The notes under the pieces were generated by a model. That model ran no database searches. It saw nothing but the letters and a program-made list of their open reading frames with translations, and was not told the DNA's origin. A stretch of 64,000 nt of DNA from Halichondria panicea (lineage: Eukaryota; Porifera; Demospongiae; Suberitida; Halichondriidae). Location of the stretch: assembly GCF_963675165.1 (NCBI RefSeq), contig NC_087380.1, positions 2,099,803-2,163,802 on the forward strand. The letters are read 5' to 3'. A program made the position numbers and the translations under genes. Shown piece after piece: positions 1 to 64,000 of the stretch (the first letter of the stretch is position 1; each line of letters starts with the position of its first letter).

Positions 1-130
1 AATAGCAAAACTGCATGTGAATGTGTTTACCACTGACTTTTATGATACTGAATTATTGCACTCGCTGGGGTGAGAGTGTGTTATTTAACGTGTGTTATTA
101 CCAATTCTCTCCCCATCCACCATATTGCAG

Positions 131-264
131 GTTTCTCCGCAGTGTGGTTGGCGTAACGATGAGATCAATGCTCGTATTGAGCGTTTTGAGGCAGACTCTA
201 GTGGAGTGGAGGAGGACGAGGGACTCTACGCCACCTACGCCATGCTACACACCTATCGCAATGA
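131..264 (+). CDS. p85-like PI3K regulatory subunit, inter-SH2 end exon (partial)
   Basis: Open exon after the acceptor ...catattgcag and before the donor gtgagt. It reads VSPQCGWRNDEINARIERFE and then an acidic stretch with EEDEGLYATYAML. Position and character match the end of the inter-SH2 region of PI3K p85 subunits, where a QKG..(Q/K)..(I/L)N.W. segment is followed by an acidic linker into the C-terminal SH2 domain. The identification rests mostly on clear C-terminal SH2 relics downstream on the same strand (2205-2623). It is either the real 3' end of a p85 gene entering from the left or part of the same decayed copy. The exon is open but short, and the next exon phase is not firmly resolved. 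Confidence 0.4.
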
Positions 265-506
265 GTGAGTGGGGGAGGAGGGGCTGGGTACAGTGTATAA
301 TAGTATTTAAGACTTTGGATTGTTAGTAAGAGCTTGCATGAGCAGATATTGCATGTTGTCTTTGCATGATGTACATTGTCTTCTGCAAAAACATTTTATG
401 TGTGCCTTTACTTGCATAAACGTTCATTGTCTGACCTACTATCCGACTACCAGTGGATATCCCATGGAGCTGAGGAGTGTTGTATGAAAAGACCACTCCC
501 TCTGAG

Positions 507-849
507 AGAGGACGACCTCGGAGAGTGGGAGGGGCCAGACCAGAAACCACCACCACTACCCCATAGGTACATGTGTGTGAGGTAGTATTGAGAAGGTTGG
601 TTGTACCATAATTGCCTACATGTAAAACTAAAGCCTACTTTGAGTGTATGCACTTACGTACATGTACAGCAAATTGCTGTAATGGGACATTGCTTTTATG
701 GGTCCGTACATACTGTTGTGTATGAATGACAGTATGTGATTGCTATGTGTCCCCCTTGCAGTCTCAACAGCTGAGCAGCTACAAGGATCTGAGGTGTCAC
801 CTGACCTGTCGCACTTTTTAGAGTCAACCTTGATGAACCCAAACATCTC
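507..849 (+). other. candidate p85-like linker exons
   Basis: Two candidate exons. Bases 507-566, after ...tctgag and before gtacat, read EEDDLGEWEGPDQKPPPLPHR from the phase left by 131-264, an acidic then proline-rich linker. Bases about 763-849, after ttgcag and before gtgagt, read STAEQLQGSEVSPDLSHFLE and on to NPNIS. The phases of the two do not join cleanly, so at least one boundary is wrong or the copy is degraded. Relatives recur at 28566-28658 (with stop codons) and 63470-63553, so these segments travel with the duplicated intergenic unit. Bases 567-762 show nothing recognisable. Confidence 0.3.
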
Positions 850-2199
850 GTGAGTCAACCAACATCTCTTGAGTGAACTCCCCGGTTGAGGTTGTTATCT
901 TGCACCCCCTCACTATACCCATGTGTACACATTTACTTTCAGTTTGGTTTCCCTTCCTTATAGTCTCATTGCTATTCCATACATTTAGCTATGTGCACAA
1001 TGGATATTTGCTTTTCTTCAAAGAGTATAATAGCCTGCATGCATGAGTAGTGTGTGCTTGCTTTCAATCTGATAGAGTGCTTTAGTGTTTACTGTGAACA
1101 TTATACTTGTGTTGCCCTGAGGGAAATGTTTGTGCACCTGCGTGACCTTACCATTCAATATAAAAATAGCTTAGGGCTGTGGTAGTTCAAGAACTCTAGC
1201 AAATGGTGCATGTTGCCTTTGCTCCATTAGTCGATCTGTTCACTGTGTACAGTGGGGCTATCTCAACAAGTGCCTTCTGCTGGGACTTTAATGAGAGTTT
1301 GTTCAGAGTCAATCCTTTCTTTCTTTACTACTTTGGCTTTGTATGTATGTCTAACAATAATATTTACTCATCCTAGTATATTTGAATTGGTGTATCTTAT
1401 TAGACAAAACATTTTACTTTGATGTATACCACTCAATTCATAGTGTTTGGCCTTCCAAGGTGATCAGCTGTAATTCTACAACCTTAGCTTTCGATTATGA
1501 TTTGCACTGACTATTAGAGGAAGCCATTAGAAGAAGCCACTATACTAACTGGTTTTGAAACTCTGTGTTTATATACTCAACCCACAGATTTCAATAATTA
1601 TCACCCACAAATGCTGAGTGGTTGACAATCTCTTCCGGTCTCTTTTGTACTGTCCCAGAATTGTTTGTTATATCATTCATTTGCTGTCAAAGAAGCTAGC
1701 TGGTATTTATGTAAGGCTATTAGTTGTAGCTCTGCATGGTAACTGCATGCTAATACGTTAGGAACAGTTTCCACTGTCAGAAGAAAGTGCTGTTTCTCAT
1801 CACGGTTTCTATATTCTATATCGCTTTGGCACTGGCTCTGCATGCATGGTTTCTGTAGCCTATACTTTCTTTGGCTCATCTTTGTTATCACTCACTTGTA
1901 AACTCAACAACCAAGGGTAATGTGAAGGAGTCCTCTTGTCACACATGCACACGTGTACATTTTAAGTAACAGGTATAGTCCTTGCTGTGGTTATTTTGTA
2001 AAAATTAAAACACTGCAAGTTTCCAGCTTTGCAATTCTAGCTTGCAACTTATGGCAACGACTTGCAGTGTGATGTGTATTTGATTAGTTTATAGTTCTGT
2101 ACTAGTCTACAACTTCAGGGTTTCCATCCACACATTTTGAGTATTTCGAAAATAAGGAGGCAAATTGTATATAAGTGTGCTGCTATCTCTAACGGCCAC
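850..2199. other. non-coding stretch, one shared repeat block
   Basis: No exon recognised. Bases about 1050-1230 contain the block tgtgcttgctttcaat... ttagggctgtggtagtt... atggtgcatgttgcctttgct, which recurs downstream of receptors A, B, C and D and before the SH2 relics. The rest is AT-rich with no ORF worth naming. Confidence 0.5.
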
Positions 2200-2204
2200 C
2201 TAGA

Positions 2205-2623
2205 AGGGTCTTGGGACATGCTCCCTCAAGAAGATTATAGTGTTTTTAGGTATGACAGGCGCGTTGCAGCTCAAGGTAATTAGCCTCTTATTGAACTCGG
2301 TAATAACGTTGTACGTGGGCGGATAATTAGCTGCATCGTGCCTGTCGTACTGAAAAAATCCCAAGGGGACGAAACCCTGAAGGCGTAAGTATGCCATGTA
2401 CCATTTATTCCTCTTACCCCCCCCCCCCGTGCAGAGATAGAGGTACGTTCAAGAGGATCCCTGTGTACAGAGACCCTGCTGGGGGTACGGATTTGCATCA
2501 TTTAAATTTGACTCTCTGCTCAGTTTAGTTCTGTACTATGCCACCACCACGATGGAGAAACACAACCCTGAACTGGAGACAATGCTTAGATACCCTGCAT
2601 TCCATGTGGACAGGGGCCGTTAG
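2205..2623 (+). pseudogene. p85-like C-terminal SH2 relic 1
   Basis: Bases about 2205-2275 are a diverged copy of the SH2 N-terminal exon: GSWDMLPQ here against GSRDMLTG in later copies, without the FLVR strand. Bases 2331-2385 may be a short middle exon (CIVPVVLKKSQGDETLK before gtaagt). Bases 2439-2623 are the terminal SH2 exon: FKRIPVYRDPAGG, then MEKHNPELETMLRYPAFHVD and a stop after DRGR. Compared with the intact copy at 15213-15404 it lacks one base near 2480 (gctgggggtacgg against gctggtgggtacgg), so the reading frame breaks. SH2 domains bind phosphotyrosine; this order and stop position match the extreme C terminus of p85. A poly-C run lies at about 2419-2428. Confidence 0.6.
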
Positions 2624-2650
2624 CAACTGAACTAGCAGGTGTACAGTATT

Positions 2651-2676
2651 GTATGTGTGTGTGTGTGTGTGTGTGT
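2651..2676. repeat. (GT)n microsatellite
   Basis: Simple GT repeat of about 13 units just after the first SH2 relic. The same position in other units has only short tatgtgtata variants. Confidence 0.9.
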
Positions 2677-2773
2677 AGGAGTATACTTACTATGAATAAT
2701 AATTATAATTGATGTGCTGTATTCGGCTGTATAGGTGTACACTTGATGTGTGCAATTGCAATCACAATTTCAG

Positions 2774-2781
2774 ACTTCCTG
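2774..2781. promoter_or_regulatory. ETS-like motif upstream of receptor A
   Basis: ACTTCCTG, reverse complement CAGGAAGT, lies 61 bp before the start codon. The motif and the following GTTGTCA are kept 59-75 bp upstream of receptors A to E. ETS factors bind GGAA cores. Conservation may only reflect recent duplication of the whole flank, so function is inferred. Confidence 0.3.
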
Positions 2782-2834
2782 TTGTCACCACTATTATAAA
2801 GTCAAAAATGTTTAGACATGAATGTATAGACAGT

Positions 2835-3332
2835 ATGAAGAAGTTACAAAGTGTCTCTTGGCTGGTCCTTTTGACTGGAGCTGCTCAGCTCCTACTAGTG
2901 TGTGGACAAAGTTTACCTGGTATGTTTACTTTCATGACCTCTGCCAGCCAGTTTATATCAATTGCATGCATACAGGAGTGTACCTATCTCTGGGATCAAC
3001 CATCATCACTAACAATACTGAGATCCTCATCACTGATATTGGAGAGGGTACTCTTCCCCTTCTCACCTGTCACACTGATCTAGTGGCCTGTTGTAGAAAA
3101 TCTGATACAATAGCAATGGAAAATCCAACGGGAGATTGGCACTTTCCAAATGGAAGTCCTATTCTTGTTGGTAGTAAAGCACTGTCAGATGCATCGTTTT
3201 ATATAAAGAGAAATGAACAAGTGGTGAGGCTGCATCGTAGAGAGAATATCAACCATCTGAGTCCAACTGGGACCTACTGTTGCACCATACCAACAACTAA
3301 TGCAGGGGAAATAACCATCTGTGCTAAATTGG
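2835..3332 (+). CDS. receptor A exons 1-2: signal peptide and Ig-like domain 1
   Basis: Exon 1 (2835-2919, 85 nt, donor gtatgt) gives [20 protein letters not shown] followed by LVCGQSLP: basic start, hydrophobic core and likely cleavage near the cysteine-glycine. Exon 2 (2976-3332, 357 nt) starts [11 protein letters not shown] and carries an Ig-like fold: Cys in LLTCHTD, a CC pair (ACCRK), Trp in DWHFPNG and a Y-C-C on the F strand (GTYCCTIP) ending CAKLG. The CC doublets are unusual for a V-type Ig and probably add a second disulfide. The same domain opens B, C and E. Confidence 0.8.
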
Positions 3333-6300
3333 GTGAGTGAGCCAGCTAGTACTGAAAACTATTATGAGGTCTACACAATGGTCAATAGCCAGCCAAAAAG
3401 CAGTGTAATAAGGCCAGTAATCACTGTAATGTTCGGAAAATGACCGCTGATTTTGTTATCCCGCCAGCTAAGTACTATCTCGCCAAATTTCCCTTTCATA
3501 TTTCAATGCAGTCTCGTGCCTGTCCCTCCCTCCCCTGACCAATGGGATGATCTCCTACTCTGATCCAACACTGGGTGCAGGAAGTGTAGCTACCTTCATT
3601 TGTGAGCCTGGATATATAATAAATAATGACAGTAGTAGGATATGTGGAGATGATGGAATGTGGAGTGAGTCCAGTCAACCAAACTGCGTTGGTGAGTGCC
3701 CTTGTCTTGTTGTATATCTGCTATGTATACGTAGCCGCAGCTGTTAAATAATGTACGGCCCCTTTGATTATTTTCTGTATATACATTGTACAGTCTCATA
3801 TACCTAGCTATTTTCATTTCTGCAGCCACCCTAACGGCAATGGTCTGTCCTGAATTGATGGATCTAGTCAACGGAACTATCATGTATAACATGGAGACCA
3901 TTAACAACAGATCAGTGGGCACTGTGGCCACCTACACTTGTAACCCTGGATACACTCTCAATGGAGACAACACTACGATTTGTGAGAGTGGGGGGAGTTG
4001 GAGTGAGTCAGATCAAACTTGTGAAGGTTGGTTAGCTATGCTGTATAGTTGCATATAATTATTATCATCTCAATACATCATGCTATTTTTTCCGTTATAT
4101 ATCCATGCAGCCATTGTATGTCCTCCTCTACTAACCATTACCAATGGCACCATATACTACTCTCCTAATGTCAGTACTCCTTACTTTGACCTGGAAACTT
4201 ATGCAACCTATATTTGTGAGGCTGGATTCAATATCAATATCATTAATCAGGTACGAACGTGTATAGACGATGATGGATTGGACGCCATTGGAATGTGGAG
4301 TGGCCAGGAACCAAGCTGTGTCTGTAAGTTATCAGCGAAAGTGTATCTTGTACTGTACGAATCCGAATATGTATAGAGTATGGTCATGCATGCATGTGCA
4401 TATTTACACAGTCATCACTTGTCCCTCTCTTCTCCCTGATAATTCCCACACCTCAATAATCTACCTAAGTGACAACACCACACCACCTTTCCCCTATGGA
4501 ACACGAGCGAATTATACCATCGACTGCCCTGAGGGCATGGAGAGGGACGGAGGAGACGATGTGAGGACTTGTATTCGTAATGGCAGTAGTGCAGTGGGTA
4601 TGTGGAATGGAACTGCTCCAACCTGTACAGGTACGTATATAGGTCAACCAACACCAATACCTTAGAATAAAGTTATATAGCCAAAAAGATCGATCACGTG
4701 TTATAATGTTGGTGCATTCGAATGGGCTCGAGGTTAATGTGCATGGTACGAGGTGAACGCTACACAGAATAAATTAACATTATCTTGGTTATAATTATAG
4801 GTGTGTTCTATAAATCAATGTTTCGGTCACTTTTCTTCAAGTTTCAACCTCATTATTATGCTTCGGTGTTTGGATGCAGTGAGGTATACAGTATATAGTG
4901 TGTTGTTTGTGTGTGTGTCTGTGTGTATGTACTGCTATATATAGCTGCTCAATGATAAATAAAGTGCAAGTAAGAGCTTTCATAGGCCTCTTTAAAATCT
5001 TTTTTTACTTGGATTTGAATTTGTAGATTTGCAAAACAATGGAGATATGGCTACTTTGAAGGCCACTGCAGTATTTTCAGACTCGTGTGTAGCAAAATCT
5101 GTTGATATAACTTACGTTGTAGCTATTCTATACTTATAGGAGTTAGCACACTAATTAGCTGCAATAGTGGGGAAAGAGCTGCAGACTTGCACTGTTTCAA
5201 GAATGCAGCAGCCATTAATAAATGTACTGGCAACCTTCTTAGCAACAATCAGGGTCAATCCATCCCCACTCTCTTGCACAATTCTTGCATGTAAGTAGCT
5301 AAAGTATTTAGCTGTGCTGCTATCATTCCACTGAGGCATCATCACCCACAGTGCTGTAATTTTATACAGCCACAGATACAATGGACTGTACTGATCTGAT
5401 GGATCCTGTCAATGGAGGTATCACTTACGATATTGGCACCACTGGTAACAGACCAGTGAAAACTGTGGCCACGTACGTCTGTGATACTGGCTACATGCTC
5501 GAGGAAGATGCCAACACCACTAGAACTTGTGATAGTGCAGGGAGATGGAGTGGGTCAAAACCAGAACCATTTTGTACAGGTTAGAAACACACAAAACACC
5601 TGTGTATGTAGGAAAGGGGGTGCTGTGCTAAATGTTATTCTCTTCTGCAGCAAAACAGTGCAGAAAATTGTCTCCGCTGAAAAATGGAACGATCATGTAC
5701 AATGCTAGTACTCCTTATTACCTGAATACCACAGCACTGTACAAGTGTAATGATGGGTATTTCCTGGAGGGAAAATTTCAGAGGAACTGCACTGCTGGAG
5801 AGGTGGACAATATCAATGGGTTGTGGACAGGACACGCACCAACATGTACCCGTAAGTGACTTAAATTGCTGAAATCCCCTATTATGTACATTTTCAGCTA
5901 TTCAGTGTCCCTCAATTGATGCTCTCGAACCGATTACCGATGGATCCATCACATACGCTCCTGATATGGTTGCAGACTTTGATCTGGGCACTGTGGCCAC
6001 TTATGCCTGTGACGCTGGATTTGTTCTGGACCTCTCCCTAGGGAGATCTGAGATGAGAATGTGTGTGGATGATGATGGACTGGATGCCATTGGAGTGTTT
6101 GATAGACAGGCTCCAAGATGTGTTCGTAAGTGTTGACATACTTAACCTTTGATAGAATTTGTTTCACAGCTATTGAGTGTCCTTTTCCGCCGGATATTGA
6201 AAATGGCATGGTGTCCTACGACTCTGATATGATTCCTAACTTTGGCCTGGGAACGAAGGCAATTTATAGCTGTAACAATAGGAATGCGTCTGACAGTGTC

Positions 6301-9300
6301 AAGACCTGCATGGTAGATGATAATGAAATAGATGTTGCGATGTGGAGTGGACAGAACCTTCACTGTGCTCGAAGTCACTAGTTATGTACAGCTATACATA
6401 CATTGCGCTATTGGGCTATTGGTTCTGTGGTTTATGGTAATACGGCCCTTGCACTGCCCCCTGGCTCTGCCTCCCCCTTTATTTCCCACTATTATCACCT
6501 ACTGTCTTCCCCTTTCTTTCCAATATCTCTGAGTATGTGTTTAATGTGGTGTAATTGCAGCCATCACTTGTACCCGTCTCCCTGATCATACCCACACTTC
6601 AATAACCTACTCTACTGACACCACACCACCTTTTCTCTTTGGAACACGAGCAATGTACACCATCAGCTGCCCTGAGGGCATGGAGAGGGACGGAGGAGAT
6701 GATGTAAGTATTTGTACTGGTGATGGCAATAGTACAAGTGCAGTGGGTGTGTGGAGTGGAACTGCTCCAACCTGTACAGGTATGTATTTCCTACACTTGT
6801 ACATAATTATATGGACATTGCTAAAGTTTGTTTTTGCCTACAGCTCAGAAGGTGTATCTATCTCATGGGGACACACTCTACTATGTCAACAATAGTGCCA
6901 TCATCATTTCAAGCATTATGACAACAGACAACAAATCCTTGACCTGTCACACTGACTCAACCACTTGTTGTAGAGGTGATGACAATCCAGTGGAATCTAA
7001 TGGTTTCGGACAGTGGCTGTTTCCTAATACAATGAAGATTGCCCGGCAGAACAGTATCACTGGTAGTGGGTTCTATTGGAGGAGAGACTACCAAGTTGTC
7101 AGACTCTTTCGTCAAGGTGATATTCAGACTCCGCTGGGAACCTACTGCTGTAGAATACCTGATGGTACTGGAGAGATGAGGACATTCTGTGCTAACATCA
7201 TTGGTAAATTAAATTGTTAATGACTTAATTGATAATCCTTCTCAGCAATACGATGTGACCCGCTGATGACTCCTCCTGATAATGGAAATGTGATTTACTC
7301 AAATAAATTGGACGATGACAATTACATCTTTGGTACAGTAGCCACCTACACTTGCTCTCCTGGTTATAGTCTGAGCAGTACTCAGAGTCGAACATGTATC
7401 ACTGATAATGGTGGAGGGACAATCGGGAGATTCAGTGGGAATGAACCAACCTGTGATCGTGAGTTGATTTACTGTAATATTGATATAATCCAATAATTAA
7501 TTTCCATAGGTATCACGTGTTCTGCTCTTCCAAGCATCACAAATGGGTCCATTAATTACGCTAGTGGTACTACTGCACCATACGACTATGAAACAACAGC
7601 TACTTATCAGTGCAACAATGGACATGTGTTAACAAGTGGAGATATTGTGAGGACCTGTACTGGTGATGGTAGCAGTCATAGTGTTCAGTGGAATGGAACT
7701 GCCCCCTTATGTCCACGTATGTTTTAGTGTTTTGTATTTTATCACATGACACATGATGTACACACACAGCTGTGGACTGTAGACCTCCTCCGTCTATTAC
7801 CAATGGATCTCCTGGGATACCAACAACCACAAAATTCACAGGGAGAGTGACCTACACCTGTGTCACTGGATATTGGATATCTCCCAGAGTCACCACAGCA
7901 ACGGCTACCTGTATGGCTGACAGGACCTGGAGACCTCTGCCAACTTGTTCACGTATGTGAATATCTACCCAACTTGTGCATTGACGTAATTATTGTTCTC
8001 ACCCACTCAGTTGTTGACTGTGGCTCTCCTCCCACTGTTCCCAATGCATCTCCAGAAACCTACCAAGGGACAGTGACCTACACCTGTGACACTGGGTATG
8101 AAGTCTTCAATGGAATCACCGCAGCAACGGCTACCTGTCAGGATAACGGAAACTGGAGATCTCTACCAACTTGTACAAGTATGGTTCAGGGATTTTTTTA
8201 ACTTCAGAATTGTACATCATAATTATGTACATGCAGTTGTGAACTGTGGTGATCCTCCCACTATTCCCAATGGATCTCCTGGGACACCAACCAGCACAAC
8301 ATTTGGAGGGACAGTGTCTTACACATGTAATAGCAATAGATATCACATGTCAGATCCAGCCACTGTGACTTGCGAGGTTAGTAGGAGTTGGAGCACAAGA
8401 CCAACTTGCTCAGGTTTGTGAAACATAATTATAATAGTGACATGCATGATTGTTAATAGCCATCTGCAATGACCATCAAATTGAAAACGGTGACATCGAC
8501 TATGATCCTAATACCACACCGAGAACAGAGGGAGCCATTGCCTTGTACTCATGTGTGTCTGGTTACCAGCTGTCTGGTGTGATATTTAGGACCTGTGTGG
8601 ACGCTCGTAGTGGAACGGGTGGTGTGTGGACTGGATCAATACCAAGCTGTAAAGGTATGAAAACAAAGAAATCTCTATTCCCTATTGTATGTACATTTCC
8701 AATGTTGCAGCAATCTGTGTTAGTCTCACCCTCACCCATGGAGTGATCAGTTACAGTCCATCTACTACTCCCAGACTGGAGGATACTGTGTCTACACACA
8801 GCTGTGGTGAGGGATACGGACTGTTTCCTAGCGTGACAACGAGAACATGTCAGCCTGACAGGACATGGAGTGGAGAGGACATCACTTGCCAACGTAAACA
8901 TTGGGTACCGTATAGCGGGTATATTTCGAGGGTATAGATGTTCATGGTTTTCTCTGATCAAGCATGTACCGCGAACGTTTATACCCACGAATTTAATATC
9001 GCATGCATGCATGATGCAGAAAGGCTGCTATTCCGCGAAATTTTAATCTGCAAAAACCTTTCTAACGGTCAATCCGTGAAAGTTTATACCCTCGAAATAC
9101 GGTTTATCATAGATACTACACTAATTTGTGTATTGTCCACAGGTATCATGTGCTCTGCTCTCCCTAATGTTACGAATGGGACGATTGATTACCCTAGTGG
9201 TACTACTGCATCATATGACTATGAAACAATAGTTAGATATCAATGCAACCTTGGACATGTGTTAACAAATGGAAACAGAGCGAGGACCTGTTCTGGTGAT

Positions 9301-12300
9301 GGTAGCAGTCCTAGTGGTCAATGGGATGGTACTGCTCCTCAATGTCCACGTATGTTTATATTGTATTGGTCGTGTCACATGACAATGTACACACACAGCT
9401 GTGGATTGTGGGACTCCTCCGTCTATTACCAATGGATCTCCTGGGATACCAACAACCACAACATTCACAGGGACAGTGACCTACAGCTGTAATGATGGCT
9501 ATGCACTCTTTGGGATTGCTACAAGTACTTGTCAGGCAAATAATTCCTGGAGCAGACCACCAGAATGCAGAGGTACATGTGCACATTCAGTGTTTGTACA
9601 TATTACATGATATACACTAATGCATGATTAGATGTACACTAAGTAGAGTAAACAACCGATTATCGAACACGTGCTATCTTCGAACGCTTGTTCTCGAGGA
9701 CAGCAGCTCAGAGTACTAAGCTGATAGTACCTAGGTATAGACAAGGTAAGGCTCTATTCAAGTCCAAACTCACGGCCAACAAAAAGCTTCTTCGGCGGAG
9801 TGACAGGGCCAAATCTCAACTATTGGAACAAATTTAGTTTGAACATAGCCACAATTCTTTGAACTCTCTCTCTCTCGTATCGACAGAAGGCTCTAAGCTA
9901 GCTACAATGCATGACTGTAATCTATAATAATAATGGTGGCCTCTTGAAAAAGTCCAGTATTCCCATCAAAATCCGAACGATTAATACCTTTTTATTCAAA
10001 ATTTCCATTTTTTCCTAAAGTTGCAGTCTTACGTCATGGCTACACCGGAGATTATAATCGTTCGGATTTTAATGGCAATACTGGCTTTTTCAAGAGGCCA
10101 CCATTGTCTAACGGTTTGGAGTCAGACCTTGAAACCAGAGCTGTACATAGTTTACTAGTTGTAGATTACGGTCATGCATTGTAGCTAGCTGCTTAGAGCC
10201 TTCTGTCGATACGAGAGAGAGAGAGTTCGAAGAATCGTGGCTATGTTCGAACTAAATCTGTTCCAATAGTTGAGTATTGGCCCTGTCACTCCGCCGAAGA
10301 AGCTTTTTGTTGGCCATGAGTTTGGACTTGAATAGAGCCTTACCTTGTCTATACCTAGGTACTATCAGCTTAGTACTCTGAGCCGCTGTCCTCGAGAACA
10401 AGCGTTCAAAAATAGCACATGTTCGATAATCGGTTGTTTACTCTAAACATAATTATAGTTAGTTGTATTGACTGTGAGCCCCTATATTACAATCAACTGA
10501 TTATATTTATTGCAGCCAATGTAACTGCACTGGCCTGTACTGATCTGATGGATCTAGTCAATGGAGGTATCACTTATGATATGGAGACCATTAACAATAG
10601 ACCAGTGGACACTGTGGCCACCTACACCTGTAACGTAAGCTACACTCTCATTGGAGGCAGTACCAGGACTTGTGGGAGTGATAGAGTGTGGAGTGGGTCA
10701 GATCCAGTGTGTGAAGGTTGGTGGCCTAGTTGTAGTACCATAGGCACGCGTTATTAAGCGGCGGCGCCTATAATCCGGGCCAAAGAAGGATATAAGCGCT
10801 TAAATTGAAGAGCGCCTAGAACAGGATAGGGATTGGAAACTACCCGGCCTCACTGTGTAAACAGTTGAAACACTCCGTGTTGTGATTTAGCGATCACAAA
10901 TATTTTCGTGTGTTGATCTTTCTGTGGTTGTATTTTAACTGTTTTTATAGCTCTCCTATCCACTAGCGATCACTCAGGGGCTGGGAGCCTCAGGTACTCT
11001 AGGTTTACACCACTGAGTCTGTTTTCTTTACTCTGTTTTCAATTTTTGTTGAACCACTGCACTCTACGTCACTTTTTCTCTTTCCCTGCTGTGAAGCCAA
11101 AACAGCAAAGGACGTTGCTTGATATCTAAGTATTACATAGAATGGCTTCTTCATGCTATAGATAAGCTGTACTGTTCATAAACGTTTTCAGTATAATATT
11201 ATATATAGTCCTTCAAACAGTTTTAAACACATCACGGACCTTAATTGACCTCCCACAACTTCATATTAGATCCCACTTGAATATTTTTGCTTATTGTTGC
11301 CAAGTGCTCTATTTCTAATAGAGCACTTGGCAATAGCGTGCTCTATTAAATGCTTCAGGCTATGTACATTGTATTGTCATTTACAAGGAGAGATGCACAT
11401 GTAATAACATGATTGTAGCTAGATGCTAGCACAGTTTGTAGAATGGCTCTATAGTTTTTTCTTTTGGCTTTGTTCGAGAATAGTAGGAGCCGCTCGTTTC
11501 TTGGGCAGTATGCTGTGCTTGTTTACTGCAAGGCTGCATGGGGGAGGGAGCTGGATGTAGGGAAGTGCTGGAATTCTAGCTTTGTTTCTTCCTTTCGTTT
11601 GTTTGAGAGTAGTATAGGAGATGCTCATTTGCTGGGCTTATTGCTGCTTAGGTTTCTTCCTTTCGCTTTGTTCGAGCCTATGGCATACTACCAAAAAAGT
11701 ATGCTAGGCTTGTTTCCTGAAAAAGCGGGGAGGAGTTGGACAGTTCCATTTTGTGGGTGGAGTTAAGACTATAATTTTGTCCATTAAACTGAGGTATGAT
11801 GAATAGAGACACAGATTTAGTAGAGCCACTGAGATGCCAACTTTTCAGATATTAATTTTCAAAAGAAATGATGCAGTTGCTAGGTTGACTGTTTATATAG
11901 GTTGACTATTGCTTAAGCTAGTGCATTTCTAGTAGCCAATAGGTTTTGGGATCTAAATGGGTTAGATAATGTGCATTCGGTAATTACATAGGGGCTATTC
12001 CTTTGTATAGCTAGTAGCTGCATGAGTGGCTTAGTCGACCATTTAGAGTTAAATTCTCTTTACTTTTTAGCATAGTCAACATTGCACAGTTCAATTTCTA
12101 TGTACAGCACATTGTATGGCAGTCAAGAGTTAGACAGGTACACGAGCATGCTGACAAATAGTTTTAGCCACACCCTATAGCTAACGCGGAGTGTTTCACG
12201 TGCACATTTTGTTTCTAATCCCTGTTACTGTTTTATTTATGGCCTAAGAGATTGGAGCTGGACCTATGCTTATAACGGTGAGTGCCGCTTATATCAACAA

Positions 12301-14260
12301 ATAGCGCCTAATAACGTTTGCCTACGGTATGCACAGTACGTTACAATCATGGTACTACTGTGTTGAGCAATATTAACAGGTCGTTTTCTCCTACAGCCGT
12401 TGTGTGTCCTTCTCTACTGACCATTACCAATGGCACCATCTCCTACTCTCCTGATGTCACCCCTGACTATGACCTGGGAACTGAGGCAACCTACACTTGT
12501 GAGGCTGGATTTTATCTTGAGGGTAATGAGGTACGAGTGTGTATGGATGATGATGGAATGGACACTATTGGAGTGTGGAGTGGTCAGGAGCCAAGCTGTG
12601 TCAGTAAGCTATCCGCTTCTGTAACATGTGTGGTAATTATAATTATTAACATATATCCACTTTGTACAGCCATTGAGTGTCCTTCTTTACCGGATATTAC
12701 AAATGGTATGGTATCCTACAAATCTGACAATTCGGATAACTTAGCCCTGAGAACTGTGGCCACCTACAGCTGTACCGCTGGGTTCTTCCTGGATGTGTCT
12801 GAAGGAGATGAAGTTAGGACCTGTTTAGACGATGATGGAATGGACACCATTGGAATGTGGAGTGGTCAGGAGCCAAGCTGTGTCTGTAAGATATCAGCCT
12901 AATTAAGCAACTGCATTGTGTGTTTGGAAATTTCCACTATTGTATCTAGTACTGTCCCTATCTCCCTGATCATGGAGTGAGGTAATTTGCAAAATGCCAG
13001 TCAAGTGATTCATGAGCTATTTCTTGTTTCCCCAGTCGTCCCTCCTCCTATACGCTCAGTGTTGTTCCAACTCAGGCTCACCAACATTAATAACTGTCCT
13101 GACTGGGTGGTGAGTTCAATCATGCAGGAGCAGATGAGGGGATGGAGCGTCTTACTACGCAGATTCTGTATCATCTAGCTATGTACAAATTATGTCATAT
13201 AATTATGTCAAACCGCTAAGTGCTGCTATAACATTACACTATTATTAGATCAAAACGCGTTATCAGCCGCACTTAGCACATTACAAATAATTAAAGAGTG
13301 CGGTTATAAGACGATAGTGAATCCGCAATAAGATCCCCTCATCTGCTATTGCTATTATATTTAACAATTAACGTTATCTGTAAATTTATAATTATTTCTC
13401 TCTCTACAGGACCAGGATGGGAGGATAGAAGCTGTGATGAGTGCGTTTGCTATCGAGGTGAAGAGCCACTGTGGGTGTGGTTTCTCAAGCATGGTCATGA
13501 CTGCCCCTCTCTTCCGCTGCTTCCCTGGGTCGGACAGAGCTGTCACATTCCAAGCTTTTCTATCCGATTCCAGGCTCCTCACTCCTATACAGGACTGGAT
13601 ACAAACCAATGGATTCATTCCCATTCAGAATGTACTGATTGAGGTGGACAAGTCTTGTCCGGTGCAGATATCGAGCCTTGCAGACACAGAGTGCACCAAT
13701 CAGCCTACAGCTGCAGGGAGCAGTGACATAGCCGCTGTGGTTGGTGGAGTGGTGGGAGGAGTTGTCATTGTTCTTATCATTGTAGTTGGCATTGTTGTGA
13801 TAGTGATTGCTTATTTTGTGTTCAAAAACAAGAGAGAGAAGCTAACCGTCAACAAAACAGCTAAGTGAGTCAATAGTTGTATTACAAAGATTATGTGATT
13901 TTGCAATTTACTATACCTCCCTCTCCCTCCAGACCTGACCTACCACCAGTGTCACTAAAGGGTGTGGTCAATACTAGTGAAATACAACCATACGAGATGA
14001 TGGAAATGGGTCACGAATACGAGGAAGTGTCGAAGTTCCAACAAGTCGTCGGTGGAGAGTACGAGATCATTGGAGCACCCTCACAGACAACTGGCTCCGA
14101 GAGCAAGGCTGCTATAAAGACCGAGTCATCACCACCCACTCCACCCACACCACAACCCTCACAAGTGACTAAGGCTGCCGGAAATGATATTGAGTTTACA
14201 GAGTGTGTTGCTTACAGCACGACCACCCACAGTCCCCCCCCACAGCCTACAGGCTTATGA
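2835..14260 (+). CDS. receptor A: SP-Ig-CCP(9)-Ig-CCP(12)-membrane domain-TM-Tyr tail
   Basis: Multi-exon type I membrane receptor, about 1,953 residues if all exons listed under its blocks are joined (5,862 nt). Order: signal peptide, Ig-like 1, nine CCPs, Ig-like 2, twelve CCPs, two-exon membrane-proximal domain with TM helix, tyrosine-rich tail. The start is the ATG of MKKLQSVSWLVLL, shared by all six paralogues. Every internal ectodomain exon is a multiple of 3 and starts and ends in phase 1, and the last three exons run phase 1 to 0, 0 to 2, 2 to stop, which fits one continuous frame. CCP domains usually mediate adhesion or complement-type recognition; the ligand is unknown. Oddities: the CCP8 donor is lost, and introns at 9573-10515 and 10717-12396 hold transposable elements. 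A single membrane and tail set means this is one gene. Confidence 0.8.
3512..6779 (+). CDS. receptor A: CCP exons 1-9
   Basis: Nine one-exon CCP/sushi domains: 3512-3691, 3826-4026, 4111-4323, 4412-4630, 5370-5579, 5651-5851, 5898-6125, 6170-6370, 6561-6779. Each shows the CCP pattern: Cys near the start, NG.(I/V).Y, a Y.C in the middle, G(Y/F), a third C (RTC or VRTC), W.G and the last Cys. All lengths are multiples of 3. CCP8 (6170-6370) ends CAR but is followed by gaagtcac instead of gtaagt, so its donor lacks GT. It is probably skipped, which the phase allows. The intron 4631-5369 is long for this gene and resembles one in receptor F (around 59380-59600). Confidence 0.8.
6844..7203 (+). 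CDS. receptor A: Ig-like domain 2 exon
   Basis: A 360-nt phase 1-1 exon reading [58 protein letters not shown] and FCANIIG. It shares with Ig-like 1 the CHTD..CC, W..PN, and TYCC...FCAN landmarks but is a separate lineage, with close relatives in C (34871-35230), D (42092-42454) and E (49579-49941). In all four it is preceded by a CCP containing RERGGDD or MERDGGDD, so this CCP-Ig pair moves as a unit. Confidence 0.8.
7246..9572 (+). CDS. receptor A: CCP exons 10-18
   Basis: Nine CCP exons: 7246-7458, 7510-7716, 7770-7952, 8011-8178, 8237-8413, 8460-8654, 8711-8893, 9143-9349, 9399-9572, all multiples of 3 with phase 1 borders. Subtypes can be recognised and recur in the same order in [86 protein letters not shown]. 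So B and A share a block of ancestral CCP order and not only single domains. The intron 8894-9142 holds a small inverted-repeat element. Confidence 0.8.
8908..9102. mobile_element. MITE with CCGTAT... ends
   Basis: Short element in an intron of receptor A. Left end CCGTATAGCGGGTATATTTC is roughly inverted at the right end, where tataccctcgaaatacgg precedes 9103. The centre repeats cgaa and gttta-type motifs. No coding. It is a non-autonomous DNA element by structure; the family is not assigned. Confidence 0.55.
9645..10444. mobile_element. foldback element, 800 bp, arms about 370-390 bp
   Basis: A long, nearly perfect inverted repeat. The left arm starts agagtaaacaaccgattatc (9645) and the right arm ends gataatcggttgtttactct (10444). 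Matching landmarks along the arms: ccgaagaagctttttgttgg against its complement, acctaggta, and ggtggcctcttgaaaaagtc near the centre. Only a short loop remains around 10000-10045. No ORF inside. It lies in the intron between CCP18 and CCP19 of receptor A, so it can be spliced out, though the transcript would carry a very stable hairpin. Confidence 0.8.
10516..12885 (+). CDS. receptor A: CCP exons 19-21
   Basis: Exons 10516-10716, 12397-12603 and 12670-12885. The first ([21 protein letters not shown]) is the CTDLMD subtype also found at 3826, 5370, 36939 and 59833. The second ([20 protein letters not shown], ending SGQEPSCVS) is the subtype that sits near the membrane in every paralogue. The third (AIECPSLPDITNGMVSY) has its counterpart in B at 24496. 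A 1.7-kb intron with a transposable element splits the first from the second. Confidence 0.8.
10749..12316. mobile_element. DNA element with degenerate terminal inverted repeats
   Basis: The left end cgttattaagcggcggcgcctat and right end atagcgcctaataacg are inverted. Further in, tagggattggaaac and ttgaaacactccgtg at the left match the complement of gtttctaatccctgtta and cgcggagtgtttcac at the right. No transposase ORF seen. Inside, 11460-11770 carries loose repeats of ttcttcctttcg.tttgttcgag. A fragment of the right end recurs at 23150-23230 in receptor B. Ends are approximate. Confidence 0.5.
13036..13864 (+). CDS. receptor A: membrane-proximal domain and TM helix
   Basis: Exon 13036-13109 (74 nt, phase 1 to 0) reads VVPPPIRSVLFQLRLTNINN and CPDWV. 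Exon 13410-13864 (phase 0 to 2) reads [40 protein letters not shown], then a strand-rich stretch ([20 protein letters not shown]), [13 protein letters not shown], a linker ending AAGSSD, a TM helix of Val/Ile/Gly type ([20 protein letters not shown]) and a basic stop-transfer KNKREK. The extracellular part is conserved in A, B, C and F and absent from D and E. From memory it resembles a cysteine-containing membrane-proximal domain common in sponge receptor proteins; I cannot name a database family. Confidence 0.75.
13207..13333. repeat. small imperfect hairpin in receptor A intron
   Basis: The sequence gctaagtgctgctataac and tcagccgcacttagc are partly inverted, with agtgcggttataag further on. 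It looks like a decayed MITE inside the intron between the two membrane-proximal exons. Ends are approximate. Confidence 0.35.
13933..14260 (+). CDS. receptor A: cytoplasmic signalling tail
   Basis: Last exon, phase 2 start, stop TGA at 14258-14260, about 109 residues. Motifs in order: [17 protein letters not shown], containing YxxM (PI3K p85 SH2 type) and YEEV five residues later; GEYEIIG; the proline-rich [12 protein letters not shown]; and TECVAYSTT. The YEMM/YEEV pair resembles an ITAM but the spacer is one residue short of the usual 6-8, and Met replaces Leu/Ile. Tyrosine phosphorylation by Src-type kinases followed by SH2 recruitment is the expected use. The same tail is kept in B to D. 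Confidence 0.8.
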
Positions 14261-14849
14261 ACTATAACATGAAACTGCAAACTGATAGTAATACTGTTGA
14301 CTGCTCTATAGCAATTGTTAATGATACGTTTATTTGCTTGTATTTGCATGCATGGGCCTTTCTTGGCTATTAAACTTTTATGTTCAAAGGTCTTTGGTCT
14401 GCATATAATTATTTGCATTTACACGTTCTTGCATGGGTAATGTCATCACCAGTCCTTCGTGAATATGAACACATTGTCTAGTAGCCATTCCCACCGCTGT
14501 GTGTATACCGACACATTGGTATCATGAGACGATAGTTTTGACATTCAGTTGTGTGCTTAGAAGGAGTGGTGTGTGCTTGCTTTCAATATGATATAGAGTG
14601 CTTCAGTGTTTATTATGAGTATTGCTTGTTGTCTTGTCCTGAGGCAATGATTGTCACTTCTTAATAGCTTAGGGCTGTGATAGTTTAGGAACTCCAGCAA
14701 ATGGTGCATGTTGCCTTTGCTCCAATATCAATCTGTGTTTGATAGCTGATACTATAGCATGTAGATCTATAGTGTCATGCATCTCATTTTAAACTATACT
14801 TCTATAGTGCAATCACTGAAGTCATGATTATAATAATGAACACCCCTCC

Positions 14850-14935
14850 CTTCAGAGATGGTTCTCGAGACATGCTCACTGGTGACCTTCCTGGTTTGAC
14901 CTAAGGAGGAGTACTCAACCATGCCTTTTTTCACA
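14850..14935 (+). pseudogene. SH2 N-terminal exon relic (unit A-B)
   Basis: The stretch agagatggttctcgagacatgc encodes RDGSRDMLTG, the start of the p85-type C-terminal SH2 domain, but the copy is shortened through the GTFLV strand and the FLVR arginine position is a stop (ctggtttga). It is non-functional as a phosphotyrosine binder. Confidence 0.55.
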
Positions 14936-15212
14936 CACACACCATTGTAAAAGTAGAGTAGTTTATAGCTGCCGTGTCGTGTCTATATAGAGAGGCCATT
15001 AGCCACATGAGAATTAATTCCATTACAAGGATCGACAGTAGAATATAGAGCCCATGCAGTTATATATGCTAGATCTATATTCTCCTTAACCACTTGATGC
15101 CCTTTTCTTGTTTTGTACATTGTATATGGTTTACATGCAAAGCCAAATGAATTATGCATTAGATGATTTTCGATCACTCTTTGCATTTACATATCTCTTA
15201 TCCCCCCGTGTA

Positions 15213-15404
15213 GATGGAGGCAGGTTCAAGAGGATTCCCATGTACAGAGACCCTGCTGGTGGGTACGGATTTGCATCACCATTCGAATTTGACTCTCTGC
15301 TCAGTTTAGTGCTGTACTATGCCACCAACACGATGGAGAAACACAACCCTGAACTGGAGACAATTCTTAGATACCCTGAATTCCATGTGGACAGGGGCCG
15401 TTAG
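15213..15404 (+). pseudogene. terminal SH2 exon, p85-like, frame intact
   Basis: The only copy in the window whose terminal SH2 exon stays open: GGRFKRIPMYRDPAGGYGFA, SPFEFDSLLSLVLYYATNTM, EKHNPELETILRYPEFHVDR and GR-stop. It aligns along its length with the end of p85 C-terminal SH2 domains (GYGFAEPYNL..SL.ELVLHY....L..HN..L...L.YPV). The upstream SH2 half (14850-14935) is broken, so the exon alone cannot form a working SH2. It is called a pseudogene for that reason; splicing from the distant 5' exons is conceivable but unsupported. Confidence 0.6.
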
Positions 15405-15525
15405 TAACTGAACTAGCAGCTGTACAGTATTGTATGTATATGTAGGATTATTTTTCTGTGTATGTATGTATATATGTGGGTGCATGTACACTTTTGATAT
15501 GTGGAAGTTGCAATCACAATTTCAG

Positions 15526-15533
15526 ACTTCCTG
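15526..15533. promoter_or_regulatory. ETS-like motif upstream of receptor B
   Basis: ACTTCCTG followed by TTGTCAT, 75 bp before the ATG, at the same relative place as in the other paralogues. Confidence 0.3.
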
Positions 15534-15600
15534 TTGTCATCTGATTAAAGTCATTGGTAAATTATAATTTGGAGTAGATCTATGCATACATGAAGACAGC

Positions 15601-16343
15601 ATGAAGAAGTTACAAGGTGATTGTGTAGTTTGGCTGGTCTTTTTGACTGGAGCTGCTCAGCTCTTACTAGTGTGTGGAGAGGGTATGTCTTTCGTGACAT
15701 CTCCAGCCACTCAGTATATAAATGTTATGTGATTGTGTGCAGGAGTGTACCTATCTCTTGGATCAACCAACATCACCACTAACAACACTGAGATCCCCAT
15801 CACTGATATTGGAGATTATTTTGGAAATGGTTGTCCCACTCTCATCTGTCACACTGACCTCGTGGCATGTTGTACACCCTATGAGACAATGATGGCAAGA
15901 GGATTTGGACTCTGGCGCTATCCAAATGGGGCTCGTGTTCCTGGTATATCAGGATCCAACTCAGCATATCGACCGTTTGTGTCATTTAGAAATGTTCAAT
16001 CTATTCAACTGATTCGTAGAGAGAGTGTTAACCCCCCTCCCCTGAGCCCAACTGGTTCCTATTGTTGTATTATACCAACTATCGGAGGAGAGATGACATT
16101 CTGTGCTAACCTAGGTGAGTGGTTCAGCAATATTCACTATTAGTTCAATCCACTATCCCCTTCTAGTTGTGTGTCTGTCTCTCCCTCCCCTGACCAATGG
16201 TATAGTCTCATATAACGACTCAATACTGGGTCTGGACACTCTGGCCATCTACACCTGTGACACAGGCTACACTCTCGAAGGAAACATTACCAGGACTTGT
16301 GAGAGGGATGGAGTGTGGAGTGGGTTAGCTCCATTTTGTGAGC
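15601..16343 (+). CDS. receptor B: signal peptide, Ig-like 1, CCP1
   Basis: Exons 15601-15682 ([20 protein letters not shown], then LLLVCGE), 15743-16114 (Ig-like 1, 372 nt: [57 protein letters not shown]) and 16167-16343 (CCP: VVCLSLPPLTNGIVSY). Ig-like 1 is close to those of C and E, about one substitution per several residues, while the A copy is more distant. Confidence 0.8.
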
Positions 16344-19300
16344 GTAAGTGGAATGGATATTGTACTGTTTGTATATATTTTCAATTTCCATACAGAGATA
16401 CTGATCTGTTCCGACCTCCCTCTCGTCACTAATGGAGACGTTTTCTACACTGCTGGATTCCCTGACAACAGATCTCTCTATTCTGGAGCTACCTACACGT
16501 GCAATCCTGGCTACACTCTCATTGGAGGGAGCACCACCAGGACCTGTGTGAGTGGAGGGAGATGGAGTGGGTCACCTCCAACTTGTCAATGTGAGTTTTG
16601 TAACTCGTACACAGTTTGCATTTCGTGTGTAGACATAGGGCTCACTACTGCTCCACCCATCACCTGCTCTGACCTGATTAATCCGACCAATGGAACGATC
16701 GGCTATGATATGGGGACTGCTAGTTCAAGACCAGTGTACACGGTGGCCACCTACACCTGTGACACTGGATACACTCTCAATGGAGACACTACCAGGACTT
16801 GTAGGAGTGATGGAATTTGGAGTGGATCAAGTCCAGTTTGTCAGCGTAAGTACTAGCTTGTGGAATGGATTTTCTTTTTTTCATGGTATGCATGGATTTC
16901 CATACAGAGATACTGATCTGTTCCGACCTCCCTCTCGTCACTAATGGAGACGTTTTCTACACTGCTGGATTCCCTGACAACAGATCTCTCTATTCTGGAG
17001 CTACCTACACGTGCAATCCTGGCTACACTCTCATTGGAGGGAGCACCACCAGGACCTGTGTGAGTGGAGGGAGATGGAGTGGGTCACCTCCAACTTGTCA
17101 ATGTGAGTTTTGTAACTCGTACACAGTTTGCATTTCGTGTATAGACATAGGGCTCACTACTGCTCCACCCATCACCTGCTCTGACCTAATTAATCCGACC
17201 AATGGAACGATCGGCTATGATATGGGGACTGCTAGTTCAAGACCAGTGTACACGGTGGCCACCTACACCTGTGACACTGGATACACTCTCAATGGAGACA
17301 CTACCAGGACTTGTAGGAGTGATGGAATTTGGAGTGGATCAAGTCCAGTTTGTCAGCGTAAGTACTAGCTTGTGGAATGGATTTTCTTTTTTTCATGGTA
17401 TGCATGGATTTCCATACAGAGATACTGATCTGTTCCGACCTCCCTCTCGTCACTAATGGAGACGTTTTCTACACTGCTGGATTCCCTGACAACAGATCTC
17501 TCTATTCTGGAGCTACCTACACGTGCAATCCTGGCTACACTCTCATTGGAGGGAGCACCACCAGGACCTGTGTGAGTGGAGGGAGATGGAGTGGATCACC
17601 TCCAAGTTGTCAATGTGAGTTTTGTAACTCGTACACAGTTTGCATTTCGTATATAGACATAGGGCTCACTACTGCTCCACCCATCACCTGCTCTGACCTA
17701 ATTAATCCGACCAATGGAACGATCGGCTATGATATGGGGACTGCTAGTTCAAGACCAGTGTACACGGTGGCCACCTACACCTGTGACACTGGATACACTC
17801 TCAATGGAGACACTACCAGGACTTGTAGGAGTGATGGAATTTGGAGTGGATCAAGTCCAGTTTGTCAGCGTAAGTACTAGCTTGTGGAATGGATATTCTT
17901 TTTTTCATGGTATGCATGGATTTCCATACAGAGATACTGATCTGTTCCGACCTCCCTTTCGTCACTAATGGAGACGTTTTCTACACTGCTGGATCCCCTG
18001 ACAACAGATCTCTCTATTCTGGAGCTACCTACACGTGCAATCCTGGCTACACTCTCATTGGAGGGAGCACCACCAGGGCCTGTGTGAGTGGAGGGAGATG
18101 GAGTGGGTCACCTCCAACTTGTCAATGTGAGTTTTGTAACTCGTACACAGTTTGCATTTCGTGTATAGACATAGGGCTCACTACTGCTCCACCCATCACC
18201 TGCTCTGACCTGATTAATCCGACCAATGGAACGATCGGCTATGATATGGGGACTGCTAGTTCAAGACCAGTGTACACGGTGGCCACCTACACCTGTGACA
18301 CTGGATACACTCTCAATGGAGACACTACCAGGACTTGTAGGAGTGATGGAATTTGGAGTGGATCAAGTCCAGTTTGTCAGCGTAAGTACTAGCTTGTGGA
18401 ATGGATTTTCTTTTTTTCATGGTATGCATGGATTTCCATACAGAGATACTGATCTGTTCCGACCTCCCTCTCGTCACTAATGGAGACGTTTTCTACACTG
18501 CTGGATTCCCTGACAACAGATCTCTCTATTCTGGAGCTACCTACACGTGCAATCCTGGCTACACTCTCATTGGAGGGAGCACCACCAGGACCTGTGTGAG
18601 TGGAGGGAGATGGAGTGGGTCACCTCCAACTTGTCAATGTGAGTTTTGTAACTCGTACACAGTTTGCATTTCGTGTATAGACATAGGGCTCACTACTGCT
18701 CCACCCATCACCTGCTCTGACCTGATTAATCCGACCAATGGAACGATCGGCTATGATATGGGGACTGCTAGTTCAAGACCAGTGTACACGGTGGCCACCT
18801 ACACCTGTGACACTGGATACACTCTCAATGGAGACACTACCAGGACTTGTAGGAGTGATGGAATTTGGAGTGGATCAAGTCCAGTTTGTCAGCGTAAGTA
18901 CTAGCTTGTGGAATGGATTTTCTTTTTTTCATGGTATGCATGGATTTCCATACAGAGATACTGATCTGTTCCGACCTCCCTCTCGTCACTAATGGAGACG
19001 TTTTCTACACTGCTGGATTCCCTGACAACAGATCTCTCTATTCTGGAGCTACCTACATGTGCAATCCTGGCTACACTCTCATTGGAGGGAGCACCACCAG
19101 GACCTGTGTAAGTGGAGGGATCTGGAGTGGGTCACCTCCAACTTGTCAATGTGAGTTCTGTAACTCGTACACAGTTTGCATTTCGTGTATAGACATAGGG
19201 CTCACTACTGCTCCACCCATCACCTGCTCTGACCTGATTAATTCGACCAATGGAATGATCGGCTATGATATGGGGACTGCTAGTTCAAGACCAGTGTACA

Positions 19301-22300
19301 CGGTAGCCACCTACACCTGTGGCACTGGATACACTCTCAATGGAGACACTACCAGGACTTGTAGGAGTGATGGAATTTGGAGTGGATCAAGTCCAGTTTG
19401 TCAGCGTAAGTACTAGCTTGTGGAATGGATTTTCTTTTTTTCATGGTATGCATGGATTTCCATACAGAGATACTGATCTGTTCTGACCTCACTCTCACCA
19501 ATGGAGATATTGTCTACACTGCTGGATTCCCTGACAACAGATCTCTCTATTCTGGAGCTACCTACACGTGCAATCCTGGCTACACTCTCATTGGAGGGAG
19601 CACCACCAGGACCTGTGTGAGTGGAGGGATCTGGAGTGGGTCACCTGCTCTGACCTGATTAATCCGACCAATGGAACGATCGGCTATGATATGGGGACTG
19701 CTAGTTCAAGACCAGTGTACACTGTGGCCACCTACACCTGTGGCACTGGATACACTCTCAATGGAGGCAGCACCACCAGGGTCTGTGTAAGTGGAGGGAA
19801 GTGGGATGGTGCTGCTCCTCACTGTCCACGTATGTTCTATTATTGCAATTGGTCGCACTGTGTCACATGATAATGTACACAGCTGTGCATTGTGGGACTC
19901 CTCCACCTATTACCAATGGATCTCCTGGGACACCAACAACCACAACATTCACAGGGACAGTGACCTACAGCTGTGTCAGTGGATACTGGATCTCTCGTGG
20001 AGTCACCACAGCAATTGCCACCTGTAAGGCTGACAATACCTGGGGACCTCTACCAACTTGTAAACGTATGTGAAATTGTTATATTATACTGCATTGACAT
20101 TGGACTCAGTTGTGGATTGTGGCTCTCCTCCCCCTGGTATCAATGTCTCTCCTGTGGCTCCGATCAGAACAATCTACCAAGTGACAGTCCTCTACACCTG
20201 TGACAGTGGGTATGAGGTCTCTAATGGAGTCACCACAGCAACAGCTACCTGTGAGACTACTGGCGATTGGGAACCTCTACCAACTTGTATAAGTATGGTT
20301 CAGGGAATTTGTTACTTCACAATTTTATCTACTACATATACAGTTGTGGACTGTGGTGATCCTCCCACTGTTCCCAACGGATCTCCTGGGACACCAACCA
20401 GTACAGCATTTGGAGGGACAGTGTTTTACATGTGCAATAGCAATAGATATCACATGTCAGGATCAGCCACTGTAACTTGTGAGGCTAGTGGGAGTTGGAG
20501 CACAAGACCAACTTGCTCAGGTGAATGGCTCTGCATGAAGTAACTGAAATATGATTGATACTCATAGTGGTATGTTTTAACATTATATTTGTTGATAGCC
20601 ATCTGCAATGACCAACAAATTGAAAATGGTAACATCATCTACAATCATGATACCACACCGAGATCAGAGGGAGCCATTGCTGTGTACTCGTGTATGTCTG
20701 GTTACCAGCTGTCTGGTGTGAGCACTAGGATCTGTGTGGACAGTCACAGAGGAATGGGTGGTGCGTGGACTGGATCAATACCAAGTTGTATAGGTATGAA
20801 AACAATAATTTATTAAGTAGCAATATCCATTCCGTATTATGTTACTTAATTGTACATTTCCAATCATGCAGCAATCTGTGATAGCATCACCCTCGCCCAT
20901 GGAGTGATCAGCTATAGTCCATCTACTACTCCCATACTGGAGGGAGGTGTGGCTATACACAGCTGTGGTGAAGGGTACGGACTGTCTCCTAGCGTGAGAG
21001 CAAAAACATGTCAGCCTGACAGGACATGGAGTGGAGAGGACATCACTTGCCAACGTAAATATTGGGTATATCATATAGATGATACACTTGTGTGTATTGT
21101 CCACAGGTATCATGTGCGCTGCTCTCCCTAATGTTACAAATTGGACCATTGATTACTCTAGTGGCACTACTGCACCGTATGACTATGGAACAACAGCTAC
21201 TTATCAATGCAACTATGGACATATGTTAACAAGTGGAGGAGACAGAGTGAGGACCTGTACTGGTGATGGTAGCAGTCGTAGTGGTCGGTGGAATGGAACT
21301 GCTCCTCAATGTCCACGTATGTTCTAGATTATTTGTTCACATAATTATTATATCCCGTTGCTACGCTGTTGCTAAGTGCAACATGTAGCATAATGCACTG
21401 CTGAAAGTCAAAATGTACTAACCACAAAACGCCTCTCTGGCATTAATTAGACAGACAATTAAATTAAATAATCATGAGAAATAACAAGTATCAAAGTAAG
21501 TCCAGCCATGCAGGAATGTTCAGCACTGCTGGAGTTTCTTCTTTGCAACCATGCAGGTTTCAAAGTTCGAAGATTCTGCGTTCCTAGACCTAGTCCTCGA
21601 CCTCGTGATGCATGTCAATTCTGCTTCACCATAGCACTAGAAGCGGCTCTTTTTGCTGGGGGCTTGAGCTGTTTTGCAGCAGTGTAGAGGAGAGCTTCTT
21701 TGGCTTGGTTGTAAGGCCGAGGGTAAGACCACCGTGGAGGGCTGTTCGAGCAGCAGTTACACTGAGTAGTGGGGTGGGGCTGTTTATTCGTAGCAGTAGT
21801 AAGTGGGGTGGGACTGTTTCTTTGCAGCAGTATAGTGAGGTGGGGCTGTTTTGCAGTGGTTTCAGCGTTGGAACTCCAACAATTTTGTGTCAAGCCATTC
21901 GTCGGTCATGCCAATCTTGTACGCTGCAGATACTGGCATCTAGAAGAGAAAAGAGATGGAGCTGTGTCTAGAGTTGTCTCTGTCATCTTTTTGTGCAGTG
22001 TTACTAAGATAGTGTTATGTTGCTATGCCCTCGGAATATAAACTATAGTTATAACACGTGCACGCGGGATGCATGGCATATATCCCTCATGCCAGTGTTA
22101 TAATAACTATAACTTAATGTTGTATACACACAGCTGTGGACTGTGGGGCTCCTCCGTCTATTACTAATGGATCTCGTGGGATACCAACAACCACAACATT
22201 CACAGGGACAGTGACCTACAGCTGTGTCACTGGATACTGGATCTCTCCAGGAGTCACCACAGCAACGGCTACCTGTATGGCTAATAGAACCTGGGGACCT

Positions 22301-25300
22301 CTACCAACTTGTCAACGTATGTGAAATTTCTACCAAACTTCTGCATTGACATTGTTCTCACCCACATAGTTTTGGATTGTGGCTCTCCTCCCACTGTTCC
22401 CAATGCATCTCCTGGAACACCCACCAGAACAACCTACCAAGGGACAGTGACCTACACCTGTGACAGTAGATATAAAGTCTCCAATGGAGTCACCAAAGCA
22501 ACGGCTACCTGTCAGGATAACGGAAACTGGAGACCTCTACCAACTTGTACAAGTATGGTTCAGGGATTCTTCTAACTTCAGAATTGTAATTATATACATA
22601 CAGTTGTGGACTGTGGCCTTCCTCCCACCATTATCAATGGATCTCCTGGGACACCAACCAGCACAACATTTGAAGGGACAGTGTCTTACACCTGCAACAA
22701 TAGATACCGTATGTCAGGATCAGCCACTGTGACTTGTGAGGCTAGTGGGAGTTGGAGCACAAGACCAACTTGCTCAGGTCTGTGAAATATAATTATAATA
22801 ATTTAGTGGTGACATGATTGTTAATAGCCATCTGCAATGATAATCAAATTGAAAATGGTTACATCGACTATGCTCCTAATACCACACCGAAAACGGAGGG
22901 AACCATTGCTGCGTACTCGTGTGTGTCTGGTTACCAACTGTCTGGTGTGAAATTTAGCATTGATTACATGTGTACATGTACACATAATTATAGTTAGCTG
23001 TTGACAGGGAGCCCTTACAAAATAATAATTATTCCTCGGTGCGCATGCGCTAGTGAGGTATATGGTAGTGTGTTTGTGTCTGTGTGTCTGTAGACTGCTA
23101 CAGCTACTCAAGGATTAATGAAGTTCAAGTAAGAGTTTCTATTTCTCGTTATCTTAAATTGAAGAGTGCATGCCTTAAGAGACTGGAGCTGCACTTATGC
23201 TTACAACGAGTGCCGCTTATACAAATCGTTTGCCTATGGTATGCATAAGTCATTTTCTCCTGCAGACATTGTGTGTCCTCCTCTACCGACCATTACCAAT
23301 GGCATAATCTCCTACTCTCCTGATGTCACCCCTGACTATGACCTGGGAACTAATGCGACCTACACTTGTGAGGCTGGGTTCTATCTTGAGGGTAATGAGG
23401 TACGAGTGTGTATGGATGATGATGGAATGTGGAGTGGTCGGGAGCCAAGCTGTGTCCGTAAGTCATCCGCTTGAACCAACTGTAACATGCAGCATGTATT
23501 TGCAGAGCCTAAGTAACTGCCTGGTACTCTAATTCAAGCAGTCACTGGTGCACTAGCTAGTGTAAGCATTATTCTCACTACACACAGCCATTCAGTGTCC
23601 TCCCCTTGAACTAAATTGATCATGCAGCTATTGAATGTCCTCCTCTACTGACCGTTACTAATGGAGTTATCACCTACGCTCCCGGCAACACACCTGCCTA
23701 TGGTCTGGGTATTGTGGCCACTTATGCCTGTGACGCTGGGTTTGTTCTGGACCTCTCCCTGGGAGGATCTGAGATGAGAACTTGTGTTGATAATGGACTG
23801 GATGCTATTGGAATTTTTGATAGACTGGCTCCAATATGTGCCCGTAAGCTAAGTCATTAGCTACCTTATTGATTATAAACGGGTACTAATTTTAGCGAAT
23901 TTGTATTTAACGCTAAATTAAGTACGTTTATTAAAACGCAATTAAAAAATTATGAATCTCATTTAAAAAAAGCTGCATGGTCCCAAGGGTGACCGGATTA
24001 ACGAGAGTCTACTGTACTTGTACATCTTTTGAATATATTGTGGTACAGTAGAACCTCGATTATCCGGACACCTTGGTTCCAGAAGCAGGCCGGATAAGTG
24101 AATATGCCAGATAATCAAATAGATAAACCACGCCTTGATCCACCCACTTTATTGATAATTAGCAGTGCCACATGATTGTCTGCGCATGCGCAGAAGATAA
24201 GCAGGCATGTCTCCATGATAACAGCTGTAAGCACATGCGCATTTGAGGGACACGCCCATTTTCTGAATTATAAAAAGAAAACTGCCAAGCGATGGAGGGC
24301 AGGATAATCGAGGTTCTACTGTAATGAATTTGCCAAATCCGCCAAAATTAGTACCCTAAAAACAGAAAAAAATTTGAAAAATTACTACCTGTCTATAATA
24401 GTAACATTAAGGTAGTCTAAAAAAGTTTTTGTATTTCTTTCATATCTTTATTTTTAATTGGTGATTATTTTACTGTTAATATCCACTTTGTACAGCCATT
24501 GAATGTCCTTCTTTACCGGATATTACAAATGGCATGGTATCCTATGAATCTGACAATATGGATAGCTTAGCCCTTGGAGCTGTGGCCACCTACAGCTGTA
24601 CCGCTGGGTTCTTCCTGGATGTTTCTGAAGGAGATGAATTTAGGGCCTGTTTGGACAATGATGGAATGGGCACCATTGGAGTGTGGAGTGGTCAGGAGCC
24701 AAGCTGTGTCTGTAAGATATCAGCCTAAGCCGTTTAGCAATTGCATGTGTGTTTCGCAATATTTTACCTAGCTATCTAGTATCTTTACGTTTCGTATGGT
24801 AATATTATCGCTATCTAGTACTTTCCAGTCAAGTGATTCATGAGCTGTTTGTAATTTTCTCAGCCGTTCCCCCTCCTGTACGCTCAGTGTTGTTCCAACT
24901 CAGACTCACAAACATCAACAACTGTCCTGACTGGGTGGTGAGTGCTAAGAATTTCCTAAAGCAACAGTAATATTTTTCTTTATAATTTATGCAGGACCAG
25001 GATGGGAGGATAGAAGCTGTAATGAGTGAGTTTGCTACCGAGGTGGAGAGTCACTGTGGGTGTGGTTTCTTAAGCGTGGTCATAACTGCCCCTCTCTTCC
25101 GCTGCTTTCCTGGGTCGGACAAAGCTGTCACATTCCGAGCCACTCTAACCGATTCCAGGCTCCTCACTCCCATACAGGACTGGATACAAACCAATGGATT
25201 CATTCCCATTCAGAATGTACTGATTGAGGTGGACAAGTCTTGTCCAGTGCAGGTATCCAGCCTTGCAGACACAGAGTGCACCAATCAGCCTACAGCTGCA

Positions 25301-25891
25301 GGGGGCAGTGACATAGCCGCTGTGGTTGGGGGAGTAGTGGGAGGAGTTGTAGGAGTGGTCATTGTCCTCATCATTGTGGTTGGTATTGTTGTCATAGTGA
25401 TTGCTGTACTGGTGTTCAAAAGCAGGAGAGAGAAGCTGACCGTCAACAAAACAACGAAGTGTGTCAATCAAACATTTTATCATTCATTTCTCTATACTTA
25501 TAGTTTATTGTGTCACAAAGGTTATGCCATTCTGCAATTTACTATCCTGCCATTCCCTCTCAGACCTGATCTACCACCAGTGTCACTAAAGGGTGTGGTC
25601 AACACTGGTGAGATACAATTGTACGAGATGATGGAAATGGGTCACGAATACGAGGAAGTGTCCAAGTTCCAACGAGCCATCGGTGGAGAATATGAGATCA
25701 TTGGAGCACCCTCACAGACAACTGGCTCCGAGAGCAAAACTCTTATAAAGACCGAGCCATCACCACCCACTCCACCCACACCACAACCCTCACAAGCGAC
25801 TAAGCCTGCCAGAAATGATACTGAGTTTACAGAGTGCATTGCTTACAGCATGACCACCCACAGTCGCCCCCCACAGCCTACAGGCTTATGA
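15601..25891 (+). CDS. receptor B: SP-Ig-CCP(about 27)-membrane domain-TM-Tyr tail
   Basis: Multi-exon type I receptor. Skipping the frame-broken fused exon (19468-19829) and the truncated exon at 22828, the exons join to 6,240 nt, about 2,079 residues. Order: signal peptide, Ig-like 1, CCP, twelve CCPs in six 512-bp tandem units, a fused CCP, six CCPs, three CCPs, a truncated CCP, three CCPs, membrane-proximal domain, TM, tail. It lacks Ig-like 2. The start ATG at 15601 follows the family pattern. The tandem array makes B the longest ectodomain of the cluster and a candidate for copy-number polymorphism. It follows A with the shared p85-relic spacer. Confidence 0.75.
16382..19645 (+). repeat. 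512-bp tandem repeat array (6 full units plus a partial)
   Basis: Exact period 512 bp from the A-type exon starts 16396, 16908, 17420, 17932, 18444, 18956 and 19468. The unit is two CCP exons and two introns. Unit 1 has its own upstream intron sequence; units 2-7 share gtaagtactagcttgtggaatggat and the tttttttcatggtatgcatgg intron. The array ends inside the seventh A-type exon at the fusion point near 19645. Confidence 0.95.
16396..19405 (+). CDS. receptor B: six tandem double-CCP units (exons A1-B6)
   Basis: Exon pairs repeat every 512 bp. A-type exons (195 nt): 16396-16590, 16908-17102, 17420-17614, 17932-18126, 18444-18638, 18956-19150. B-type exons (213 nt): 16633-16845, 17145-17357, 17657-17869, 18169-18381, 18681-18893, 19193-19405. 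The A-type reads CSDLPLVTNGDVFYTAG and GATYTCNPGYTLIGGSTTR; the B-type reads TAPPITCSDLINPTNGTIGY and GDTTRTCRSDGIWSGSSPVC. Units 2-5 differ by only a few bases each, introns included, which points to very recent unequal crossing-over or conversion. Unit 6 has a few more changes. All borders are phase 1, so unit number can change freely. Confidence 0.85.
19468..19829 (+). pseudogene. receptor B: fused, frame-broken CCP exon
   Basis: The seventh A-type exon starts normally ([20 protein letters not shown]) but at about 19645 its ggagtgggtcacc runs straight into the tgctctgacctgatt of a B-type exon, and the end (GGKWDGAAPHCPR, donor gtatgt) comes from yet another CCP subtype. The junction has the short shared sequence CACCT. 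Total length is 362 nt, not a multiple of 3; the A-type frame stops at a TGA (19656-19658). Because the flanking exons are phase 1-1, skipping this exon restores the frame. It is best read as a deletion product left by recombination. Confidence 0.8.
19883..21316 (+). CDS. receptor B: six CCP exons after the array
   Basis: Exons 19883-20065, 20110-20292, 20344-20520, 20599-20793, 20872-21054, 21107-21316. Subtypes in order: AVHCGTPPPITNGSPGTP, VVDCGSPPPGINVS, VVDCGDPPTVPNGS, AICNDQQIENGN, AICDSITLAHGVISY, GIMCAALPNVTNW. This is the same subtype order as CCP12-17 of receptor A, so an ancestral six-domain block has been kept. Lengths are all multiples of 3. Confidence 0.8.
21335..22115. mobile_element. 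insertion in receptor B intron, G/T-rich subrepeats
   Basis: The intron 21317-22133 is much longer than its neighbours. It contains loose repeats of gtggggtggggctgttt and tagcagtag (about 21660-21860) and ends with a small palindrome around ctatagttataacac and gtgttataataactata (22040-22110). Structure suggests a non-autonomous element; clear terminal repeats or target duplication were not found. Confidence 0.4.
22134..22777 (+). CDS. receptor B: three CCP exons
   Basis: Exons 22134-22316 ([18 protein letters not shown]), 22370-22552 (VLDCGSPPTVPNASPGTP) and 22604-22777 (VVDCGLPPTIINGSPGTP). They repeat the subtype trio that begins the block at 19883, evidence of a second, older block duplication inside the gene. 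Confidence 0.8.
22828..22955 (+). pseudogene. receptor B: truncated CCP exon
   Basis: After an acceptor (gttaatag) the exon reads AICNDNQIENGYIDYAPNTT, PKTEGTIAAYSCVSGYQLSG, VKF and then loses homology. The second half with the third and fourth cysteines and W.G is missing, and the following sequence (gcattgattacatgtgtacatg) is unrelated. It is the fourth member of the duplicated block, cut off at its breakpoint. No donor in the right place. Confidence 0.75.
23266..24711 (+). CDS. receptor B: last three CCP exons
   Basis: Exons 23266-23457 ([20 protein letters not shown]; 192 nt, lacks the DAIGV part), 23628-23843 ([34 protein letters not shown]) and 24496-24711 (AIECPSLPDITNGMVSYESD). A vestigial CCP start (ccattcagtgtcctccccttgaac, 23588-23611) lies just before the second. 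The intron 23844-24495 carries nested MITEs. Confidence 0.75.
23881..24357. mobile_element. outer MITE with GGGTACTAATTTT ends
   Basis: The left end gggtactaattttagcg is inverted at the right end (cgccaaaattagtaccc). It has been invaded by a second element (24044-24323). A related end occurs near 33915 in receptor C. No coding. Confidence 0.6.
24044..24323. mobile_element. inner MITE, TACAGTAGAACCTCGATTATCC ends
   Basis: Left TACAGTAGAACCTCGATTAT and right ATAATCGAGGTTCTACTGTA are perfect inverted repeats over about 20 bp with TA at both borders, as in Tc1/mariner-pogo elements. About 280 bp, no ORF. It is nested in the older element 23881-24357. Confidence 0.75.
24864..25458 (+). CDS. receptor B: membrane-proximal domain and TM helix
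   Basis: Exons 24864-24937 ([20 protein letters not shown], then DWV) and 24995-25458 ([75 protein letters not shown], stop-transfer KSRREK). It is three residues longer in the TM start (GVVGV) than A. Key cysteines match A, C and F. Confidence 0.75.
25564..25891 (+). CDS. receptor B: cytoplasmic signalling tail
   Basis: Tail of 109 residues with [36 protein letters not shown] and TECIAYSMT. The preceding 105-nt intron (25459-25563, donor gtgtgt) has no stop and is a multiple of 3, so retention would insert 35 residues between TM and tail without changing the frame. The donor is weaker than the gtgagt of A, C and F, making retention plausible. Confidence 0.8.
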
Positions 25892-26989
25892 ACTATAACA
25901 TGAAACTGCAAACTGATAGAAATTGTGTTGACTGTTCTAGCAATTTAATGATACAGCTTGTATTTGCATGCATAGGCCTTTTTTTGGCTATTAGATTATT
26001 ATTATTAGTTCTACAAACTTATGTTCAAAGATCTTTGGTCTGCATTTGCATTTACACGTTCTTGCATGGGTAATGTCATCACCAGTCCTTCGTGAATATG
26101 AATATGACGAGGTTTCCTCATTGTAGTAGCCATTCCCACCACTGTGTGTATAGACACATTGATATTCGTGAGAAGATAGTTTTTTGACATTCAGTTGTGT
26201 GCTTAGAAGGAGTGGTTTGTGCTTGCTTTCAATATGATATAGAGTTCTCTGAGTGTTTATTGTGAGCATTGCTTGTTGTTGCCTTGAGGCAATGATTTTG
26301 CACCTCTCAATAGCCTAGGGCTGTGATCAGATATAGAACTCCAGCAAATGGTGCATATTGCCTTTGCTCCATCCTAGTCAATCTGCTGATACTATATACC
26401 ATGTATAGATCTCACATTATATATAGACTACCTGTATACTATATTGTGTCGTGCAATCATGTATTTTCATAATTATAACCACCCACCCCACCTCAGGAGG
26501 AGATGATTCTCGAGAAATGCTCACTGGCATGGTAAACCTTTCCTGGTTCGACCCAAGGATAATGTGGAGGAGTCCTCAACCACGCCTTGTGATACACACA
26601 TGCCACCGACATTGTAAGTTAAAGGGAAGAGCAGTGCATTAATTGCATTGCTGTAGTGACTGTGTCTATAGAGAGAGGCCATATGAAAAATTGATTGACT
26701 ACAAGTATGTATCTTGTACTGGTCAATAGAGCTTCAATTGGTACTGTACAGTTCTATGCCGCTTTGAAAATTGATGCCAATAGCTTGTTGTATGATATGA
26801 TACAGAGTCTAAATGATTTTCTTTCTGTGTCTATGTGCTCAAGGGTGCATGTACATTTTATACTTCCTGTTGTCATTAATTAAAGTGAATACATGTACAG
26901 TTCATTTAGTCTAGAGAGTAGATTACCACAAATGTGTGAGTAGTTGTACTGAAATGTAAATATCTTTTGATTGGAGCATTTCTAAGAAA
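25892..26989. other. intergenic B-C part 1: shared 3' flank and orphan 5' flank
   Basis: The 3' flank block (26025-26370) matches those after A, C and D. A damaged SH2 relic follows at 26490-26615. Around 26862-26869 an ACTTCCTG motif with tgttgtcatt occurs as it does before each receptor, but no signal peptide exon follows. This suggests an extra unit was here and lost its receptor, or that the foldback element at 26990 replaced it. Confidence 0.5.
26490..26615 (+). pseudogene. SH2 N-terminal exon relic (unit B-C, first)
   Basis: Reads DDSREMLTG, then a 4-base deletion relative to the 39.4-kb copy shifts the frame within GTFLV (catggtaaacctttcctggttcgaccc). The arginine codon CGA of FLVR is still visible in the shifted frame. 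Decayed. Confidence 0.55.
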
Positions 26990-28034
26990 TAGTGTTGATA
27001 CCTGTGTGTAGATGAATGACTGAACTACAACATATCCAAAAATGTTTCCATGGAAACATAAGGTGGTGGGTTTGTGGTGATTAATAGAACAACAGCAAAT
27101 TGTTATAGTGGGTAATCGGTTAGAGTAATAAAACACTAACCTTAAACAGCTAAGGTCTTAGACTTTTATCACACAATAGTTTAATGGTTTAGGTATCCTG
27201 ACCATCCCTTTATGGGTCTTACATATGCTCACAGTGTCTATAATTCATAATTTACCGGTTTTTAGGTACACTTTTGGTTAGAGTCATATTTTCTGAAAAA
27301 TTTATAGTTTAGCTTTCAAAGTTCTATGGTAAGTTTACAAATAAATGGCCTACATTTTAATACCAAGAATATTATCTATGCTTATTCCATTGTTGAGATA
27401 TCACTGAAAAACTACATATTCTACTATTTTCTACTGTTTTGATGACATCACAAGCTGCTAACCACAAATCGATGACACTCAAATTAACCACATAAGTGGG
27501 CGTACAATAACTGTACGCCTACTTTTAATTTACGTTTGTGGTTGATTAAAGCATCATTGGTTTGTGGTTTGCAGCTGCTGATGTCATCAAAACAGTAGAA
27601 AATAGTAAATTATGTAGCTTTTCAGTGTTATCTCAGCAATGAAATAAGTATATAGGATGTTCTTGGTATCAAAAAATGTAGCCCTGTAAACTTACTACAG
27701 AAATTTGAAAGCTAAGCTATTAATTTTTCAAAAGTTATTACTCTAACCAAAAGTGTACCTAAAAACCGGTAAATCATGAATTATAGACACTGTGAGCATA
27801 TGTAAGACCCATAAAGGGATGGTGAGGATACCTAAACCATTAAACTAATGTGTGATAAAAGTCTAAGACCTTAGCTGTTTAAAGTTAGTGTTTTATTACT
27901 CTAACTGATTACCCACTATAACAATTTGCTGTTGTTCTATTAATCACCACAAACCCACCACCTTATGTTTCCATGGAAATATTTTTGGATATGTTGTAGT
28001 TCAGTCATTCATCTACACACGGGTATCAACACTA
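26990..28034. mobile_element. foldback element, about 1,045 bp, arms about 500 bp
   Basis: Nearly perfect long inverted repeat: left start tagtgttgatacctgtgtgt, right end acacgggtatcaacacta. Matching internal landmarks include ctaaggtcttagacttttatc, gacccataaagggatgg and aaaaccggtaaatcatgaat, with the centre near 27510 (gtgggcgtacaataactgtacgcc). No ORF. A transcript would form a roughly 500-bp double-stranded stem. Confidence 0.85.
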
Positions 28035-28045
28035 TGTCCTTATGC

Positions 28046-28270
28046 AAAACTAAATGTAATGATCTTTACCAAAAATGGACATTGTTGCATAATTATAATT
28101 TATTCCCAAAGTATTACTTTACCTATTATGCTAATATTGCAGCATAATTTATCAGGGCCTATAGTTTCATCCTACAAGCTTATGAAATACCCAACCCCCT
28201 GTATCATTATGCAACTTTTGACTATGTGCATGCATGTATAATGCTATTGCTACTTTCCATTTCATTTTGC
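28046..28270 (+). pseudogene. relic of receptor tail end and 3' flank
   Basis: In one frame 28172-28235 reads AYEIPNPLYHYATFDYVHAC, clearly related to the extra tail end of receptor F (YELIPNPLYATVDYLHIV). A second relic with the same flank is at 52255-52480. So the long tail end existed in several ancestral copies and is preserved as a coding tail only in F. Confidence 0.6.
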
Positions 28271-28346
28271 ATGGCCATGAGACCGAGGGTGAGTACAGTT
28301 GCACAGTTACCACCACCCAGGGACGTCGACTACCCTCACTTCAATG
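28264..28346 (+). pseudogene. Ig-domain end relic
   Basis: Reads HGHETEGEYSCTVTTTQGRR and LPSLQ before gtgagt, the F-G region of an Ig domain (EGEYSC.V). No matching upstream half was found nearby. It may be a leftover of an Ig-containing paralogue similar to D. Confidence 0.35.
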
Positions 28347-28565
28347 TGAGTCAACCAGCACACACTAACTGTATAAATGACCAGTAGTAGTTACGGTATG
28401 TTGTACATCAGTGTGCTCTAAGATTATATTAGTGTTTTGTCCTCTATATGGTTGGAAGCTGCATGTACGCATGATTGATGCTCTAATGTTGATTTAGTGC
28501 TTCCTTTGCTTGAATGTATATAGCTAGGTGTCTCGCATTAATATTTATATATCTTCTTTCCTTGC

Positions 28566-28658
28566 AGTCTCGACAGCTGATCAGATAAGGATCTGAAGGT
28601 GTCACGTGACCTGCCGCACTTCGAGTCAACCCGGAAAAAAGAACCCAAGCATCTCGTG
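28566..28658 (+). pseudogene. p85-like linker relic
   Basis: The sequence tctcgacagctgatcagataaggatctga is a copy of 763-849 with in-frame stops. It is followed by the shared gtgagtcaaccaacatctctt. Confidence 0.5.
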
Positions 28659-28899
28659 AGTCAACCAACATCTCTTCAGTGCATAATTGCATGGCTATAC
28701 TTGTATCCCTGTCAGTATAATGGTCCCCACTGGCAAATGTAAAGCGCAATGCATGTGCATCTTAATTTTCTGGGTATTTTTAGGGCAGGTATACAGCATG
28801 CAGGGTTCAGTATATAGCCCACATGTATGTACCATTCCAACCACTGGTAGACCATAATCTAGTTTGTCTACCATTGGCTTTCTTTGATATAATTATACC

Positions 28900-29090
28900 T
28901 GTACAGCTGCATTGGCAGTGGGGATGGTGCATGAGTGCTCTAGTGTTTATTGTGATCATTACCTGTTGTGTTGTGCCTGAGACAATGTTTGTGCACTTTC
29001 AATAGCCTAGGGCTGTGATAGTTTAGGAACTCTAGCAAATGGTGCATGTTGCCATTGCTCCACTTGTCAATCTGTTCACTGTGTGTGGTG
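28900..29090. repeat. shared intergenic repeat block
   Basis: Another copy of the gagtgctctagtgtttattgtga... agggctgtgatagttta... aatggtgcatgttgc block also present near 1050, 14560, 26215, 38890 and 46370. It marks the duplicated spacer between receptors. Confidence 0.7.
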
Positions 29091-29167
29091 CACCTTAGTG
29101 ATAACATGGAGTGATTGTTGATGCCATTTCATTGTACTTTGGTATATTGATCATGAAGTCATAATTA

Positions 29168-29749
29168 TAAACTGGAATATGCTGCCCCTGTTTGGGATCC
29201 ACACCAAAAAACAAATTCACAAAATAGAAAAAGTACAAAAGTTTGCCCTTAAAATCTGCACAAAACTTTGGAATAGGGACTACGACTCCCTATTAGATAC
29301 TGTGGACCTACCGTCCCTTTCCACAAGAAGATTGTACCTGAAACTATATCATACCTTTACCAGGTAATAAATGGTAACTTTAAATTCCCTGATCCACCAC
29401 TGGAAAGAAGAGTATGCCCTCTCAATCTAAGAAGCACAAAAAATATACAGTTTGAAAGACCAATTTGCAGGACAAATGCATTGCGAACTTTTTTTTCCCA
29501 AAAGCAATATCTATATGGAATGAACTACCACTGGAGCTGCAGGAAAGTATATTGATTTTGTCATTTAAGAGAAATGTACTCTGTCACTTGCATGCATTAG
29601 TATAATATTAGTTTAAATTTGTACACGGTGACGCTATTGTAAGTACTATATACAGGGCACACATTAGGTTAGCATAATAATTATGCTACTAGTGTATCCG
29701 TGCTTTTTGCAGAATTATTATATAAATATAAATAAAAATAAAAATAAAC
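29168..29749 (+). mobile_element. LINE reverse-transcriptase 3' fragment
   Basis: Reads LEYAAPVWDPHTKKQIHKIE, KVQKFALKICTKLWNRDY and DLPSLSTRRLYLKLYH, then in shifted frames NGNFKFPDPPLERR and AISIWNELPLELQES. This is the C-terminal part of a non-LTR (LINE-like) ORF2 after the RT domain, with typical Y..PVW.P and W..LP motifs. It ends in an A-rich ataaataaaaataaaaataaa tail (29722-29748), a LINE-like 3' end. 5'-truncated and frameshifted, hence dead. Confidence 0.7.
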
Positions 29750-29762
29750 CGCCACTTCCTCA

Positions 29763-30252
29763 GGAGAAATGGTTCTCGAGACATGCTCACTGGTAAACCC
29801 AATGGGACCCTCCTGGTTCAACCCAAGATAATGTGGAGGAGTCCTCAACCATGCCTTAATTGTCACACACACCATCGACATTGTGTAAGTTTTACCGCTA
29901 TAGTATATTGTACATGTAAGACTAAGTGCACATGTACATGGCTACAAGTAACTGTACACTGCTTTTAAACTACCGATTTGATGCCAATAGTACGTCTTGA
30001 ATTTTAAATGAATTGATTTTCGATCATTCTTTACCTAATATCCTCCCGTGCAGAGAGAAGGCAGGTTCAAGAGGATCCCCGTGTACAGAGACCCACCCTT
30101 CTGGAGGGTACGGATTTGCATCACCATTCGAATTTATCTCTCTGCTGCTCAGTTTAGTTCTGTACTATGCCACCAACATGATGGAGAAACACAACCCTGA
30201 ACTGGAGACAATGCTTAGATACCCTGCATTCCATGTGGACAGGGGCCATTAG
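29763..30252 (+). pseudogene. p85-like C-terminal SH2 relic (unit B-C, second)
   Basis: 29763-29885 reads RNGSRDMLTGKPNGTLLVQP: the best preserved first half, but the FLVR arginine is Gln (CAA) and a base is lost just after. 30053-30252 is the terminal exon, GYGFASPFEF, MEKHNPELETMLRYPAFHVD and a stop, with a frameshift upstream (gacccacccttctggaggg against gaccctgctggtggg). It cannot encode a working SH2. Confidence 0.6.
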
Positions 30253-30294
30253 TAACTGAACTAGCAGCTGTACAGTATTGTATGTGTATAACTA

Positions 30295-30689
30295 CCGTAT
30301 ATCTTCTAATTTATCGGACAGCAAAAATAATTATTTTGGAAATTGTCCGGGTATAATTGGAACAGACTTTTATAGAGCATGCGAAGTGTCCGGAATAATT
30401 AGAACAAGCAAGCAGCTGCATGCGAGCTAGCTAAGTTTAATAGAACAGGGTACGACTGAATAGTTGCACTAGCTATCTAAAACTAGCTACTCAAAGGCTA
30501 TCTAACTGCAGCACTCTAAGTCTTACTTGCCGTCTATGAATGGTAACTCAACTTTTCAAGGTATTGTCCGGATATTTAGAACAAATGTAATATTAAAGTA
30601 CTGGAGTGTCCGTTGTATTAGAACAACGAAAATTGCCCAAAAGAGTGTCCGGGTAATTAGAAGTGTCCGATAAATTAGAAGATATACGG
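30295..30689. mobile_element. MITE with CCGTATATCTTCTAATTTAT ends and TA target duplication
   Basis: Left CCGTATATCTTCTAATTTAT and right ATAAATTAGAAGATATACGG are perfect inverted repeats, flanked on both sides by TA. The sequence tgtccgg and rattagaac recur inside as subterminal repeats. About 395 bp, no ORF. Confidence 0.85.
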
Positions 30690-30783
30690 TATTCATAGGA
30701 TTCTCTTTCTGTGTATCACTATGTGCTGTATGTATGTATGTGGGTGCATGTACACTTTTGGTGTGTGCACATTGACAATTCAG

Positions 30784-30791
30784 ACTTCCTG
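30784..30791. promoter_or_regulatory. ETS-like motif upstream of receptor C
   Basis: ACTTCCTG followed by TTGTCATCATAAAGTCA, 63 bp before the ATG. Confidence 0.3.
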
Positions 30792-30846
30792 TTGTCATCA
30801 TAAAGTCAATCAATAAGTTTGGAGCAGCATTCATGAATTAAAAAGC

Positions 30847-32624
30847 ATGAAGAAGTTACAAGGTGACTGTGTCTCTTGGCTGGTCCTTTTGACTGGAGCT
30901 GCTCAGTTCATACTAGTGTGTGGAGAGGGTATGTCTTTTGTGACATCTCCAGCCACTCAGTATATTTATTTAGTGATTGCATGCAGGAGTGTACCTATCT
31001 TTGGGATCAACCAACATCACCACTAACAACACTGAGATCCTCATCACTGACATTGGAGATTATGTTGGGATTGGTCGTCCTTCTCTCATCTGTCACACTG
31101 ACCTAGTGGCCTGTTGTACACCCAGTGAGACAATGGAAAGAGGAATTGGACTCTGGCGCTATCCAAATGGTGATCGTGTTCTTGGTATATCAGGAATGAA
31201 CTCAGCATCTCTACCGTTTGTGTCATTGAGAAATGTTCAATCTATTAAACTGGTTCGTAGAGAATACTTTACCCCTCCTACCCTGAGTCCAACTGGTTCC
31301 TACTGTTGTATTATATCAACAAATGGAGGAGAAATGACCTTCTGTGCCAACCTGGGTGAGTGGTTCTACAATGATTTACTATGAATCCATAATCTCCTTT
31401 CCAGTTGCGTGCCCGTCTCTCCCTGCCCTGAACCATGGAATAGTCTCATACAGCAACTCAACACTGGGTCTGTTCACTGTGGCCACCTACACCTGTGACA
31501 CTGGCTACACTCTCAATGGAGGCGCTACCCGGACTTGTGGGAGTGATGGAATGTGGAGTGGGTTAGATCCAGTCTGTCAGAGTAAGTGGAATGGAATGTG
31601 GACATTCTTTATTGAGTGTACCCTCTTCTCCAGGTATCTGCTCTGACTTACCCTCACTGACCAATGGGATGATCTCCTACAGTGATGGATCTCCTGACAA
31701 CAGACAAGTGGGCACTCTAGCTATCCACAGCTGTAATCTTGGCTACACTCTCAATGGAGAGAGCTTGTTCAGGATCTGTAAGAGTGAAGGGGAGTGGAGT
31801 GGGTCAGATTATATAGTGTGTCAGCGTAAGTGGAATGGATTGTGGACTATTATTTTGATGAGTTTACCTATTTCTCTACAGGTATCTGCTCTGACTTACC
31901 CTCACTGACCAATGGGATGATCTCCTACAGTGATGGATCTCCTAACAACAGACAAGTGGGCACTGTGGCCACCTACACCTGTGATACTGACTACACTCTC
32001 AATGGAGGCAGCACCAGGAATTGTGAGCGTGATGGAGTGTGGAGTGGGTCACCTCCAGTGTGTCAGCGTAAGTAAAATGGATTTCGAACTGTTTCTACTC
32101 TTATTACTGATTCCATACAGAGATAATGATATGTTCTGACCTAACTCTCACCAATGGAGATGTTGTCTACAGTGATGGATCCCCTGACAACAGATCTATT
32201 TTTTCTGTGGCCACCTACAGGTGCAATCCCGGTTACACTCTCACTGGAAGGGACACCACCAGGACCTGTGTGAGTGGAGGGAGATGGAGTGGGTCAGCTC
32301 CGTATTGTCTAGGTTAGTAGTTATAAGTGGTATAGTATGAGCTGAGTTATACTCAGCAATTCCCTACTGTATCATTACTGCATAAACAAGCAATCTCTGA
32401 TTCATTTTCTCCTTCAGCCATTGAGTGTTCTCCTCTACCGACCATTACCAATAGCATGATCTCCTACTCTCCTGATGTTATCCCTGACTATGACCTGGGA
32501 ACTGAGGCAACCTACACTTGTGAGGCTGGGTTCTATCTTGAGGGTAATGAGGTACGAGTGTGTATGGATGATGATGGAATGGACGCCATTGGAGTGTGGA
32601 GTGATCAGGAGCTAAGCTGTGTCC
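30847..32624 (+). CDS. receptor C: signal peptide, Ig-like 1, CCP1-5
   Basis: Exons 30847-30928 (signal peptide), 30987-31355 (Ig-like 1: [47 protein letters not shown]), then CCPs 31405-31581, 31634-31825, 31882-32067, 32121-32312, 32418-32624. CCP2 and CCP3 are close duplicates ([20 protein letters not shown] and [20 protein letters not shown]), and CCP4 ([17 protein letters not shown]) is the A-type found in the array of B. Confidence 0.85.
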
Positions 32625-35600
32625 GTAAGTTATCAGCTAAAACCCTAAATGTAAAAGGTTTGCACTGTATTCTACGGTGGCCCTGAGCGTTACTATTAGT
32701 TCACCTTAGCTACTTGATAGTTCACCTACCTTAGCTACTTGATAGTTCAACTACCTTAAGTTTGTAAGTTCAACAACCTTAGCTACTTGATAGTTCGCCT
32801 ACCTTAGCTACTTGATAGTTCGCCAACCTTAGCTACTTATAGTTCACCTACCTTAGCTACTTCGAAGTTGACCTTTGAACTGTATGTTAATGCTGCTGGA
32901 GCCATGCGACTCAATATAAATGAGAGCTCCATGTATATATACAGGTACTGAGGATTATCTGCAGCCGGTTAGTGCTATACCCTATGGGTAACAGCAATGC
33001 AAGATGAGAGTACCACACTTGATTCATTTGGAAGTTACATGTTATTCACAATACTAGCTAGTCTAATAGCTTGGGGCAATAGAGCTATATAGGATTAAGA
33101 GACCTTTTTCTTCTCTTCCCCCTCCCCTCTGAGAAAAGGTCCGGCCCCAGACTAATACAACACATGCAGTTCAAGTTGTTCACGTTTATATCTTCTAATC
33201 CCATCGCAGCACAATAATTCTGTACTATACAATGGTTCTGGTGTGGTACTCTAGTCTTGCATTGCTGTTAGATAATCCTCAGTACCTGTATACGTGCATA
33301 TGTAGCTCTCATTATTGATCTCTAGTCACTATGTACAGTACGGCTACAGCAGCATTAAATAGAATTAACATGCAGTTCAAAGGTCAACTGCGAAGTAGCT
33401 AAGGTAGGTGAACTATCATCAAGCAGCGAAGGTAGATGAACTATCAAGTAGCTAAGGTAGGCGAACTATCAAGTAGAAGTACCCAGTAGCTAAGGTAGGT
33501 GAACTACCCAGTAGCTAAGGTAGGTGAACTATCAAGCAGCGAAGGTAGATGAACTATCAAGTAGCTAAGGTAGGCGAACTATCAAGTAGCTAAGGTGAAC
33601 TAATAGTAACGCTCAGGGCCACCGTAGTATTCTAATTCAAGCATATTACTGGTACATTAAGTAAACATTCACACTACACACAGCTATTCAGTGTCCTCCT
33701 CTGGAACCCATTAGCAATAGTTTCATCAACTACGCTCCCGGCAACACACCTGCATATGATCTGAGCACTGTGGCCACTTATGCCTGTGACGCTGGGTTTG
33801 TTTTGGACCTCTCCCTGGGGGGATCTGAGATGAGAACTTGTATGGATGATAATGGACTGGATGCTATTGGAGTGTTTGATAGACAGGCACCAAGCTGTGT
33901 CTGTAAGTTAAGGTTACTATTATAGACGGGTAGTCATTTTAGCGTTTTCAGATTTTTCTCGTACTAATTTGGTAGATTTGTAGCTAATTCATTAGCACAA
34001 TAATTATTTGGTTCAATGGAAAGTTTGGAGTCAGGTACAGATAAAAAAGGGCTAGCTTGCTTAGCATATTCTCAAAAGTACATTTTCATTACAAAAAAGA
34101 GTTTTTTCATAATCATTATTAGCGCGGACTTAATTTAGCCTTAATATTTGCTACAGTTAGTACCTATTTAATAGTAACATAGTATATGGTAGCTCCCAAG
34201 CTTCATGCTTTTTGTATACTGAGAGTCTGATTTTGTGACGGATTTTACTCTCTATTTCCATTCCTACAGCCATTATGTGTCGTTCTCTACCAGCCATTAG
34301 CAATGGTATGATCTCCTACTCTCCTGATGTCATTCCTGACTATGACCTGGGAACTGAGGCAACCTACACTTGTGAGGCTGGGTTCTATCTTGAGGGTAAT
34401 GAGGTACGAGTGTGTATGGATGATGATGGAATGGACGCTATTGGAGTGTGGAGTGGTCGGGAGGAAAGCTGTGTCCGTAAGTTGCACTCTGTATTATATT
34501 AGTGTTGGTTGATATGTTTTCTTGTCATGTGGTATTATATTATCACAGCTATCACTTGTCCTCGTCTCCCTAATCAAACCTACACTTCAATAACCTACTC
34601 TACTGACATCACACCACCTTTCCCCTTTGGAACACGAGCAATGTACACCATCAGCTGCCCTGAGGGCATGGAGAGGGATGGAAGAGATGATGTGAGGACT
34701 TGCACTAGTGATGGACGTAGTGCAGTGGGTGTGTGGAGTGGAACTGCTCCAATCTGTGCAGGTATAACATTATTTCCTACATACGATAACTAAGCACTGT
34801 TTAATTCTACTTTACTTATCTTATACATGCATACCGATCTAAAGACTTGCTTCATTTTTGGGGTCTACAGTTCAGAAGGTGTATCTATCTCATGGGAACA
34901 CACACTACTATACCAACAACACTGCCATCATAATTTCAAGCATTATGACAACAGATGACACATCCTTGACCTGTCAAACTGACTCAGCCACCTGCTGTAG
35001 AGGTGTAGACAATCCAGCTGGAGCTAATGGTTTTGGAGAGTGGCTGTTCCCTAATCAAACAATGATTACTCGGAACAAAGTCACTGGTGATGAGTTTTAC
35101 TCAGTCAGAAACTTTCAGATTGTCAGACTCTATCGTCAAGGTGATATCCAGTCTCCACTGGGACGCTACTGCTGTAGAATATCCGACAGTGCGAGTGGAG
35201 TGTTGAGGATATTCTGTGCTAATCTTGTTGGTGAGTTTATCGTAAACAATGTAAACTATGTCATGATTTTTTTGTGACAGAAAACAACATTCGATGTCCC
35301 TCTGACTCGGTGATGGTTACCACTAATGGGATAGTCTCATTCTCTAGTCCAGTGGAAGGTGGCAGTTACGTGTATGGAACTGTGGCCACCTTTTCTTGTT
35401 CTCCTGGTTTTAGTCTTGATGGTACCTCAACTAGAACATGTGAGACTGAACAGGGAACATTTAGTGGCACCACCCCATCTTGTATAGGTGAGAGAATACC
35501 ATCATGTACTGTGATCACGCCATTACATACAACCACAGCAATCACCTGCTCTACTGGCCCTAATGATGTTGCCAATGGGGTGATTGTCTACTCCAGTGAC

Positions 35601-38595
35601 ACACCTCCACCTTATGACTATGGAACAACAGCTATGTATGAGTGTGACCCTGGGTATGAGCTAACAAGTGGACCCAGTAAGAGAATCTGTACTGGTGATG
35701 GTAACAGCTCAGTAGGATATTGGAGTGGAAGTATCGCAGTTTGTTCAGGTACTATAATTATACTACTGCATGAATGCAGCTAAAATACAACTCTACACAC
35801 ATTGTGTAGACATTGATGAATGCTCTGGTACTGCTCATGGCTGTGATCATATCTGCACCAACACTCCTCCTGGATCATACACCTGTGACTGCAACTCAGG
35901 ATATCGACTAATTGCTGCTGATGGAAGAGGATGTATGTTAATATCTACCACTATACTTATATCAGGAGCACTTGTTTATTGCTCGAGTTTGGGGCCACAA
36001 CAAAGTATGTGGAGTGTTGACAGTAGCTTGAGTCAATCCTCCACTCACTGAGCACCACTTTCTTGGATCGATTAGAGTACATTGGAATGGAGACTTGGAA
36101 ATCTGCATGAGTGTTCATTTCCTCAGGACAATAATGATTATTAGTAATCAATCTCTATAGGTGATGATATTGATGAGTGTTCTGAACTGTCCAACATCTG
36201 CCACCAAGTGTGTACCAACACTGAGGGATCATTCACCTGTGGATGTGAGGCAGGATATGTGCTGGACACTGACAGAGCATCATGTTCTGGTATATTGGTT
36301 CTGCTATTTTTGTGCGTGTTTTCTAGTTGCATTCTTATAGGTATCACCTGCTCTGAATCTGCTGTCCGCAGTGATATTGCTGGCAATGGGATGATTGTTT
36401 ACTCCAGTGGCAGCACAACTCCACCCTTTGACTATGGAACAACAGCTACGTATCAATGCAACAACGGATATAGTCTAGCGAGTGGAGACAGTGTGAGGAC
36501 CTGTACTGGTGATGGTAGGAGTTCAGTGGGAGAGTGGAATGGTGCTGCTCCTCAATGTTCACGTATGTTCTATTATTGCAATTGATAATGTCTCATGATA
36601 ATGTACACACACAGCTGTGGACTGTGGGACTCCTCCGTCTATTACCAATGGATCTCGTGGGATACCAACAACCACAACATTCACAGGGACAGTGACCTAC
36701 AGCTGTAATGATGGATATACACTATTTGGGATTGCTACAAGTACTTGTCAGGCAAATGCAACCTGGAGCAGACCACCAGAATGCAGAGGCATGCATGTCA
36801 CGTGCACATTCATGATCAGTGTTTACATTTTAATAGCTGTACACTGAGTAAACATGCATAGTACACATGTAGTTTGTTGTTTGTTGTGAGCCTTTACAGA
36901 ATATTTTCCGTTTCTCTCAACTGATTGTATTATTACAGCTAATGCAACTGCAATGGCCTGTACTGATCTGATGGATCTAGTCAATGGACATATTTCTTAC
37001 GATATGGAGACCATTGATAACAGACCAGTGGACACTGTGGCCACCTTCACCTGTGTCACTGATTACACTCTCAATGGAGACACCACCAGGACTTGTGAGA
37101 GTGATGGAATGTGGAGTGGGTCAGATCCAACGTGTGATGGTTGGTGGCTTTAATTTTGTCGAGCATTATTGAATGTTGTATTCTCCTGCAGCTATTATTG
37201 AGTGTTCTCCTCTACCGACCATTACCAATGGCACCATATCTTATTCTCCTGATGTCACCCCTGACTATGACCTGGGAACTAAGGCAACCTATACTTGTGA
37301 GGCTGGGTTCTATCTTGAGGGTAGTGAGGTACGAGTGTGTATGGATGATGATGGAATGGATACCATTGGAGTGTGGAGTGGTCAGCAGGCTAGCTGTGTT
37401 CGTAAGTTATCAGTGAAAGCGGTTAGCAATTTGACAATGTATATTGTTTGTTTTGCCATGCAAGGGAATATTTTCCACTACGTTAGCTATATAATTAAAT
37501 AAGTACTGTACCACCTATATATATCTGCGTGATAATACGTAATAATTATTGATTGAAGACTGGTTCTTGTTTCCCCAGTCGTCCCCCCTTCTGTACGCTC
37601 AGTATTGTTCCAACTCAAACTCACTAACATCAACAACTGTCCTGACTGGGTGGTGAGTGCTACTTACAACTAAAGCAAACTAAATAATAAATTCTCTCTC
37701 TACACAGGACCAGGATGGGAGGATAGAAGCTGTGATGAGCACGTTTGCTGCCGAGATGGAGAGTCACTGTGGGTGTGGCTTCTCAAGCATGGTCATGACT
37801 GCCCCTCTCTTCCGCTGCTTCCCTGGGTCAAGCACAGCTGTCACATTTCGAGCCACTCTGTCCGATTCCAGGCTCCTCACTCCCATACAGGACTGGATAC
37901 AAACCAATGGATTCATTCCCATTCAGAATGTACTGATTGAGGTGGACAAGTCTTGTCCAGTGGAGATATCGAGCCTTGCAGACACAGAGTGCACCAATCA
38001 GCCTACAGCTGCAGGAAGCAGTGACATAACTGCTGTGGTCGGTGGAGTGGTGGGAGGAGTTGTAGGGGTGGTCATTGTCGTTGTGGTGGGCATTGTCATC
38101 ATAGTGATTGCTGTACTGGTGTTCAAGAGCAGGAGAGAGAATTCGAAACTGGCCGTCCACAGAAGAACAAAGTGAGTCAATCAATTTATGTTACTCCACC
38201 GTCAAATGATTATGAATTCTACAATATATACTATTATACTATTTTGCATTCCTCCCCCTCCCTCTAGACCTGACCTACCACCAGCATCGCTAAAGGGTGT
38301 TGTTAATACTGGTGAGATACAATCATACGATATGATGGAAATGGGTCACGAATATGAGGAAGTGTCCAAGTTCCAACGAGCCGTTGATGGAGAGTATGAG
38401 ATCATTGGAGCACCCTCACAGACAACTGGCTCAGATAGCAAGACTCCTATAAAGACTGAGTCATCACCACCCACTCCACCCACACCACAACCCTCAGAAG
38501 CGACTAAAGCTCCCGGAAATGATATTGAGTTTACAGAGTGTGTTGCTTACAGCACGACCACCCACAGTCGCCCCCCACAGCCTACAGGCTTATGA
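30847..38595 (+). CDS. receptor C: SP-Ig-CCP(8)-Ig-CCP(2)-EGF(2)-CCP(4)-membrane domain-TM-Tyr tail
   Basis: The cleanest copy: joined exons total 4,746 nt, 1,581 residues plus stop, with no frame break seen. Fourteen CCPs, two Ig-like and two calcium-binding EGF-like exons. Start at [20 protein letters not shown]. One intron (36789-36938) appears to use a GC donor. A foldback element sits in the intron 32625-33683. Architecture (CCP and EGF mix, one TM, phosphotyrosine tail) suggests a cell-surface recognition receptor signalling through SH2 proteins. Its ligand cannot be deduced. Confidence 0.85.
32674..33625. mobile_element. foldback element with minisatellite arms and target duplication
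   Basis: Ends ACGGTGGCCCTGAGCGTTAC and GTAACGCTCAGGGCCACCGT are inverted. Both arms consist largely of a roughly 25-bp repeat (ttagctacttgatagttcaccta at left, its complement at right). Flanks tgtattct (32666-32673) and agtattct (33626-33633) are an 8-bp target duplication with one mismatch, hAT-like in length. No ORF. It lies in an intron of receptor C. Confidence 0.85.
33684..35748 (+). CDS. receptor C: CCP6-8, Ig-like 2, CCP9-10
   Basis: Exons 33684-33902 ([20 protein letters not shown]), 34270-34476 ([20 protein letters not shown]), 34549-34761 ([20 protein letters not shown], with GMERDGRDD), Ig-like 2 34871-35230 ([47 protein letters not shown]), 35281-35487 ([20 protein letters not shown]) and 35539-35748 ([20 protein letters not shown]). 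Same order of subtypes around Ig-like 2 as in A, D and E. The intron 33903-34269 is AT-rich and starts with a fragment (gacgggtagtcattttagcg) like the MITE end at 23881. Confidence 0.85.
35810..36289 (+). CDS. receptor C: two calcium-binding EGF-like exons
   Basis: Exons 35810-35932 and 36161-36289. The first reads [40 protein letters not shown] and G with its last Cys codon split across the intron (T plus GT). The second reads [40 protein letters not shown] and C. DIDEC starts, six cysteines and the aromatic G-Y motif define cbEGF repeats, which stiffen ectodomains with calcium. They occur in no other paralogue of the window. Confidence 0.85.
36341..37401 (+). CDS. receptor C: CCP11-14
   Basis: Exons 36341-36562 ([20 protein letters not shown]), 36615-36788 ([18 protein letters not shown]), 36939-37139 ([20 protein letters not shown]) and 37192-37401 ([20 protein letters not shown]). 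The second exon ends TGC AGA G followed by gcatgc, where paralogues have gtacat, so splicing needs a GC donor or the exon is skipped. Confidence 0.8.
37579..38171 (+). CDS. receptor C: membrane-proximal domain and TM helix
   Basis: Exons 37579-37652 and 37708-38171. Reads [73 protein letters not shown] and a TM of [20 protein letters not shown] type followed by KSRRENSK. Two residues are inserted before the stop-transfer end relative to B. Confidence 0.75.
38268..38595 (+). CDS. receptor C: cytoplasmic signalling tail
   Basis: Reads [17 protein letters not shown] (YDMM is again YxxM), [19 protein letters not shown] and TECVAYSTT, ending QPTGL. Tyrosine spacing is identical to A and B. Confidence 0.8.
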
Positions 38596-39893
38596 ACTAT
38601 AACATGAAACTGCAAACTAGTTGACTGCTCTAGTAATTGATAGGATAATTTACATTTATGTGCTTGTATATATTTGCATGGCTATTATATACATATTTGC
38701 ATGTTCAAAAGATCTCTGGTCATTTATACGTTAAACGTTCTTGCATGGTTAATGTCATCACCATGTACTTCGTTAATATGACGAGGTATCCTCATGTGTT
38801 ATGTTTAGTAACCATTCCCACCACTGTGTATATATCGACACATTGGTATCATGAGACGATAGTTTTGACATTCAGTTGTGTGCTTAGAGGGAGTGGTTTG
38901 TGCTTGCTTTCAATGTGATAGAGTGCTTTAGTGTTTATTGTGAGCATTGCTTGTTGTGTTGCCCTGAGGCAATGATTTTGCACCTCTCAATATATACCTA
39001 TAGGGCTGTGATCAGATAGAACTCTAGCAAATGGTGCATGTTACCTTTGCTCCATCCTAGTCAAACTGCTGATACTACCTACTCATGTATATATATATAT
39101 ATATACATGAGATCTACATGGTAGTAGAGACTACCTGTATACTATATTGTGCAATCATGTATACTACTTTGTTTTGAAGTCATAATTATAACCACCCACC
39201 TCACCTCAGGTGGTTCTCGAGACATGCTCACTGGCATCATGGTAAACCTTTCCTGGTTCGACCCAAGGATAATGTGGAGGAGTCCTCAACCATGCCTTAA
39301 TTGTCACACACACAATAATGCACTTAGTTTTGAAGTCATCCCCCTCCCCCTTCTCTTAGGAGAGATGGTTCTCGAGACATGCTCACTGGTACACCCAACG
39401 GGACCTTCCTGGTTTGACCCAAGGGTAATGTGGAGGAGTCCTCAACCATGCCTTGTCACACACATGTCCATGCAGATTAATTTTGTTGCAGTACCTCTTG
39501 CATTCTAAATGAACTATGCATCTGATTTTCGATCACTATTTTCAATTATCCCCCGTGCAGAGATGGAAGGAGGTTCACCATTCAAATTTGACTCTCTGCT
39601 CAGTTTATTCTGTACTATGCCACCAACACGATGGAGAAACACAACCCTGAACTGGAGACAATGCTTAGATACCCTGCATTCCATGTGGACAGGGGCCGTT
39701 AGTAACTGAACTAGCAGCTGTACAGTATTGTATGTGTATAGTGTAGGATTCTCTTTCTGTGTATGTGCTGTATGTATGTGGGTGCATGTACACTTTTGAT
39801 GTGTGGAAGTTACAATCACAATTTCAGACTTCCTGTTGTCATCAGTTAAGTCAGTTTAACTTTAATTTGCCATTGGAGCATATGAATTAAAGC
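38596..39893 (+). pseudogene. intergenic C-D: 3' flank and p85-like SH2 relics
   Basis: The shared 3' flank (38700-39060) is followed by two SH2 first-half relics, about 39210-39310 and 39362-39470, and a terminal-exon relic 39561-39702 in which the FKRIPVYRDPAGGYGF segment is deleted. The 39.4-kb copy reads RDGSRDMLTGTPNGTFLV and then TGA where the FLVR arginine CGA belongs. Two first halves in one spacer suggest local re-duplication. An ACTTCCTG motif at 39828-39835 precedes receptor D. Confidence 0.6.
39828..39835. promoter_or_regulatory. ETS-like motif upstream of receptor D
   Basis: ACTTCCTG followed by TTGTCATCA, 66 bp before the ATG. Confidence 0.3.
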
Positions 39894-42800
39894 ATGAAGA
39901 AGTTACAAGGTGACTGTGTCTTCTGGCTGGTCCTTCTGACTGGAGCTGCTCAGCTCCTACTAGTATGTGGAGAGGATTCACCTGGTATATACGTATAATT
40001 ATGTTCAACTTTCATCTACCAACCTATACTTGTCTCTGGGTTTCATAGTTCGGCAGTATGTGGATATCATTGCTCTAGTATACATGTATATTCATGGCTA
40101 TCTGTACGTCAATGTTCATGCATGCATGTAGTGTTCGTAATTACCCCGTGCATGTGAGATCCTTTTTACAATCATGGTCGATCATTACCCACTCTTTGAG
40201 TTCGCTGTGATTCCTGCATGCAGTAAAATTAATCAGTAATGCAAAAATGTTCATTATGTTATAATGGGTGCATAAAAGCTATTGCTAATAGCTAGTAGCT
40301 TTATGTTATGTTGCTTTGACACCTCCACCGAGGCATCAGCACCCGCGGTGCTTTCATTTCTATAGCCATACAGTGTCCAGATTTGCTACCAATTCCGAAT
40401 GGATCGATAGAATATGTTGAAGATAATGATGCTCCATTTGACCTGGGTACCATGGCGACATACATGTGCAACGATGGTTTCTTACTAGATGGAGACGATG
40501 AGAGGAGCTGCACTACTGGAGAAGCAGGAACTGGTAATGGGGTGTGGACAGGCCAAGAACCACAATGTGTTTGTAAGTTGGCAATTTCATTGCTCAGAGA
40601 TTTAATGCAGCCCATTAGCTATTCAGTGTCCTTCCCTTGAGACGATTACCAATGGAGTCGTCATGTACGCTCCCGACACCACACCTAACTATGATTTGGG
40701 CACTGTGGCTACTTATGCCTGTGACCCTGGGTTTGTTCTGGACCTCTCCCTAGGGGGATCTGAGATGAGAATGTGCGTGGATGATAATGGACTAGATCCT
40801 GTTGGAGTGTTTGATAGACAGGCACCAAGATGTGTCCGTAAGTCTCTTTTGGTCTAGTTTCCAAAAGTTTACAATGCGAATTTCAGATTCAGTCCAAATT
40901 CTTTCTCACATGCTGAACTTTCTTTCATTTAATAACCATGCACATGCATGCAGGTATCATTTGCCAACCTCTTTTCCCTTACTCCTTATACTCTTCAAAC
41001 TTCTTCGAGCTACACCACTATAGTTATACAAATCCTTCAACATACATACTTGATTTTTTTTTCTATTGAGTGTCCTCCTCTAACACACTACACACACTAC
41101 ACACACACACTTACACCACAGCATAAAAAATTAGCCGACTCCTTCGAACTTCTTCGAGCTACACCACTATAGTTATACAAATCCTTCAACATACATACTT
41201 GATTTTTTTTTCTATTGAGTGTCCTCCTCTAACACACTACACACACTACACACACACACTTACACCACAGCATAAAAAAATTAGCCGACTCCTTCGAACT
41301 TCTTCGAGCTACACCACTATAGTTATACAAATCCTTCAACATACACACTTGATTTTTTTTATATAGAGTCTGGGATTTACACCCTATTTCCATTTGTACA
41401 GCCATTGAGTGTTTTCCTCTAGTAAGTTTGTATTTGTATGCTCAGTATTTGTCATATACACTTAATTCCTTACTGATAGACAGGAACCAAGGTATATCCG
41501 TATGAAGTTGCTATACAGAAATGATTATTCCCATGCAGCTATTGAGTGTCCTCCTCTAGCGGGCATTACCAATGGATTCATCACCTACACTATTGACAAC
41601 ACACCTAACTATGATCTGGGCACTGTGGCTACTTATGTCTGTGACGCTGGGTTTGTTCTGGACCTCTCCCTAGGGAGATCTGAGATAAGAACTTGTATTG
41701 ATGATAATGGACTTGATACTATTGGAGTGTTTGATAGACAGGCTCCAAGATGTGTCCGTAAGTCTCTTTTGGTCTTGTTTACAGAAAATTTCAGTAATTC
41801 TACTATCATTAATTTCAATAACCACATGCAGGTAACATTTGCCAACCTCTTTTCCCTTACTCCTATGGTATGATAACATATCATCATGAAATTCCACCTT
41901 ACTCATACGGAACACGAGCACAGTATGTTGTCTCATGCCCTCCCGAACTGGAGAGAAGAGGAGGAGATGATGAGAGGACCTGTACCACTAATGGAAACAG
42001 TGCTGTGGGGGTGTGGTCTGGAGCTGCTCCCATCTGTGCAGGTTTGCAGTGTACATGTGTGTACAAAGTTGAAACATCTTCTCTTGTATAGCTCGAGGGA
42101 TTTTCCTATCATTTCAAGGAACAACCTACACTACGAACAACAGTAATATTGTATTCACTAGGATTGAGGCTACAAATGACACATCCTTGACTTGTCATAC
42201 TGACTCAACCACCTGTTGTAGAGGTGTTGACAATCACTCATCTTCTAGGGGTAATGGAGAGTGGCTGTTTCCTAATGGAACAAGTATTGTCCTGAGGAAG
42301 AGAGTCCTCCCTGATGATGGGTTCTATTATACAAGGTTTCATCAAGCCATCAGACTGTATCGTAATAATAATATCCAGACTCCACTGGGAACCTACTGCT
42401 GTAGAATACCTGACAGTGGTGGAGTGACAAGAACTATTTGTGCTAACCTCATTGGTGAGTACTAGTGTTGTATAAATAGGTATTATTTACTTGTTACTAC
42501 TACAGACAACACCATTCGATGTCCCTCTGACTCGGTGATGGTTCCCACTAATGGGACGGTCTCATACTCTAGTCCAGTGGAAGGTGGCAGTTACGTGTAT
42601 GGAACTGTGGCCACCTTTTCCTGTTTCACTGGTTTTGGCCTCAGTACTCTTGAGACTATAACATGCACAGGAACAAATGATGCTGAAATGGAAACCTTCA
42701 ATGGCTCTAGTCCAACATGTGATGGTGAATATAGTCATAAAGCGTAGTTGCATAATCATATCTCTTAGTGATCACTTGCTCTGCTCTTCCTAATATTTTC

Positions 42801-45570
42801 AATGGAACGATTGACTACTCACCTCTCGATACAACTGATCATGAGGTGTTCAATTATGGAACAGCAGCTACTTATCAGTGTAACCCTGGATATAATATAA
42901 CAAGTGGAGACAGAGTGAGGACTTGTACTGGTAATGGCAGCACTCCCAGTGGTCAGTGGGATGGTACTGCTCCTCAATGTCCACGTATGTTCTAGCTACT
43001 ATTGTAATTGGTTGCACTCTGTCACGTGATAATGTAACACGCAGCTGTGGACTGTAGCATTCCTCCGTCTATTACCAATGGATCTCCTGGGATACCAACA
43101 ACCACAACATTCACAGGGACAGTGGCCTACAGCTGTAATGATGGCTATGCACTCTTTGGGAGTGCTACAAGTACTTGTCAGGCAAATGCAACCTGGAGCA
43201 GACCACCAGAATCCAGAGGTACATGTGCACATTCAATGTTGTGCTATATTAACATACACTAACACAGGTATCACTATTGCTGGTATCCAATCTGGTGTGC
43301 CCATCTTAATTGGAGATTCTGTTACCATCACCTGCACCACTGACTCTTCTGCTGACTCAATAACGTTGCTCCAAGATGGTCAGGTTCTTCATGGAACAGT
43401 GATGCAGTCAACTACCACCTTGACGTATACTATCTCTTTTGTGTCTGACAGCATCCATGGAAATACCTTCAAATGTGAAGCCAATTTCGTAGGAACTTCA
43501 GACACTGCTTTTGTTAATGCCACTGCCACCATTAAAAGTAAGTTATACTCGTGACACGCACAAGAAATTAATACTCAAATTTGTTATGCAGTTCCTGGAC
43601 AATCTATCAACACTAGCATCAGCCCTTCAAGTGATTCAACTCCACAAGATGGAGAGCCATACATTGTGACTTGCACTGTGTCTAAGTTGCCTGGACTAAC
43701 TCGCACACCAACTGCCCAATGGATGAAGGTTGCCATGGGGACTAAAAGGATCGGCATGCCCACTCCTAATGAAACTGCTCTTAATCTCTCTCCACTGAGA
43801 ACCTCAGATGCTGGCAGGTACCGTTGCCAGGGCAACCTCACTACTACCATTCGCTCTCTACCACTTTTGAGCAGCAGTAATTTCACTTTAATTGCGCAAA
43901 GTAAGTCAAACCTTCGTAGGCTGCATATATATTTACCATATGATTATGTTTTACAGTACCAGCACCAGCAGTGACAATCTCAAGGTCTCCCTCTAGTTCA
44001 GCTTTGTTTGCTAATCAAAGTGTGTTAACATTTACATGTCAAGTGTCTATACATACAAACATTGATACTACCGTCACTTTGAGCTTGACTTGGACTCGTG
44101 AGGTTTATAGTGATGAAGATGATACAACCACTGAAGTGATCATGGTGAATAGTGCAACCAAAACAATTGAGAGAAATTGGACCTTGAATGATTTAACTTC
44201 AAAGGACCAGAGAGTGACTTGCAATGGAACAATAAACTCAGCTAGCAGTTTTATTCAAGGCAATAGCATCACAATTGAAGACATGTTATCTGTTGCTGGT
44301 GAGTTGCTGTTTTCATCCCATGATAAAACGCGAACACGTTCCATTTCATTCAGGTGTGTTTCTAATGTTCAACGACAGTATATTTAACGACAATACGACC
44401 TCTGTACCAGCGAGGGATGTACGTCTCATACAGTGTCACTCCGACAAGTCAGATACATTCGATGAAGACCAACATGGATGGAAGTTCCCTAATAGCACCA
44501 AGATTACTAACATCAGCACACTGGCTATTGCAACACGGGAGGGAGGACACCTGGCACTCACTCGAGTGGGGAACAGTTCCCTGCCAGCTGGAGAGTATTG
44601 TTGCAAGGCTCAGGATGCCAGGGGAACCAATCACACCCTCTGTGTGCATGTGGAGCAAGGTGAGGGTGGAGGTAGATGTTATGTCATCCAATCTAGTGCA
44701 GCCAGTAGCCATCTAATTGCTCTGGGATTCTTGGGAATGAATGTGAGGCACATGTGTAATCAGTCCTAGATGGAACTGACTAGCGATGACTACCTCTAGT
44801 TTACATCGCTTTATTCTTTCAGGTTCTACTCTGTATTATTATTTACTACCCACAGAACCAAGTTCCAGTGGCAGTGTCATGGTTGGAGGGATAGTTGCTG
44901 CGATTTTAATTTTGGTGGTTGCTCTACTGATCATTGGAGCAGTTATTCTCATTGTTGTCAGGTAAGTGAAGCATTTAAACATTGTAAACTAAGTCCTTTC
45001 TCTGGGAACCAGTCACACCCTCTGTGTGCATGTGGAGCAAAGTCGCTCAGTGTTGTTAAGGTTCCGATTGGTCGGTAGAGTGGTAGGAGGAGTGGTCATT
45101 GTCCTTATCCTTGTGGTTGTTGTCATAGTGATAGCTAATTTGTATTTAAGAGCAGAATAGAGAAGCTTACTATATCAACAAAACAACAAAGTAAATTGAT
45201 GAATGTTTTATATGTTTATAATTATTGTTGAATTCTGATACACTTTCCTCTCTCCCTCAGATGTAACATACCACCAGTGTCGCTAAAGGGTGGGGTCAGT
45301 ACTGGTGAGATACACACATACGAGATGATGGAAATGGGTCACGAATATGAGGAAGTGTCCAAGTTCCAACGAGCCGTCGGTGGAGAATATGAGATCATTG
45401 GAGCACCCTCACAGACAACTGGCTCCGAGAGCAAGGCTGTTATAAAGACCGAGCCATCACCACCCACTCCACAACCCTCACAAGCGACTGAAAATGATAT
45501 TGAGTTTACAGAGTGCGTTGCTTACATCACGACCACCCACAGTCGCCCCCCACAGTCCACAAGCTTATGA
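39894..45570 (+). CDS. receptor D: SP-CCP(4)-Ig-CCP(3)-Ig(4)-new TM-Tyr tail
   Basis: Chimeric paralogue, joined exons 3,561 nt, 1,186 residues plus stop. The signal peptide exon is 39894-39984 ([20 protein letters not shown]). Ig-like 1 is missing; the region 39985-40365 has no exon. Four CCPs, Ig-like 2 and three CCPs follow, then three ordinary Ig domains, a variant Ig and a TM exon unrelated to the family's membrane-proximal domain, ending with the family's tail exon. Frame is continuous through all listed exons. It resembles an Ig-superfamily receptor with family signal peptide and family tail, built by exon exchange. Confidence 0.8.
40366..43218 (+). CDS. receptor D: CCP1-4, Ig-like 2, CCP5-7
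   Basis: CCPs 40366-40572, 40619-40837, 41539-41757, 41832-42041; Ig-like 2 42092-42454 (ARGIFLSFQGTTYTTNN, CHTDSTTCCRG, WLFPNG, PLGTYCCRIPDSGG); CCPs 42506-42724, 42769-42984, 43045-43218. The last CCP has Ser in place of its fourth cysteine (PPESRG against PPECRG elsewhere), which breaks the conserved Cys2-Cys4 disulfide. A vestigial CCP start (41401-41420, AIECFPL) precedes CCP3. CCP3 is identical in protein to CCP4 of receptor E because of the shared duplicated segment. Confidence 0.8.
40995..41365. repeat. 150-bp tandem repeat containing a CCP-exon vestige
   Basis: About 2.5 units with period 149-150 bp (ttcttcgagctacaccacta at 41000, 41150 and 41300). Each unit contains tctattgagtgtcctcctcta, which is the start of a CCP exon (IECPPL), and a run of cacactaca. 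So the satellite includes a dead CCP exon beginning. Part of the array recurs at 48565-48840 in receptor E. Confidence 0.85.
43268..44659 (+). CDS. receptor D: three Ig domains and a variant Ig
   Basis: Exons 43268-43537 (GDSVTITCTTDSS, NTFKCEANFVG), 43592-43900 (EPYIVTCTVSKLPG, AQWMKV, TSDAGRYRCQG: textbook Ig with Trp and DAGRYRC), 43957-44298 (VLTFTCQVSI, LSLTWTREV, QRVTCNGTI) and 44354-44659 (GVFLMFNDSIFNDNTT, IQCHSDKSD, WKFPNSTK, AGEYCCKAQDARGTN). The fourth resembles the family's own Ig-like 2 (W.FPN, YCC) in diverged form. All are phase 1-1. Several N-glycosylation sequons. Confidence 0.85.
44856..44961 (+). CDS. receptor D: replacement TM exon
   Basis: 106-nt exon, phase 1 to 2: EPSSSGSVMVGGIVAAILIL, then VVALLIIGAVILIVVR. 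A single helix with Ser-rich stalk and no membrane-proximal domain. It joins in phase to the tail exon at 45261 (AG plus A gives Arg). Confidence 0.8.
45002..45185 (+). pseudogene. fossil of the original TM exon in a receptor D intron
   Basis: Between the new TM exon and the tail exon, ggtcggtagagtggtaggaggagtggtcattgtccttatc matches the family TM coding sequence ([12 protein letters not shown]..) with stops and indels, ending in agagaagctta..ac aaaacaacaaagt like the stop-transfer end in A and B. Bases 45002-45043 also copy the end of the variant Ig exon (gggaaccagtcacaccctctgtgtgcatgtggagcaaag). Confidence 0.75.
45261..45570 (+). CDS. receptor D: cytoplasmic signalling tail
   Basis: Reads [54 protein letters not shown] and TECVAYITT. 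The proline-rich stretch is one PPT unit shorter than in A to C. Signalling motifs are unchanged although the ectodomain and TM were replaced. Confidence 0.8.
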
Positions 45571-47298
45571 AAAAATACCGCCGTTGATGCTGACTGCTTA
45601 CATATTATATGTGTACCTGCATGTAACATAGCTAATTTGTGCATATATTCGTGAAAACGCTGATAAAGAGTGCAAGCGTTTGCTTTGCTCATGTGTTAGC
45701 TATAACTATTATTACTTCTTGCTTTGTATATTTATTGTGTTTGCAATTGTTGACATGAACCCACACAGTCAATATCATAATTATAGAAGAGGAGTTTAGT
45801 TGAAACAGATGATGCGAACTTCGAAGATAGATCTATACTGAGTAGACTCTCACTCTTCCGGCTTTCTGAAGTACGGCCACCTCGATATACGCCATTATGT
45901 TTGAAACTGCCAACATGAGCCAACCTATTAGTTCCGCTGATAACACACTACAAACCAGCTGATATAAGCCATTACCGGAAGATCACCTCCAAACAGCGTT
46001 GAATGCGCGACCTATACGCTCTACCGGCTCGGCTCGTATACACTAAAAGGTATTTGTCACTCTCATTACTGTACATGTCATTTTTTCTATTACAATTACC
46101 CCATGGGGGGGGTCTCAGAATTTATTTTTGATTTTAGTTAATCATGCATGTGTCCGTTAGTTTATGTTCAAAGATCTTTGGTCTGCATTTGCATTTACAC
46201 GTTCTTGCATGGGTATAATGTCATCAGTCCTTCGTGAATATGAATATGACGAGGTTTCCTCATTGTAAATATGTTTAGTAGCTATTCCTACCACTGTGTG
46301 TATATTAATTGACACATTGGTATTCATGAGAAGATAGCTTTGATATTCAGTTGTGTGCTTAGAGGGAGTGGTTTGTGCTTGCTTTCAATATGATATAGAG
46401 TGCTTTAGTTTATTGTGAGCATTGCTTGTTGTGTTGCCCTGAGACAATGATTTTGCACCTCTCAAACCTAGGGCTGTGATCAGATAGAACTCCAGCAAAT
46501 GATGCATGTTGCCTTTGCTCCATTATAGTCCATTTGTGTTTAACAGCTCATACTATATACCATGGTGCCAACTCATGTAGACTACCGTATACTAATTATA
46601 GTGCAATCATGTACTTTGTTTGAAGTCATAATTATAACCACTCACCCCACCTCAGGAGGAGATGGTTCTCGAGACATGCTCACTGGCATGGTAAACCTTT
46701 CCTGCTTCGACCCAAGAGTGATGTGGAGGAGTCCTCAACCATGCCTTGTCATACACACATACCACCGACATTGTAAGTTAAACGGAGTGCATTGCTGTAG
46801 TGACTGTGTCTATAGAGAGAGGCCATTAGCTACATGAAAAATTGATTGACTACAAGTATGGATATGTACTTAGTCAATAGAACTTAGTCAATAGAGCTTA
46901 AATGCCTTAAATATGTGTACTTTATACTGCTTTGAAAATTGATGCCAATAGCTTGTTTTTGATCTACATGATACAGAGCAGTGATCTATAGGAGGGAGGG
47001 GCTTGAGCCCCCCCATCTTTCTAGGCTCTTACATATAATTATAGAGATGACTTATCAAGCTGCACTATGTACAGTTACAACCAGAGCCCCCCCCCCCCCC
47101 CCATTGAGAAATTTCTTCCTACGCCACTGCAGAGTCTAAATGATTTCTTTCTGTGTATGTGCTAAAGAGTACTCTTATCTACTCTTGATGTGCTGTATGC
47201 ATGTGGGTGCATGTACACTTTTGATGCGTTACAATTCAAACTTCCTGTTGTCATTAGAGTAAATAGATATACACTAGTCTAATCTCAACGAATGCAGT
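45571..47298. other. intergenic D-E: 3' flank, SH2 relic, MITE
   Basis: Bases 46140-46535 are the shared 3' flank. 46656-46780 is an SH2 first-half relic (GDGSRDMLTGMVNLS: frameshifted like the one at 26490). No terminal SH2 exon remains here. 46979-47129 is a MITE. ACTTCCTG at 47240-47247 lies 59 bp before receptor E. Bases 45600-46140 show no gene. Confidence 0.6.
46979..47129. mobile_element. MITE, 151 bp, with empty-site comparison
   Basis: Starts CAGTG and ends ...TACGCCACTG, with a run of 16 C near 47087-47102. The paralogous spacer after receptor B has the uninterrupted gatacagagtctaaatgat; here the sequence is gatacagag, insert, cagagtctaaatgat, giving a 5-bp duplication cagag (46974-46978 and 47130-47134). 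Its end resembles the element at 52830-53114. Confidence 0.75.
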
Positions 47299-48525
47299 AT
47301 GAAGAAGTTACAAGGTGACTGTGTTTCTTGGCTGGTCCTTTTGATTGGAGCTGCTCAGCTCCTACTAGTGTGTGGAAAGGGTATGTTAACTACGACCTAC
47401 TATCTAGTGTCATGTTGCATGCATGCAGAAGTGTACTTATCTCTGGGATCAACCAACATCACCACTAACAACACTGAGATCCCCATCACTGATATTGGAG
47501 AGGATGTTGGGATTGGTCGTCCTTCTCTCATCTGTCACACTGACCTAGTGGCATGTTGTACACCCAGTGAGACAATGGCAAGAGGAATTGGATTTTGGCA
47601 CTATCCAAACGGAGACCGTGTTCCTGGTGGATCAGGAGCATCTCGACCGTTTGTGTCATTCAGAGATGTTCAATCCATTAAACTGGCACGTAGAGAGAGT
47701 ATTAACCCCCCTCCCTTGAGTCCAACTGGTTCCTATTGTTGTATTATACCAACTAATGGAGGAGAAATGACCTTCTGTGCCAGCCTGGGTGAGCTAGTGG
47801 TTCTCCAACCTTGGTTCATTCACAATCCCATTCCCTTTCCAGTTGTATGCTTGTCTCTCCCTGCCCTGAACAATGGAATAGTCTCATACAATGACTTAAC
47901 ACTGGGTCTGGACACTGTGGCCACCTACACCTGTGACACTGGATACACTCTCAATGGAGTCACTACCACCAGGACTTGTGGGAGTGATGGAGTGTGGAGT
48001 GGGGCGGATCCAGTGTGCCAGTGTAAGTAGATATAGATTTTGTGCTGTTTATATGTTTTTTGTGTTTCATACTAAGATAGCAGCCTGCTCTGACCTCACC
48101 CTCACCAATGGAGACATTATCTACAGTGCTGGATCTCCTAACAACAGACCTATCTTCTCTGGAGCTACCTACAGCTGCAATCCTGGCTACACTCTCACTG
48201 GAGGGAGCACCATCAGGGTCTGTGTGAGTGGAGGGAGATGGAGTGGGTCAGCTTCAACTTGTCAAGGTGAGTCTGTAATTCGTACACAGTTCGCATTTCA
48301 AACAATAATTATTGTGTATAGACACAAGATCGACTGGTCCTCCACCCACTACCTGCTCTGACCTGACTAATCCGACCAATGGAATAGTTGCCTACAATAT
48401 GGGGACTGCTGGTCCAGACACTGTGGCCACCTACACCTGTACCACTGGCTACACTCTCAATGGAGGTACCACCAGGACTTGTGGGAGTGATGGAGTGTGG
48501 AGTGGATCAGCTCCAGTGTGTCAGT
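47299..48525 (+). CDS. receptor E: signal peptide, Ig-like 1, CCP1-3
   Basis: Exons 47299-47380, 47429-47788 ([62 protein letters not shown]), 47843-48022 (VVCLSLPALNNGIVSY), 48081-48266 ([16 protein letters not shown]-type of B) and 48322-48525 (DTRSTGPPPTTCSDLTNPTN, B-type of B). So E holds one copy of the A plus B pair that is amplified in receptor B, probably the unamplified ancestral state. Confidence 0.8.
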
Positions 48526-51500
48526 GTAAGTAAAATGCTTTGTTTTTTAGTATATGAATTACAGAGATACACACTACACACACACACTTACACCACAGCA
48601 TAAAAAATTAGCCGACTCCTTCGAACTTCTTCGAGCTACACCACTATAGTTATACAAATCCTTCAACATACATACTTGATTTTTTTTTCTATTGAGTGTC
48701 CTCCTCTAACACACTACACACACTACACACACACACTTACACCACAGCATAAAAAAATTAGCCGACTCCTTCGAACTTCTTCGAGCTACACCACTATAGT
48801 TATACAAATCCTTCAACATACACACTTGATTTTTTTTATATAGAGTCTGGGATTTACACCCTATTTCCATTTGTACAGCCATTGAGTGTTTTCCTCTAGT
48901 AAGTTTGTATTTGTATGCTCAGTATTTGTCATATACACTTAATTCCTTACTGATAGACAGGAACCAAGGTATATCCGTATGAAGTTGCTATACAGAAATG
49001 ATTATTCCCATGCAGCTATTGAGTGTCCTCCTCTAGCGGGCATTACCAATGGATTCATCACCTACACTATTGACAACACACCTAACTATGATCTGGGCAC
49101 TGTGGCTACTTATGTCTGTGACGCTGGGTTTGTTCTGGACCTCTCCCTAGGGAGATCTGAGATAAGAACTTGTATTGATGATAATGGACTTGATACTATT
49201 GGAGTGTTTGATAGACAGGCTCCAAGATGTGTCCGTAAGTCTCTTTTGGTCTTGTTTACAGAAAATTTCAGTAATTCTACTATCATTAATTTCAATAACC
49301 ACATGCAGGTAACATTTGCCAACCTCTTTTCCCTTACCCCTACGGTACGATAATCTATCATCATGAAATTCCACCTTACTCATACGGAACACGAGCACAG
49401 TATGTCGTCTCATGCCCTCCCAAATTGGAAAGAAGAGGGGGAGATGATGTGAGAACTTGTACTGATAATGGAAACAGTGCTGTGGGGGTGTGGTCTGGAA
49501 CTGCTCCCATCTGTGCAGGTCAGTTCCACGGTAAATGTTGCATGTGTGTACAAAGTTGAAACGTGTTCTCTTGTATAGCTCGAGGGATTTTCCTGTCCTT
49601 TCAAGGAACAACCTACACTACGAACAACAGTAATATTGTACTCACTAGGATTGATACTACAAATGACACATCCTTGACATGTCACACTGACTCAACCATC
49701 TGCTGTAGAGGTGTTGACTCATCTTCAGGTATTGGTACTGGAGAGTGGCTGTTTCCTAATGGAAGAAGTATTGTCCGGAGGAAGAGAGTACCTAGGTCTG
49801 ATGATGGATTCTATTATACAAGGTTTCATCACGCTATCAGACTGTATCGTAATGATGATACCCAGACTCCACTGGGAACCTACTGCTGTAGAATACCTGA
49901 CAGTGGTGGAGTGTTGAGAACATTCTGTGCTAACCTCATTGGTGAGTAGTGCATTAATAGTATTATAGGTATACTTGTTACTACTTCAGACAACAACATT
50001 CGATGCCCCTCTGACTCGGTGATGGCTCCCACTAATGGGATGATCTCATACTCTAGTCCAGTGGAAGGTGGCAGTTACGTTTTTGGAACTGTGGCCACCT
50101 TTTCCTGCTCACCTGGTTTTGGCCTGAGTACTATTGAGACTAGAACATGTACAGAAACAAATGATGCTGAAATTGGAACCTTCAATGGCTTAAGTCCAAC
50201 ATGTGATGGTGAGTAGTCGTATAATTATACGTATATAGAGACTAGCTGCATATTACTACTTTTTTAGAGATTGCTTGCCCTGCTCTTCCTAATGTTGTCA
50301 ATGGAACGATTGTCTACTCACCTTTTGGTACAACTGAGGTGTTCAAGTATGGAACAATAGCTACTTATCTGTGTAACCCTGGGTACAAGTTAATAGGTGG
50401 AGACAACGTGAGGGCTTGTACTGGTGATGGTAGGAGTCCTAGTGGTCAGTGGGATGGTACTGCTCCTCAATGCCCACGTATGTTACTGTATTTGTTTTAT
50501 AAAGCGTGGCGTGATAATGTACACACACAGCTGTGGACTGTGGGACTCCTTTGTCCATTACCAATGGATCTCATGGGATACCAACAACCACAATATTCAC
50601 AGGGACAGTGACCTACAACTGTAATGATGGCTATGCACTCTTTGGGATTGCTACAAGTACTTGTCAGGCAAATGCAACTTGGAGCAAATCACCAGAATGC
50701 AGAGGTGTGTGCTTTAATACACTTACTGTTTGCATTCAAGTCTTGCTGTGCTATGTTGTTTGTTAGAGCGTATATGCCCAGTGGGAACCTATCACGAAGA
50801 GTTGTCAACTGGAGAGAGTGCGTGTGTGCCTTGTCCTGGAAACACCTTCAGCATTGTTGAAAGTAGTGTGGAGTGTACCTGTTTTCGCGGCTACTACAGG
50901 ACAAAACTAGAAGGACCAAACTTTCCATGTTCATGTAAGGATTGCACTCTGCAAGGCATGCATGCATGTGTGCAAGCGGGTGTTCAGTAGTTGAATTGTA
51001 CAATACACATTGACAATTAAAATGTTAGTTTATCCATATACGTAGCCCCTCCGGTTAGCTGTAAGAGTTTGCAAGTTTTTGCTGAGAGGACTCGAGGTAA
51101 CACAATCACTGTGCGTTGGGAGAGGCCCAAGATCACTGGGAGAGACGACTTCTATTACAACATATTCTACTCTGAGGACAACCAGACCTTTACTCAACAC
51201 AACAGCAGGCCGTACGTCAAACAAGACTCCCTGGTGGACTACTCAGTGTCTGGTCTGCGGCCACTCACCACCTACACAGTCCGAGTGATCCCTGAGAATG
51301 GAGTGAGTGATCAGGAGAACGGAGGGCAGAACAGGAGCTGTGATGTGGTAACCATGACTGGGGATACAAGTGAGTGGACTCGCATTTTTGAAACCATTTT
51401 GTTAGTAAATTATTGCATGTGTAGTTAGTTGTACAATTGAAAATTATTGTGATTGAATTTCCTAATTAATATTTCTACCTTGCCCTCAAGGGTCTAATGC

Positions 51501-51919
51501 TCCCTCCCTGGTGATCGGTTTCTGCACTGTTGTGGTTTGGATCGAGCCCACAAGGTCGTATGGGAGGATCACTGGCTATGACGTCAGGTTCATTCCTCAA
51601 GGGTCTGGTTCAGATTTGGTGGTGTCCAAAGGAAGAAAAGAACTTTTCCACGCCATTGGAGATGATACCAGGCTCATCAGTACTGATAACGCCATGGTGC
51701 AGGTATGACTATACACATTGTATTTTAGCAATGCAATGTATATGTATATTGTTCAGGTGAGAGCAAAAACGTCAGTTGCAGAGGGGAGGTGGAGTGAGGT
51801 AGTGCCATTGGGTAAGTTTTGTGTGTGATTACACCAAGTTCCATGTCACTATACACTTTAAATGCATCGTTCTATGTACAGGTTGCAAGAATACTGAAGG
51901 TTCCACTGACCCTATATGA
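47299..51919 (+). CDS. receptor E: SP-Ig-CCP(5)-Ig-CCP(3)-GCC-FN3(2), apparently secreted
   Basis: Joined exons 3,204 nt, 1,067 residues plus stop. Starts like the family ([20 protein letters not shown]) but after the last CCP continues into an Eph-receptor-like cysteine-rich exon and two FN3 domains, then a short final exon (CKNTEGSTDPI, stop TGA 51917-51919). No TM or signalling tail was found downstream; a relic of the tail's 3' flank lies at 52255-52480. So either a soluble decoy-type protein or a truncated receptor. Eight CCP exons are counted as 5 and 3 around Ig-like 2. Confidence 0.75.
48565..49470 (+). repeat. segment shared with receptor D (offset 7,477 bp)
   Basis: Matches 41088-41993 at a constant offset of 7,477 bp, including the 150-bp repeat, the vestigial CCP start, the CCP exon 49016-49234, its 74-bp intron and the start of the next CCP. 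Nearly identical through exon and intron; differences grow after about 49330. This is a very recent duplication or gene conversion between D and E. Confidence 0.85.
49016..50704 (+). CDS. receptor E: CCP4-5, Ig-like 2, CCP6-8
   Basis: CCPs 49016-49234 (AIECPPLAGITNGFITYTID) and 49309-49518 (NICQPLFPYPYGTIIYHHEI); Ig-like 2 49579-49941 (ARGIFLSFQGTTYTTNN, STICCRGVDSS, WLFPNG, PLGTYCCRI, FCANLIG); CCPs 49990-50208, 50268-50477, 50531-50704 (AVDCGTPLSITNGSHGIP, last Cys present). Same module order as in D. Confidence 0.8.
50767..51919 (+). CDS. receptor E: Eph-like GCC exon, two FN3 domains, C-terminal end
   Basis: Exon 50767-50934 reads ICPVGTYHEELSTGESACVP, CPGNTFSIVESSVECTCFRG and YYRTKLEGPNFPC, the cysteine-rich GCC2/GCC3-type element of Eph receptors, with the same GYYR...PC end. 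Exon 51046-51369 is FN3 (TITVRWERPKITGRDDFYYN, LRPLTTYTVRVIPENGVSDQ), again the Eph order. A second FN3 spans 51491-51702 and 51757-51811 (VVVWIEPTRSYGRITGYDVR, GRWSEVVPLG). The last exon 51882-51919 ends the frame after 12 residues. The full set is what precedes the TM in Eph kinases, but no TM or kinase follows. Confidence 0.75.
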
Positions 51920-52829
51920 GTGAATGATGATACGTAACGACAGCTAATGTTTAGAACCAAACATTGTGTATAGACGATGTAGCAACAGCTAATGTTTAGA
52001 TAGCAACAGCTAATGTTTAGATATTGTATAGATGATGTAGCAAGATCTTTAGAGGTGATAATTATTTGCAACCCGTTGAGGAAAGTAGAAAGTATAGTAG
52101 TAGAACTATCTGGACATTTTTTGTTGGGCTAATGGAACAGGGGGAATGTAGTGGGTCGGTTCCAGTATGTACGAATGTTTGCTGTCGGTGTGTTTCTGTG
52201 CATTGATGTTTTTTCACCTTGCAATAACTCAGACATTTTTTGAACAGCGTTATAAAACTAAATGTAATGATCTTTACCAAAAATGGACGTTGTTGCCTAT
52301 TTATCATTCTCAGACACCTATTATTAAATAATTATACTAAAAGTATTCCAAGCATAATTAATTTTATCGGGATCCCACCGCCCACAAGCTTATGAAATAC
52401 CCAACCTCCTGTAATCATTATGCAACTGTCGACTATGTGCACGTATAATTATTGCATTTTATTTTGCATGGCAATATCATTAAAATAGTTGTGGATTCTC
52501 GAGGTCATGCCGCGGAGGAATGTGTTACCTTATAGAGGGTTATATTCGAGGCACTACATTTTTTATTTTGAATGATCACACCCCTACAGTAGAGAGGTCT
52601 TTCAATACGAGGATTTCAATACTGAAAGTAAACCATGATTTCAAAATTTTCGAGGCACTAAATACAAGGTTCGAGGTCAATCCGCGAAAATCAGTAGATC
52701 CATCTTTCAATAAAAGCCGCAACTTATACTGATAGCCTCGATTCCAGGCCATGTCATTTATACACGTCCCAAGATTAGAGGTAGAATTTTTCTACGTAGT
52801 TGTCATCCTGATTCACCACTGGCCACTCC
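51920..52829. other. non-coding after receptor E, tail-flank relic
   Basis: 51955-52025 repeats agcaacagctaatgttta two or three times. 52255-52480 matches 28046-28270 (aaaactaaatgtaatgatctttacc, then acaagcttatgaaatacccaac), a relic of the long-tail 3' end. 52500-52740 contains scattered ttcgaggcac and ccgcgaaa motifs like the MITE at 8908. No gene. Confidence 0.5.
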
Positions 52830-53114
52830 AGTGGCGTAGCCAGGATTTTGGGAAGGGCAGGGCTCAAATCCATTGAGCAGGGCCAGAGCAGGCGCTGAAT
52901 AGCTTGGAATTTTACCTATAAAAAGGTCATCACTTTTCATCAGCAGTAAGCATGCGCAGTAGATGGCCTTGCCCACATTTCCATTGAATGACATCATTCT
53001 AGTAACTACGCAGCAGTATAGTGCAGAATAGATTGACAGATCAAGGTGATTCAAGCTGAGTTGGAGTTGATGAAACAGCTCTAGCCCCGTCAGCCCCCCT
53101 CTGCCTACGCCACT
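52830..53114. mobile_element. MITE with CAGTGGCGTAG ends
   Basis: Left ccagtggcgtagccagga and right ctgcctacgccactgc are inverted over the CAGTGGCGTAG core. About 285 bp, no functional ORF. CAGTGGCGTA-type ends are common among hAT-like elements; that assignment is from memory. Confidence 0.65.
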
Positions 53115-53438
53115 GCACTCTCAGAGGCCTCTGGATGCAGCCAGACAAAAATGAATGTGTAAAAAATAGACCACCCCCTCTGAGAAACGAAACTATGTCC
53201 CCTTACCGGAATTTTAATATAGCCGGTGTGCATTGTGTTTCAATGATTAATTATAGCATACTTCAATCTTGCACTACACTAATAACCTATTCTCTCCCCA
53301 GCGTGCCCTCCCACCTTGTCAGAGAAAACTACCTGCAACTTGACAATGAGCCTAAATTGGTACTGTACATTCATGCTGTTTTGAAACCCATTTATTGTCA
53401 ATAATTTGTTTTGGTGCATTGACACGGAGCATGTATGT

Positions 53439-55183
53439 ATCTAGCCTCGATTCAAGGCCGATTAAAATACGGCCTGGTACCTATTGCAGAGGTGATAGTG
53501 CGCATGCGCTTCAAATTACCCAGGATATGGGTAATCGTACTACGAACGTAAAACCTTAGTAAATTACACAGGAAATTAGTCCGTTTACTAAAAATATGTT
53601 CCGTAATACTTTATCTCTATGACTGAGTTCTGAAAAGCTGTGGCTTATGCCGTCTATTGCGTTGGTCTAGAAGGCTTGAACACTAGTTTTAAGACAGAAG
53701 AGGCTCTCATCTACGTCTAGGATGGTCCTATAGCCGGGTAGTCTTCGCAAGTAGCAGTTTGAGGCACCATACACTTCCCATAGCCTGTACAGATCCAAGG
53801 TAAGACATCCTGACCATACAACCGTCATAGAGGTAGATGAGAGCCTCTTCTGGCTTTAGACTAGTGTGAAAGCCTTCTGGAACAACACAATAGAGAGCTA
53901 AGCTGATGTACAAAGATAGAAAATAGATGAGAGAAAGAAAAAGGGGATTCCCCAGATTCTGGAGAATAAACTAACCCATGCGCACTATCACCCCTGCAAT
54001 AGGGCCACTCCTCTTCATAATTTATGTAAATGATATACCTGACATTATAACCTATTCCAGCTGCTTCCTTTTTGCTGATGATGTCAAGTTACTAAAGACC
54101 ATAAATACTATGGAAGATCACCAAAGGCTTGAAGATGACCTAAAGGCAATCAGTGATTGGTGTAAGCAGTGGAACTTAGCCCTAAATCCCACCAAATGCA
54201 GTGCAATTCAGTTCTCCACCCAAACTCCATCTCAAGAATTAGCCCCTTACACCATTGGCCAGAGTGATATTCCCTTTGTAAATTCACAGAAAGACCTAGG
54301 ACCTAGGCTAGGTGTAATAGTTTCAAATAGCCTATCGTGGAACATGGAGCGAACATTTTGACCTTATCTGCTCCAAAGCCTACCAAGCGCTCTATGTTAT
54401 CAGAAGAAATATACCTCCCCACTCACCCATACAACTGAAGAAAATACTAATCTATATTGCTCACTGGTGAAATCCCAAATATCTTACTGCTGTCAATTGT
54501 GGCGGCCGCAACTTATAAAACATATTCAAAGTCTAGAAAGAATACAGCGTAAAGCAACGAAGTATATTCTGAATGACTACTCAAATAACTATAAATATCG
54601 ACTTCTTGAGCTTAGGACTCTACCGCTCATGTACTGGCTTGAAATCCAAGACATAATGCTGTTAATCAGGAATCTGAAAGACACATCTGATGCAAATGAC
54701 TTGAAAAAGTACATAAAGTTTGTTAATAATAGGACAAGAGCAAATGGTGTCAAACTGGAGCACAAATTCGTGAGGCTAACGACTACAAGAAATTTCTTTT
54801 TCATCCGTATAGTCCGGCTCTGGAATGCGCTCCCAAGAGGTGTTTTGGATCTAGAGTCATCGTTGAACAAAACAAAACACACCTTACAAAATACCTGTGG
54901 AAACATTTTATGGAGAACTTCGACCCGAACAATCTTTGCACCTTTCATTTTCTCTGTCCGTGTTACAAATGTATAGCTAATACACGTACATACCATGTAT
55001 AATTACCATGTATATATATATAATTACTAAGCTGTTCCTTAAGTGGTCCAAGCTTTCAGTGACTCTATAGCTTTATTTTAAATATGTCACTAATATCACA
55101 CTGTATAATATCACTGTAAAGATATATATTATTATTAATAGGTACCAGGCCGTATTTTAATCGGCCTGGAATCGAGGCTAGTA
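53439..55183. mobile_element. composite element with CCTCGATTC ends containing a LINE fragment
   Basis: Outer inverted ends: tagcctcgattcaaggccgattaaaatacggcctggtacctat at left and the complement of ataggtaccaggccgtatttta...gaatcgaggcta at right (about 40 bp). Inside, a second inverted pair (ctattgcagaggtgatagtg at 53480 and cactatcacccctgcaatag at 53986) bounds a smaller element, which itself has a hairpin around agaggctctcatctac (53690) and gtagatgagagcctct (53833). Similar outer ends occur singly near 52732 and as a short pair at 57339-57411. Confidence 0.65.
54003..54976 (+). mobile_element. LINE reverse-transcriptase fragment
   Basis: Reads GPLLFIIYVNDIPDIITYSS, CFLFADDVKLLKTINTMEDH (FADD catalytic motif), NLALNPTKCSAIQFSTQ, then a frameshift and stop near 54360, and KSQISYCCQLWRPQLIKHIQ, LERIQRKATKYILNDY, LRTLPLMYWLEIQD and RIVRLWNALPRGVLD. 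This is the C-terminal half of a non-LTR retrotransposon ORF2, Jockey/CR1-like in motifs. The 5' half (endonuclease) is absent. It starts exactly where the inner inverted element ends, so one is inserted beside or into the other. Confidence 0.8.
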
Positions 55184-55423
55184 TGTATCATTAGTTACTA
55201 GTAGCCCAGAATCCAGCAATCTGATTGGTCAGTACAGGGTTTATATTTCCCATATTAACCTGTAAATTCTCATATAAACCTGTAATTTTCATGTTCACAA
55301 CAACCATTCATTATTAATTTTTGTGTTTTTCAAACATGTTTTTTGTATATTGTATTATAAAAAACAATGAGAAGTAACTGTTTTGTTTTGGTAATGATAA
55401 AAAATTATAATGTTCAGTCGCTG

Positions 55424-55858
55424 TTAATACGTTGGTTGTTGGATGTAGGCATATAGAGAGATTGATGGTATAACGTTGCAGGCACTAAAGTTAAAGTTTG
55501 GAGGCATAAATTGACAGCAGTTGGTTTGTGAGTTTTGTTGCACTGCCATCTGTGAGTGATCAGTGTGTGCCAGTATGTTAATTGGCTTTACGTTGAGGAT
55601 GTCTGAAACTGACTTCTTTTGACACTCAGAAGTTCTCTTGTAGCTGCGAACTCCTTCCAAGCTTCGGTGTCCAGTTGTTTCCATTATCATTTGTTCGTCC
55701 ACTCCAGCGTTGTAGAGTCTAGTAGCAGCAGTTGCACGGAGTATGTATTAGAGGTTCAGCCTTCTTTTGTGACCCTAGTCCAGCTCTCTGCAAGCGCTTC
55801 ATTTCGGAGTCTAGGCACACTCGAAAGTCAGCAAAACAAGCATCCTTGAACAGGTCAA
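55424..55858 (-). mobile_element. Crypton-like tyrosine recombinase C-terminal fragment
   Basis: On the minus strand, ATAATRLYNAGVDEQMIMET and TGHRSLEGVRSYKRTS form the catalytic end of a DUF3504-type tyrosine recombinase, with the conserved H-R and terminal Tyr. Further upstream on the same strand (55850 to 55740) weaker similarity is interrupted by a frameshift and stop. This domain is typical of Crypton elements and their relatives. Only the C terminus is present, so it is a dead remnant. Confidence 0.7.
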
Positions 55859-57338
55859 TCCCGGGATTTCCATTCTAATTATTCACCTTATGCAGATATC
55901 ACTATCCAAACTGTACACTGCACCTGCCGTGATAAGAGGCCTGCAGACACTTTGCTTCATTATTATGAACTGACTTCTTTTGACAGGCCTTTGGGCTTAT
56001 AATTCCCATAGATACCTCCTAAACAGTATCTAACTATTATTTATTGCTTTTTAATAAGTGCTGACATCAGCGTTTTACATTCAAATTGCACAGGAAGCGA
56101 CTCATCACCGACTGTGCAGATATTTTTCCATATTGCACACCCGGAAGTATTATTGCACACTTGTTATTGCACACTAGGAAGTGATTCTTATTTGGAATAA
56201 AACGTTTTCAGCAGTGAGAGAACAAGAAAAACATAGTTTACACACTTATAATCATGCATTGCAATGTTTATCAGTCTCTTTTCTTGTTTTCTGATGCTCT
56301 GTATCACTTCTGTGCTCTTTTTGCAGTGAAGCTGAGGGTCAGGAGGTTGTCAGTATTCATATTTAATGCATCAAACAGGCATCAGTGTTGGGAGTGGGTA
56401 CTTTGAGCGGAGTATTGCACATGTAGAAGTGTACTGCACCACCATATAAGCCTGTTCAGGCTTGTATAAAGTCGTTTTGGCTTCAAAAACGGTTGTCACA
56501 CTTTTCTTCAGTTATAGCGGTGCATGTTTCCTCTTCTGATACACTGGAGCCACTGGAGCATGATAAAAAGCAAGCACATGCTGTTTATCCTTCAGAACTA
56601 TTCATTTTCAAAACGGGTTGCTGGTTGTCAACGTTTTTCTGTCTTTTTTTCTTGTCTGTTCTCTACAAAATCTTTAAGTAGCCTTCTGCAAGCTCTCTTG
56701 GTGTTCTAGAGTCTTATTTCTTTGTCTTTCTAGCTGTTTTCTTTCTCTTAAACTCGTCTTCAATTGGGAGAACTCAATTTTGTTGCTACGCATTCTTCTG
56801 GTTGATAAAGCAACCGCATGTTGCGCATGCGCAGATTCAACCTGCATTTTGGTTGCCAAGCAATAAATGCATTATCCCATGGATACTGATGATTATCACT
56901 CGTCTGTGCCTAGTAACTGTCACTCGTGCCTTGCAGGCACTCGTGCAGTTACTGGCACAGACTCGTGATAATCTTCAGTATCCATATAATAGTTAGACAC
57001 TGTTTAGGAAGTTTCTACATGATTTAGAAGCCCAAAGGGCTGGTTGTAGTATCCCGAACGCAGTGAGGGTTCTACTAGCCCTGAGGACTTCTAAATCATG
57101 TGGAAACTTCCTAAACAGTGTCTAAGCATTTTAGATCATAGCAACCATGAGTATTTAGCCAATCAGATTTGAATGTTCTTATCTAATCTTTGCTACATGA
57201 TTTTCTAAGTGAAGTACATGATTTTCTATTGAAGTACATGATTTTCTAAATTGGATAGAACATTTCCTCTAACCAATCAGATTGCAGTATTTATGACAAA
57301 CATGATCTAAAGGATAATAATTATCATAGACTTAGCCT
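55859..57338. mobile_element. cluster of small inverted-repeat elements
   Basis: No gene. 56882-56985 is an imperfect hairpin (atggatactgatgattatcactcg and cgtgataatcttcagtatccat). 57001-57124 is another (cactgtttaggaagtttc and gaaacttcctaaacagtg). ttagacactgttta and gtatctaactattat at 56020-56040 and 56990 repeat the same ends, so the whole stretch 56020-57000 may be one larger element. Short repeats of attgcacac lie at 56140-56175. Confidence 0.5.
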
Positions 57339-57411
57339 CGGTCCCAGGCCGATTTTTTTTAATAGAACGAAGTTGAAAGCTAGAAACAACTCGGGCTGGA
57401 ATCGAGGCTAG
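57339..57411. mobile_element. mini-MITE with TAGCCTCG ends
   Basis: tagcctcggtcccaggccga and tcgggctggaatcgaggcta are inverted, 73 bp overall, the same ends as the composite element at 53439-55183. Confidence 0.6.
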
Positions 57412-57461
57412 TATCAGACTATGTGATTTTTGATCACTTTCCTCTTATTTCCCCGTGCAGA

Positions 57462-57645
57462 GATGGATGCAGGTTCAAGAGGATCCCCGTGTACAGAGAC
57501 CCTGCTGGGAGGTACGGATTTGCATCACCATTCGAATTTGGCTCAGTTTAGTTCTGTACTATGTCACCAACACGATGGAGAAACACAACCCTGAACTGGA
57601 GACAATGCTTAGATACCCTGCATTCCATGTGTACAGGGGCCGTTA
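57462..57645 (+). pseudogene. terminal SH2 exon relic (unit E-F)
   Basis: Reads RFKRIPVYRDPAGRYGFA, SPFEFG, then an 11-bp deletion (gactctctgct is missing) brings in a TAG stop. The end MEKHNPELETMLRYPAFHVY is still visible in another frame. Gly of GGYGF is Arg here. Confidence 0.6.
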
Positions 57646-58642
57646 GTAACTGAACTAGCAGCTGTACAGTATTGTATGTGTATTTATTTTCTGTGTACGT
57701 GGGTGCATGTATACACTCATGCAGTTTTGATGTGTGGAAATTTCAATTCAAATTCCTGTTGTCATCATTTATAATAAAGTCAACAAAACCAATGAATGCA
57801 TGTGCATGCATGCATGAAGATAACATGAAGAAGTTAGGTGATTGTGTATCTTGGTTGGTATTTGACTGGAGCTGCTCAGCTCCTACTAGTGTGTGGACAA
57901 AGTTCACCTGCAGCTGGTATGTTTACTTTCATGACCTCTGCCAGCTCTAGCATGCATAGTGTAATAAATGTTAATTGGATGCATGCAGAAGTGTACTTAT
58001 CTCATGGATCAACCAACATCACCACTAACAACACTGAGATCCCCATCACTGATATTGGAGAGGATGCTGTGGGTGGTCTGCCCTCTCTCATCTGTCAGAC
58101 TGACCTCACCGCCTGCTGTAGAAGTCACGCTGAGAACAATGGTAATGGAGGACTGGGACAGTGGGGACGTATCCTGATGGGAGTGTGATACTGAACAATG
58201 CTGGGTCAACGGCTGCTGGACAGCAGTTCTACATTGTGAGGAATGCTCCACAACTCATCAGACTGGCTCGTAGACAGTCCAACAACCCCCTGAGTCCAAA
58301 CTGGGTCCTACTGCTGTACCATACCAACTACTGGAGGAGAAATGACCCTCTGTGCCAATATTAACCTGGGTGAGTGAGCTAGTGCATGCTATAGTACATG
58401 CAGTGCATGCATGATGGATACATGTGCATATGCGACAATATGTATATATAATAATTATTTTTCTGGTGAAATTAAAAACAAATTACCTTTTGCCATCTAA
58501 CTATTGCATTCTGCCAAGGATTGTATATATTTACCATGCAGTATACAAATTTAGGTTTTGCTATTTTATTGTTGCAAATTGATCACCTCGCAAAGTTCGC
58601 GTATGGTGTAATATATTTATAGTGATACATGCATGCATACAG

Positions 58643-60338
58643 TTGTGGACTGTTGCCCGCCTCCCACTATTCACAATGGATCTCCTGGAACACGAACCAG
58701 CACAGCATTTGGAGGGAGAGTGTTTTACACGTGCAACAATAGATACCGTATGTCAGGATCAGACACTGTAACTTGTGAGGCTAGAGGGAGTTGGAGCACA
58801 AAACCAACTTGCTTAGGTCTGTGAAACATAATTGTGGTGCTGTATAGTGGGAAATTTTCACGTGTGAACGTTTTTGCCATATGGCTCAAGAACCCTCAGA
58901 ATAAATGTTCGCAGTTTTCGTTTCAATGCCAAAAAACTATCAATCCCCCATATATACAAACAATGCACAGAGACACTATTTTGCCTTTTGGGATTGTGTG
59001 AAAGTAATTTGCTATCTTGAAAGTATTGAGTTCAAACTTCCTTTTTGGACCATGTGGAAGTAAAAACTTTCGATTCACCTTTTTAAAGCCAACACCCATG
59101 CATCAATAAAATATCCATACGTGGGAGTTTCTCCTAGTTTTGTGTTAGCTAATTAATGGTGCATGTTAGCTAATGGTAGGGTTGTTTTTAGCTGCGGCTA
59201 TTTTTTATATGCGGCCACCTCGCTATTCCGACCAAGCTGCACTTCCCAAGGGTGGCTGGATTAACGAGAGTCCACTAATAACTACTCTTTCACAAATCAT
59301 AAGAAATGGAAAAACAAATCAAATAAAAACGTTGGTAGTGATAACGGATTACAGAACTATAACTATGCCGTACGGTAAAGCTGACTGTGTGTGTCTGTGT
59401 GTGTATTCTAGCTGTAACTGCTCAACTGTTTACTAATGCAACGAAAACTAACATGTACAGTTTTGATAGCCATGTCCATTTGGATTATAATTTGTGGATT
59501 TGCAAAACTAAAGCTTCTTTCGGCTTTAGTTTTGCTTACTTGGAGGCCATTGAAGTCTCAGTTTAGACTCTTGCGTAGCAATATCTGTTAATTTATAGGA
59601 TAGTAGTTGTTTCTGCATGCAGTAAAGCAATAGTTGCAAAAGTTACACTGCCTTGCAATATATCCGTTGCATCAAGTTATTGCATCATGCAATGCTGCAC
59701 ATAGTACATGCCAACTTATAGTCTACCGCGTGCTGTTATTTTATTTTTAGCATTCGTTTCACAGTTATTCATTTCCTATAAATTATACTCAATTCATCAC
59801 TGTGTGCAAACTTGAACTATTCGTTATTACAGCTGCTGTAACTGCAATGGTCTGTACTGATCTGATGGATCTAGTCAATGGAGGTATTGTTTATGATATG
59901 AAGACCAAAGATAACAGACCAGTGAACACTGTGGCCACCTACACCTGTGACACTGGCTACACTCTCAATGGAAGCAGCACTACCAGGACTTGTGGAAGTG
60001 ATGGAGTGTGGAGTGGATCGGATCCAACGTGTGAAGGTTGGAGGCAACACGTTTACAGTCATGCACTCTGTGTTGAGCAATATTAATATTTCAAGTGTTA
60101 TAACAAGTTGTTTTCACTTGCGTGTATACAGCCATTGAGTGTCTTCCTCTACCGACCATTACCAATGGCATGATCTCCTACTCTCCTGATGTCACCCCTG
60201 ACTATGACCTGGGAACTGAGGCAACCATCACTTGTGAGGCTGGGTTCTATCTTGAGGGTAATGAGGCACGAGTTTGTATGGATGATAATGGAATGGACGC
60301 CATTGGAGTGTGGAGTGGTCAGGAGCCAAGCTGTGTCC
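58643..60338 (+). CDS. receptor F: three CCP exons
   Basis: 58643-58816 (VVDCCPPPTIHNGSPGTR), 59833-60036 ([20 protein letters not shown]) and 60132-60338 ([29 protein letters not shown]). Each has four CCP cysteines; the first carries an extra Cys beside the first (DCC). The intron 58817-59832 contains a MITE-like tail (ggctggattaacgagagtcc near 59250) and a block (59380-59600) matching receptor A 4900-5105. Confidence 0.75.
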
Positions 60339-60496
60339 GTAAGTTTAGCAATTGTAGTGTGTGTTTTGTGTTTTGCTACAGAACATTTGCCACTATGTTA
60401 GTCATACTGTAATGCATACGTACGTATAGTACTGTGCACCTAGATCTCTGATTGTTTATTGGCAAGACCTATTCATGAACTGTATCATTTCCCCAG

Positions 60497-61084
60497 TCGC
60501 ACCTCCTCCTGTACGCTCAGTGTTGTTCCAACTCAGACTCACCAACATCAACAACTGTCCTGACTGGGTGGTGAGTGCTAAGAATGTCCTAAAGCTAAAG
60601 TAAACTAACAATTACTTCTCTCTCTACAGGACCAGGATGGGAGGTTAGAAACTGTAACGAATACGTTTGCTGCCGAGGTAGAGAGTCACTGTGGGTGTGG
60701 TTTCTCAAGCATGGTCATGACTGCTCCCCGCTTCCGCTGCTTCCCCGGGTCGGACAGAACTGTCACATTCCGAGCCACTCTAACCGATTCCAAGCTCCTC
60801 ACTCCCATACAAGACTGGATACAAACCAATGGATTCATTCCCATTCAGAATATACTGATTGAGATGGACAAGTCTTGTCAGGTGCAGATATCGAGCCTTG
60901 CAGATACAGAGTGCACCACCAACCAGCCTGTAGCTGCAGCGATCATTTACCTAGCCACTGTGGTTGGTGGAGCGGTGGGAGGAGCGGTGGGGTTGATCCT
61001 TCTGGTGGGCGTTGTTGTCATAGTGATTGCTGTACTGTTGTTGAAGAGTAGGAGACAGAAGATGATCGTTCACAGAACAACAAA
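60497..61084 (+). CDS. receptor F: membrane-proximal domain and TM helix
   Basis: Exons 60497-60570 and 60630-61084. Reads [53 protein letters not shown], then AIIYLATVVGGAVGGAVGLI and a TM end LLLKSRRQK. More diverged than A to C but all cysteines are kept and the frame is open. Confidence 0.75.
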
Positions 61085-61275
61085 GTGAGTGAATCAATAA
61101 TTTTACTAGAGCATTGAAGTGCAAACCCTCGGCATTAATTTGTGATTTGATGTAGTCTACAGCCTCGAATCAAAGCCGTGTGTACATACATGTACATAGG
61201 CCACATGCAGCTTACTCGCTTTTATTCGAAAACGAAACATCAAAAAATAGCTAGCCAACTTTACTTGTTGCGTTG

Positions 61276-62624
61276 GGATAAACACAGTGCTAGCTATCTG
61301 AGTACACACAGAACAACAGACTGACTGACCGACTATATACTATAAAACTCGTGGCGCCGTGGCGCACCTCAGGTTAATTGTGTATCTCTCTACTGCTATT
61401 TCGACGTTTCACCGCTCGTTTAAGTAAGTGAGTGAGTAAGTAAGTTTCTTGCCCAGCATTTACTCCAAGTACAGCCATCTCCAGGACATTCTGCACAGGG
61501 TTTCCAAACGACTACAACCTGGATTACAAAGCGCTTCTTCAGATTTGCGATTGCTTCCACGAGGCAGATGACCTCTCAGTCTCTATTTCTCTTACCTAGA
61601 CAATTCCGCCATCTTTAATGACTCAGCAATTGCGTTGTGGCCAAAATTAATAATAGATAGGCGTGGTTAAGAAACCGTGTGCCTAAAATTCACTGGGTGG
61701 ATGAGTAAGGTGTTGTTGCTTTTCTTCACACTGTTCAGCTCTAGCTCCCTTTCTCTGACAAGCATGCTATATATGCACTGGCTAGATATCATGCTCTTAA
61801 AATGGCTGTCATTTAATACTGATTCACAAATTCAACATATCAAGCAATAATTATTACTCATTATTAGTCCAGAGATATTCTAGAAGATATCTGATTAGTC
61901 CTGTCTTCTCTTCTTGAACTTCTGTACTGCCTCTTGACGTTCCACTTGTACTGAAAAAGAAAGGGAACCCGACTAGAAAAACATTTGCAATGTGAAAAAT
62001 TGCTAGGATTGGCCAGGGGAACCACAAAAAAGCGTGGAAACAAGAAATCCGACGAGAGCATAACTCCAATCCGTTACAACGTCATAAACATGTACAATAC
62101 ATAGTATATAGACTGTGTTCCAGATCCATCTACCAGCTTCCATCCACCACATCATTCCATGCAGGTCACCAGTACGGTCCGTGCATGTTACTACGCATGG
62201 ATGGACTGTGTGTACCTGTGCTCAACACTGCATGTATTAGGAACATTAATTCATCACAAATCATCATGATTATATGCCCGCACATTCCAAAATGGATGTA
62301 TAATAAAAGGATTGGTCATCACCCACCAGTAAAAATTGCGTATTTATATTATATTGGCCGGGAAAACATGGAAAACTACCAGTACATGTGATTGATGTTG
62401 TAACGGATTGGAGTTATGCTCTCGTCGGATTTCTTGTTTCCACGCTTTTTTGTGGTTCCCCTGGCCAATCATAGCAATTTTCACATTGAAATGTTTTTCT
62501 AGTCGGATAAACACAGTGCTAGCTATCTGAGTACACACAGAACAACAGACTGACTGACCGACTATATACTATAAAACTCGTGGCGCCGTGGCGCACCTCG
62601 GGTTAATTATGTATCTCTCTACTG
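61276..62624. mobile_element. insertion with 120-bp direct repeats in the receptor F tail intron
   Basis: In other paralogues this intron is 68-105 bp; here it is 1,580 bp. A 120-bp direct repeat (ggataaacacagtgctagct ... tatctctctactg) lies at 61276-61395 and 62505-62624 with about three differences. Between them an inverted pair (gactagaaaaacatttgcaa at 61971 and its complement ending at 62504; arms about 110 bp) forms a foldback structure. No ORF. The second copy runs up to the acceptor region of the tail exon. Confidence 0.7.
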
Positions 62625-62664
62625 TTCTGAATTTGTTAACTATATCTACATTTCCCCTCCTCAG

Positions 62665-63043
62665 ACATGACCTACCACCAGTGTCGCTAAAGGGTGTGGT
62701 CAGTACTGGTGAGATACAATCATACGAGATAATGGAAATGGGTCACGAATACGAGGAAGTGTCCAAGTTCCAACGAGCCGTTGGTGGAACACCACCCTTA
62801 CATACAAGTGGCTCCGAAAGCAAGTATGTTATAAAAACTGAGTCATCACCACCCACTCCACCCACTCCACTCACTCCACAACCCTCACAAGCGACTAACG
62901 CTACTGGAAACGATACTGAGTTTACAGCGTGCGTTGCTTACAGCAGTGCACGACCACCCACAGTCGCCCCCCACATCCCACCAGCTTATGAACTAATACC
63001 CAATCCCCTGTATGCTACTGTTGACTATTTGCATATTGTATAA
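62665..63043 (+). CDS. receptor F: long cytoplasmic tail with extra tyrosine motifs
   Basis: Reads [49 protein letters not shown] and [20 protein letters not shown], ending YELIPNPLYATVDYLHIV and TAA-type stop at 63041-63043. The YEII motif of the other tails is replaced (GGTPPLHTSG). A 5-base difference (agcagtgcacgacc against agcacgacc) sets the frame that reads through the position where A to D stop at GGC TTA TGA. VDYLHI fits the ITIM consensus (I/V/L/S)xYxx(I/V/L); YELI and YATV are further YxxI/V sites. Confidence 0.75.
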
Positions 63044-64000
63044 TCTTGTCTAATGTTTTTGCTTGCATGCATTTCATTTCATTTTACATGGCATTGTCAT
63101 CAATTTTACGCATCCTTGCTATTTGCATGGACTCTACCCAACAACTGTGGATTATCATGCCATGTCGTTGAATGTGGTGGTTATTAGCCGCTAAGAACTC
63201 ATAGCCTCATCTACCATTTGAAAAGCCGTTCTGGTGACAAAAAGTAAATGTGTGGCCTGGTGGCAGAGGAAGATAGCCAGTGTCAATTAAAATCTGCTTC
63301 CGGATGACTTTAAAATTGCATATCGATCGTCTATTCTTTCTTTGTTACCTCCAACCACAGTGAAGTTTACAAGGGAGGAGGTACTAAAGAAAGATTAGAT
63401 GATAGGAAAATGTCCTCCGGAAGCAGATTTTAACTTTGACCTTGTGACTATCCAGTATCCTGCATATAGCCATCTCTGATTTGAGAGGATGACCCTCGGA
63501 GAGTGGGAGGGGAAAACCAGAGACCACTATATATACGTACCACCCACAGGTATATAGGCAAAACTAGCTGAGCCAGTGCAAAAGTGACGGTTCGCGAGTG
63601 CGAGTACAAATCTAACGGAGGATCATTGAGAACGGAACTGTGTCCCTCCTAGGGATCTTTGGAGTGTGCATTGTAATAAGTTTTGAGTTTCATACCACAT
63701 GACTATTAGAAAACACAGTAATTATATAGCATAACTACAATACTACAAGCTTACACTATATGTAACTTACATATATTGCCAGCCCTTTCTTTCTATGGAT
63801 GAACCCAAACATACTTAATATCATGAGTCAACCAACATCTCTCTTGAGTGTATAGTCGGCTATACTGAGTATCCCTGTCAGCTTCACTTCAGCCCCACTC
63901 TACCGTATACATATACTATTTCTTACCATTTCAACCACTGTACACATATAGCTACAGCTGTTTACTAGTACTTGTGGGTGCATGTGCGTGTGTGTGTGTG
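63044..64000. other. downstream of receptor F: hairpin element and p85 linker relic
   Basis: 63283-63440 is an inverted-repeat element (attaaaatctgcttccgga and tccggaagcagattttaa). 63470-63553 copies the p85 linker exon (gaggatgaccctcggagagtgggagggg), and 63795-63845 the gatgaacccaaacat..gagtcaaccaacatctct sequence seen at 830-870. So another duplicated spacer begins here. The window ends in a GT repeat. Confidence 0.5.

Follow-up and report, generated by a model that had tools for sequence, protein, structure and literature searches.

Clustered Ig/CCP receptor genes of the sponge Halichondria panicea place shared ectodomains on docking tails and on receptor tyrosine phosphatases

The 64,000-nucleotide stretch of Halichondria panicea DNA analysed here (the window, C4:2099803-2163802, where C4 is contig NC_087380.1) is a slice of a larger receptor locus on C4. 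As read from the DNA, this locus combines a gene array, shared ectodomains, alternative signalling ends, exchange between genes and constraint on both ends, and the same genome holds a SYK-type kinase gene. The genes probably encode paired receptors, in which shared ectodomains feed different, perhaps opposed, phosphotyrosine outputs, possibly in immunity or allorecognition.

Organisation of the array

Six start exons, all on the forward strand, open six head-to-tail genes between window positions 2835 and 63043 (Table 1). The ATG positions and gene models agree with an earlier note on this DNA, which had described six paralogues with one common start exon. The array numbers six because the window limits set the count; the same docking tail is read at 33 places, all on C4, and 25 of these form one head-to-tail run on one strand at 1.88-2.19 Mb.

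The gene models were built from DNA alone, by a script working with splice sites and codons, and the splicing is accordingly a prediction. Stops are forbidden by this gene finder, so the stop-free chains of genes 1-4 and of gene A (see below) are little evidence of intactness. The models are imperfect: gene 1 contains dubious short exons (9704-9745 and 10951-10993), the gene 2 model runs through some introns as coding, and some profile-detected CCPs are omitted (e.g., 6172-6369 and 36617-36787).

The ectodomains consist mostly of one-module phase-1 exons, Ig-like and CCP, with now and then EGF, FN3 or an extra Ig. A profile for CCPs, made from exons of the window and run against the six-frame translation, finds 81 stretches, all on the forward strand and all within the six genes, and none when the window is reversed or shuffled (one copy each). 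The counts range from 3 to 28 CCPs per gene. In gene 2, near-identical 512-bp units of two CCPs follow one another at ~16.4-19.4 kb. Pfam supports Sushi modules, EGF_CA in gene 3, ig in gene 4, and fn3 and Ephrin_rec_like in gene 5; above the cut-off, it gives no family for the N-terminal "Ig" exon, membrane module A or the docking tail. The window has zero Rfam matches and no tRNA. A search for a silicatein motif yielded 0 matches, and PF00137 revealed no small mitochondrial contig.

The N-terminal Ig exon has a MuSK Ig domain as its closest PDB profile match, which is weak (E 0.27). Its AlphaFold model has a mean pLDDT of 41.7, and the top four Foldseek rows are weak matches to Ig domains (E 0.67 or worse). 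The predicted main exon of module A has a mean pLDDT of 45.0, and a PDB profile search with module A gives hits to its transmembrane stretch alone and to unrelated chains, none better than E 0.061. Foldseek yields nothing at E 0.001 for either exon. From the order of its elements, one might guess that module A is SEA-like.

Table 1. Features of the six-gene array (window positions; each gene begins at its start-exon ATG; aa, modelled protein length)
Feature	Position	Strand	Content	Basis
Gene 1	2835-14260	+	start/signal exon, Ig-1 2976-3332, 21 CCP, second Ig-like exon 6844-7203; 1858 aa	
Gene 1, module A	13036-13109, 13410-13864	+	second exon is the reference main exon and holds the transmembrane segment	gene model
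Gene 1, docking tail	13933-14260	+	reference tail exon: YEMM, YEEV, YEII, proline-rich linker, VAYS	gene model
Gene 2	15601-25891	+	start exon, Ig-1 15743-16114, 28 CCP; 2236 aa	
Gene 2, 3' end	24864-24937, 24995-25458; 25564-25891	+	module A; docking tail	gene model
Gene 3	30847-38595	+	start exon, Ig-1 30987-31355, 14 CCP, second Ig-like exon 34871-35230; 1540 aa	
Gene 3, EGF_CA x2	35810-35932, 36161-36289	+		Pfam
Gene 3, 3' end	37579-37652, 37708-38171; 38268-38595	+	module A; docking tail	gene model
Gene 4	39894-45570	+	start exon, 7 CCP, one second-type Ig-like exon 42119-42454; 1164 aa	
Gene 4, cassette	43268-44659	+	four Ig-like exons	Pfam for the first two
Gene 4, 3' end	44856-44961; 45261-45570	+	transmembrane exon; docking tail	gene model
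Relic of module A transmembrane exon	44993-45228	+	stops and frame changes; between gene 4 transmembrane exon and tail	by eye
Gene 5	47299-51919	+	start exon, Ig-1 47429-47788, 8 CCP, second Ig-like exon 49606-49941; 1034 aa	
Gene 5, distal modules	50767-50934; 51046-51369, 51491-51811	+	Ephrin_rec_like; FN3 x2	Pfam
Gene 6	57825-63043	+	start exon, Ig exon, 3 CCP, module A 60497-60570 and 60630-61084; 569 aa	
Gene 6, tail	62665-63043	+	docking tail without third tyrosine motif	

The 3' ends are less uniform than the earlier note had proposed. Module A is present in genes 1, 2, 3 and 6, is replaced in gene 4 by another cassette, and was not found in gene 5. One tail type across all six paralogues does not hold: five of the six carry the docking tail, and none was found for gene 5. 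The gene 4 model has no N-terminal Ig exon. Gene 6 shows two apparent frame breaks, one in the start exon and one in the Ig exon, and is likely decaying.

Gene 5, whose modelled final exon is weak, has neither a membrane segment nor a tail that could be found 3' of its FN3 exons. Two further cluster copies with FN3 (L041 and L042) likewise have no tail in the 4.8-5.9 kb past these exons. Downstream of a copy on another contig (L044, C1) come exons resembling CCPs, then a transmembrane segment and another tyrosine tail. The combination of Ephrin_rec_like and FN3 raised the option of a receptor tyrosine kinase, for which the window gives no support, as no kinase exon was seen among the ORFs downstream of gene 5. 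The long ORFs 3' of gene 5 (53975-54973) look reverse transcriptase-like by eye.

Shared ectodomains on two signalling ends

Upstream of the window, gene A, with a docking end (C4:2073770-2082423), neighbours gene P, with a phosphatase end (from C4:2088066); P is the gene next to the window. A and P are 95% identical in DNA across stretches of ~3.5-3.7 kb that begin at the start exon and extend through the CCP array, and their ends are unrelated. A second phosphatase-ended gene, Q (from C4:2218222), is a largely colinear twin of gene 1 at a distance of 116 kb. Four colinear blocks of 87-89% identity run from the start exon to window position 9574, beyond which the two diverge; Q lacks a counterpart of the part of gene 1 at window ~5.9-7.2 kb.

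Gene P contains two PTP domains (Pfam E 4.3e-147). D1, with the signature HCSAGVGRTGT and a WPD loop, is intact, and D2 is degenerate; the D1 active-site exon was skipped by the script and added by eye from its position and the Q model. The model of Q stops short of its 3' end. In both P and Q, a PTP domain with HCxxGxxR and a WPD loop stands behind a transmembrane segment. Among the matches listed, at least 49, counted by eye and to be read as matches rather than genes, reach the active-site part of the PTP profile (C4 0.09-2.61 Mb); the active-site letters were read in P, Q and one further locus, L049. None of the listed PTP matches falls within C4:2099803-2163802, and thus none in genes 1-6.

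Clustered genes with near-identical ectodomains, as in paired receptors, are therefore present (A/P and gene 1/Q), and according to the gene models they place a docking tail or a PTP on a shared ectodomain. The signalling end had been described as constant. It is indeed constrained, as dN/dS values indicate, but it is not of one type, since the same ectodomains also occur on receptor tyrosine phosphatases; this favours paired receptors over an array with fixed tails. Receptor kinases at C4:2.52-2.76 Mb were considered as a third wiring and set aside, as the ectodomains in the one 9.4-kb stretch read there (L055) are not Ig/CCP-like.

Docking tail and SYK-type kinase

Across the 33 tails, the central YEEV tyrosine is always retained, the first in 31, the third in 28 and the last in 32. 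The pattern YEEV-x10-Y(E/D)(I/M)(I/V/L) occurs in 28 tails, and its second half is absent in the other 5. The ITAM consensus is Yxx(L/I)-x(6-12)-Yxx(L/I). The tail does not match it, as the first +3 residue is V, and the gap of 10 residues is longish for an ITAM. From its sequence, the tail is read as an ITAM-like site that, once phosphorylated, could bind the SH2 domains of Src-family kinases and SYK.

A SYK-type tandem-SH2 kinase, expected alongside ITAM receptors, is present in the same genome. Its gene (L047, within the 9.9 kb of C4:4841000-4850900) combines a pair of SH2 exons with kinase exons; SYK is the best PDB match of the second SH2 (5e-39), and the kinase exons match PF07714.

The tail could also be read as that of an endocytic or scavenger receptor, with Yxx-hydrophobic motifs acting as AP-2 sorting signals instead of SH2 docking sites. 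All three conserved tail motifs do match Yxx-hydrophobic, and CCP ectodomains may be suited to particle binding. This reading is nevertheless very unlikely: the acidic YEEV/YEII context is typical of Src-type SH2 ligands, and the tyrosine phosphatases on the same ectodomains make phosphotyrosine control the common theme.

Evolutionary rates and exchange

Within cluster 1, dN/dS is 0.39 for the tyrosine block of the tail, 0.75 for the linker and 0.51 for the entire tail; between clusters, the values are 0.20, 0.61 and 0.34. The cluster 1 values cover 24 of 25 rows, L006 with its split tail being excluded, and the modest constraint that 0.51 implies counts against the proposed reading. For close pairs, dN/dS is 0.65 in the N-terminal Ig and 0.41 in module A. 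The membrane-module alignment holds 25 rows; the shorter matches L002, L004, L006 and L020 were excluded, gene 4 was not entered, and L009, L012 and L017 have no module A match at threshold. At equal dS, dN/dS is 0.12 in the PTP part of P versus Q and 0.65 in the ectodomain of gene 1 versus Q, the latter from 14 hand-picked segments (start exon, Ig-1 and 12 CCPs) with partial and unmatched exons omitted. The values for tail, PTP, Ig-1 and ectodomain thus bear out the earlier picture of a constrained signalling end and a faster, rearranging recognition end.

A largely neutral birth-and-death process, leaving tandem duplicates and many relics with no function in common, would account for the apparently broken frames of gene 6, the unanchored gene 5, the module A relic within gene 4 and a stop in the tail at C4:1969827, outside the window. 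Such a process hardly seems probable as the main explanation, given that the tail tyrosines are constrained across 33 copies and that dN/dS in the PTP part is so low.

Diversifying selection of the recognition end is not supported, because its dN/dS is below 1 overall and only 0.36 for Ig-1 of P versus Q. A dN/dS below 1 would also suit adhesion or tissue-patterning receptors, that is, developmental cell-surface identity tags with LAR-type or Eph-type signalling and no immune role. Ig-domain receptor phosphatases are adhesion receptors in other animals, and gene 5 has FN3 and Ephrin_rec_like modules. We consider a purely developmental role unlikely, as the copy number, recent duplications, tandem expansion of CCPs and frame-broken members are unlike stable developmental receptors, although this is not decisive.

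Evidence of exchange, as the paired-receptor reading proposes, comes from discordant distances. Between P and Q, dS is 0.14 in the PTP part and 1.08 in the Ig-1 exons, and the ectodomains of Q and gene 1 differ by a dS of 0.14; ends and ectodomains therefore have separate histories. In an Ig-1 tree of 36 rows, the cluster's seven phosphatase rows require 5 changes, at least 4 of them forced by supported branches; ends were assigned from gene models for A, P, Q and the window genes and from gene order for the others. Gene 4 carries the membrane cassette of the phosphatase genes on a docking tail: its cassette region is 81% identical to gene P at the DNA level over 1796 columns, introns included. 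The module A relic that lies inside this gene is taken for a leftover of such cassette exchange.

Proposed function and comparison with known systems

The locus would encode a large family of recognition receptors, each crossing the membrane once, with at least two outputs. One would be the docking tail, whose YxxM/I/V, YEEV and YEII-type motifs could engage SH2 domains of Src-family kinases and SYK; another would be a receptor tyrosine phosphatase whose D1 is intact and whose D2 is degenerate. Pairs may be born and renewed as genes duplicate in tandem and exchange parts close to the membrane exon. Binding of an outside ligand would then alter how far signalling is driven by phosphorylation and how far by the phosphatase, as with paired activating and inhibitory receptors. 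Either arm might be the activating one, as receptor phosphatases are able to activate Src kinases.

A bolder and rather doubtful version holds that the C4 arm is a sponge histocompatibility and immune receptor complex, in which exchange at the membrane exon repeatedly switches the ectodomains of a very large Ig/CCP set from a docking tail of SYK type to a built-in PTP or back. If true, the inhibitory or counteracting arm would be an enzyme within the receptor instead of an ITIM, and thus a second paired-receptor solution outside vertebrates.

The vertebrate paired receptors KIR, LILR, SIRP and FcR-like are clustered, combine near-identical ectodomains with opposite phosphotyrosine outputs, and undergo rapid duplication and exchange. 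The sponge array resembles them in its clusters, near-identical ectodomains and fast duplication and exchange, a likeness of description. Inhibition in vertebrates runs through an ITIM and the SHP phosphatases it recruits, whereas the sponge phosphatase lies within the receptor, and the sponge ectodomains are CCP-rich and much longer. The ectodomains of Hydractinia alr are IgSF-like and, unlike those of the sponge array, without CCP arrays; they are not known to occur with a phosphatase end. The alr candidate allorecognition receptors are similar in that they belong to a single complex and carry ITAM or ITIM motifs (cited in PMC12065747).

The fester/FcoR locus of Botryllus is also similar: Ig/Sushi receptors are clustered and encoded as gene pairs, and FcoR carries ITIM, hemITAM or core tyrosine motifs on its cytoplasmic side (PMC12065747). 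FF and FcoR are, however, different families in neighbouring genes, whereas the sponge array duplicates one ectodomain onto two ends. Botryllus ampullae express CD45-like receptor phosphatases as pathway proteins, and the part of that source seen does not mention phosphatase-ended fester/FcoR (PMC12065747). The same source states that sponges, cnidarians and ascidians do not share conserved candidate proteins for allorecognition and that, from cnidarians to mammals, unrelated receptors converge on ITAM/ITIM signalling (PMC12065747). An array that joins one ectodomain both to a phosphotyrosine docking tail and to a receptor phosphatase would be a further testable form of this principle and, in a sponge, would carry it back to one of the earliest branches of the animals. 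The portion of the open-licence literature consulted contains no array of this kind. The pairs A/P and gene 1/Q offer concrete material for measuring a common ligand.

Like receptor-type PTPs in general, gene P is single pass with tandem D1 and D2, the latter degenerate; P and Q differ from them in an Ig/CCP ectodomain common to non-enzymatic receptors. The sponge aggregation factor, another gene family with a proposed role in self-recognition, differs from the array in being a secreted proteoglycan core and not a signalling receptor.

The six genes of the window

The forward strand of the window has six start exons in head-to-tail order, and gene models predict proteins of 1858, 2236, 1540, 1164, 1034 and 569 residues for genes 1 to 6. 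The models combine splice-site and codon scores and are anchored at start exons and tail stops (gene 5 has no tail-stop anchor); they are imperfect, and the gene finder forbids stops. Searching with a CCP profile derived from exons of the window gave 81 hits, each of them on the forward strand and inside one of the six genes (21, 28, 14, 7, 8 and 3 per gene); a single reversed copy and a single shuffled copy of the window gave no hit. CCP, EGF, Ig and FN3 modules in these genes have Pfam support, and the earlier note's description of six head-to-tail paralogues with such modules is borne out. In the gene models, ectodomain exons are mostly single-module and start in phase 1, so modules can be gained or lost without a change of frame. 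Gene 2 contains two-CCP units of 512 bp that are near-identical to each other. No anchor or tail was found in gene 5, and gene 6 has a start exon and an Ig exon with apparent frame breaks.

An intron of gene 1 contains an inverted repeat of at least about 180 bases whose two arms have corresponding open frames, likely a mobile element. A second inverted-repeat element lies within the last intron of gene 6 and also beside a gene 5-type copy outside the window (stretch L042). This copy is followed by a start exon whose frame break resembles that of gene 6; perhaps genes 5 and 6 were duplicated as a unit after the break had arisen. Reverse-transcriptase-like ORFs were seen by eye 3' of gene 5, and neither kinase nor tail was seen in that stretch.

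Coordinates of individual features (window positions unless prefixed)
Feature	Position
Inverted repeat, gene 1	9652-10437
Reverse-transcriptase-like ORFs	53975-54973
Inverted-repeat element, gene 6	61857-62568
Its copy outside the window	C4:1.95 Mb (L042 1247-1917)
Start exon with frame break	L042 3794-4006
Gene P, stop	C4:2099717
Gene Q, start	C4:2218222
SYK-type gene	C4:4841000-4850900
SHARK-like gene (L045)	C9:5252500-5260500
Two-phosphatase receptor (L049)	C4:0.46 Mb
Short CCP receptor (L050)	C4:1.12 Mb
FN3-type member (L044)	C1:13181600-13187000
Kinase match clusters	C4:2.52-2.76 Mb; C10:1.70-1.94 Mb; C1:15.5-17.4 Mb

Extent of the locus

The observation of a six-gene array stands in substance, and its scope was too small, as the six genes are a slice of a larger locus. 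In the genome searched (131,455,214 bases, 39 contigs), the docking tail, a cytoplasmic exon with tyrosine motifs, is matched 37 times at E 0.001, with some matches being fragments of a single tail; all lie on C4, the contig on which the window occupies 2099803-2163802. The 33 tails read (5 in the window, 28 elsewhere) lie at 1.88-2.19 Mb (25, all on the forward strand), 0.12-0.23 Mb (seven) and 0.85 Mb (one). The N-terminal exon Ig-1, of putative Ig nature, has at least 150 genome matches, with 138 on C4 among the 150 listed. Module A, the membrane module of genes 1, 2, 3 and 6, has 131, with remote forms on several contigs. Among the matches listed, phosphatase matches extending into the profile's active-site part number at least 49 at C4 0.09-2.61 Mb, at least five elsewhere on C4 and at least nine on other contigs. 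L049 reads by eye as a receptor of the Ig/CCP kind that carries two phosphatase domains; in L050, a short CCP ectodomain is combined with a tail containing YETV and YEEI. Downstream of an FN3-type member on contig C1 come CCP-like exons, then a TM and a tail of another kind, carrying YEVV and YEPL motifs.

Exchange of signalling ends

The signalling end, which the earlier note took to be constant, is not: shared ectodomains occur on a docking tail or on a phosphatase, as in the pairs gene 1/Q and A/P. Gene Q has the same start exon as gene 1 and the two align colinearly as far as window position 9574, in four blocks of 87-89% DNA identity; Q is without the segment corresponding to about window 5.9-7.2 kb. 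Beyond the divergence follow an Ig cassette, a transmembrane exon, the first phosphatase domain and part of the second, the sequence read stopping short of the 3' end. The modelled stop of P lies about 90 bases upstream of the window. P and A, the docking-tail gene directly upstream of P, have ectodomains of 95% identity, with 10 near-identical full CCP repeats in P versus 15 in A, plus one short repeat each. The exon with the D1 active site, missed by the P model, is open and correctly placed; with this exon added before the Pfam test, the cytoplasmic part yields two Y_phosphatase domains (E 4.3e-147), with WPDHGVP and HCSAGVGRTGT in D1 and a degenerate D2.

P and Q are close in the PTP part (dS 0.14, dN/dS 0.12) but distant in Ig-1 (dS 1.08, dN/dS 0.36), and Q is close to gene 1 in the ectodomain (dS 0.14, dN/dS 0.65; 14 segments); ends and ectodomains therefore differ in history. 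In the Ig-1 tree (36 rows), placing this cluster's seven phosphatase rows takes five changes, at least four of which are forced by well-supported branches, and the phosphatase block at 0.33-0.48 Mb forms a single group. Together with the dS contrasts, this tree, in which most end labels are taken from gene order, suggests repeated exchange of signalling ends within the cluster.

Gene 4 carries a P/Q-type cassette and TM, of 81% DNA identity to those of P (1796 columns including introns), on a docking tail. The cassette, a third membrane version, has four Ig-like exons, the first two with Pfam support. Between this cassette/TM and the tail sits a module-A TM exon relic, read as the scar of one end exchange. 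The outer half of module A has two versions within one exon, each present in both tail clusters, and the inner half sorts by cluster (by eye), which implies exchange inside the exon; its dN/dS is 0.41 in close pairs.

Docking tail and recognition end

Aligned, the 33 tails show a first motif, mostly Y(E/D)(M/I)(M/I/V), followed by HEYEEV, GEY(E/D)(I/M)(I/V/L), a proline-rich linker and (V/I)AY. The four tyrosines are retained in 31/33, 33/33, 28/33 and 32/33 tails; the third motif is lost in gene 6, L001, L004, L006 and L008. Within cluster 1 and between clusters, respectively, dN/dS is 0.39 and 0.20 in the tyrosine block, 0.75 and 0.61 in the linker, 0.40 and 0.24 in the C-terminal part, and 0.51 and 0.34 over the whole tail, so the tyrosine block is more constrained than the linker. 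Set against the canonical ITAM consensus, the tail is, by its motifs, ITAM-like and not canonical, with V at the first +3 residue and a spacing of 10. Most cluster 2 tails end in LYAN, and in four (L021, L023, L025, L027) a THGPPPP-type unit is repeated in frame.

For Ig-1, dN/dS is 0.54 when all 16 exons are compared and 0.65 in 60 close pairs. In ten-codon blocks, pN/pS is 1.0-1.15 at codons 40-80 and mostly 0.1-0.5 nearer the ends; two blocks at codons 10-30 reach 1.2-1.5, and one of these has hardly any silent changes. These values point to relaxed or mildly diversifying change, short of demonstrated positive selection.

Putative signalling scheme

In the most likely scheme, a ligand bound by the shared ectodomains would trigger phosphotyrosine signals through docking-tail members. 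The tail would undergo Src-type phosphorylation and bind SYK and perhaps PI3K, which we take to be the partners of its motifs. Phosphatase members would counteract or reset these signals (a putative direction), and anchorless members (gene 5, for example) may be secreted proteins or dead genes. The demonstrated parts of this scheme are anatomy and constraint alone. The structural side of the earlier interpretation is upgraded to paired, re-wired receptors; a role in immunity or self-recognition stays putative, as in that note.

In the accessible text of PMC12065747, ITIM, hemITAM or core tyrosine motifs are present in Botryllus FcoR receptors, motifs of this sort also occur in Hydractinia candidates, and Botryllus contact organs express CD45-like receptor phosphatases among pathway proteins. 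That of PMC8242945 reports sushi- and Ig-domain genes among the LPS-responsive genes of H. panicea, and receptor repertoires particular to the individual; that of PMC5336234 describes a receptor phosphatase of the R3 type from Amphimedon. Receptors paired in docking and phosphatase forms are not described in the accessible text of these three papers, found in a search of subscription-free literature.

A SYK-type gene on C4 has two SH2 exons and kinase exons; the best PDB match of its second SH2 is SYK (5e-39), with ZAP-70 next. A second kinase, on C9, is SHARK-like by eye (SH2-ankyrin-SH2-kinase). Tyrosine kinase matches also cluster elsewhere on C4, where the stretch read (L055) has other ectodomains and tyrosine-rich parts ahead of the kinase. 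The C10 cluster has at least 15 matches close together on one strand, mostly in long open frames, and the C1 cluster at least 26 of near-equal score on both strands over about 1.8 Mb.
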